Shown: piece by piece, positions 1 through 41,726 of the stretch | Position numbering within the stretch: position 1 is the first letter of the stretch | Layout of the letters: every line of letters starts with the position of its first letter | The notes under the pieces: model-generated | What the model saw: only the letters and a program-made list of their open reading frames with translations | Told to the model about the DNA's origin: nothing | Databases searched by the model: none | NCBI GenBank assembly: GCA_003216975.1 | Contig: QCHY01000016.1 | Location: 1 to 41,726 of the forward strand | Direction of reading: 5' to 3' | Source: Prochlorococcus sp. AG-402-I20 | GTDB lineage: Bacteria > Cyanobacteriota > Cyanobacteriia > PCC-6307 > Cyanobiaceae | DNA length: 41,726 bases | Position numbers and translations under genes: made by a program

Positions 1-147
<147 letters not shown>

Positions 148-188
148 TCATTTGAGCAATCATAAAGAGAGTTGAACTAAGATAAAGA

Positions 189-218
189 TATTATTTAGCA
201 ACCAATAAACATCGGAGG
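189..218 (+). promoter_or_regulatory. Putative -10 box and strong SD of ssb
   Basis: TATTAT at 189-194 fits a -10 element. GGAGG at 214-218 is a near-perfect Shine-Dalgarno 4 nt before the ssb ATG at 223, which fixes that start. Such strong SD sites are uncommon in this window. The -10 call is by eye only. Confidence 0.45.
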
Positions 219-222
219 CAAA

Positions 223-609
223 ATGGGAATAAATTCAGTGACTCTTGTAGGCAGAGCAGGAAGAGATCCTGAGGTTAGATATTTCGAATCTGGCTCGGTA
301 GTAGCAAACCTAACCATGGCTGTAAACAGAAGAAATCGAGAAGATGAACCAGATTGGTTTAATCTTGAAATCTGGGGCAAACAAGCACAAATCGCAGCCG
401 ATTACGTAAAAAAAGGTTCTTTAATTGGCGTAACTGGAAGCTTCAAAATGGATAGCTGGAAAGATCGCAACACAGGAGAGGATAGAAACAAACCAGTTGT
501 AAGAGTTGATCGTCTTGAATTATTAGGGTCAAAAAGAGAATCAGAAAATAGTAACTTTCAAAACAATTCGTTCAATCAACAACCAAGTAATGATGAAATT
601 CCATTTTAA
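223..609 (+). CDS. ssb: Single-stranded DNA-binding protein
   Basis: This 128-residue protein has the SSB OB-fold over roughly residues 1-105 (start MGINSVTLVGRAGRDPEVRY, then WFNLEIWGKQA and the VTGSF strand). The C-terminal part is Asn/Gln-rich and flexible and ends in NDEIPF, the acidic tail through which SSB recruits replication and repair partners. SSB coats and protects single-stranded DNA during replication, recombination and repair. Length is normal for a cyanobacterial SSB. The gene ends 10 bp from the convergent DedA gene, with no obvious hairpin between them. Confidence 0.96.
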   Translation: MGINSVTLVGRAGRDPEVRYFESGSVVANLTMAVNRRNREDEPDWFNLEIWGKQAQIAADYVKKGSLIGVTGSFKMDSWKDRNTGEDRNKPVVRVDRLELLGSKRESENSNFQNNSFNQQPSNDEIPF

Positions 610-619
610 AAATATTCTT

Positions 620-1276
620 TTAATTAATAATTATTTTACGTAGAGTTTTATAAATCAAATTTATTAGTGCAACAGAGATAATTAAAACAATAATTGTTTT
701 AAAGATACTTGAGAAAGGACTAATCCATTGTTCAATATTTCCATAACTATCTCCTAGATAAAACCCTGTAATTGTTAAAAACAAAGTCCAAATCAAGCTC
801 CCTGCAGTAGTCCAAATAAGAAAAGGAGTTATGGGCATTAATTCTACCCCTGCAGGTACTGAAATCAAAGTTCTAATTCCAGGTACTAATCTCCCCCAAA
901 ACACAAGAGATACACCATACCTATTGAACCACTTCCGACTTCGCGCAAGATCATGAGGATTAATTCCAATCCAACGTCCATGTTTCTCAAGCCATTGTTC
1001 AAGTCTTTCTTCATTAACTAATCTTCCAATTCCATACCAAGGCAAAGCCCCTAGTACAGTTCCTAGCAAACCTGCTAAAACAACGGGTAAAAGATCTAAT
1101 TGACCTTGATGAACATAAAAGCCACCCAGAGGCATAATTAATTCTGATGGAATTGGGGGAATTAGATTTTCCAAAAACATTGCCAACAAAATGGCTCCAT
1201 AACCAATCCACTGGTTAGTCTCGACAGCATTTCCGATTAGTACAGGTAAAGAAGATATGAATTCTGTAATTTGCAT
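620..1276 (-). CDS. DedA family membrane protein
   Basis: A 218-residue polytopic membrane protein of the DedA/VTT (SNARE-associated Golgi) family. Diagnostic segments are FLENLIPPIPSE (about residues 35-45) and WGRLVPGIRTLISVPAG (about 127-143), with the conserved acidic residue and arginines. Hydrophobic helices are seen near residues 25-50, 60-85, 140-175 and 190-210. Some DedA proteins act as phospholipid scramblases or flippases, for example for undecaprenyl phosphate; the substrate here cannot be told. It lies 23 bp downstream of ahcY on the same strand and may be co-transcribed with it. Confidence 0.9.
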   Translation of the reverse strand: MQITEFISSLPVLIGNAVETNQWIGYGAILLAMFLENLIPPIPSELIMPLGGFYVHQGQLDLLPVVLAGLLGTVLGALPWYGIGRLVNEERLEQWLEKHGRWIGINPHDLARSRKWFNRYGVSLVFWGRLVPGIRTLISVPAGVELMPITPFLIWTTAGSLIWTLFLTITGFYLGDSYGNIEQWISPFSSIFKTIIVLIISVALINLIYKTLRKIIIN

Positions 1277-1299
1277 TGAATTAAATTTATATAACTAAG

Positions 1300-2733
1300 T
1301 TAATAGCGATATTGATCTGTCTTATAAGGGCCCTCAATTGGAACATTTATATATTGAGCTTGTTCTTCAGTTAACTTAGTTAACTTTGCTCCAATCTTAT
1401 CTAAATGAAGAACAGCCACCATTTCATCTAAATGTTTTGGCAAAACATAAACTTTATTCAAATATTTAACTCCATATTTGAATAATTCAATTTGAGCTAA
1501 TACTTGATTAGTAAAAGAATTACTCATAACAAAACTGGGATGACCGGTTGCACATCCAAGGTTTACTAATCTTCCCTCCGCTAAAAGAATGATTTTATTA
1601 CCACTTGGTAGAGTTATATGATCAACTTGAGGTTTAATATTTTCCCATTCATAGGATTTTAACGAGGAAACCTCTATTTCATTATCAAAATGGCCGATAT
1701 TACAAACTATCGATTCATTTTTCATCCTGATCAAATGCTCATGACGAATAACTTGGAAGTTTCCAGTAGCAGTAACAAAAATATCTACATCTTCAACAAC
1801 TTCGTCCAATCTAACAACTCTAAAGCCCTCCATTGCTGCTTGAAGAGCACAGATAGGATCTATCTCTGAAATCATCACGGTAGCCCCTAACCCCCGTAAA
1901 GACTGAGCAGATCCTTTCCCCACATCTCCATACCCCATAACAAGTGCTACCTTTCCCGCTACCATTACATCTGTCGCTCTTTTAATCCCATCTACTAATG
2001 ATTCTCGACAACCGTAAAGATTATCAAACTTACTTTTGGTAACAGAATCATTTACATTAATCGCTGGGAAAACAAGTTCCCCACTCTTTTCCATTTGATA
2101 AAGTCTAGCTACACCTGTTGTTGTCTCTTCAGTAACTCCTTTTATATGAGATTTAGCTTTTGAATAGAAATTTGGATCATGAGAAAGTTTTTTCTTGATA
2201 GAAGCAAATAATGCAATTTCCTCTTCATTAGAAGGATTATCGAGGACTGAGATATCTTCCTCCGCTTTGCTACCCAAAATAATCAAGCCAGTCGCATCAC
2301 CACCATCGTCAAGAATCATATTTGCATGTTCACCATCGCTCCATTCAAAAATTTTGTGAGTATATTCCCAATACTCATCGAGTGTCTCACCCTTCTTGGC
2401 AAATACAGGTACACCTGAATTTGCAATAGCTGCTGCAGCGTGATCTTGTGTAGAGAAAATATTACAAGAAGCCCATCTAACTTTTGCACCTAGTTCAACA
2501 AGAGTCTCGATCAAAACTCCTGTTTGGATTGTCATGTGGAGGCTACCTGCGATAAAAGCTCCCTTTAATGGTTGTTGGGATCCATATTTTTTTCTAAGTG
2601 CCATTAAACCAGGCATTTCTGTTTCAGCTATTAAAAGTTCTTTTCGCCCAAACTCTGCTTCGGCTATATCGTGAACAACGTAATCAGTATTTTTCTCAAT
2701 ACTGTTGAGATTTGATTTGGTTGCTGCAAACAT
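1300..2733 (-). CDS. ahcY: Adenosylhomocysteinase
   Basis: Hydrolyses S-adenosylhomocysteine to adenosine and homocysteine in the cytosol, keeping the methyl cycle running. At 477 residues it is the long form, with the insert between the substrate half and the NAD domain (about residues 150-195). Seen directly are SLHMTIQT (64-71), [10 protein letters not shown] (95-104), the NAD-binding GYGDVGKG (267-274) and the C-terminal KTDQYRY that completes the neighbouring NAD site. The ATG at 2731-2733 lies only 25 bp from the divergent tsaE GTG, so the ahcY promoter probably lies inside the tsaE coding region. Confidence 0.97.
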
Positions 2734-2758
2734 AAATTGAACCCTCTATAGGGAAATT

Positions 2759-3283
2759 GTGAAAAAAGTTTCTGAAAAACAATTCAAGGTTTTTAATTCA
2801 TTTGCTCAGCAAACTAATAATTTCTGCTGGACTCTGGACAAACCTGAATCAACGATGTCATTAGGTTCAACATTAACAAAAAAATTTCCAGATCTAAGCA
2901 TTCTTCTTTTAAATGGACCTCTTGGAGTTGGAAAAACCACTTTAGTTAAAGGAATTGCAAAAAGTCTTCAAATTCATGAGCCCATAACCTCTCCAACTTT
3001 TCCTTTGTCACAACATTATCCATTGGGATCTCCTCCACTGATACATCTTGATCTTTATAGAATTGAAAGCGCAAATTCGGCAAACGAATTTTTTTTACAA
3101 GAAGAAGAGGCATCCAAAGCTATGGGTGCTTTAATGGTCGTTGAATGGCCGGAAAGATTGTCGCTTCAAATGCCTGATGCCTGGAGAGGGGAATTGAAAT
3201 ATTCCTTAGAAAATCAATCTCGGTTTTTTCAACTAATTCCACCATTCGATAAAGATAATAAATTATCAATATCTTCCAGATAA
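2759..3283 (+). CDS. tsaE: tRNA threonylcarbamoyladenosine biosynthesis ATPase TsaE
   Basis: TsaE (YjeE) is the small ATPase that works with TsaB and TsaD in making the t6A37 modification of ANN-decoding tRNAs. The 174-residue protein has Walker A GPLGVGKT (53-60), the switch-like SPTF (78-81), HLDLYR (96-101) and VVEWPERL. The GTG at 2759 is kept because the family-conserved stretch before Walker A (WTL...ESTMSLGSTL) starts upstream of the first internal ATG (residue 33). The N-terminal 20 residues may be spurious. Its last 55 bp overlap the convergent sugar-kinase gene. Confidence 0.92.
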   Translation: MKKVSEKQFKVFNSFAQQTNNFCWTLDKPESTMSLGSTLTKKFPDLSILLLNGPLGVGKTTLVKGIAKSLQIHEPITSPTFPLSQHYPLGSPPLIHLDLYRIESANSANEFFLQEEEASKAMGALMVVEWPERLSLQMPDAWRGELKYSLENQSRFFQLIPPFDKDNKLSISSR

Positions 3284-4245
3284 GGTTGTGCATCTATCGC
3301 TCCGACACTTTTGCAAACATGTGAACCGCATGCACTTGCAAATTGAATAATTTCTTTAGCTGAACGATGATTTATCTGATCTAAGTCAACAGAGATGAGT
3401 TTATAAATTAATCCTGCCGTAAATGCATCACCAGCTCCAGTCGTATCGATAACAGAGGAGGGGGAAATAGCAAATGACTTTCCAGCGTGATCATTGAGCA
3501 CCCACGAAATCGGATTCGATCCATCAGTAACAACGACAGATGGTCTTTGAGACAAAGATGAAGAAATTTCAATTGGATTAGAGGTGCCAAAGAACCATTG
3601 CGCTTCCTCTTTTGCAAGTTTAATTAATGAAACGTTTTTTAAAATAGAAATTATTTGATTTTTTTCTTGAATAGTTGGCTCTAAGACTGTTGAAACTTGG
3701 TTTCGCCAAAAAGATGGGCGCCAATTCAGATCCAATGCAATCTTTATCCCGGCACGAAAAGCATTTTCCATACACCACAAAAAAGCATCAGATGAAATCT
3801 CTGAAGCCAGGGGTATAGTTCCCACCACTAACCATTTCGCATTTTCTGTAACCATTGGCCAGTATTTAATAATTTGTTCCCGCGATATTGCTTGATCAGC
3901 AAATCCCAAGCCTTTATTTTCCGAAAACCCTTCAAAAAACCTTTCTCCACCAAAATCTCTGCGAACCAATACAACTCTTGTTGGGCGAAGGTTATCCTGC
4001 TGTAATCCAACGGTATTAATTCCTCTCTGAATCAATAACTCTTTAAATCTTTTCCCAAAGGCATCATTACCAAGAGAACCAATAAAAGAAACATTTACTC
4101 CTAGTCGACTTAATGCACATGCAACATTAGCTGGGGCGCCACCAAAGCAATCTTTTACTGGCAAGTCACATGAAGGATCCCCCCCAGGAGGACCAAGGCG
4201 ATCTATCAAAGCTTCACCAAAAGCAATTACACCCTCAGCAATCAT
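3229..4245 (-). CDS. PfkB-family carbohydrate kinase, probable fructokinase
   Basis: A 338-residue ribokinase/PfkB-fold kinase. The first signature is GGAPANVACALSRLG (about 35-49); the second is DTTGAGDAF (267-275), with D273 the expected catalytic base. The DFGGERFFEGF segment is typical of bacterial fructokinases, so phosphorylation of fructose is the best guess, but substrate specificity cannot be read with certainty. It ends inside tsaE (55 bp tail-to-tail overlap). The ATG at 4243-4245 is followed upstream by a 36 bp gap to the end of mutY, so the two minus-strand genes may share a transcript. Confidence 0.88.
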   Translation of the reverse strand: MIAEGVIAFGEALIDRLGPPGGDPSCDLPVKDCFGGAPANVACALSRLGVNVSFIGSLGNDAFGKRFKELLIQRGINTVGLQQDNLRPTRVVLVRRDFGGERFFEGFSENKGLGFADQAISREQIIKYWPMVTENAKWLVVGTIPLASEISSDAFLWCMENAFRAGIKIALDLNWRPSFWRNQVSTVLEPTIQEKNQIISILKNVSLIKLAKEEAQWFFGTSNPIEISSSLSQRPSVVVTDGSNPISWVLNDHAGKSFAISPSSVIDTTGAGDAFTAGLIYKLISVDLDQINHRSAKEIIQFASACGSHVCKSVGAIDAQPYLEDIDNLLSLSNGGIS

Positions 4246-4281
4246 GTTTAATTCATTATTAATAAATTTAATATTAGTTAT

Positions 4282-5436
4282 TTAAGGTTTTTTTATTTTA
4301 ATACGCAGGTGTTTATGCAATTCAGAAATAATTTTAGTGTTAGCAGCAGGAAAAGGGAAATGAAAGAGCTTGTCCGGAGAAACCCAAAGAATTTTTTGAC
4401 TAGCTAAAGGTATTGGTTTGCCTGATATCCATTCACAAAAATGGACCGTTAAATAAAGTTTCTTATGGGTATAGTTATGTTCAAAAGATAAAAGCTTTGC
4501 TCCAACTTTCACAACAATCCCTAGCTCCTCTTTTACTTCTCTCTCAATAGTCTTTTCAATAGATTCCTCTGAGGTTTTTTTCCCACCTGGGAATTCCCAC
4601 ATTCCTCCCATGCTAGAACTTTCCAGCCGCTGATCTATTAACAATTCACCATTGCTATTAAAAATCAGTCCAATGCCTATTTCTTGAAGAGGCTTTATTT
4701 TAGTCATCTCTTTTTTAGGGAAATTATCAGGATCGTACTTCTTATAAGCAACACAAAAATTTTGAAGTGGGCAAGACAAACAACTTGGTTTTTTAGGAGT
4801 ACAAATAATTGCCCCTAGGTCCATCAAAGCCTGATTGAAATCTCTTGGAGTAAGCGTTGAAATCAACAAAGAACTTAATTCCCATAATTTTTTCTCATCT
4901 TTATTAGATGGTTGTTCTGTAGCTAACAATCTAGAAAAAATTCTTTTTACATTCCCATCCAATATTGGTACAGGCAAGTCAAAAGCAGATGAGATAATAC
5001 TACCTGCAGTACTTCTACCAATGCCAGGAAGAGACATCCACTGATCTACTCCAACAGGCCAAGAGTTCGGATCCTGATCTTTATCTTTACCAACAAAGTC
5101 AATTAATATTTTAGATGATTGATGTATTCGAGTTGCACGTGAATAATATCCAAGACCTTGCCATATCAAAAGAACTTTCTCCAAATTAGACTCTGATAAG
5201 TGAGTCAACGTAGGAAAAACTTTCATCCATTTTTCCCAGTAAGGAATAACAACCTGCAACTGAGTCTGCTGAAGCATTACCTCCGCAATCCAAATTTGAT
5301 AAGGAGATATACTTTCACCTGAGTGAGGAATAGAACCATCATTCTTTAATTTCCAAGGTATCCAATGTCTACCATTGCCCCTAAACCATTCCAGAAGTGA
5401 ATTTTGAATATCTTGAAGAGAATCAATCATACTCAT
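4282..5436 (-). CDS. mutY: Adenine DNA glycosylase MutY with C-terminal Nudix domain
   Basis: MutY removes adenine mispaired with 8-oxoguanine. Numbering from the ATG at 5436 (384 residues; a TTG one codon upstream is less likely): catalytic E52 in EVMLQQTQ, the helix-hairpin-helix LPGIGRSTA (136-144), catalytic D160 in LDGNVKR, and a 4Fe-4S motif C212-X6-C219-X2-C222-X5-C228. The C-terminal domain (about 250-384) carries a complete Nudix box, G285-X5-E291-X7-R299-E-V-X-E-E-L-G-I307. In E. coli MutY the matching domain keeps the fold but not this catalytic box. This protein may therefore also hydrolyse a nucleotide such as 8-oxo-dGTP, which is inference. Confidence 0.95.
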   Translation of the reverse strand: MSMIDSLQDIQNSLLEWFRGNGRHWIPWKLKNDGSIPHSGESISPYQIWIAEVMLQQTQLQVVIPYWEKWMKVFPTLTHLSESNLEKVLLIWQGLGYYSRATRIHQSSKILIDFVGKDKDQDPNSWPVGVDQWMSLPGIGRSTAGSIISSAFDLPVPILDGNVKRIFSRLLATEQPSNKDEKKLWELSSLLISTLTPRDFNQALMDLGAIICTPKKPSCLSCPLQNFCVAYKKYDPDNFPKKEMTKIKPLQEIGIGLIFNSNGELLIDQRLESSSMGGMWEFPGGKKTSEESIEKTIEREVKEELGIVVKVGAKLLSFEHNYTHKKLYLTVHFCEWISGKPIPLASQKILWVSPDKLFHFPFPAANTKIISELHKHLRIKIKKP

Positions 5437-5615
5437 CAAGATAAAACTAAAATCTGAAAGTTAGTTTTTCAATAATATCATTATTCTGAAAATTTTATCG
5501 ACTCAAATTAACACTATTTTAATGGTTAATAGATATTATTATATGAATAAAAAAGCTATTTACTTTACTAAACTTGTAACTTTCAGTAAAAATAATTTTA
5601 TTCTTCTCTAAAATA

Positions 5616-6515
5616 ATGAAGCAATTCTGGAATTGGAAAAATTATCAAATTGCATGGCAAGTAGAAGAAGCAGAAAATAATTCTGAAATCGCAATAGTGT
5701 TAATTCATGGTTTCGGAGCATGCAAAGATCATTGGAGATTTAATCAAAAAGATCTTAGCTCACTAGCGACATGCTATGCATTAGATTTAATAGGATTTGG
5801 AGAAAGTAGTCAGCCAAATTCACAGCTTTTATATGAAAAGAAAACCTCTAAAAATTTCAATTATTGTTTTGATAATTGGAGTCAACAAGTTTCTGATTTC
5901 TGCAACGAAATAGTTAAAAAGCCTGTCTTATTAATAGGAAATTCGATTGGGGGAGTCATTGCTTTAAATACATCAAAAAAATTATCTAAACAATGCCTAG
6001 GTGTAATTTTAATTGATTGTGCGCAGAGAACGATGGATGACAAGCGGCTAGCCGAACAATCATTATTGATGAGATTTCTTAGACCAGTTATTAAAACTTT
6101 TGTAAGACAAAGAATTTTAAGTTCCACCATTTTCAAAAATGCAGCAAATCCAACTTTTATTGCAAAAATATTAAAAGTAGCCTACCCAAGTGGAAGTAAC
6201 GTTGATGAAGAGTTAATAGATATACTATTTCAACCAACCCAAGGCAAAGGAGCTCCGGAAGCTTTTAGAGGATTTATTAATTTATTTGATGATTATCTAG
6301 CTCCAACCTTACTTAATCAATCAAATAACCCAGTACATCTTATTTGGGGTGAGAAAGATCCCTGGGAGCCAGTTAAAGAAGCTCAGGCATGGTATGAAAC
6401 TTTTGAATGTGTAAAATCTCTAGAAATTATTCCTAACGCTGGGCATTGTCCCCATGATGAGATGCCTGAAAAAGTTAATCCTATTCTTAAAAAGATAATT
6501 CAAGAAACCATATAA
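5616..6515 (+). CDS. Alpha/beta hydrolase
   Basis: A 299-residue alpha/beta-hydrolase fold enzyme. The oxyanion-hole HGFG is at 31-34, the nucleophile elbow GNSIG is centred on S110, the acid is D248 in WGEKDPWEP, and the general base is H277 in NAGHCPHDE, so the triad looks complete. There is no signal peptide, which suggests a cytosolic protein. Cyanobacterial relatives are often annotated as generic hydrolases or esterases; the substrate is not deducible. It starts 179 bp from the divergent mutY start and its last 16 bp overlap the convergent sigma-factor gene. Confidence 0.88.
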   Translation: MKQFWNWKNYQIAWQVEEAENNSEIAIVLIHGFGACKDHWRFNQKDLSSLATCYALDLIGFGESSQPNSQLLYEKKTSKNFNYCFDNWSQQVSDFCNEIVKKPVLLIGNSIGGVIALNTSKKLSKQCLGVILIDCAQRTMDDKRLAEQSLLMRFLRPVIKTFVRQRILSSTIFKNAANPTFIAKILKVAYPSGSNVDEELIDILFQPTQGKGAPEAFRGFINLFDDYLAPTLLNQSNNPVHLIWGEKDPWEPVKEAQAWYETFECVKSLEIIPNAGHCPHDEMPEKVNPILKKIIQETI

Positions 6516-7510
6516 GCTTCTACTGAATCTCCAGCTTTTCTTAAGCCGCGCAATCCATCTCGTTCTAGGTTTCTAACTCTATCTCTACTAATACCCAAAA
6601 CTCTTCCAATACCCGTAAGACTCATTGGGTCGTCGCCATCTATACCGTACCTCATTCTTAAAACGCGATTTTGCAATTCAGGCAGTTGTTCGAGCAATGT
6701 TTCTAAATCACCTTTCATGCAGTCACTCTCTATTTGTTCAGAAGGCATATCAATCTCATTAGATAATAAGTCTAGTAAAATAGTATCTTCGCCATCGCCA
6801 ATCTTTGTTTCTAAACTAACTGGTTGGCCAGCTCTACTCATCAAATCTTTAACATCATTTTCAGGCAAATCAACATATTCAGCAAGTTCTTTTAATGTTG
6901 GTGTTCTAGATAGTTCTTGACTTAATTCTCTTTGACCTTTTTTGAGTTTATTAAGCATCTCAGTTATGTGGATAGGGAGTCTTATAGATCTACTTTTTTC
7001 TGCAATTGCTCTTGTAATGCCTTGCCGTATCCACCAATACGCATAAGTTGAAAACTTATAACCACGAGTTGGATCAAATTTTTCCACTCCTCGAACTAAG
7101 CCAATAGTTCCCTCTTGTATTAAATCTAATAATTCCATATTTCTTTTTGTATATTTCTTAGCGACACTCACTACCAATCGAAGATTAGCTGCAACCATTC
7201 TCTCTTTTGCTCGCCTTCCACTTTTCAACTTTTTTTTCAATTGAATAGGAGAAATTCCAGCTTTATCAGCAAAAAAACCGATTTCTGGCTTTTCTCCTAG
7301 ATTGTTTTCTATTTCAGCTTCAAGATTTTCAAGAAACATAAGTTCCTGAACTTGTCTTCCTAATGTTATTTCTTGTTCGTGGGACAGTAACGGTACTCTT
7401 CCGATATCTCTCAGATAAGATCGAACTAAATCTATATCGACTACAGATCTTGCAGCAGGAGTAGCAGCAGATGGATTTTTAGTCTGGGTAGCCTCTACTG
7501 CCGTTGCCAT
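6500..7510 (-). CDS. Group 2 (type II) sigma-70 RNA polymerase sigma factor
   Basis: A 336-residue sigma factor with region 1.2 (SVVDIDLVRSYLRDIGRVPL, about 23-42), region 2 (NLRLVVSVAKKYTKRNMELL, DLIQEGTIGLVRGVEKFDP, then the WIRQGITRAI recognition helix for the -10 box), region 3, and region 4.2 (SLTGIGRVLGISRDRVRNLE). It lacks the long region 1.1 of the principal sigma, so it fits the cyanobacterial group 2 class used in stress or circadian control. The Ala/Thr-rich N-terminus (about 1-22) is variable. Which sig letter it should carry cannot be decided. Its 3' end overlaps the hydrolase gene by 16 bp. Confidence 0.93.
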   Translation of the reverse strand: MATAVEATQTKNPSAATPAARSVVDIDLVRSYLRDIGRVPLLSHEQEITLGRQVQELMFLENLEAEIENNLGEKPEIGFFADKAGISPIQLKKKLKSGRRAKERMVAANLRLVVSVAKKYTKRNMELLDLIQEGTIGLVRGVEKFDPTRGYKFSTYAYWWIRQGITRAIAEKSRSIRLPIHITEMLNKLKKGQRELSQELSRTPTLKELAEYVDLPENDVKDLMSRAGQPVSLETKIGDGEDTILLDLLSNEIDMPSEQIESDCMKGDLETLLEQLPELQNRVLRMRYGIDGDDPMSLTGIGRVLGISRDRVRNLERDGLRGLRKAGDSVEAYMVS

Positions 7511-7610
7511 AAGAATGTTTAGTTTTGTAAAGCTTACTACTAAGAATTGTAAAGATCAATTAGCTGTGGCTCGGCTTCCCGCACTTTGAGTAAAAACACT
7601 TATTCGGCTC

Positions 7611-9020
7611 CTACACCAATCTTTCCAAAAGCCAGGAAGCCGTTTTCAGATAAATCAGCACTCCAGCAACGTCTGTGGCGGTAGTAATAAAAGGAGCGGA
7701 CATTAGAGCGGGGTCTAAGCCCATTCGATCAAAAAGCAAAGGCAAGGACGCTCCTGCTGTAGCAGCAAGAGTTGTAATAGAAATCAAACTTATTCCTACA
7801 GCAGTAGCGACTAAAGGCCCCTGTCCTTGCCACCAAGCAAAAGGCACAACGAATACAGCCATCAAAACTCCCAACAAAGCTCCTGCTAATGCTTCTTTTG
7901 CTATGGCTTTCAAAAGTCCAAGTCGTTGAATTCGTTGAGTACTTAATCCTCGAATAACAACCGTTGAGCTTTGAGCTCCAACATTGCCCCCTGCACCAAT
8001 CAGCAGTGGAATGAAAGCAGTTAATAAAACTACTTGCTTTAAAACTTCGTCATTCATTGCAATAACTTGAGTTGTTAAACCATTTGCTAAAACCAAAACA
8101 GCAAGCCAAACTATGCGCCGTCTAGCTACAACGAATAAATTGCTTTGAAAATAATCATCTTCATCCCCAGCTTGAACGGCACCCGCCGCATATATATCCC
8201 TCGTTGCCTCTTGTTCAATAACATCAATAACATCATCAACGGTGACAATACCCACGAGTCTTTTTTCAAGGTCCACAACCGGTAAGGCTAAAAAGTCATA
8301 TCTCTGAATTGCCCTTGCAACCTCTTCTTGATCAGTATCTGTTCTGACATTTACAACCTCTCGTGTCATTACCTCACCAATAAGGGATTCAGGGTCCGCA
8401 ACCACTAAGTCCCTTAAAGATAGAATTCCTGTTAAATGCCTTTCTTTATCAGTAACATAAAGGCTGTAAATTGTTTCTGAAACCGTGGCTCTTTGTCTCA
8501 CTAGTTTCAATGCTTGAGAGACACTAAAAAATTCTTTAAGGTCAATAAATTCAGTGGTCATTAATCTGCCAGCCGTCTCAGATTCATAACCCAAGAGCTG
8601 CGCAGTAACTCTTCTCTCTTCAGGACTAAGCTCTGCAAGTAAACGCCTGACAACTTTTGCAGGCAACTCATCAAAAAGCCGCACACGGTCATCAGGTGAC
8701 ATCTCCTCAACCAAATCAAGAACTTCATTCGATCTCAAGCGATCCAAAAGATTTTGTTGAACTGACGGATCTAAATATTCGTAAACCTCTATGGCTTCAT
8801 TTTTGTTTAAGAGCCTAAAAGCCAAGGCTTGCAAGATCATTGGCAAGGTCCCAATAGCCTGAGCTATGTCCACTGGCTGAACAGGACTTAGAAGTGATTT
8901 CACACCATCGTAATTACCTGCAGAAAGCATTGCCTCTAATTGATGTGCAACTGCTTCAGCGACCAAGCTGCCATTCGTCAAAGATTCATTATCAGTCGAT
9001 GCTCCTAATTCTTCATTCAT
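7611..9020 (-). CDS. mgtE: Magnesium transporter MgtE
   Basis: A 469-residue MgtE Mg2+ channel. The layout is an acidic N-terminal superhelical domain (to about 155), two CBS domains (about 155-280, with LTGILSLRDLVVADP and LVGIVTVDDVIDVIE), then a membrane domain of about five helices. The pore region includes PLLIGAGGNVGAQSSTVVIR. The family forms homodimers in the inner membrane, and Mg2+ binding to the N/CBS domains closes the pore. The gene is divergent from gpx with 63 bp between start codons and lies 100 bp upstream of the sigma-factor gene on the same strand. Confidence 0.95.
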   Translation of the reverse strand: MNEELGASTDNESLTNGSLVAEAVAHQLEAMLSAGNYDGVKSLLSPVQPVDIAQAIGTLPMILQALAFRLLNKNEAIEVYEYLDPSVQQNLLDRLRSNEVLDLVEEMSPDDRVRLFDELPAKVVRRLLAELSPEERRVTAQLLGYESETAGRLMTTEFIDLKEFFSVSQALKLVRQRATVSETIYSLYVTDKERHLTGILSLRDLVVADPESLIGEVMTREVVNVRTDTDQEEVARAIQRYDFLALPVVDLEKRLVGIVTVDDVIDVIEQEATRDIYAAGAVQAGDEDDYFQSNLFVVARRRIVWLAVLVLANGLTTQVIAMNDEVLKQVVLLTAFIPLLIGAGGNVGAQSSTVVIRGLSTQRIQRLGLLKAIAKEALAGALLGVLMAVFVVPFAWWQGQGPLVATAVGISLISITTLAATAGASLPLLFDRMGLDPALMSAPFITTATDVAGVLIYLKTASWLLERLV

Positions 9021-9083
9021 AGTCAGAGCAGCAAGCCTATATTATTTTATTGCGAACATCCATTTTTTCTTACTTCCATATCC

Positions 9084-9560
9084 ATGTCCATAAATATCAG
9101 CAAAGTTGAAGTCTTAACTTTCGAAAATAAAAAAATAACTTTTGATCATTTCAAAGGAGATGTTTTATTGATTGTTAATGTCGCTAGCAAGTGTGGATTT
9201 ACCAAGCAATATAAAGGTCTTCAGAATCTTCAAGAAAAGTACGAATCAAAAGGTTTTAGAGTTTTGGGTTTTCCCTGCAATGACTTTGGCAACCAAGAAC
9301 CTGGAGAGTTAGAAGAAATCAAAAAGTTCTGCTCAATCTCTTATGGAGCAAATTTCCAACTTTTTCAAAAAGTTCATGCCAAAGGTAAGACAACTGAACC
9401 ATTTACAACCTTGAATAAAGTCAATCCAGCAGGCGACATTGAGTGGAACTTTGAAAAATTTCTGATTAATAAAGAAGGAGAAGCAATAGCAAGATTTAAA
9501 AGTTCAGTAGAACCTGAAAGTATCGAAATCACAACAGCAATTGAAAAATTACTTGATTAA
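9084..9560 (+). CDS. Glutathione peroxidase-like thiol peroxidase
   Basis: A 158-residue member of the GPx family that reduces hydroperoxides using a thiol donor, which in bacteria and plants is often thioredoxin. The peroxidatic cysteine is C37 in VASKCGFTKQ (a selenocysteine position in animal enzymes). The FPCNDFGNQEPG motif supplies the Gln and a further Cys, and WNFEKFL supplies the conserved Trp/Asn/Phe. There is no signal peptide. Its last 4 bp overlap the convergent crcB gene. Confidence 0.94.
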   Translation: MSINISKVEVLTFENKKITFDHFKGDVLLIVNVASKCGFTKQYKGLQNLQEKYESKGFRVLGFPCNDFGNQEPGELEEIKKFCSISYGANFQLFQKVHAKGKTTEPFTTLNKVNPAGDIEWNFEKFLINKEGEAIARFKSSVEPESIEITTAIEKLLD

Positions 9561-9901
9561 GCAATTATTTTCTTAGCCAATAGATGTCCTAAACCACAAG
9601 CAAAACATCCAATTAATACCATCGATATTGAATTAACAAGAAATTGTTCATATAAACCTTGACTGATTAGTTCAAATAAATGTAAAGACCATCCACTAAA
9701 TGTAGTAAGAGATCCACAAAAACCAACTCCAATAATCAATTTATATTTCCTCTCAATAAGCAAAGAATTGATAAAACCAAGTAAAAAGCAACCAGTTATA
9801 TTTACTATAAAAATTTCATCAACTTGCCATCGCAATAAAGCCGCAGGAATTGCTCCAAGTGAGATCAAAAAGAAGGAATTAGTGTTCAGAAACTTATACA
9901 T
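9557..9901 (-). CDS. crcB: CrcB/Fluc fluoride channel subunit (second of pair)
   Basis: A 114-residue protein with about four transmembrane helices and the CrcB signatures VNITGCFLLGF and GFCGSLTTFSGW. CrcB/Fluc proteins are dual-topology dimeric channels that expel fluoride from the cytosol. Its ATG at 9899-9901 directly abuts the stop codon of the upstream crcB paralogue. Two short divergent paralogues side by side usually form a heterodimer with opposite topologies. No fluoride riboswitch was recognised upstream of the pair, where genes are almost contiguous. Confidence 0.9.
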   Translation of the reverse strand: MYKFLNTNSFFLISLGAIPAALLRWQVDEIFIVNITGCFLLGFINSLLIERKYKLIIGVGFCGSLTTFSGWSLHLFELISQGLYEQFLVNSISMVLIGCFACGLGHLLAKKIIA

Positions 9902-10276
9902 TTATTGATTACCCAAAAAATATCCAACTGCCAAAGCAACTATTCCTAATAACATAGAAATAAAAAATAGTTTTAATGCACTGAAAAATTCAAATTTTAT
10001 CAAAATTGTAACTAGATCATAAATGAATGTAGAAAAAGTACTTAAGCTTCCCAACAAACCAATTAAAAAAAATAATGCTAATTGAGAAGAATAATCATAA
10101 TAACTAATCTGGGGCAAAATAGCAATGAAAAGACCAAGAAAAAAAGAAGCAAAGGTATTAATAATTAAAATACGATAATCATTAATTAAGTGTTTATCTT
10201 CAAGTTTTTGATAAATTATAAATCTAAAATTAGCACCCAATAATGCTCCAAAAGAAACTAGTAAAATATCTTTCAC
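9902..10276 (-). CDS. crcB: CrcB/Fluc fluoride channel subunit (first of pair)
   Basis: A 124-residue protein with four hydrophobic helices, the N-terminal FGALLGANFRF, the conserved Asn in NTFASFFLGLF and the core GLLGSLSTFSTF. The start is a GTG at 10274-10276; no alternative ATG precedes the conserved first helix. It lies 10 bp downstream of the SH3-like gene and is probably part of a gyrB - SH3-like - crcB - crcB transcription unit, although a functional link between them is not evident. The very low GC is typical of small membrane proteins here. Confidence 0.9.
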   Translation of the reverse strand: MKDILLVSFGALLGANFRFIIYQKLEDKHLINDYRILIINTFASFFLGLFIAILPQISYYDYSSQLALFFLIGLLGSLSTFSTFIYDLVTILIKFEFFSALKLFFISMLLGIVALAVGYFLGNQ

Positions 10277-10286
10277 TTCATCAAAT

Positions 10287-10618
10287 CTAACTAATATTTA
10301 CCCATCCTTTTTTATAAAAAAATTGATTAGAATCCTCACTAAGTACATTAACTAACAACCACTGCTCTCTATCATTGTTCTCCCAAGCTTTAATAATATT
10401 TACAGGAGTACCTGCTTTCACTCTAGTTAAAATAGATGAATTATTAGAAGTTGAAGAGAGCAAGTTAAATTCTTTCAATGCAATTATTGGCGAACTCATA
10501 TTGTTTTTTCTATGCTGAATATTTGATTTTTGAGCACCTCCAGCAGGCAATGCGGTTGGAACTACCAAAGCTATACCTAAAAGCCATGTCCAAACTATAA
10601 AAGTACCAATTAAATTCA

Positions 10619-10619
<1 letters not shown>
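10287..10619 (-). CDS. Small membrane-anchored SH3-like protein
   Basis: A 110-residue protein with an N-terminal hydrophobic segment (about 3-25, an uncleaved anchor or signal) followed by a C-terminal half that resembles a bacterial SH3 (SH3b) domain: ALKEFNLLSSTSNN, VKAGTPVNIIKAWEN, WLLVNV and KKGWVNIS. Such domains often bind peptidoglycan or peptides outside the membrane. The ATG at 10617-10619 overlaps the gyrB stop by one base (TGATG), the usual sign of translational coupling; a TTG one codon upstream is less likely. The function is otherwise unknown. Confidence 0.72.
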
Positions 10620-12628
<2,009 letters not shown>

Positions 12629-12758
12629 TTAGTCGAAACCTTTCCCGAAATTTCAATTTAACATTGGTATCAGGGAAAGTCTTAGGAAAAATTTCAAAAC
12701 CAAATCAAAAAATCTAATTTCATGCAATTACTGATAATAAACCCCCTTAAAGAAACTT

Positions 12759-13661
12759 ATGCAACCCAATAATAAGCCTCTTGTAATAGCCATTATGGGT
12801 CCAACTGCAAGCGGGAAAACTGAGCTTGCAATTAATATTGCAAAAAAAATCAATTCAAATATACATAATGTTGATTCTAGGCAAATCTATATTGATATGG
12901 ATATTGGCACCGCAAAGCCAACAGCAGATCAACAAAAGCAAGTAAAACATTTTCTTCTTGATCTTTGCTTACCAACTGAACCAATCAATCTTCATGATTT
13001 TCAATCAATAGCCAGAGCATCGATAGAAAAAGATTTGAAACAACGAAAGTTAACTTTACTTGTAGGTGGTAGTGGATTATATCTTCAAGCTTTGATTGGA
13101 GGACTTAATCCTCCTGCTGTAGCACCTCAAAAATTTTTAAGAAATCAGCTTTTTAAAATCGAAAAAACCGAAAGACATAATTTATTAAAATGTTGTGATC
13201 CTGCATCTGCCAAGAGAATACATACTGAGGACACTATCAGAGTCATTCGTGCTCTTGAGGTTTTTTATGCCACAGGTAAAAAGTTTTCCCAACAAAAAAG
13301 CTTGGCGTCTCCTCCATGGAGAGTTTTAGAACTCGGATTAAATCCCGAAAATTTAATAACAAGAATTCAACATAGAACTGAAACAATGTATAAAAACGGT
13401 TTAATAGAAGAAACTGAAGATTTGATTATTAAATATGGAAATGATTTGCCTTTGCTTAAAACAATTGGATATAATGAAGCAAAATATATTATCAATGGAA
13501 AGTTTAATTATGAGGAGGCTTTAGAAATAACAGTAAAACGAACAAGCCAATTAGCCAAAAGACAAAAAACTTGGTTTAGAAATAAGCATAATTCTCAATG
13601 GCTAAATAATGAGAACCAATTCTCGGAAGCTTTAACTTCTATATATGAGATTTTGGGTTGA
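12759..13661 (+). CDS. miaA: tRNA dimethylallyltransferase
   Basis: MiaA transfers a dimethylallyl group to A37 of tRNAs reading UNN codons. This 300-residue protein has the P-loop GPTASGKT (14-21), [16 protein letters not shown] (39-54), [10 protein letters not shown], and IGYNEAKYI near the C-terminus followed by the [15 protein letters not shown] segment. A possible -10 hexamer GATAAT is at 12733-12738. It precedes infC with 59 bp between them. Another tRNA anticodon-loop modification gene (tsaE) is 10 kb away. Confidence 0.96.
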
Positions 13662-13720
13662 TTAGTTCATATATGCTTAGAATTGATCCAAAGGAACTTT
13701 CCACGTCAATTAATTACTGA

Positions 13721-14329
13721 ATGCCACCACGTCCCCGTTTTGATCGTCGCGCTCCAGAAAGGGAGCTTCCCAACATTAATGAAAGAATCAGCTATTCGGA
13801 TTTGAGAGTTGTTGATTCAGATGGTACACAACTTGGCGTGATCAGCCGAGAACAAGCATTAGAAGTCGCTAAAGACAGAGAGTTAGATCTTGTTTTAGTA
13901 AGTGAGAAGGCAACTCCTCCAGTTTGCCGAATTATGAATTACGGAAAATTTAAGTTTGAGCAAGAAAAAAAAGCAAAAGAGGCTAAGAAAAAATCACATC
14001 AAACAGAAGTGAAAGAAGTGAAAATGAGATACAAAATTGATCAACACGATTACCAAGTTCGTATTAGTCAAGCAACCAGATTTTTAAAAGCCGGAGATAA
14101 AGTTAAATGCACTGTTATTTTCAGAGGCCGAGAAATTCAACATACTGCTCTAGCCGAAACCCTTTTGCAAAGAATGGCAAAGGATCTTGAAGAGAAAGCA
14201 GAAGTACAACAATCTCCCAAGAGAGAAGGAAGAAATATGATTATGTTTTTAACTCCACGGAAAACTCCTTTATTAAAAAAAGAGACAGAGACCTCTGAAC
14301 CGCAAAAAGCTCTTAGAACAATAAATTAA
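13721..14329 (+). CDS. infC: Translation initiation factor IF-3
   Basis: A 202-residue IF3. The N-domain has [20 protein letters not shown] (about 19-38), the IF3 signature is [20 protein letters not shown] (about 68-87), followed by the lysine-rich linker and a C-domain with [21 protein letters not shown]3 binds the 30S subunit and polices start-codon choice. The start is an ordinary ATG, whereas many bacteria use a rare AUU or AUC for autoregulation. The extended C-terminus (about 185-202) is variable. The next gene on this strand, a GntR regulator, begins 91 bp on. Confidence 0.97.
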
Positions 14330-14340
14330 GTTAAATTAAC

Positions 14341-14354
14341 TTGTCCTGGGACAA
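14341..14354. promoter_or_regulatory. Perfect dyad TTGTCC-TG-GGACAA upstream of gntR
   Basis: Two perfect 6-bp arms are separated by two bases, 66 bp before the GntR-family start. The loop is too short for an RNA hairpin, but the geometry suits a dimeric DNA-binding protein. It is a candidate operator for the regulator itself or its cysE operon. There is no second copy in the gap. Confidence 0.3.
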
Positions 14355-14420
14355 ACAAACAATTGTCACTAGCCATTCTATTTATTAAGGTAGCCACATT
14401 CACACCTGGCATATAAGAGA

Positions 14421-15410
14421 GTGAGATTCCACATACAACAGGACAGTGAAATCCCTGCATCAAGTCAGTTATACAATCAAATTTGCTTTGCCATAGCAGC
14501 AAGGCATTACCCCCCAGGCCACAGACTGCCAAGTACTAGACAACTTGCGATGCAAACAGGATTGCACCGGAATACTATAAGCAAAGTTTATAGACAACTA
14601 GAAACAGATGGAGTTGTGGAGGCTATTGCAGGATCAGGTATTTATGTTCGAAATCAACAAAAGCAAAAAGACTTAAGAAGTAGCTCTCAATCAATACGAA
14701 ACAAAGTTATTAAAGATGTTGATCATGAGGTTCGTAAAAGTATTGATGAACTTTTAAATTCAGGATGCACCTTGCAACAAACCAGAGAATTATTTACTCG
14801 AGAAATAGATTGGAGGCTCAGATGCGGAGCCCGGTTGCTTGTAAGTACCCCCCGGGAAGATATAGGTGCATCATTGTTAATTGCAGAAGAATTAGCTCCT
14901 CACTTAGATGTTCCAGTAGAGGTTGTCCCAATGGAAGAGCTTGAAAGTGTCTTAGAGAGTTCAAGCAAAGGAACAGTCGTCACAAGTAGATATTTCTTGC
15001 AACCTTTAGAAGAATTAGCCAAGCGTCATAAAGTAAGAGCAGTAGCTGTAGATTTGAGCGACTTCCAAAAAGAACTGAATATTTTAAAAAAGCTGCGATC
15101 TGGCAGTTGTGTTGGAATAGTAAGTATCAGTCCAGGAATACTTAGGGCTGCAGAAGTTATCTTACACAGTATGCGCGGTAATGAAATACTTTTGATGACT
15201 GCAAATCCCGATGTAGGGAGTCGTCTCATTGCTTTATTAAGAGCAGCAAGTCACGTAATTTGCGATAGTCCTAGCTTGCCTGTTATTGAACATACTTTGA
15301 GACAAAATAGATCCCAATTAATGAGAATGCCACAAATTCATTGTGCACAAAAGTATCTAAGCGACTCTACAATTGAGGAGTTAAGTAAAGAGATTGGACT
15401 TCTCGAGTAA
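14421..15410 (+). CDS. GntR-family transcriptional regulator
   Basis: The N-terminal 75 residues are a GntR winged helix-turn-helix: IPASSQLYNQICFAIAARHY, PPGHRLPSTRQLAMQTGLH, RNTISKVYRQLETDGVVEAI. The remaining 250 residues form an effector-like domain that I cannot place (it includes GASLLIAEELAPHLDVPVEV and a possible periplasmic-binding-like fold); it is not a MocR aminotransferase domain, which would be longer. The start is GTG at 14421, just before the conserved N-terminus. It lies 18 bp upstream of cysE, which suggests one operon and possibly control of cysteine synthesis. The ligand is unknown. Confidence 0.85.
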   Translation: MRFHIQQDSEIPASSQLYNQICFAIAARHYPPGHRLPSTRQLAMQTGLHRNTISKVYRQLETDGVVEAIAGSGIYVRNQQKQKDLRSSSQSIRNKVIKDVDHEVRKSIDELLNSGCTLQQTRELFTREIDWRLRCGARLLVSTPREDIGASLLIAEELAPHLDVPVEVVPMEELESVLESSSKGTVVTSRYFLQPLEELAKRHKVRAVAVDLSDFQKELNILKKLRSGSCVGIVSISPGILRAAEVILHSMRGNEILLMTANPDVGSRLIALLRAASHVICDSPSLPVIEHTLRQNRSQLMRMPQIHCAQKYLSDSTIEELSKEIGLLE

Positions 15411-15428
15411 ACATTGCATCTAGAATCA

Positions 15429-16181
15429 ATGTTTCGATCACTAAAATCTGATTTCGCAATAATTAAAGAGCGGGATCCAGCTGCAAGAGGAATTTGGGAG
15501 ATAATCTTTTGCTATCCGGGTTTTCAAGCCTTAGTAATGCATAGAATCAGTCATAGGCTTTGGCAATATAATCTTCCTCTCCTACCAAGATTACTAAGTC
15601 ACATTACTAGATTTGTAACCGGAGTTGAGATTCATCCAGGGGCGAGAATTGGTAGAGGCGTGTTTATAGATCATGGAATGGGTGTAGTAATTGGAGAAAC
15701 AAGTGAAATAGGCGATCGATGCTTGTTATATCAAGGTGTAACTTTGGGTGGTACTGGGAAAGAAAGCGGGAAAAGACACCCAACTCTCGAAGCCAATGTG
15801 GTTGTGGGTGCAGGAGCAAAAGTACTTGGAGGAATTTGCGTAGGAACTAATACAAGAATTGGGGCTGGGTCAGTTGTAGTGAAAAATGTTGACGCAAATA
15901 GCACTGTTGTAGGAATTCCTGGACGAATAGTTCATCAAAGTGGAGTCAAAATAAATCCCTTAGCACATTCTGCACTTCCAGATACAGAAGCCAATGTACT
16001 GCGAAATCTCATGGAAAGAATTGATCAATTAGAAAGTGATATTTTAGGCTTACAAGATCTATTAATTAAGATTCAGACGAATAGAAAAAAAGAAGATATC
16101 ATTATCGGTGAGTCTCAAAGCCTAAGAGATAAAGAAATCATAGAATTTATTGGAGATAACTTTAAAGAAGAAAGTGGCTAA
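15429..16181 (+). CDS. cysE: Serine O-acetyltransferase
   Basis: CysE makes O-acetylserine from serine and acetyl-CoA, the first step of cysteine synthesis. The 250-residue protein begins MFRSLKSDFAIIKERDPAAR, a typical cyanobacterial start, so the ATG at 15429 is preferred over an in-frame TTG at 15414. The left-handed beta-helix of hexapeptide repeats covers GVEIHPGARIGRGVFIDHG through GIPGRIVHQ (about 70-180), including the catalytic His in DHGMGVVIGET and the GGTGKESGKRHP loop. A charged helical tail follows. It sits directly behind the GntR regulator and is convergent with the ABC permease. Confidence 0.95.
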   Translation: MFRSLKSDFAIIKERDPAARGIWEIIFCYPGFQALVMHRISHRLWQYNLPLLPRLLSHITRFVTGVEIHPGARIGRGVFIDHGMGVVIGETSEIGDRCLLYQGVTLGGTGKESGKRHPTLEANVVVGAGAKVLGGICVGTNTRIGAGSVVVKNVDANSTVVGIPGRIVHQSGVKINPLAHSALPDTEANVLRNLMERIDQLESDILGLQDLLIKIQTNRKKEDIIIGESQSLRDKEIIEFIGDNFKEESG

Positions 16182-16196
16182 AAAATTAAGAACTCA

Positions 16197-16994
16197 CTAA
16201 AGCAAAAAAGGTAGCCTTTTCCCTTCAAAGCTAAGTAATCTAATAGTAAAGAAAAGTCCAATGAAATTAAAAATTAAAAGTACAAGTGAATTCTGATAAT
16301 TTATGGTGCCATTAATGATACTCACTCTTAGAGGATCTAATATCTGATAAATAAAATTTAAATTTGTAATCCATCCTAAAGAGCCTAGACTTTCTTTCCG
16401 ATACAATATCGGTGAAGTAAGAAAAACTAACTGAAGAACTATAGGAACCAATTGAGCAATATCAGTAAAGCGAACACTAATCAAACAAACTATTACAGGA
16501 AACCAATATATAAAAATAAATAAATTAAGTAACGGTATCCATGAATATAATAATAAATTACTTATCAATTCAGATTGAATAAAAAGGAATACAAAAAAGA
16601 CTAATAAAAAAGACTGAAGAAATGTTTGTAATTGAAAAGACCACTCTTCTAAAGTATAAAAAATTGGTTTAAGATTCATATTCTTAATATTAGAAGAATT
16701 ATGTAAAAAAAGATTAGGCGAATTAGAAATTGAGGCACTGATTGTATTCCAAACAACTAAGCCAAATCCCAAATATATAAAATAAGACTTAAAATCTTCA
16801 ACTGAAAAAACTGTGCCATAAACAATTCCTAATGTTCCTATTGATAATAAATTTGAAAAGCCAAGCCAAAAACTTCCTAATGTAGTTCTTGCAAACCTTG
16901 CTCTTGATCTTGAGCTAGCTGTATACCACCAGGCTTTCCTAGTTTTAAAAGCAAATTTAAAATTATCCAATAACATTTTTGCGATAATAGTCAT
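16197..16994 (-). CDS. Polysaccharide ABC exporter permease (Wzm/TagG type)
   Basis: A 265-residue ABC-2 type membrane subunit. A basic cytosolic N-terminus (RSRARFARTTLGSFWLGFSN) matches the RYRRSxLGxxW region before the first helix in KpsM/Wzm/TagG proteins. About six hydrophobic helices follow, with the typical FLTSPILYRKE and DPLRVSIIN segments. It would move a completed lipid-linked glycan across the inner membrane. The start overlaps the end of the ATPase gene by 32 bp (14 bp if the ATG at codon 7 is used), which implies translational coupling. The polymer exported is unknown; O-antigen or another surface glycan is likely. Confidence 0.88.
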   Translation of the reverse strand: MTIIAKMLLDNFKFAFKTRKAWWYTASSRSRARFARTTLGSFWLGFSNLLSIGTLGIVYGTVFSVEDFKSYFIYLGFGLVVWNTISASISNSPNLFLHNSSNIKNMNLKPIFYTLEEWSFQLQTFLQSFLLVFFVFLFIQSELISNLLLYSWIPLLNLFIFIYWFPVIVCLISVRFTDIAQLVPIVLQLVFLTSPILYRKESLGSLGWITNLNFIYQILDPLRVSIINGTINYQNSLVLLIFNFIGLFFTIRLLSFEGKRLPFLL

Positions 16995-18339
16995 GAGTAT
17001 GATAGTAATTCAAGGCAGCATCTAAAGGACCATCATATGCAATTGAGCCATGGCTAAAAACAATACCTCTATCACAAAACTGCTTTAAAAGTTCTTCAGA
17101 ATGACTGGCTAAAAACAAGGTTGCTGCAGATTCCATAAATTCTTTCATTCGTTCTTCAGCTCTATCACAAAAATCTGCATCACCAGTTCCAAAACCTTCA
17201 TCTATTGCCAAGCAATCATGTGGACTCGAAGTAAGAATTGAAAAAATTAATCTTGCTGACATTCCCTCACTATAAGTTTTTATAGGTAATGAAATATATG
17301 AACCAAGACCAGAAAATTCTATGATTTCATTCAAGAAAGATTCGAATCCTTTTAAATTATGATTTATGAGTAAATAATGTGCTTTACAGGCGTCAATTCC
17401 AGAAAGTTCTGAACTAGTCAGAAAAGTCTTTTGAAGCATTGGATATACTTCTACTAAAACATTAATATTTCCAGTCGTAGGTAAATAAATACCCGAAATC
17501 AACCTTAAGAAACTACTTTTACCAGAACCATTATGACCTATTAATCCCACTCTTTCTCCTTTCATAATAGTCAAATTGATATTATTTAAAGCAATGATAG
17601 TAGTTCTATTTTTTGATTGATCTAATGCTCCACCAGTAATATTAATCACTTTATTTGTAAATCTCTTTGTTAATGATCTACTCTCTGACTGATAAATAGG
17701 AATAGAAAGTGAAAGGTCTTTAATTTCTATAGCTGGTTGATTTAATATATTGATTGAAGCATCAGACAATGAGAAAATCATATTATCAACCTGTTCAATA
17801 GATGCTTTCTCATCAGTAATATGATTCAGAAAATTAGATACTCTAATAAACGCATTACCTGATATCCAAGGAGATATTGAATCGGGTTTGTACAAATTAA
17901 TCAAAGTAATACTCTTACTTATTTGTTTAGTAAATAGTTCTGCTGCTGAAATTTTATTTTGTAATACATGAATATCCCTTTTTTCTTGCTCAGATTGAAC
18001 AAAATAGGGTTTTTTATTTGAAGAAACTAAATCATATACGATGTCTGAAATTTGATAGTTATGGTTGTTAACCATAACTATCCAATGATTAAAACCTTCA
18101 AAATCGGCTTTTCTATTATATAGATTTAAATATACTTTATTAATTTTGAAATCAAAAGACTTATCAAAAGAAATATATTTTGTATACTCATCTTGTCTGG
18201 ATAATTCATTAGATATTTCTCTTAAAGTTAGTGAATCATTAAAACGTGAAAGCCAATAATTTATCCCCGATGGATCTCCTGGTCTTCCAAAATATGCAAT
18301 GTATAATTTTTGCAAGTCATTCGATCCAATATTAATCAT
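16963..18339 (-). CDS. Polysaccharide ABC exporter ATPase with N-terminal DUF4214-type domain
   Basis: A 458-residue fusion. The C-terminal part (about 204-455) is a Wzt/KpsT/TagH-class nucleotide-binding domain: Walker A GHNGSGKSS (268-276), signature YSEGMSAR (356-363, the polysaccharide-exporter version), Walker B CLAIDE (376-381) and H413. The N-terminal part holds two DUF4214-type units, LYIAYFGRPGDPSGINYW (12-29) and VYLNLYNRKADFEGFNHW (69-86), then a helical linker. The unit is the one found in the metalloprotease and in the giant exoprotein nearby. The C-terminal carbohydrate-binding domain of O9a-type Wzt is absent. The gene starts 23 bp after the secA stop. Confidence 0.9.
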   Translation of the reverse strand: MINIGSNDLQKLYIAYFGRPGDPSGINYWLSRFNDSLTLREISNELSRQDEYTKYISFDKSFDFKINKVYLNLYNRKADFEGFNHWIVMVNNHNYQISDIVYDLVSSNKKPYFVQSEQEKRDIHVLQNKISAAELFTKQISKSITLINLYKPDSISPWISGNAFIRVSNFLNHITDEKASIEQVDNMIFSLSDASINILNQPAIEIKDLSLSIPIYQSESRSLTKRFTNKVINITGGALDQSKNRTTIIALNNINLTIMKGERVGLIGHNGSGKSSFLRLISGIYLPTTGNINVLVEVYPMLQKTFLTSSELSGIDACKAHYLLINHNLKGFESFLNEIIEFSGLGSYISLPIKTYSEGMSARLIFSILTSSPHDCLAIDEGFGTGDADFCDRAEERMKEFMESAATLFLASHSEELLKQFCDRGIVFSHGSIAYDGPLDAALNYYHTHDYYRKNVIG

Positions 18340-18362
18340 ATGAATAAGTTAACTAGTTAGGT

Positions 18363-21197
18363 TTAAGCTTCTACTTCCTTTTTGGCTGGTTGAAACATAA
18401 ACATAGAGTAAATTACATTTCTTCTCATATTTATCATCATATCTAAAAACATATCATAACCTTCATTTTTATATTCAATTAATGGATCTTTTTGCCCATA
18501 TCCTCTTAAGCCGACTGATTCTCTTAATGAATCCATAGACTGTAAATGTTCTCTCCAAAGGGTATCTAATTGCTGAAGTATGAAGAATCTTTCAGCTTGC
18601 CTCATTATTCCTGGATGAGTTTGTTCCACTTGAGCTTCTTTAAGATCGTAAGCATTTCTTAACTGCTCTTTCAAAAAATCTTTTAATTCATTTTTATTTA
18701 AGCCAAGTAAATCTTTAGGATTAAGATCATCCAATAAATAGATAAATTCTTTTACTTTTGATACTAAATTTGTCAAGTCCCACTCTTCTGGTGGCAAATC
18801 CTCATTAACATAAGCTTCTACTATTTCCTCCATGGTTCTTTGCCCATATCCAATAACTTGATTTTTTAACTCTCTGCCATCTAATACTCTTCTTCTTTCT
18901 GAATAAACAGCTTTTCTCTGATTATTCATTACTTCATCATATTCAAATATTTGTTTTCTAATATCATAATAATAAGTTTCAACTTTCTTTTGAGCTCCTT
19001 CTAAAGAACGAGTAAGCATTCCAGACTCAATAGGCATATCCTCTTCAACGCGAAAAGCATTCATCATTCCAGCAACTCTATCTCCTCCAAAAATGCGTAG
19101 AAGATTATCTTCTAATGATAAAAAGAAACGCGTACTGCCTAGATCACCTTGACGACCAGCTCTACCTCTTAATTGATTATCAACCCTCCTAGACTCATGG
19201 CGTTCAGTGCCAATTACATGGAGACCCCCTACCTCACGAACTTTTGCTTCCTCTTGACTTAAGACCATTTCATATTCTTTTTTAATTAGTTGTATTGCAT
19301 GCCTCAATGCCTCTATATTTTTATCCTTTGTAGGCGTTTTTTCAGCAGCAGTTGCAATAAAATCATCTAGCTCAATTGAACTAAGAGCTCTATCTCCCCA
19401 TTCTTTAACTAATTTTGAAGATAATGAAACCAGTTTCTGTTCGGTATCATCAGTGAGCAAAACTGGAAAAATATTCTTCAAAGATACAGTTTGAATATTT
19501 TGTTTATTCTTGGAATTCTTATCATCAGTTTCCGCAAATCCAACTGACTGAGAATTCCGTTGTAAAGGTATTGGAGGTTTATGACCCTCTTCTGGTTTGA
19601 TTAAACGGGAACTAAGAATCTCTTTGATTTTCAATCTTGCCATGTAGTCGCTATTACCACCAAGAATAATATCTGTTCCTCTTCCAGCCATATTAGTAGC
19701 AATAGTGACAGCTCCTGATCGTCCCGCTTGAGCAACTATTTCAGCTTCTCGTTCAACATTTTCAGGTTTTGCATTGAGTAAGTTATGGGGTATTTCTTGT
19801 TCTGACAAAAGAGTACTCAATAGCTCACTTTTCTCAACACTTGTAGTACCTATAAGAACAGGTCTTCCTTTTTTGTGAATGTTAGCTGTTTCTTTTGCTA
19901 CTGCTCTCCATTTCCCTGATTCAGTTTTAAAAACTTGATCAACCCAGTCCTCTCTTGAAATTTTCCGATTAGTAGGAACAACGGTAGTTTCTAATTTATA
20001 TGTTTTTTCGAATTCAACTTCTTCTGTTTTTGCAGTTCCTGTCATCCCGGAAAGTCTGGGATAAAGAAGAAAGAAATTTTGATATGTAATTGAAGCTAAA
20101 GTTTGTGTTTCTGGTTGAATAGGAAGATTTTCTTTGGCTTCAATGGCTTGATGTTGGCCATCACTCCATCTTCTACCAGGCATAACTCTTCCGGTAAATT
20201 CGTCAACAATTACTGCTTCATTTTTACGAACTATATAATTCACATCTTTAATGAAAAGCTCTTTAGCCTTTAATGCATTAGTGACATAATGAGCCCAAGG
20301 ATCTTTAGGATCGAATAAATCTTTAACCTTTAAGAGTTCTTCAGTTTTAGCAAAACCTTCATCAGTAAGAATACAACTTCTTTGTTTTTCATCTACTTCA
20401 TAATCTCCCTCAGGATCAATTCCATCTTTACTTGTATCAAGCGCTTTTTTTAATTTTTCCACAACTGCAGCCGCTTGTTGGTATTTTTCTTGAGGACGCT
20501 CTACCTGTCCAGAGATTATCAAGGGAGTTCTAGCCTCATCTATCAAAATTGAATCAACCTCATCAATTACACAAAATTGAAAATCTCTTTGAACAATTTC
20601 GGATTTATCAGCAGCCATATTATCTCGCAAATAATCAAAGCCCAATTCAGAGTTAGTTGCATAGGTAATATCACATTCATAATTCTTTTTTCTTTCTGAG
20701 GGTGACATTGCTTGTTGAACCAAGCCAACACTGAGTCCAAGAAAACGATGTATTTGTCCCATCCATTCGGCGTCTCTGCGTGCGAGATAATCATTCACAG
20801 TCACAACATGAACACCTCTACCAGTTAAAGCATTTAAATAACTGGGCAAAGTAGCGACTAATGTTTTACCTTCTCCGGTTTTCATCTCAGCAATTTGTCC
20901 TTCATGTAAAACCATTCCGCCTATAAGTTGGACATCAAAATGCCTCATACCCAACACTCTTCTTGAAGCCTCTCGAACTACTGCAAATGCTTCAGGAAGT
21001 AAATCGTCTAACAATGACAATTGTTCATCAAAAGAACTGGTCTTCTGTAGCTTGCTCCGAAATAAAGTGGTTCGAGATCGCAAATCTTCATCACTTAAAA
21101 GAAGCAAGTCCTCTTCAAAAATGTTCACATCAGATACGAGGGGAGAATATTTTTTAAGCTTCCTTGTATTGGGATCTCCTAGTAACTTTGCAAACAT
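18363..21197 (-). CDS. secA: Preprotein translocase ATPase SecA
   Basis: A 944-residue SecA that drives proteins through SecYEG (and, in cyanobacteria, into thylakoids). Motifs are [20 protein letters not shown] (Walker A), [20 protein letters not shown] (Walker B/DEAD), [26 protein letters not shown] and [20 protein letters not shown] with RGRAGRQGD. It carries the cyanobacteria-type insert around residues 500-600 and ends in [12 protein letters not shown], without the C-terminal zinc-finger of E. coli SecA. A -10 like TATAAT lies on the minus strand at 21220-21225. The two polysaccharide-exporter genes follow closely. Confidence 0.97.
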
Positions 21198-21219
21198 CTA
21201 TGTTTATATCAGTTCACTG

Positions 21220-21225
21220 ATTATA
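21220..21225 (-). promoter_or_regulatory. Putative secA -10 box (TATAAT)
   Basis: A consensus TATAAT on the minus strand lies 22 bp before the secA ATG, predicting a very short leader. No convincing -35 was found. The surrounding 244 bp gap between secA and gmd is strongly AT-rich, so a chance match is possible. Confidence 0.35.
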
Positions 21226-21440
21226 TAATATTGCATTAAAAGCTACGATATTAATAGAATTAACAAATCTAATTTAGAATCTGATTTATATTATTTCTAA
21301 TTAAATAGAATAATAATCGCAGTTGCATTAATAGATATTCTATTTTTTAAAATCACACAAAGGGAAAAATCTTTTTAAATAGATGATTAAGCTCTAAATA
21401 CCTCGTACAGTAAGATTAACCTGCAACGAGATCAGAAAGG

Positions 21441-22490
21441 GTGAGTCAAAGCAAAACAGCACTAATTACAGGCATTACCGGTCAAGACGGAAGCTATCTT
21501 GCCGAACTACTGATTAGCAAAGGTTATATTGTTCATGGAATCATAAGAAGATCTAGTCAGTTCAATCAAAAATTAATAAAAGATTTAGTTAAAACTTACG
21601 AAAATAAGCAATTATATCTTCATTATGGAGATCTTACAGATAGCCCAAACATACTGAGAATTATTAAAGAAATTAAACCAGATGAAATATATAATTTAGC
21701 GGCACAAAGTCATGTCAAAGTTAGTTTTGATATGCCAGAATATACTGCAGAAGTAGATGCTCTGGGGCCTCTACGAATTCTTGAAGCAGTAAGGATATTA
21801 GGAATGAGTGAAAAAGTTAAAATTTATCAAGCTAGCACGTCAGAACTTTTTGGAAAAGTTCAAGAATCACCGCAATCAGAAACAACTCCTTTTTATCCAA
21901 GAAGTCCTTATGGAGTAGCAAAGTTATATGCTTATTGGATTACTATTAATTATCGAGAAGCGTATGGGATGTTTGCTTGCAATGGCATCTTATTTAATCA
22001 TGAGTCTCCCCGAAGAGGAGAAACATTCGTAACTAGAAAAATTACACTTGGGCTTTCTCGTATTGCTGTAGGCAAGCAAGAATATTTAAGTATGGGAAAT
22101 TTAGATTCTTTACGTGATTGGGGGCATGCAAAAGATTATGTAGAAATGCAATGGAGAATGCTTCAACAGGAAAAAGCTGAAGACTATGTCATCGCAACTG
22201 GTCGAATGACATCTGTTAGGAAATTCATTGAAATGTGTGCAGAAGAACTAAAATGGGGAGGTATTTCCTGGGAGGGGGATGGGCTAAATGAAATAGGTAG
22301 AAGAAAAGATACTGGAAAATTAGTAATAAAAATAAATCCTAAGTTCTTCCGTCCCGCAGAAGTTGAAAACTTACTAGGAGATGCTTCTAAAGCAAAGAAA
22401 AAAATTGGTTGGGAACCAACTAAGACATTAAAAGAATTAATTGCTGAGATGATTGAATATGATCTGAAAATAGCTAAGGAAAAATTATAA
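21441..22490 (+). CDS. gmd: GDP-mannose 4,6-dehydratase
   Basis: Converts GDP-D-mannose to GDP-4-keto-6-deoxymannose, the branch point to GDP-rhamnose, GDP-fucose or GDP-perosamine. The 349-residue SDR enzyme has the nucleotide motif GITGQDGS (11-18), [13 protein letters not shown], and the catalytic set T133, E135, Y157 and K161 (ASTSELFG and SPYGVAK). [16 protein letters not shown] is the GMD-specific dimer/NADP region. The GTG at 21441 is the only plausible start, because a stop lies seven codons upstream; an AAAGG directly abuts it, which is poor SD spacing. No reductase, epimerase or aminotransferase to finish the sugar is visible in the window. Confidence 0.95.
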
Positions 22491-22556
22491 TAATAATTAA
22501 AATGAGAAAATATCTATCGTACACACACAATCTAATTTCATTTATGGTAACAACAG

Positions 22557-22562
22557 TATTAT
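22557..22562 (+). promoter_or_regulatory. Possible -10 box (TATTAT) right before the metalloprotease
   Basis: TATTAT ends 7 bp before the ATG at 22570. If it is the -10 element, the transcript would start at or next to the ATG and be leaderless. No SD sequence precedes this ATG, which is consistent, but AT-richness makes chance matches common. Confidence 0.25.
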
Positions 22563-22569
22563 CATAATA

Positions 22570-23751
22570 ATGGAAATAACCTATGAAGGAATTATATCTA
22601 ATGATTTAGTAAAACATACACAACTTGTTATTAAAGAAGAAGAGCTTCTAACTTTTTATATTGATAAATCAAAAGGTTATGAAACACATCAGCATTTAAA
22701 TATTGGAAATAATGGGTCGACTCAATTAATCAAAATAATTAATACTAAAAATGTTGGTCATGATGAATTAGAAACAGAATTCCTAAGAAATTCATTCAAT
22801 AAAATTGATAATATAATTGATTTAGACTTCACTGAAATGAATCACAATAACGGATCTATGTTAGATATTTATCATATCAATTACTCAACGACATTCGGAG
22901 AAGGTGTCATTGGTCAAGCAATATCTCAAAGCGCAAAAGAAGGATCTTGGTGGGATATATTTTGGAAAGATAGCCCCATACTTGAAACAGATAATAACAA
23001 TGCTAATTACAATACAATGTTGCATGAAGTCGGCCATATACTTGGATTAAAACACCCTTTTGATGATCCATTTAATCCATCATGGGATTCTGAAAAGACA
23101 ATTATGTCTTATAATATTGGCCCCAATGGATGGAATACATGGTTTTCAAAAACTGATTTAAATGCTCTTATTAAAATTTGGGGAAGGGAAAACGATCTAG
23201 GAATAATTAACTATGAAAATAGCAGTGATCACTATGACTTCAAAAAGTCATTAACTGACAATTATTTTATTAAAACCGAAATTGGCTATGAAGATATTAC
23301 TGGAGTAAATGAACTACAATTCCAAGATAAGTTATTAAATGTAGAAGAAGACATTATTGGAGTATTCAATCTTATACAAGATATAAATAGTATAAATAGT
23401 AAAATTTATCGACTATATAATGCAGCATTTGGAAGATTTCCAGACAGATCAGGGTTGGAATACTGGATCGAGAAAAATTTATCTGGGCAAGATGATTATC
23501 AAATCACTGCTGAATCTTTCATACGCTCATCTGAGTTTATTAATTTATTTGGAGAAAAGGATCATGACAACACAACATACATCAATAATTTATATAGCAA
23601 TATTCTTGATAGAGCGCCTGATCAGGATGGATTTAACTACTGGTTCAATCAAATAAATGGAGGTATTGAAAATAGAAGTGAATTACTAATGGGATTTTCA
23701 GAGTCAATTGAAAATAAAGCAATATTTAGTGAGGAGACGGGTATCTTTTGA
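22570..23751 (+). CDS. Serralysin-like zinc metalloprotease with C-terminal DUF4214-type domain
   Basis: A 393-residue, cysteine-free protein. The catalytic core has HEVGHILGLKHP (152-163: zinc ligands H152, H156, H162 and catalytic E153) and the Met-turn IMSY with M179, the combination of M10 metzincins of the serralysin type. After GVNELQFQDKLLNVEED (245-261), reminiscent of an RTX tail, come two DUF4214-type units, LYNAAFGRFPDRSGLEYW (282-299) and LYSNILDRAPDQDGFNYW (341-358). No Sec signal peptide and no clear GGxGxD repeats are seen. Export by the adjacent type I system is likely but inferred. It stands between gmd and the secretion operon. Confidence 0.87.
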   Translation: MEITYEGIISNDLVKHTQLVIKEEELLTFYIDKSKGYETHQHLNIGNNGSTQLIKIINTKNVGHDELETEFLRNSFNKIDNIIDLDFTEMNHNNGSMLDIYHINYSTTFGEGVIGQAISQSAKEGSWWDIFWKDSPILETDNNNANYNTMLHEVGHILGLKHPFDDPFNPSWDSEKTIMSYNIGPNGWNTWFSKTDLNALIKIWGRENDLGIINYENSSDHYDFKKSLTDNYFIKTEIGYEDITGVNELQFQDKLLNVEEDIIGVFNLIQDINSINSKIYRLYNAAFGRFPDRSGLEYWIEKNLSGQDDYQITAESFIRSSEFINLFGEKDHDNTTYINNLYSNILDRAPDQDGFNYWFNQINGGIENRSELLMGFSESIENKAIFSEETGIF

Positions 23752-23844
23752 ATACAAAATAAAAAACAGCAAAGGTGAAACGTCTTGAAACAATTACTAA
23801 TATAAGCTAATGATCAACTACAATACATCAAAATATGAATTCAA

Positions 23845-24030
23845 ATGGCTAAATTCTCAATTGATGGGAAAGAATACGATTCCGACGATTTAAGTGATTC
23901 TGCAAAGAATCAGTTAAATAGCTTGCAATTTGTTCAACGCGAAATTAATAGATTAGAAGCTCAAATAGCTGTTTACAGAACTGCTTCTAGCGCTTATACG
24001 CAAGCATTGAAAGATGAATTACCCACCTAA
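23845..24030 (+). CDS. Small DUF6447-like protein
   Basis: A 61-residue acidic protein beginning MAKFSIDGKEYDSDDLSDSA followed by a helical segment (KNQLNSLQFVQREINRLEAQ) and AYTQALKDELPT. From memory it resembles the small family annotated DUF6447 in cyanobacteria and some proteobacteria; its function is not known to me. Predicted shape is a short beta-hairpin plus a coiled-coil helix, with no signal or membrane segment. It heads the type I secretion gene set (parvulin, ABC, HlyD), so a role in that apparatus or with its substrate is suggested by context only. Confidence 0.7.
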   Translation: MAKFSIDGKEYDSDDLSDSAKNQLNSLQFVQREINRLEAQIAVYRTASSAYTQALKDELPT

Positions 24031-24117
24031 ATTCAATGAGGCAAATATAAAATCTTTATCAGACTTAATATTTATAACCGAGAGTATAAACATCAGGTTT
24101 GATTGCTATTAATTATA

Positions 24118-24858
24118 ATGGAATCACTAAATTGCTTATCTGTAGATAGTATTAAATTGATTCGTAGAAATCAATTACTACTATCCCTAGTTAGAGGTGA
24201 ACTCATTTACTTAACAATTAAAGACGTATATCTAGAGCCAAAGATTAAAGATAGCCAAATTGAAGCTTATAGAGAAACATTAGGTATTTCTGATGAAGAA
24301 AAAAAAGATCAATGGCTCAAGCAAAACGACCTAGATTGGCTTTCATTTGAAGACTTAGCATTGGAAGAAATGAGAATTAAAGAATATTCGAGAATTAATT
24401 TTGATGATAAAGTTGAATCTCATTTTTTAAAAAGAAAAAATGAATTAGATATTGTTATTTACAGTCTAATAAGAACCTCGGATCCATTTTTAGCTCAAGA
24501 ATTATACCAAAGGGCCCTGAATAATGAAGAGGATTTTGGAACTTTAGCCACACAGTACTCAGAAGGTATTGAAAAGAAGACTCGCGGTATAATTGGGCCA
24601 ATACCAATTCAACAATCTCATCCACTATTGGCTGAGTTCCTTAAAAGTACTACTCCGGGAAAAATCAGTCCTCCTATCCAAATAAACAATTACCACTTAG
24701 TGGTAAGGTTGGAGTCCTATGATCCAGTAAAGCTTGATGACCACATGAGAGAAAAAATGAGCTTAGAACTTTTCAAAATGTGGGTGAACAAAAAAGCAGT
24801 TGATCTAATGCAAGAACTACTAGATAAAACAAAAGAAACAAAAACTTTGGACGAATAA
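24118..24858 (+). CDS. Parvulin-type peptidyl-prolyl isomerase of the T1SS operon
   Basis: A 246-residue protein from the ATG at 24118 (an in-frame TTG at 24103 is less likely). The N-terminal half is helical, resembling the chaperone part of SurA/PpiC proteins. A parvulin domain follows at about 108-203, with DFGTLATQYSEGI, RGIIGPIP and GKISPPIQINNYHLVVRLES. No signal peptide or lipobox is seen, so it should be cytosolic, unlike SurA or PrsA. The stop is one base from the ABC transporter ATG (TAAAATG), implying coupled expression. It may keep large type I substrates unfolded or proline-competent before export. Confidence 0.85.
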   Translation: MESLNCLSVDSIKLIRRNQLLLSLVRGELIYLTIKDVYLEPKIKDSQIEAYRETLGISDEEKKDQWLKQNDLDWLSFEDLALEEMRIKEYSRINFDDKVESHFLKRKNELDIVIYSLIRTSDPFLAQELYQRALNNEEDFGTLATQYSEGIEKKTRGIIGPIPIQQSHPLLAEFLKSTTPGKISPPIQINNYHLVVRLESYDPVKLDDHMREKMSLELFKMWVNKKAVDLMQELLDKTKETKTLDE

Positions 24859-24859
24859 A

Positions 24860-27802
24860 ATGACAGAGAAAGTATCTATAAACTTAAACTCAATTGTTGC
24901 CTTTAAAAACATAAGTCCATCTGCGATAAAAAATATAGGTGAAAATAGTGAACTTCTAAAATATTCATTAGGACAACCAATTTGTGACAATATTATTCCA
25001 AATAAAATTTTAATTATTTTAAGTGGAAAGGCAAGACTACTCAATAAAGATAATGTAGGAATAAATACAACAGCCATAATTGGTCCAAATACATTTATTG
25101 GACTTGCATCTATTTTAAATGCTAAAGGTTGTGAATTAGTATCTGCAAGTGAAGAGGTTGTGGCACTTGCTATACCAGATAAATTAATCCTTAATCTTTA
25201 TAAAGAAGAAATAAATTTTAAGAAGTGGTGTAATGAAAATATACAACCAGCAGAAGTTCAAGAACTTGCCATTAATTTACACAAAAGATATGCAAAAAAT
25301 GACTATGATTTAAAAAAATGTATTGAACTAATTCATACAAATTTACAGTTAGAGATCTTTGAAGACAATGCTTCATTCAAATCAAAAAACAACTATATTC
25401 ATATAATTGGAAGTAGCAATGTTATAGAAAAAGATTCTGGAGACATAATTAATAACGAACAGTCAATTAGACTTATAGGGGAACTGCCAGCTAGAGTTTT
25501 TAGTCTTCCAAATGAAATATATAATATTTTAACTTCAAGTGTTAACGACTCACATTCTGATGATATTGAGATTAAAAGTATTTCATTAAATGCAAGCGAA
25601 GGTTTAAATGTAGTATCCAAAAGTGAGGAAAAAATTGGCAAATATAATACTCAAAAGGAATTTAAAATCATCAGGGCTCAAGGTGAAATTCAGGAGAGTG
25701 TTGCTTGTTTACAAATGCTATCTAATTCCATAGATATACCTTATAGAAAAGACACTATTGAAAAAATGTTTAGAGAGATTTTTAGAAGAGGTAAGAAAGT
25801 AAATATCCAACTTATGGGTGAAATTATTTCAACAATGGGGCTTCATGTATATAAAGCAGAATTCAACCCAAGTGTCGCTGGCAGATTACCTATTCCATCG
25901 CTAATTGTTTGGCGGGAAAGCTTTGCGATTGTAAAAGAAAGTTATAGCAATAAATTAGAGCTCATCTCACCCAGTGAAGGTCTAATTGTTTTACAAAAGG
26001 AACAATTTGAAGAGAGTTTTGAGAAGGGAGTTATTGAAGTACTTACAGTAGAAAAGAGCAATCAAACACCTGAAAAAAAGTTTGGATTGCAATGGTTATG
26101 GCCTTCAATCAATCGCTATAAAGGATCATTATTATTAGTGCTTCTAGCATCTTTTGTAGTCCAACTTTTTGGACTTGCAAATCCATTAATGATTCAAATA
26201 ATCATTGATAAGGTCATCAGTCAGAGAAGCTTAGATACCCTTCAGGTGCTTGGCCTAGCCATAGTGGTAATAACTATTATTGGTGGAATTCTAAGTAGTC
26301 TTAGAACATTTTTGTTCCAAGAGACTACCAATAGAATAGATACTAGACTTGGTTCAGAAATTATTGATCATCTATTACGTCTCCCATTAAATTACTTTGA
26401 TCGAAGACCAGTCGGTGAGCTTGGTAGCAGAATTGCTGAATTAGAAAGTATTCGTAATTTCCTAACTGGACAAGCCTTAACAACAATATTGGACGCAGCA
26501 TTTTCAATTATTTACATCATAGTAATGGTGATTTACAGTTGGTTGCTTACTTTAATTGCATTAGGGGTAGTACCTATTCAAATACTTTTAACGTTACTTG
26601 GCAGTCCATTAATTAGAAGGCAAATTCGTGAAGTTGCTCAAGAGAATGCCAAAACTCAAAGTCATCTAGTCGAAGTTTTAACAGGGATACAAACAGTGAA
26701 GGCTCAAAATGTTGAAAGTGTTAGTCGTTGGAGATGGCAAGACTTATACAGCAAATATATTTCAAAATCTTTTGAAAAAACTATTACTGGAACGGCACTC
26801 GGAGAAACCAGCAGTGTTCTCCAGCAGTTATCTCAACTTTTGGTACTTTGGGTAGGCGCCTCACTTGTACTAGCTGGCAAACTTAGCCTTGGTCAATTAA
26901 TTGCTTTTAGAATAATTTCTGGTTATGTAACTCAACCTCTGCTTCGTCTCAGTACTATTTGGCAAAACATCCAACAACTAAGAGTATCATTTGAAAGATT
27001 AGCTGATATTGTTGATACTCCTGAAGAGACTACGCAAGAAGATAAAGCTAAGATTCCATTACCCGCAATTAAAGGTTCTGTAAATTTCGAAGAAATTTCA
27101 TTTAATTTTTCGCCAGGAACACCTAAAGTTCTTAATAAAGTAAATTTAAATATTAATGCTGGTCAATTTGTAGGAATAGTTGGCCAAAGTGGAAGCGGGA
27201 AAAGTACTTTAATGAAATTACTACCAAGGCTTTATCAACCAAGTTCTGGAAAGTTACTTGTTGATGGCTATGACATTGATAAAGTCGAGCTATATTCCCT
27301 ACGCAGACAAATAGGAATAGTACCTCAGGAACCATTGTTATTTAAAGGAAGTATAAACGAAAATATTGCACTTACTGATCCAGATGCTGACAGCGATGAG
27401 ATCGTGAAAGCTGCAAAAATTGCGAATGCGCATGATTTTATTATGAATTTAAAGGACGGTTACAGCACAACAGTTGGAGAAAGAGGAGCAGGACTCTCAG
27501 GAGGTCAAAAGCAAAGAATTGCCATTGCAAGAACCCTTTTAAGTAATCCAAAATTGTTAATAATGGATGAAGCCACAAGTGCTTTAGATTATGAAACTGA
27601 AAGAAAAGTTTGTGAAGGACTCAGACAATCCTGTAAAGGCTCAACAGTATTTTTTATTACTCACAGATTAAGCACTGTGAAAAATGCCGATTTAATAGTC
27701 ATGCTTCATGAAGGTTCCATTGTTGAGCAAGGAACTCATCAAGAACTCATGGCTATAAAGGGAAGATACTTCGCTCTTTATCAACAACAAGAATCAATTT
27801 AA
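24860..27802 (+). CDS. Type I secretion ABC exporter with cNMP-like and degenerate C39 domains
   Basis: A 980-residue HlyB-class transporter. Residues about 10-115 look like a cyclic-nucleotide-binding beta-roll (ILIILSGKARLL, GPNTFIGLASIL). Residues about 270-395 resemble a C39 peptidase that has lost its triad: the catalytic Cys position is E279, the His is S354 and the Asp is S370. It is therefore a C39-like substrate-recognition domain, not a protease. Six helices follow (about 420-700), then the NBD: Walker A GQSGSGKST (775-783), LSGGQKQR, LLIMDEATSALD and the THR switch. It would export unfolded protein directly to the medium with HlyD and a TolC-type porin. Confidence 0.93.
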   Translation: MTEKVSINLNSIVAFKNISPSAIKNIGENSELLKYSLGQPICDNIIPNKILIILSGKARLLNKDNVGINTTAIIGPNTFIGLASILNAKGCELVSASEEVVALAIPDKLILNLYKEEINFKKWCNENIQPAEVQELAINLHKRYAKNDYDLKKCIELIHTNLQLEIFEDNASFKSKNNYIHIIGSSNVIEKDSGDIINNEQSIRLIGELPARVFSLPNEIYNILTSSVNDSHSDDIEIKSISLNASEGLNVVSKSEEKIGKYNTQKEFKIIRAQGEIQESVACLQMLSNSIDIPYRKDTIEKMFREIFRRGKKVNIQLMGEIISTMGLHVYKAEFNPSVAGRLPIPSLIVWRESFAIVKESYSNKLELISPSEGLIVLQKEQFEESFEKGVIEVLTVEKSNQTPEKKFGLQWLWPSINRYKGSLLLVLLASFVVQLFGLANPLMIQIIIDKVISQRSLDTLQVLGLAIVVITIIGGILSSLRTFLFQETTNRIDTRLGSEIIDHLLRLPLNYFDRRPVGELGSRIAELESIRNFLTGQALTTILDAAFSIIYIIVMVIYSWLLTLIALGVVPIQILLTLLGSPLIRRQIREVAQENAKTQSHLVEVLTGIQTVKAQNVESVSRWRWQDLYSKYISKSFEKTITGTALGETSSVLQQLSQLLVLWVGASLVLAGKLSLGQLIAFRIISGYVTQPLLRLSTIWQNIQQLRVSFERLADIVDTPEETTQEDKAKIPLPAIKGSVNFEEISFNFSPGTPKVLNKVNLNINAGQFVGIVGQSGSGKSTLMKLLPRLYQPSSGKLLVDGYDIDKVELYSLRRQIGIVPQEPLLFKGSINENIALTDPDADSDEIVKAAKIANAHDFIMNLKDGYSTTVGERGAGLSGGQKQRIAIARTLLSNPKLLIMDEATSALDYETERKVCEGLRQSCKGSTVFFITHRLSTVKNADLIVMLHEGSIVEQGTHQELMAIKGRYFALYQQQESI

Positions 27803-27803
27803 A

Positions 27804-28991
27804 ATGATAAAAGAAAAAGCAAAAAAAGAATTAGAAATGAATAATTTAATTAATTATTTATTCAAAACTATACCTTTAAAACCTCTTCATTTGATTAAGA
27901 ATGGAAAGGATAAATTCTACACAATAATTAAAAATCAAAACAGTAAACCATCAAAAGATAAAATTGAATCTCTAGAAAAAACATCAAATACTTATTTGTC
28001 AAATTTACTTAACCTCAAGAATAAGAGCTATCTAAAACCAACTCTAATAGTTCAAAATATACAAGATAAAATAGAAAGAAACACTATTGGTAATAATAGT
28101 GTTCTGTTAAAACAACCAAAGTTTTGGGCAAAGGCAATTACTTGGGTATTAATGAGTGGAACCGGTTTTGGAATTGCATGGCTCTCATTAGCAAAAACTG
28201 ATGAAGTAGTTATATCAAGAGGAAAGCTTGAGCCAATAGGGGGAGTAGTTGAAGTTCAAATGCCAATAGCAGGGGTAACTAAAGAGATACTCATAACTGA
28301 GGGTGAAGAAGTTGAGAAAGGACAACTTTTAATTCGGCTTGATACTGATATATCCAATGCAGAAAATGAAGCAATTAAAAAAGCCATATCTATAAACGAA
28401 AATATACTTGAAAAACTACGTTTTTTAAGCTTAGAAGGAGCAGTATCAGAATTACAAGTGCTTCAACAAGAAACTAAAGTTATTGATCTTAGAAGTCAAA
28501 TGAAAACAAATTTAGTTAAACTTAAATATCAAGAAATTGTTTCTCCAATAGACGGGATCGTGTTTGAACTCAATCCTAAAGGTCCTGGATATGTTGCACA
28601 GACAAGTGAACCGGTATTAAAAATCGTGCCAATGGAAAACTTACACGCAAAAGTTGAAATTGACAGTAGAACAATTGGATTCGTAAAGACCGGAAAATCT
28701 GCTGAAATAAGCATAGACTCGTTCCCTGGAAGTGACTTTGGAATAATAAAAGGGAAAGTTACGAGTATAAGTTCCGATGCACTCGAACCAAAACCTTCTG
28801 AAGGTAAAGGATATAGATTTCCGGCCGAAATTAGCCTTGAGAATCAATATCTAAAAGTAAAATCAGGGAAAAAACTGCCACTACAGGCAGGGATGAGTTT
28901 AACTGCGAATATAAAACTTAGAAAAATTAGTTATCTTAAACTCCTTTTAAATAAATTTAGTGATAAAGCTAATTCATTAAAATCAATTTAA
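27804..28991 (+). CDS. HlyD-family type I secretion adaptor
   Basis: A 395-residue membrane-fusion protein, coupled to the ABC gene (TAAAATG again). It has a long cytosolic N-terminus (about 1-107), one transmembrane helix (108-130), a first lipoyl half (141-181), a coiled-coil hairpin (about 182-241), a second lipoyl half starting YQEIVSPIDGIVFELNPKGP, then the beta-barrel and end domains. The hairpin is only about 60 residues, far shorter than in E. coli HlyD. It should join the ABC exporter to an outer-membrane TolC protein; none is encoded here. A strong terminator lies 240 bp downstream. Confidence 0.92.
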   Translation: MIKEKAKKELEMNNLINYLFKTIPLKPLHLIKNGKDKFYTIIKNQNSKPSKDKIESLEKTSNTYLSNLLNLKNKSYLKPTLIVQNIQDKIERNTIGNNSVLLKQPKFWAKAITWVLMSGTGFGIAWLSLAKTDEVVISRGKLEPIGGVVEVQMPIAGVTKEILITEGEEVEKGQLLIRLDTDISNAENEAIKKAISINENILEKLRFLSLEGAVSELQVLQQETKVIDLRSQMKTNLVKLKYQEIVSPIDGIVFELNPKGPGYVAQTSEPVLKIVPMENLHAKVEIDSRTIGFVKTGKSAEISIDSFPGSDFGIIKGKVTSISSDALEPKPSEGKGYRFPAEISLENQYLKVKSGKKLPLQAGMSLTANIKLRKISYLKLLLNKFSDKANSLKSI

Positions 28992-29304
28992 GACGAAAAA
29001 AGGGATAGAAATAAATATAAAAATTAAAGAATAAAGTTTAAAGATAAAAAACAAATAAATAGGTAAAGCGATCAGTGTCAAAGATTCTATAAAGGAATGA
29101 AAGAAGAGTATCTCTCAATGAACAAAACAAAAGTAAGTAATAAGAAAACAGACACAAACGTACAAGTTACGTATAAGAAAAATAGGGAAAAGTAAAGGGA
29201 TCAGAAAAAATTTCTATCAATAAAAATTTAGAACAAAAAAAAACCCCATCATATGGGGTTTTTTATTTGCTTTATCTGATGAGCTCAGATCAAAGATATC
29301 AAAA
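28992..29304. other. Purine-rich intergenic gap between convergent hlyD and exoprotein gene
   Basis: This gap of just over 300 bp is very A/G-rich on the plus strand. Apart from the bidirectional terminator at 29238-29264 and a doubtful 32-codon reading frame at 29097-29195, nothing recognisable was found. Confidence 0.6.
29238..29264. terminator. Bidirectional intrinsic terminator
   Basis: A perfect 12-bp inverted repeat (AAAAAACCCCAT / ATGGGGTTTTTT) with a 3-base loop has A- and T-tracts on both sides, so it can stop transcription in both directions. It sits between the convergent type I secretion operon and the giant exoprotein gene, 40 bp past the latter's stop codon. It is the clearest terminator in the window. 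Confidence 0.9.
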
Positions 29305-32300
29305 TCAAAGGAAATCAGCTGCAACAAGGTTATCTGCACCAACTCCTTTAATAATTGCAAGCTGTGTAACTGTGTCACCAGCGGCCAGAGTCTTAGAACT
29401 ATTAGCAACGGTTTCGCCTGCAAAGTCAACTTCGAAGATACCAGCATCAGCATCTGTACCTGTACCGCTGTAAGCGATAAAGATGAAGTTACCTTGGTTA
29501 GCATCAGTAGTTCTGAATGAAGACATACCAGTTCTAAAGCCAGATTCAGTCAAGGTCGCAGTACCAAGACCTGAATCAATTTCAATCACAACACTAAGAT
29601 CATGGGCGAATGTAGCGTTCTTAACGTTAAGGTTCCAATCATCTAGTGTAATGAAGTTAGCAGCTACAACTGCATTAGTAGCACCGAAACCAGTCTTGTT
29701 AACTGCTGTTCCATCATCATCGTTCTTAGCGGTAAAGCTTAAGTCAAGGACATCGGAAGCAGATACGAAACCAGTAATAGTATCGAAACCTTCACCAGAC
29801 GCAATTTGAACAGTGTCAACTTTAGAAGCAGCAGTTAAGTCAGTGGAAGCATCAGTAATTGTGATGTTATCTTCACCAGCTTTTGCGTTGATGACGTCAA
29901 TACCTCCTCCAGCGTTGATGATGTCAGCTTTTGGAGAACCAGTAATTGTATTAGCATCGGTACTTCCTGTAACAACAGTTCCATAAGTACCGGTAAGACC
30001 ACTTAGATCTATGCTTTCAATACCTGTCTGAACTGCAGTGTCAACAACACCGTTCATTTGAGTGATTTGGTCTGCTTGTGATAAATCTATGTTTGTAATA
30101 CCTAGATTCATAGCGCCAGTAAGATTCAACGTGTCGTTGTCACTGGCCTTTTCACCCATATCTAGGGTTGTTGATGTATTGACAGTTGATACCAAATTAA
30201 GGGTGTCATTACCTGTTCCTAAAGCGATATCGGAAGTTGTAGCAAAGTCAGCTGATGTTCCAAATGTGATTGCTCCAGTTGCTGTTGAAGCGTTTACATC
30301 ATCTAGAAGAGTAGTAGTTGAACCTGATGATCCTCCAAAAGCTACTGTCTTATCACCAACAATATTTAAGGTAGTAAGTTTAGCTGCACTAAGAGCTGTA
30401 GTACCAAATGAGATGTCACCAGCGTTTGAATCAATATTTAGAGTTGTTAATGCGGCAAATGTAGTCGTCTTAAGATCCATATCTGCATCTGTAAGAGCAG
30501 TGCCATTTGTTAACGACTTAGCTCCACCAATGTTCAGAGTAGTAACTTTTGTTCCTTGAGCTGTTGTAAAGACTGCGTTTGCCTCAGCTTCCTGATCAAT
30601 GGTGACTGTTGTGTAAGTCGTTCCGAAAGTCAAATCGTAGACAGTCAAACCAGATGAGTGATTGCCTTTGTTAGTGACGGTTACAGAAGAAGCACCAGAG
30701 ATTGCTGCGTCAATAGTAGTTACATCACCAGATCCACTTCCAAAGATGGTTCCATGGGTATCAGCACCAGTAAGTGCAATAGATGCACCATTAGCCATGT
30801 TGGAAATGGTGACAGCTTCATCAGTAGTACCTGCCTCACCGCCTCCATCAGTAAGTACAGCAAGCTCAAAGCTAGTCAGACCTACTGCATCTCTCATGTC
30901 AAAGGTAACTGCAGCAGCAGTTGCAGTGGTGTCATCAACAATATCGAAATCGAAAGTTTCAATACCGTTTGTGTTAGGTCTTATAGCAGTTTCATTAGTA
31001 ACACCAAGTGATGTAGCAGCCAATATATCTGTACCACCAGCATCAGTAATCTTGATTTCATCAGCAACTAAATCAAGACCGTCGACAGTCAAAGTGTTGT
31101 CAGTTGAACCAAGTTTGACAGTACCTCCAGTTTTAATAGCAGCTGATACTAGATCCAAGTTTGCAGTAGCTCCAGTTGCATCAATTGTAGAGATATCTAC
31201 ATTTGTACCAGCAGTAATGGTGTGAGTACTAGCATCCATTTTTGCTGTCGTTGTATCTGTATCACCACCACCAGTAATTGTTAAAGATGTCAACTTTGCT
31301 GTAGCTGCAGTACCAGCAACTTCGTAAACATGGTCTAGGTAGTGATCACCTGTTGCTGCATTATCAACAGCTGTGTCATTGATAGTGAATGCACCAGAGT
31401 TTGTTGAGAAAACTGTTCCATCTAGTGAAACAGCATCGTTCAACTTAGAAGTCAAGCTGTTTGAAATCTCAACAGTTGTATTAGTAACTCCAGTAGCGGC
31501 ATTAAGAACCATCGCGTTAGCAGAGAAGTCTGTTGAACCCCCTGCATTAGTCATGAACTTAATTGCTTGACCGTCAATATCACTAATTGTTGTTCCAAAA
31601 CCAGCGCCAGCTGGATCTGTGATTTCAACGGTAGTTACACCAGTTGTATTTTTGAGTGAGGTTGTTTTTGCACCACTAGTGATAGTTTCAACTTCAATTA
31701 TTTCTACTCCAGTTGTTGATGGGTAGAAAGTCGCAGCTGAAGCTGAGTCAGCAATAGTTACTCGGTCTGTAGTAGCTGAACCACCTGTAATAACATCCGC
31801 TAATGTAGTTGAACTTGTTGTTGCAGTACCTCGTAGGTCTACATCTAGAACTCCACTACCACCAGTAATCTTAAGAACGTTTGTCTCAGAGTTAACTATA
31901 GAAACAGCACCAGTAGATGTAGAAGCATCAAAAGTGATTACTTCTTTTGCTCTGTCAGCTTCTGCTGTAGATGCACTGTTTGAACCACTAGCTTGAACAA
32001 GATCTAAAGCACTAATTGTAATTGCATTACTACCAACAATATTTACGGTAGTAAGGTCATCACCTGTAAGGGTTGCAATAGTAAGAGTTTTAGCTGCACC
32101 AGTAGATGTGACGACATCAGAAGATGAAATTGTAAGAGTTTCAACGTCACCTGTTTCTGTGACTCCAACTGTTGCTGTGTCGTCAGCTGTATTAACCATT
32201 GTCAAAGCAGACAAGGTTCCATCACCATCAAAAGTCAATGCATCAGCTGTTCCAGAAGCATTTTCCAGTGACATCTTGACAACGTTTAATCCTTGTCCAG

Positions 32301-33975
32301 CCACTGCAGAATCTTGGGTGGAGGAAACGTCTACTGTTCCAGCTGATGGTAAGCCAGTAACCTCGAAAGTAATTTTATGATTTCCATCTGTATCTGAGTT
32401 TGTAAGGACACCTGTAGCCTTATTAGCACCAGTAATACTGCCAAGATCTAAGGACGGAGTTAATGACGCAGCACCAGCAGCAGCAAGTGTTTGATCTGCA
32501 TACTTGACTGTCTCTGCACTAATGGAGTGCTTACCACTGTCCTTAGCATCTAGATCAGAAGCGGCTACATCAGCAGCAAAAACTACCGTATCTGTACCTC
32601 CTCCACCATCGATTGTTTTTGCTGGTTGTGTATTACCGAAATCAGCAATTGTAAGAGTGAATGTATCGTCACCTGAACCACCCTTTAGAGTATCAACAGT
32701 GGCATCAGTTGTTATAAGTAATTTACCAGTTGCTGCAGAACCATCAATTTCAGAAGCATCCTTCAATACAGTTTCACCTAAAGTGAGCTGACCACTTCCA
32801 GTAATAACAATTTTAGAAGTCTCACCCAGATCATCACTTGCACCATCTTCAATTTCGGTGATTGAGTTCTTACCAGTTCCTACAGCAATATTGATTGTTT
32901 CAAATTCATCATCTCCATCACCAATATTAAGAATGGCAGTAGATGCATCATTCTTAATTTCTACATTTGCGACATCAGAGGAACCAACAACAACTGGATT
33001 AGCAAAATCAGCTGTTACATCACCCTTAGAACCATCAAGAATAACTGTTGCATTAGACTGAAGATCGCTAAAAACAACATCTCCAGTTAAGGAGGAAAGA
33101 TAAGAGCTAACAGAAGTGACACCAGTTGCAGAGGTGAAAGTATAAGTCTGACTTGCACCAGAAGTAGCAGTGGTGTTAGTTACCTGGATATTTTCAACAC
33201 CAGTACTATTTAAGATAGTTGAAGCAGCAGCTGAAGGTGATACTGAGATTTTTAATGTATCTGTTCCACCTAAGTCAGTAATAACATCATCTGAACCAAG
33301 TGTTGCACCTGAGGCATTAATGGTGTCGTTTGATGATGTAAGAGTCTTAAAGTCTGTAGATGTAGTTAAAGCAATATTTGTTGTAGAAGTGTCAGCTGGA
33401 ACACCATTAGTTTTTATTGAATTAACGCTTGTAGTTATACCTGCAGCTGTATAAGCTGTATCTTTGTCAATACCTGCTAAGTAAGCTTTTGCAGCAGCGA
33501 TATTATCTCCTGCTGAGAAATCAGCTGAACCCTTACCATCGTTAAGTGGAGTATAAGCAAGAATACCTTCAGTAGTTAGCCTGACTTCAGCTGTGTAAGC
33601 AGCAGCTGCTTCGGTTCTATTTGTTAATGCGGTTTTATCGTCAGAACTTCCAGCATTATTTTGAGCAGCCCAAATAAGGTGAACTGCTATTTCAGCTAAT
33701 TGAAGATTTCCTAAGTTGATTTCTTTAGTCCAGTATGTCAAACCAGTGACATCAGCAGCTCTATCAAAAAGGTTTTTATAGATCTGATTAACCTGAGCTT
33801 CAGTAGTTAGGCTTCCATATACGCTTTTGAACTCAGGTGCTGCATACATATCAGCAGCGAAGGCAGCTGTGGTGATCCCTTTTTCTTTCCAGTAATCTAT
33901 ACCGGTAGGGTCAGCAGCGCGCCCGAAGTAAGCAACGTAAAGTTCTTGGAGTTGGGTACTAGTCGCGTTGGCCAT
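29305..33975 (-). CDS. Giant S-layer/RTX-like exoprotein with N-terminal DUF4214-type domain
   Basis: From the ATG at 33975 it is 1556 residues; a TTG 29 codons upstream would add a non-conserved extension. Two DUF4214-type units come first (LYVAYFGRAADPTGIDYW, 12-29; IYKNLFDRAADVTGLTYW, 65-82). The rest is a cysteine-free, Thr/Ser/Ala/Asp-rich, Lys/Arg-poor beta-strand array with recurring LTTLNI/LTSLTI strands and scattered RTX-like turns (GGSGDDTF, GGGGTDTV, GTGNDTLNL, GGGIDVINAKAGEDNI). The end (QLAIIKGVGADNLVAADFL) looks like a type I secretion signal. It is the likely main substrate of the adjacent exporter and possibly forms an S-layer or surface coat. GC content is well above its neighbours. 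Confidence 0.87.
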   Translation of the reverse strand: MANATSTQLQELYVAYFGRAADPTGIDYWKEKGITTAAFAADMYAAPEFKSVYGSLTTEAQVNQIYKNLFDRAADVTGLTYWTKEINLGNLQLAEIAVHLIWAAQNNAGSSDDKTALTNRTEAAAAYTAEVRLTTEGILAYTPLNDGKGSADFSAGDNIAAAKAYLAGIDKDTAYTAAGITTSVNSIKTNGVPADTSTTNIALTTSTDFKTLTSSNDTINASGATLGSDDVITDLGGTDTLKISVSPSAAASTILNSTGVENIQVTNTTATSGASQTYTFTSATGVTSVSSYLSSLTGDVVFSDLQSNATVILDGSKGDVTADFANPVVVGSSDVANVEIKNDASTAILNIGDGDDEFETINIAVGTGKNSITEIEDGASDDLGETSKIVITGSGQLTLGETVLKDASEIDGSAATGKLLITTDATVDTLKGGSGDDTFTLTIADFGNTQPAKTIDGGGGTDTVVFAADVAASDLDAKDSGKHSISAETVKYADQTLAAAGAASLTPSLDLGSITGANKATGVLTNSDTDGNHKITFEVTGLPSAGTVDVSSTQDSAVAGQGLNVVKMSLENASGTADALTFDGDGTLSALTMVNTADDTATVGVTETGDVETLTISSSDVVTSTGAAKTLTIATLTGDDLTTVNIVGSNAITISALDLVQASGSNSASTAEADRAKEVITFDASTSTGAVSIVNSETNVLKITGGSGVLDVDLRGTATTSSTTLADVITGGSATTDRVTIADSASAATFYPSTTGVEIIEVETITSGAKTTSLKNTTGVTTVEITDPAGAGFGTTISDIDGQAIKFMTNAGGSTDFSANAMVLNAATGVTNTTVEISNSLTSKLNDAVSLDGTVFSTNSGAFTINDTAVDNAATGDHYLDHVYEVAGTAATAKLTSLTITGGGDTDTTTAKMDASTHTITAGTNVDISTIDATGATANLDLVSAAIKTGGTVKLGSTDNTLTVDGLDLVADEIKITDAGGTDILAATSLGVTNETAIRPNTNGIETFDFDIVDDTTATAAAVTFDMRDAVGLTSFELAVLTDGGGEAGTTDEAVTISNMANGASIALTGADTHGTIFGSGSGDVTTIDAAISGASSVTVTNKGNHSSGLTVYDLTFGTTYTTVTIDQEAEANAVFTTAQGTKVTTLNIGGAKSLTNGTALTDADMDLKTTTFAALTTLNIDSNAGDISFGTTALSAAKLTTLNIVGDKTVAFGGSSGSTTTLLDDVNASTATGAITFGTSADFATTSDIALGTGNDTLNLVSTVNTSTTLDMGEKASDNDTLNLTGAMNLGITNIDLSQADQITQMNGVVDTAVQTGIESIDLSGLTGTYGTVVTGSTDANTITGSPKADIINAGGGIDVINAKAGEDNITITDASTDLTAASKVDTVQIASGEGFDTITGFVSASDVLDLSFTAKNDDDGTAVNKTGFGATNAVVAANFITLDDWNLNVKNATFAHDLSVVIEIDSGLGTATLTESGFRTGMSSFRTTDANQGNFIFIAYSGTGTDADAGIFEVDFAGETVANSSKTLAAGDTVTQLAIIKGVGADNLVAADFL

Positions 33976-34253
33976 TGGGTGGAAAACAGAATGTAGGTGC
34001 TTTAGGGATCCCCGCAGAGTAGCGGTTATCGTGGTTGGCCCAGCAGTATATAGCCTGACCAAACAGAGACTGGCGAAATCATAAGCTTTTATGACTAATA
34101 CGCAAGACTGCTAGACATCAAAACAAGGGAATCCAAACATTTATAAAGCACCTTCGATGAAAATAGATTCACTATTTCCATGATCAAATTGGTAAAGTTC
34201 GAATGTTAGTAATTTCTCTCAAATAGCTTGCAAACAAAGGATTCATAACTAAA

Positions 34254-34259
34254 ATTATA
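34254..34259 (-). promoter_or_regulatory. Putative exoprotein -10 box (TATAAT)
   Basis: Consensus TATAAT on the minus strand. Transcription from here would give the exoprotein mRNA a leader of roughly 270 nt, unusually long for this compact genome. A TTGACG lies upstream but only 11 bp away, so it is not a proper -35. Confidence 0.35.
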
Positions 34260-34329
34260 GCGTAAATCTACGTCAAAAAACTAAGATTGAGTTCAAAAAA
34301 ATTCAGGAATAGATGACTAGAGAAAAAAA

Positions 34330-34450
34330 TAAAAGGCTAACCAGATATAAAAGTGCACACCATATTTTGGTGTCAAATGTTTCATTCAAGCTAAGAATCA
34401 ATATCAAAGGATAAAAAAAACGGTCAAGTTATTGAATAATTAGCCTTTTA
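34330..34450. repeat. 11-bp perfect inverted repeat flanking 99 bp, with internal hairpin
   Basis: The arms TAAAAGGCTAA (34330-34340) and TTAGCCTTTTA (34440-34450) are exact reverse complements. Between them is a 6-bp hairpin, ACACCA-TATTT-TGGTGT (34357-34373). It sits upstream of the GMD-like gene. It could be a regulatory structure or a relic of a small mobile element; no flanking target duplication was seen. Confidence 0.4.
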
Positions 34451-34481
34451 GAAGATAATTGATTTTGATATTTCTAAAATA

Positions 34482-35441
34482 TTGGAAAGTAAAAAAGCTC
34501 TTGTATTAGGTTGTTATGGACAAGATGGATCACTTATTTGTAAATCTCTTTTAGAAAAAGGATATAAGGTGATTGGCTTAGCAAAAGCTAAAATCAACAA
34601 TAATCAAAGGCATGTTGAGTTAAATATTCAGGATGACTTAGAGATAGTAGAAGCTGACTTAAGAGATTTATCAACTCTCACAGAAGTTTTTAATAGCAAT
34701 ATACCTGATGAAATTTATAACTTTGCTGCACAATCATCAGTAGGACTTTCTTTTGAAAAACCTATTGCAACGATTGAAAGTATAGTAAACGGCACATTAA
34801 ACATTTTAGAAATCGCAAGACATTCATCTTTTGATGGCAAATTATTTTTCGCAGGGAGTAGTGAAATGTTTGGTGATACTCAAATAAGAGCAACAATTAC
34901 TCATTCTCAAAATCCAAAAAGTCCATATGCAATTGCGAAACAGGCTAGCTATAATTTGGTAAAGTTATATCGAAATATATATAATATAAAATGCGTCACA
35001 GGTATTTTATTTAGCCATGAATCGCCATATCGTAATAAAAACTTTATTACACAAAAAATAGTCAACGGAGCGATTAAATGTAGTACAAATAAAAAAACTC
35101 AAATCCGAATAGGTAATATGAATGTTTTTAGAGACTGGGGGTGGGCTGCAGAATATGTTGAAGCTATGCAGTTAATGTTAAAAGCGGAGACAATGAAAGA
35201 TCAAATAATTTGTACAGGAGAGCTCAATAGTTTAGAAGAATTTATAAAGTTAACATTTGAAAAATTAAATTTAAATTATAAAGATCATATTACATCCGAA
35301 GAAATACTATTCAGGAAAACAGACATTAAATATAGTTGTGGTGATCCTGAGCCAATTACAAAAGATCTAAAATGGAAAGCAAAATTTCACATGAACGAAG
35401 TTATTGATAAATTACTAGAGTATCAAATAAAAAACAACTAA
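34482..35441 (+). CDS. GDP-mannose 4,6-dehydratase-like SDR enzyme (second copy)
   Basis: A 319-residue extended SDR. It has the GMD-type nucleotide loop LGCYGQDGS (9-17), YNFAAQSSVGLSF, SSEMFG with S126 and E128, SPYAIAK with Y149 and K153, and FSHESPYRNKNFITQKIV, mirroring [16 protein letters not shown] of gmd. It is shorter and clearly diverged from the first copy, and the catalytic Thr is Ser. It may act on GDP-mannose or on a later GDP-sugar intermediate such as 4-keto reduction; the sequence cannot decide. No ATG precedes the conserved N-terminus; TTG at 34482 is the best start, without an SD. It converges on the glycosyltransferase gene, 3 bp apart. Confidence 0.85.
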   Translation: MESKKALVLGCYGQDGSLICKSLLEKGYKVIGLAKAKINNNQRHVELNIQDDLEIVEADLRDLSTLTEVFNSNIPDEIYNFAAQSSVGLSFEKPIATIESIVNGTLNILEIARHSSFDGKLFFAGSSEMFGDTQIRATITHSQNPKSPYAIAKQASYNLVKLYRNIYNIKCVTGILFSHESPYRNKNFITQKIVNGAIKCSTNKKTQIRIGNMNVFRDWGWAAEYVEAMQLMLKAETMKDQIICTGELNSLEEFIKLTFEKLNLNYKDHITSEEILFRKTDIKYSCGDPEPITKDLKWKAKFHMNEVIDKLLEYQIKNN

Positions 35442-35444
35442 TTA

Positions 35445-38400
35445 TTAGTTTATTTCTAAGCTTTCTATTAAAGAGTAAAATCTTTTCGAAAGGACAGAGA
35501 AACGTCTATTATCAATAATATTTTTTCTATTGATAAATCCATCATCAGCATCTGATTCGAAAAAACTTTTGATACCTAAAGCAATATCTTGAGAAGAGAA
35601 TCCATTCGTAAATTTAACTATTTCTGATACATCCGTGAAAATTGATGATGGAGTTGCTAGTACTGGTTTTAATGTAGATAAGGCATATCTAATAGATGCA
35701 CTTGAAGATTCACCAGAATCTTCATAGGGAAAGGTAATCAAATCATTCAATGATAATAACTCAAGTAATGATTGATCTGAATAATAATTAAAATCAATAT
35801 TAATTATATCTTGAAGTTTCAATTCATTAATTAAATCAAGATATTCATTACGAAGATAATCGTATTCTCGACTATAGATCGAGGTATACATATTTAAATA
35901 GATATTAATATTATCATTTTTTAGAAGCCTCATTGCTTTGATGAGATTTTTAAAACCCTTATTAGGTAAACAAAAACCAAAAGTAGCTACATTTTTCCTT
36001 TTATTATTAAAAATTTTTTTAATAATATTTTGAGACGGTGTCGAGTTAGTCTTTACATCAAAATCAATAATAGGATGAGGAAATAAAGTAACATTATCAA
36101 TTAAACCGATTTTTTTTAACCTGTTCAAATCTTCAATCGTATGAACAATTAATCTAGTACACTTATTTAGAATATTAGAAAGAGAAGAAAGAGATTTTGA
36201 ATCATCATTTACAGGATCATTAGTTGAATGAAATAAAATTAATATGTTAATATTATTTGCAGTAAGAGTAGTAAGGAACTGAGAGAATATATTAAAGTCG
36301 AAAAAACCATAATTAAACTGAATAATTAATGTAGAAATATTCCTGGTCATAATTTCTGATTTTAAAAGATCTAAATTTTGATCATTGCCATCTAGCCGCC
36401 ATGAAGGAACTAAATAGTCATCGGCCAAATCATTTTCATCATTAAAAGGTGAAAATACAAAAAATCCTTTTGGAAAATAATCTAATAGATTTTTTGAATA
36501 CGATGCAATTCCACACCTAGAATTCCAAGTAGTAACAATTCCAACTTTGGGTTTTAAAATATTAGTATTCAGCATCAGTGAGTTCACAAAAGAGATATTT
36601 TTATTTGTAGTAATATTCCAAGTAAAATTACTGATGCCAGATCGAGCTCGATCTAGTTTTTCTTTTAATTGATCCTTTGAAGCATTAAAAACATTATTCA
36701 TTTGAACAATTAGATCACTTAATAAAGGTTCAGCCCAGTAAGAATTATCTAGTTGAAAGTGTGATTTTGAAGGAGAAAATTTATAATCTACTAACCAACT
36801 GTTATCATTATTACAAAAATCAATTTGACCTCCCCAATTAGTAGTAATTACAGGTAATCCTAGCAACATCGCCTCCCCAATAGGCAAACCAAAACCCTCT
36901 CCAAAACTAGGGGCTAATAAAGCATTTGATTGCAAATATAAAGATTTTAACTGACTATTATTAAGTTCTTCCAATATTAAAATAACATCAGGAAAAGATG
37001 TATTATGAGTTCTTAATTCTGTCAAAAGATTAGATATATTATTATGTGGATTATTAAAAGTTTTAATTATCAAACTGACATCATCTTCATTAGTAAATAA
37101 TTCACTGAATGCTTTAAGTAGGATATCAATACCTTTTCTTGGAAAACAAGAAGATATATGTAAGAACCTAAAACTCTTTGCTTCTAAATTAAATTCTTTA
37201 CAAGCTTTAATTTTTAAAAAATGATCTACACCTAGTCCTGAAACATCTATAGGTATTTTAACACCATTATCTATTAAAATCTTTTTTACTTGATTTGACA
37301 TTACAGTAATACCATCTAGATATGTATTAAATTCTTCTACCCATATCCTTGGGAATTCTGACTCTTCCCATCCATATGAATGTAAAAGATTATATTTAGC
37401 ATTCATATCATGAACTCTAGGAGGATATAAATTCCTACTCAAGACATTAAAATGTGAATTATTGTTTAATGATTGCTCATAAATATTATATATATTAGTA
37501 TAACTTTTTAAAAAATTATAGTTGACTTCATAATCACCATGGCCCTCTGTAATATGAAGAGATAGATTATCAATCTTCTTACTTAAGGCATCAGTAAAGT
37601 ATCTATTAAGAATAGCGAGACTATAACTTGAGTCAAAAGGACCCTCTACCCTCCAAGACGAAATACCTTCATTATTGGTAAATATCTTAGAAAATTTATC
37701 AATTTGTATATTGATACGATCTAATGAAGCACAAAATTGAACCAATAAATTATTATTTAACTCCTTACAAATAGATTTTTCAGATTGAACCTTTTTAAAA
37801 AGAAGATCAAATAAATCTTTATTATGTATCTTTATTTTTTCCCAATTAGATACCTGACATCTTTTTGGATTCTTAGCAATAATTTTTTCACAGGCATCAA
37901 TAGCTAGATGTGCACAGTTTTCCCATGAAAACTTATTACTTTGCACTTGAGCATTCTTCTTCAAAACCTCAGAAAAATCATTATCTAAAAGAGATTGTTC
38001 AATTAAATTCTTCATCTCTAATGGTTTTGAAGGATCAAACATAGCCCTCTCATTACATATAACCTCTGGAATACTTGTTCTATTAGATGCGATCACAGGA
38101 GCTCCACACGACATAGCCTCTAAAACAGGCAAACCAAATCCCTCATGAAAGGAAGGGAAAATAAACAATGAACAATTTTTATATAATTCTGCTAATTGCT
38201 CATCACTAACAAATCCAGTCTTAATAACTTTAATAGGATTGATACTAAATATTCTTATCCATTCATCAATTTGATTAACCTCGGGTTGAAGTAATTTTCC
38301 TGCAAGTACTAATTTATATTCTTTTAATTCAATGGAGAGTAGACTATAAGCATGGAGTAACCCTCTTAAATTTTTTCTAGGGTCTCCTGCACCTATATAA

Positions 38401-39071
38401 AGTAAATATGGAGATAAATCTTGAATTTCTATTGAAGGTTTCTTAATTGTGTTCGTATTGAATATATTTCTATTACAAGCAGAAGAAATATTATAAATTT
38501 TAGCCTTATCATAATCTAAATTAGTTTCAATTTCTTTTGCGGCAGATTGGGATATTGTTAATAGTCCATCAAGTTGTACAAGTTTATTTAATTTAAGATT
38601 ATAATATTTTTCAAACTCAGGATTATTATTTAAATATGTTTTATGGTTTAATAAAGGTATTAAATCATAAAATATTGATACCGTAGGTGTAGAAATTAAA
38701 TCTAAATCGAAGTCATGCAGACAGTTATCTGAAAAACCTTCAAAAAAACTAGTGATTAAAATAATATCTGCATGAAGACAACTAAAAGAATATGTTCTTA
38801 AATAAGTAGCTAGCTTTTGATATGAAGAGTTTTTAGAAAAATAGTCAAAAGGTGCTGGAGCAAACCATTCGAAATAATGAACATTGGAAAGTTTTAATTC
38901 TTCCCAAAAAAGAGATGTTAAATCTGTTAAAGAAGCATTTGCACAAAGAATATATTCATGTTCTCTAAAGTGAGCTAATATACTTTTAAGTAATTCTATA
39001 GAATATCGACCAATACCCCTCTTTCTACTACCATCGCTTTGTATACCTTGCAAATCAATAGCTATTCTCAT
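35445..39071 (-). CDS. Three-domain GT4-type glycosyltransferase
   Basis: A 1208-residue protein with three GT-B glycosyltransferase regions in a row. The first (about 1-390) has YIGAGDPRKNLRGLL and the acceptor-donor E-X7-E motif FHEGFGLPVLEAMSCG (about 307-322). The second (about 480-840) has HISSCFPRKGIDILLKAF and FGEGFGLPIGEAML (about 723-736). The third (about 855-1208) starts PKVGIVTTWNSRCGIASYSK and has FGFCLPNKGFKNLIKAM, but its E-X7-E region is altered (PYEDSGESSSASIRYAL). It probably builds several linkages of one surface glycan. It lies 7 bp after the methyltransferase gene in a very AT-rich operon. Confidence 0.9.
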   Translation of the reverse strand: MRIAIDLQGIQSDGSRKRGIGRYSIELLKSILAHFREHEYILCANASLTDLTSLFWEELKLSNVHYFEWFAPAPFDYFSKNSSYQKLATYLRTYSFSCLHADIILITSFFEGFSDNCLHDFDLDLISTPTVSIFYDLIPLLNHKTYLNNNPEFEKYYNLKLNKLVQLDGLLTISQSAAKEIETNLDYDKAKIYNISSACNRNIFNTNTIKKPSIEIQDLSPYLLYIGAGDPRKNLRGLLHAYSLLSIELKEYKLVLAGKLLQPEVNQIDEWIRIFSINPIKVIKTGFVSDEQLAELYKNCSLFIFPSFHEGFGLPVLEAMSCGAPVIASNRTSIPEVICNERAMFDPSKPLEMKNLIEQSLLDNDFSEVLKKNAQVQSNKFSWENCAHLAIDACEKIIAKNPKRCQVSNWEKIKIHNKDLFDLLFKKVQSEKSICKELNNNLLVQFCASLDRINIQIDKFSKIFTNNEGISSWRVEGPFDSSYSLAILNRYFTDALSKKIDNLSLHITEGHGDYEVNYNFLKSYTNIYNIYEQSLNNNSHFNVLSRNLYPPRVHDMNAKYNLLHSYGWEESEFPRIWVEEFNTYLDGITVMSNQVKKILIDNGVKIPIDVSGLGVDHFLKIKACKEFNLEAKSFRFLHISSCFPRKGIDILLKAFSELFTNEDDVSLIIKTFNNPHNNISNLLTELRTHNTSFPDVILILEELNNSQLKSLYLQSNALLAPSFGEGFGLPIGEAMLLGLPVITTNWGGQIDFCNNDNSWLVDYKFSPSKSHFQLDNSYWAEPLLSDLIVQMNNVFNASKDQLKEKLDRARSGISNFTWNITTNKNISFVNSLMLNTNILKPKVGIVTTWNSRCGIASYSKNLLDYFPKGFFVFSPFNDENDLADDYLVPSWRLDGNDQNLDLLKSEIMTRNISTLIIQFNYGFFDFNIFSQFLTTLTANNINILILFHSTNDPVNDDSKSLSSLSNILNKCTRLIVHTIEDLNRLKKIGLIDNVTLFPHPIIDFDVKTNSTPSQNIIKKIFNNKRKNVATFGFCLPNKGFKNLIKAMRLLKNDNINIYLNMYTSIYSREYDYLRNEYLDLINELKLQDIINIDFNYYSDQSLLELLSLNDLITFPYEDSGESSSASIRYALSTLKPVLATPSSIFTDVSEIVKFTNGFSSQDIALGIKSFFESDADDGFINRKNIIDNRRFSVLSKRFYSLIESLEIN

Positions 39072-39078
39072 CTAGATA

Positions 39079-40293
39079 CTATCTTTTTTTATTCTTTAAT
39101 ATGTTAATATACTGATTAGACCTTAAGGAATATTTATGGTGATGAAGTAGATATTGATTAAACTTTTTAAATTTTTTATTATTACTATACTTATTAATTC
39201 TGCTAACTATATGACTTTTATTTAAAACAAAGCTACTATTAAAGATATATTTCAAAATAAGATTAGAAATTTGAATTATAAATCTATTAGTTAAAACTTT
39301 CCTAAAAACTTTAAAAATAAGAAGAAAGTCGAAAATATTACTACATAAAAAAAGAGATGCTTTGCGAAATTTATGAAATAGAAAAATAAAAGGTTTTAAT
39401 AAAAATCTTAATACTTTTGCAAAGAAAAATACATGTCTTAATTCTAACTTTAAATCATTAAATTGAGTATTTAAAGAGTTGGCTAAAAGAGTATTATTTT
39501 TGGTTTTTTGATTAATTTGTTCTTGCATATGCAAAACTTTTTCTTGCATCAAGTCATAATCTATGGCAGTTTGCAAAAGTGATAAACCAATATCTAATTT
39601 AGATTCCCATTGAGAAGTAGATTCAAAGATATTTTTTGAAAATGGAATTGACTTTGCGGCTACAAACATTACGTCCTGTCCTACTCCATTTAATATCCTA
39701 GTAACTTTTAAATGATTATCATTTTCTAATGGGCCACCGTGGATATAATAATACTTAGATTTCGCAAAACCAGCTTGATCTAAATAAAAGAGGAAAGTAT
39801 CTGGATTAATAGGGTTAATATGCGTAGGATCTAAATAGAATAATCTAGAAGAAACTAATAAGTTATCAATACTTGGCGTTTCCACTAATAGAAGACCATT
39901 ATGGTCTAATACTCTATAACATTCACTAATTAATTCACACAAATATTCATATGGCAAATGTTCAATTATGTGAAACATTGTAACCAAATGAGTCGAAGCA
40001 CTCTCAATCTTTTTAAGAGTATTTAGTGCATCACCATTAATAACATCTAATTTATTATCTAAGCATATTTGAACCATATTTGAATTAGACTCAATGCCAA
40101 AGCAACTAGATACACTGTCTTTCCATTTCTCTAGCCACTCACCCCTACCACAACCAATATCAATAAATTGAGCTTGAGGAGTTGATTCTAGTAATAAATT
40201 TACTAAAGAATCATACATAGACAATTGCTCTAAAATAGAATCACGCTTTCCTCTAAATTTATTTTCAAATTGCAAATAGAAATCATTCCGCAT
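39079..40293 (-). CDS. SAM-dependent methyltransferase with helical C-terminal tail
   Basis: A 404-residue protein. The class I methyltransferase core (about 20-215) has motif I FIDIGCGRGEWL (43-54), the acidic E68 that binds the SAM ribose, HIIEHLPYEYLCELISECYR and GLLLVETPSIDN. A tail (about 235-404) follows, with a coiled-coil-like stretch (MQEKVLHMQEQINQKTKNNT), then basic and hydrophobic amphipathic helices (LRFLLKPFIFLFHKFRKASL) that could bind the membrane. This layout recalls WbdD-type O-polysaccharide chain terminators, but no kinase domain is present. It is first in the operon with the triple glycosyltransferase. GC is near 23% in a counted 60-base sample. Confidence 0.87.
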   Translation of the reverse strand: MRNDFYLQFENKFRGKRDSILEQLSMYDSLVNLLLESTPQAQFIDIGCGRGEWLEKWKDSVSSCFGIESNSNMVQICLDNKLDVINGDALNTLKKIESASTHLVTMFHIIEHLPYEYLCELISECYRVLDHNGLLLVETPSIDNLLVSSRLFYLDPTHINPINPDTFLFYLDQAGFAKSKYYYIHGGPLENDNHLKVTRILNGVGQDVMFVAAKSIPFSKNIFESTSQWESKLDIGLSLLQTAIDYDLMQEKVLHMQEQINQKTKNNTLLANSLNTQFNDLKLELRHVFFFAKVLRFLLKPFIFLFHKFRKASLFLCSNIFDFLLIFKVFRKVLTNRFIIQISNLILKYIFNSSFVLNKSHIVSRINKYSNNKKFKKFNQYLLHHHKYSLRSNQYINILKNKKR

Positions 40294-40648
40294 AATCTTA
40301 TAATTTTATTATCAAAAGAGCTAAGAAATATATTTAATAAGAATAAATAAATTTTAGCTATTTCTTAGAATAGGTCAACCAATGGATATCAAAAATATAA
40401 TTAAGTTATTGAAATAGTCAAGAAAAAATTTCAACCGATACTAAACATTAATTAGAATCATCAGTACTTCACATGGATTACAAAGAAAAACCGTTCTTAA
40501 AGTTTCTATAAAATTTACATTGAAGAAATAAAACATGCTAATATGGTAATGAAATTCAAAAAACAATGAAAATAACGACTAACTACTCAAGAAAGTGATA
40601 AACACATACATATCATGTAAATATTTTATAAAGTTCTCGTCAATCTAA
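40294..40648. other. AT-rich gap between divergent methyltransferase and TPR genes
   Basis: No gene was recognised here. It contains a perfect 10-bp inverted repeat, CTAAGAAATA (40321-40330) and TATTTCTTAG (40359-40368), 28 bp before the methyltransferase start on its upstream side. This could be an operator or transcript structure. Otherwise it is simple AT-rich sequence with several possible -10 hexamers. Confidence 0.45.
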
Positions 40649-41726
40649 ATGACAGGTTTCAGAGAAAATAATGTCAAAGTTTATACTATTCCAATACAGG
40701 ATTTAAATTCATATAATAATGATTTTCAAAGTAAAAATCATATAAAAGCTAATGATACTGCAAACAAAAAAAAAGATCCTATCAAAAAACAAAGAATATT
40801 AGATTTAAATGAATCAAGTTTAGTGGAAATTTTAAATATCGGAAGTGAGCTTGAAAAGAATGGAAGTCCACTTGATGCAATAAAAATATATAGACAATCA
40901 ATAAAAAAATTCCCAGATAGTAGTGACTTATTCTTCAGGATTGGAACTATTTCAATGCAAGAATCTCAATGGATTGATGCAAAAAAGTATATGCTAAAAG
41001 CAATTTTATTAAAAAACGATTTTGTAGAAGCGTATGCAAATCTAAGCATCATTTTAGAAAATAGTGGGGAGCTAAATGAAGCAAAAAATGTCGCAATGAA
41101 AGCAATAGAAATAAATCCAAACTTTGTAAATTCATATTGTACTTTAGGAAACATTTTTAAAGCGCAAAGTGAGCCTAAAAAAGCAGAGGAATACTATCGA
41201 AAAGCAATTCAAATTGACAAAAATTTCTACATCGCCTACTCAAATCTTGGTGCCATTTTAAAAGATTTAAATCAAATTGATGAGGCTCTTGAAGTAACTA
41301 AAAAAGCAATTAAAATTAATCCAAGATACCCCTCAGCATATTCTAACCTTGGTCTAATTTTTAGACTAATGGATCAATATGAAAATGCTATTTCTGCATT
41401 GGAAAAAGCGATATCTTTAAAACCTAATTATTCTGACGCTTATATTAATCTAGCATTAGTTTACAAAGATCAAGGCAACCTTAATCAATCATTAAAACTC
41501 ATAAGAAATGTAATTAAAGTAAATCCCGATCTAGCAGTAGCACATAATAATTTAGCAGAAGTCTTATTACTTATGAAGAATTATAATGAATCAATAAAAG
41601 AATATAAAAAAGCAATTACATGCCAAGAGGAATATACAAATGCTTATGCAAATCTTGGCGCATTATTATGCGATCAAGAAAAATATTTAGATGCTATTTC
41701 AATAGTCAGAAAAGGGTTAAAAATGA
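40649..41726 (+). CDS. TPR-repeat protein, N-terminal part (runs off the window)
   Basis: An open frame of 359 codons from the ATG at 40649 to the window end, with no stop. After a polar, low-complexity N-terminus (about 1-60) come at least eight tetratricopeptide repeats in the 34-residue spacing, with typical units such as AYANLSIILENSGELNEAKN, AYSNLGAILKDLNQIDEALE and AYINLALVYKDQGNLNQSLK. TPR stacks bind proteins; in picocyanobacterial surface islands they often precede a glycosyltransferase or sulfotransferase domain, which would lie beyond this window. No signal peptide is seen. Divergent from the methyltransferase operon. Confidence 0.88.
   Translation, partial: MTGFRENNVKVYTIPIQDLNSYNNDFQSKNHIKANDTANKKKDPIKKQRILDLNESSLVEILNIGSELEKNGSPLDAIKIYRQSIKKFPDSSDLFFRIGTISMQESQWIDAKKYMLKAILLKNDFVEAYANLSIILENSGELNEAKNVAMKAIEINPNFVNSYCTLGNIFKAQSEPKKAEEYYRKAIQIDKNFYIAYSNLGAILKDLNQIDEALEVTKKAIKINPRYPSAYSNLGLIFRLMDQYENAISALEKAISLKPNYSDAYINLALVYKDQGNLNQSLKLIRNVIKVNPDLAVAHNNLAEVLLLMKNYNESIKEYKKAITCQEEYTNAYANLGALLCDQEKYLDAISIVRKGLKM

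Follow-up and report, generated by a model that had tools for sequence, protein, structure and literature searches.

The Wzm-Wzt pair of E. coli O9a is an O-antigen ABC exporter with a C-terminal carbohydrate-binding domain. In Aquifex aeolicus, the C-terminal domain of Wzt was reported to read the methylated end of the chain (PMC9445017). Among surface proteins, the N-terminus of RsaA from Caulobacter crescentus was described as binding the O antigen (PMC6978808). In segmented filamentous bacteria, DUF4214 (PF13946) was named as a domain that probably anchors proteins at the surface (PMC12780176), and in Dechloromonas DUF4214 surface proteins were tied to an S-layer-anchored enzyme (PMC11970703). 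A literature search found no work joining DUF4214 with Wzt.

Members of Prochlorococcus are abundant ocean phototrophs. The window, that is, the whole stretch of 41,726 nucleotides of Prochlorococcus DNA that was analysed, appears to hold a locus that makes, exports and uses a surface polysaccharide (Table 1). A preliminary description had remarked on a neighbourhood full of glycan genes, and synteny across the loci of the genus bears this out as one conserved locus of polysaccharide export and secretion. Its methyltransferase is a candidate chain-end methylase.

Table 1. Features of the locus, with positions in the window
Feature	Positions	Strand	Basis
Wzm-like permease, 265 aa, ATPase partner	16197..16994	-	Pfam ABC2_membrane 31.8 bits, cut-off 26.9
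Wzt-like export ATPase, 458 aa: N-terminal S-type DUF4214 (1 to ~195) and ABC nucleotide-binding domain (~201-458)	16963..18339	-	Pfam, PDB matches
ATPase S-type domain, residues 1-195	17755..18339	-	hhalign to giant N-terminus; AlphaFold2 model
ATPase unit 2, VYLNLYNRKADFEGFNHW	18082..18135	-	exact string match
ATPase unit 1, LYIAYFGRPGDPSGINYW	18253..18306	-	exact string match
GDP-mannose 4,6-dehydratase-like gene 1 (GMD1)	21441..22490	+	named from sequence, no Pfam call; conserved in locus
Zinc-metalloprotease-like protein, 393 aa, C-terminal P-type DUF4214 module	22570..23751	+	Pfam, HEVGHILGLKH motif
Protease unit 1, LYNAAFGRFPDRSGLEYW	23413..23466	+	exact string match
Protease unit 2, LYSNILDRAPDQDGFNYW	23590..23643	+	exact string match
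PPIC-type prolyl isomerase	24103..24858	+	Pfam Rotamase 36 bits
Type 1 secretion-type ABC exporter, 980 aa, C39-like region	24860..27802	+	ABC_membrane 184, ABC_tran 122.1, Peptidase_C39 34.2 bits
HlyD-type membrane fusion protein	27804..28991	+	Pfam HlyD_3 72.9 bits
Giant surface-type protein without Cys, 1556 aa counted from the ATG; S-type domain constant at the N-terminus, body hypervariable	29305..33975	-	alignment to other giants
Giant-protein S-type domain, residues 1-187	33415..33975	-	DUF4214 51.1 bits; predicted model
Giant-protein unit 2, IYKNLFDRAADVTGLTYW	33730..33783	-	exact string match
Giant-protein unit 1, LYVAYFGRAADPTGIDYW	33889..33942	-	exact string match
GDP-mannose 4,6-dehydratase-like gene 2	34482..35441	+	named from sequence, no Pfam call; conserved in locus
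Large multi-domain glycosyltransferase, 1208 aa	35445..39071	-	named from sequence, no Pfam call; conserved in locus
Methyltransferase, 404 aa	39079..40293	-	named from sequence, no Pfam call; conserved in locus

The Wzm-like permease and the ATPase would form an O-antigen-type ABC exporter. The nucleotide-binding part of the ATPase scored 53.1 bits with ABC_tran, and its best PDB matches were RfbE (2e-47), TarH (2e-34) and 6amx (3e-33), an entry named 'ABC transporter' which we take to be the Aquifex Wzt. The pair has the traits of this exporter type, namely an ATPase closest to those that export polysaccharides and an adjoining ABC-2 permease gene, and the Wzm gene was found in 33 of the 41 genomes of the genus and in 17/17 near-complete ones. 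The classical C-terminal mark is absent: Wzt_C (PF14524) was not among the Pfam matches of the window ATPase and was found in none of the 41 genus genomes, 17 of them near-complete, with 2 of 14 control genomes positive.

Six ungapped 18-residue units, two each in the ATPase, the protease and the giant protein, had previously been taken as copies of one module, proposed to bind the locally made polysaccharide. Each quoted string occurs exactly in the window translations, and Tyr2, Arg8, Asp11, Gly14 and Trp18 are kept in all six. Among the 30 non-overlapping ORFs of the window, the pattern.Y.....R..D..G...W was matched twice in each of these three proteins and nowhere else, with a mean of 0.0 matches expected by chance (2000 composition shuffles, all 30 ORFs). 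By hmmscan, the ATPase (29.1 bits), the protease (102.7) and the giant protein (51.1) all lie above the curated Pfam cut-off of 23.2 bits for DUF4214, with two stretches per protein. The range of 16963-33975 given for the three genes is correct provided that the giant protein begins at the ATG at 33975; its longest ORF begins upstream, at a TTG at 34062.

The 18-residue repeats stand as described, but their extent had been set too short, since the likeness between ATPase and giant protein spans about 190 residues, here called the S-type domain. Its homology and borders are given by an end-to-end alignment of ATPase residues 1-195 with giant-protein residues 1-187 (hhalign, prob 100, E 1.3e-47), and the tail outside DUF4214 (ATPase residues 108-197) found its counterpart in the giant protein at prob 98.7 and E 4.7e-16. 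When the domain was divided into three segments, each paired best with its own counterpart, and the tail with the tail only. The AlphaFold2 model of the ATPase domain (pLDDT 90.5) has 11 helices, and the predicted model of the giant-protein domain (pLDDT 91.3) has 11 in the same order, the two being compared by the order and lengths of their helices. Common ancestry of the two modules is supported by these comparisons of sequence.

In the giant protein, residues 1-200 could be aligned to about 16-17 of 19 other giants and residues 501-1200 to none of the 19. The constant first 190 residues would be the anchor of a protein whose body varies among strains. Adjoining type 1 secretion genes, the lack of Cys, the conserved N-terminus and the variable body are together suggestive of, and insufficient for, an S-layer protein; a surface-layer role is plausible, and secretion would proceed through the neighbouring type 1 system (24860-28991).

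A ligand common to the hosts of the module had also been proposed. Across genomes (n=18), ATPase and giant modules did not covary (r = 0.00; r = -0.04 for the tails; the first giant was used for G028, which has two), so that a ligand both shared and strain-variable is without support. The giant module tracked its own secretion ABC (r 0.62) and, more generally, secretion ABC, HlyD, protease and GMD1 (raw r 0.40-0.62; after removal of SecA distance, 0.47-0.65). This can be linkage, because the fetched loci fall into two blocks, divided between SecA and GMD1. Between glycosyltransferase and giant module no covariation was seen (r 0.16, p 0.12), nor was there any between glycosyltransferase and ATPase module once SecA distance had been corrected for.

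The protease is, judged by its sequence, a separate case, carrying a C-terminal DUF4214 subtype here called P-type. It scored 22.4 bits with Peptidase_M10, under the Pfam cut-off of 24, and contains HEVGHILGLKH, which has the HExxHxxGxxH motif of M10-type zinc metalloproteases. Since its module is of the C-terminal subtype and lacks the S-type tail (hhalign), the idea of a single module in all three proteins was dropped for the protease. It is rather probable that this module belongs to the C-terminal region of type 1 substrates, serving secretion or general surface retention and not binding of the ligand of ATPase and giant protein. The same type of module ends at least five other proteins of the source genome, and it was found in RTX proteins of two alphaproteobacteria, in a survey of architectures that was no census (2 of 142 genomes with DUF4214; 26 of 30 loci; RTX repeats in 14 of the 26 ORFs scanned, many of which are truncated at the ends of loci). 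Against this reading, module and catalytic part both follow the secretion ABC (0.65, 0.64), so that covariation does not set the module apart; ATPase and protease modules showed a weak raw correlation (r 0.33, p 0.04) that was lost on correction (0.14).

Co-occurrence across the genus held for the ATPase domain and was incomplete for the protease, whose gene was present in 15 of the 22 loci of sufficient length and absent from three others (G008, G060, G061). Within the genus, 27 ATPases were read with a complete N-terminus, and every one has the S-type domain, two of them in diverged form. The domain of G008 is diverged, and unit 1 has decayed in G025; the ATPase of G021 (L098), outside the count of 27, also has the domain. 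In other genera of the family, the neighbouring Wzt was a bare ATPase in 17/17 loci read, from 35 non-genus family genomes with Wzm, and none of 43 identified module ORFs, in 47 loci outside Prochlorococcus, was fused to an ATPase part. Among the loci read, the fusion is therefore confined to the genus. In a careful tree built without three divergent ATPases (G025, G008, G032), the ATPase domains were monophyletic (100/100) and grouped with the giant-protein domains of the genus against 22 other sequences (100/99); a quick tree that included the three supported the ATPase group at 93. The domain looks to have been gained once, by a fusion to a formerly bare Wzt for which the lineage-specific version of the domain carried by the giant proteins would have been the source.

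The added domain might have no recognition role, being a tolerated fusion or a dimerisation or stability domain whose kinship with the giant protein stems from a duplication that happened by chance within a busy locus. The existence of bare Wzt relatives, the decay and divergence in G025 and G008, and the lack of ATPase/giant covariation would suit this view. We regard it as quite improbable, however, because the domain is retained in every ATPase counted, recognisably even in the two diverged ones, with 55% mean identity over the first 112 residues (22 ATPases) and invariant core residues in the alignment, among them Arg19/Asp22 and Arg76/Trp86, and because a dispensable extension of 200 residues would be expected to decay in small genomes.

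Among solved structures, phycobilisome linkers, which bind proteins (phycobiliproteins), are the closest relatives. The S-type domains matched the linker family PF00427 at E 2.6e-3 and 4.7e-6 (hmmsearch), and linkers were the top Foldseek matches of both models (prob 0.91 and 0.96). These are the best matches in both structure and sequence, and they favour a protein-protein linker, which in the ATPase would dock the exporter to, for example, a glycan-making enzyme or the giant N-terminus awaiting type 1 secretion, and in the giant protein would let copies assemble with one another or dock the protein at an outer-membrane partner protein. DUF4214 also occurs on pentapeptide-repeat and DUF3747 proteins without evident glycan context, and the absence of ATPase/giant covariation is consistent with separate partners. 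Even so, a linker is unlikely in our view: the fold match itself is weak (best Foldseek E 0.56 and 0.31, TM <=0.49), and the cytosolic-type hosts found are polysaccharide proteins, namely the Wzt of the genus and methyltransferases of three other cyanobacteria.

A homology of the S-type domain with RsaA had been suspected from an apparent likeness to the N-terminus of RsaA. In scans of 32 and of 46 S-type sequences, with E-values of up to 10 allowed and HMMER filters that drop most weak matches, RsaA_NTD (PF19198) was never listed, and RsaA was absent among the Foldseek matches listed for both models. Alignment by hhalign, with a query identical to 6t72, was marginal, shuffles scoring as high in 0/150 cases with one profile and 4/150 with another. 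PF19198 was found in none of the 289 alphaproteobacterial genomes drawn, with the Caulobacter control positive, and no RsaA family profile could therefore be built. The homology was thus left unestablished by Pfam, Foldseek and hhalign against shuffles, and RsaA is treated as an analogy only.

The methyltransferases just mentioned are DUF4214 fusions within polysaccharide clusters, two of the three clusters with Wzm and Wzt-Wzt_C and two of three with GDP-mannose 4,6-dehydratase. In G502, G525 and G533, which are all the non-genus genomes of the family where an S-type surface protein was found, that protein is encoded some 7-22 kb from a Wzt gene; in Cycloclasticus and another gammaproteobacterium such proteins directly adjoin Wzt-Wzt_C. 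A Wzt-sized ATPase ORF was present in the fetched flanks of only 3 of 47 non-Prochlorococcus loci (L122, L154, L155), so Wzt-like neighbours are a minority. In G525 an S-type giant occurs together with a bare Wzt, and the fusion is therefore not needed for such giants. The cyanobacterial survey comprised 28 proteins and was no census; two, including L198 (probably the wrong ORF), had no DUF4214 match at E 1e-4. A wide reading, whose chances fall somewhat short of even, is that S-type DUF4214 constitutes a new class of domain recognising polysaccharides: the genus would have moved the anchor of its surface protein onto its export ATPase, one head selecting the polymer inside and tethering the coat outside, and the methyltransferase fusions would be a second, independent use on a polymer of this kind.

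The best reading of the S-type domain is glycan recognition, and its presence in both suggests that ATPase and giant protein may recognise the same sugar. That the locus is a polysaccharide locus whose export ATPase and giant surface protein use one glycan-recognising S-type domain is, in our judgement, evenly poised. It is favoured because the homology covers the full domain, all ATPases counted carry it, outgroup Wzt proteins are bare and the tree joins ATPase and giant-protein domains; because no Wzt_C was found in the genus, the ATPase part is nearest to O-antigen and polysaccharide exporters and the giant N-terminus is constant; and because of the methyltransferase fusions, the S-type proteins near Wzt and the Wzt_C and RsaA precedents. 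Against it stand the lack of covariation of the ATPase module with the giant protein and of either with the glycosyltransferase, the lack of an RsaA_NTD match, the kinship with phycobilisome linkers and the minority of Wzt-like neighbours. The interpretation in the preliminary description is supported in part, by the common ancestry of the ATPase and giant-protein modules, the conserved locus, the gain of a domain by the exporter, the lack of Wzt_C matches in the genus and the DUF4214 fusions or neighbours in polysaccharide clusters elsewhere; its inclusion of the protease is not supported, and the test for covariation was negative.

In Pfam, DUF4214 is still without an assigned function, and the exporter fusion offers a concrete, testable ligand for it; the fusion also ties polysaccharide export to the anchoring of a surface coat in a group of Prochlorococcus. 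If glycan recognition holds, a domain unlike Wzt_C can serve O-antigen exporters in reading the substrate, and one fusion can convert a surface-protein anchor into a cytosolic substrate sensor.

Compared with known systems, the ATPase, the protease and the giant protein are like the DUF4214 surface proteins in passing the cut-off of the family. The S-type domain is most like the phycobilisome linker in sequence and fold among solved structures, a weak similarity, and the binding of phycobiliproteins by linkers is unlike the glycan role proposed here. The giant protein is like RsaA in its large size and in having a helical domain at the N-terminus that is proposed to anchor it, although membership of the S-type domain in the RsaA family (PF19198; 6t72) is not detectable. 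Unlike the Wzt of E. coli O9a and Aquifex, the window ATPase bears its additional domain at the N-terminus, and this domain is mainly helical and of DUF4214 type, in a genus where no Wzt_C was found. The exporter is nevertheless like the Wzm-Wzt O-antigen exporters in the family of its ATPase, the adjoining Wzm, an additional soluble domain on the ATPase and a methyltransferase, named from its sequence, within the locus.

The six 18-residue DUF4214-type units that the preliminary description had quoted, two each from a Wzt-like export ATPase, a zinc-metalloprotease-like protein and a giant surface-type protein, are exact in the sequence and lie at the genes it had named; in the profile check proposed there, all three proteins score above the Pfam cut-off for DUF4214. 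Among 30 non-overlapping ORFs of the window, the unit pattern occurs in these three only, in two copies each, and 2000 shuffles of all 30 gave a chance mean of 0.0. The observation is confirmed, and for two of these proteins the case is stronger than first described.

Features of the Prochlorococcus locus with coordinates in the window
Feature	Coordinates	Strand	Remarks
Wzt-like export ATPase	16963..18339	-	458 aa; Wzm-like permease adjoins
Region where the two covariation blocks meet	18363-22490		
Protease	22570..23751	+	P-type module
Type 1 secretion-type ABC exporter	24860-27802		
Giant surface-type protein	29305..33975	-	S-type domain

Domain profiles of 22 ATPases and of 20 giant proteins from 19 genomes were compared, and residues 1-195 of the ATPase align with residues 1-187 of the giant protein (probability 100, E 1.3e-47 for this one comparison). 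The best match of each unit is its counterpart, with cross-matches between units 1 and 2, and the tail past residue 108 lies outside DUF4214 and matches solely the other tail (probability 98.7, E 4.7e-16). These S-type domains were predicted confidently (mean pLDDT 90.5 for the ATPase and 91.3 for the giant protein), with 11 helices each in the same order. The protease has the two-unit part alone in common with them (E 1.3e-15 against ATPases, 6.4e-18 against giants), and its P-type module forms the C-terminal end of five more proteins of its own genome. The modules are thus two in number, S-type and P-type: the single module earlier proposed for three proteins stands for the ATPase and the giant protein and falls for the protease. 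The five further proteins and a sixth of 598 aa (L010) lie at own-genome loci L001-L005 and L010, on contigs C13, C10 and C23; in L010 an S-type domain, complete with its tail, sits internally and follows repeats judged RTX-like by eye.

Stretches of 23 genus genomes, the window's own included, were read first, the Wzm/ATPase side of genome G025 being read separately. The recurring order is GntR-CysE-Wzm-ATPase-SecA-GMD1-(protease)-PPIase-type 1 ABC-HlyD-giant-GMD2-glycosyltransferase-methyltransferase, where GMD1 and GMD2 are GDP-mannose 4,6-dehydratase-like; some genomes carry insertions, of about a dozen ORFs in G020. The giant protein occurs in 19 of the 23 loci, the contigs of G009, G013, G022 and G029 stopping short of its place. 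Fifteen loci have the protease gene and seven lack it, its place in G009 being out of reach; three further loci (G008, G060, G061) are also without it. Stops break the Wzm/ATPase region of G007 (L167; 95% complete genome), by sequencing error or as pseudogenes. A 15.5-kb contig (L084, G009:C31) is by gene order an inverted duplication of itself, perhaps an amplification chimera, and this Prochlorococcus locus also lies (as L092, L110) on NZIO01000065.1, filed as Candidatus Pelagibacter MED605, perhaps by binning error. In the window's type 1 exporter, about 270 residues precede the C39-like region and look cyclic-nucleotide-binding-like by eye; no Pfam match to such a domain is listed there at E up to 1.

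Wzm was found in 33 of 41 genus genomes and in 17/17 near-complete ones. Every complete ATPase N-terminus read in the genus carries the domain (22 and five more; two of the five have diverged, G008 and G025, the latter with a degraded unit 1), a count that leaves out G003 and G019 (contig ends), G007 (disrupted), and G001 and G062 (Wzm cut). In other genera of the Cyanobiaceae, Wzm relatives share 53-58% identity and a bare Wzt of 249-293 residues, with at most 50 ahead of the ATPase part, adjoins Wzm in 17/17 loci read; one of these genomes, G525, has SecA-Wzt-Wzm-CysE-GntR, matching the window's order. A careful tree built from 70 domains places all its ATPase copies in one group (100/100), and a branch with 100/99 support separates the ATPase and giant domains of the genus from 22 others; the genus giants may or may not form a clade of their own (AU p 0.54). 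Most simply, there was a single fusion in the genus lineage, in which a formerly bare Wzt would have gained the lineage's own anchor-type domain.

The first ~200 residues of the window's giant align with about 16-17 of 19 other giants, and residues 501-1200 with none of the 19. Such constancy at the N-terminus, joined to a variable body, would be expected of an anchored coat protein. The N-termini in the genus are of two types, NATSTQLQELYVAYFGRAADP and LTATQLQQQYIAYFGRPGDP; G028 has two giants (3145 and 1566 aa), both of LTATQLQQQYIAYFGRPGDP type.

The matches of the ATPase part are exporters of O-antigen and of teichoic acid. In A. aeolicus Wzt, the C-terminal domain reads a methylated chain end (PMC9445017). 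This domain, PF14524 (Wzt_C), occurs in 0/41 genus genomes and in 19/121 drawn from the family, 17 of the 19 above cut-off. DUF4214-methyltransferase fusions were found in three cyanobacteria of other families, with Wzm and Wzt bearing Wzt_C nearby in 2/3, GDP-mannose 4,6-dehydratase in 2/3, and glycosyltransferases, Pfam-checked in two. These fusion proteins (L236, L237, L238; 302-309 aa) are encoded within polysaccharide clusters and add another kind of cytosolic-type host for DUF4214. In G502, G525 and G533 an S-type surface protein and a Wzt gene are ~7-22 kb apart; outside the genus, five genomes of the family gave any match to DUF4214, and all but G513 were followed up. The remaining one, G521, encodes a P-type protein, and its Wzm lies 242 kb away. 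In two gammaproteobacteria, one a Cycloclasticus, Wzt with Wzt_C directly adjoins an S-type protein; among 47 non-Prochlorococcus loci, the fetched flanks hold a Wzt-sized ATPase ORF in these two and L122 only. The S-layer protein RsaA of Caulobacter binds O-antigen through its N-terminal domain (PMC6978808). From the exporter-type ATPase, the absence of Wzt_C matches in the genus genomes, the fusion and neighbour contexts and the RsaA analogy, we infer that the S-type domain would read the exported polysaccharide on both membrane sides, the ATPase's before export and the giant's outside. The mechanism is plausible, testable and unproven.

Several results bear against this proposal. Distances between ATPase modules show no correlation with those between giant modules (r = 0.00, p 0.46, n = 18; -0.01 with SecA distance removed; -0.04 for the tails); the ATPase module tracks Wzm (0.87), and the giant module tracks the ABC of its secretion system (0.62). 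A conserved ligand would account for the absent correlation, as would different ligands. G525 combines an S-type giant with a bare Wzt near it. Among solved structures, phycobilisome linkers are the best relatives, with weak scores; homology of the S-type domain to RsaA was considered and not established. In the window and related loci, covariation divides the locus into two blocks, one running from GntR to SecA and the other from GMD1 to the giant, the second as if exchanged between strains.

DUF4214 has been described as a domain that probably anchors proteins to the surface of segmented filamentous bacteria (PMC12780176) and has been linked to S-layer-anchored proteins (PMC11970703). The open-licence literature searched holds no paper that joins Wzt with DUF4214, and within it the ATPase fusion is absent from print. 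Compared with known Wzm-Wzt exporters, the system described here differs in carrying a surface-anchor-type domain on the ATPase.
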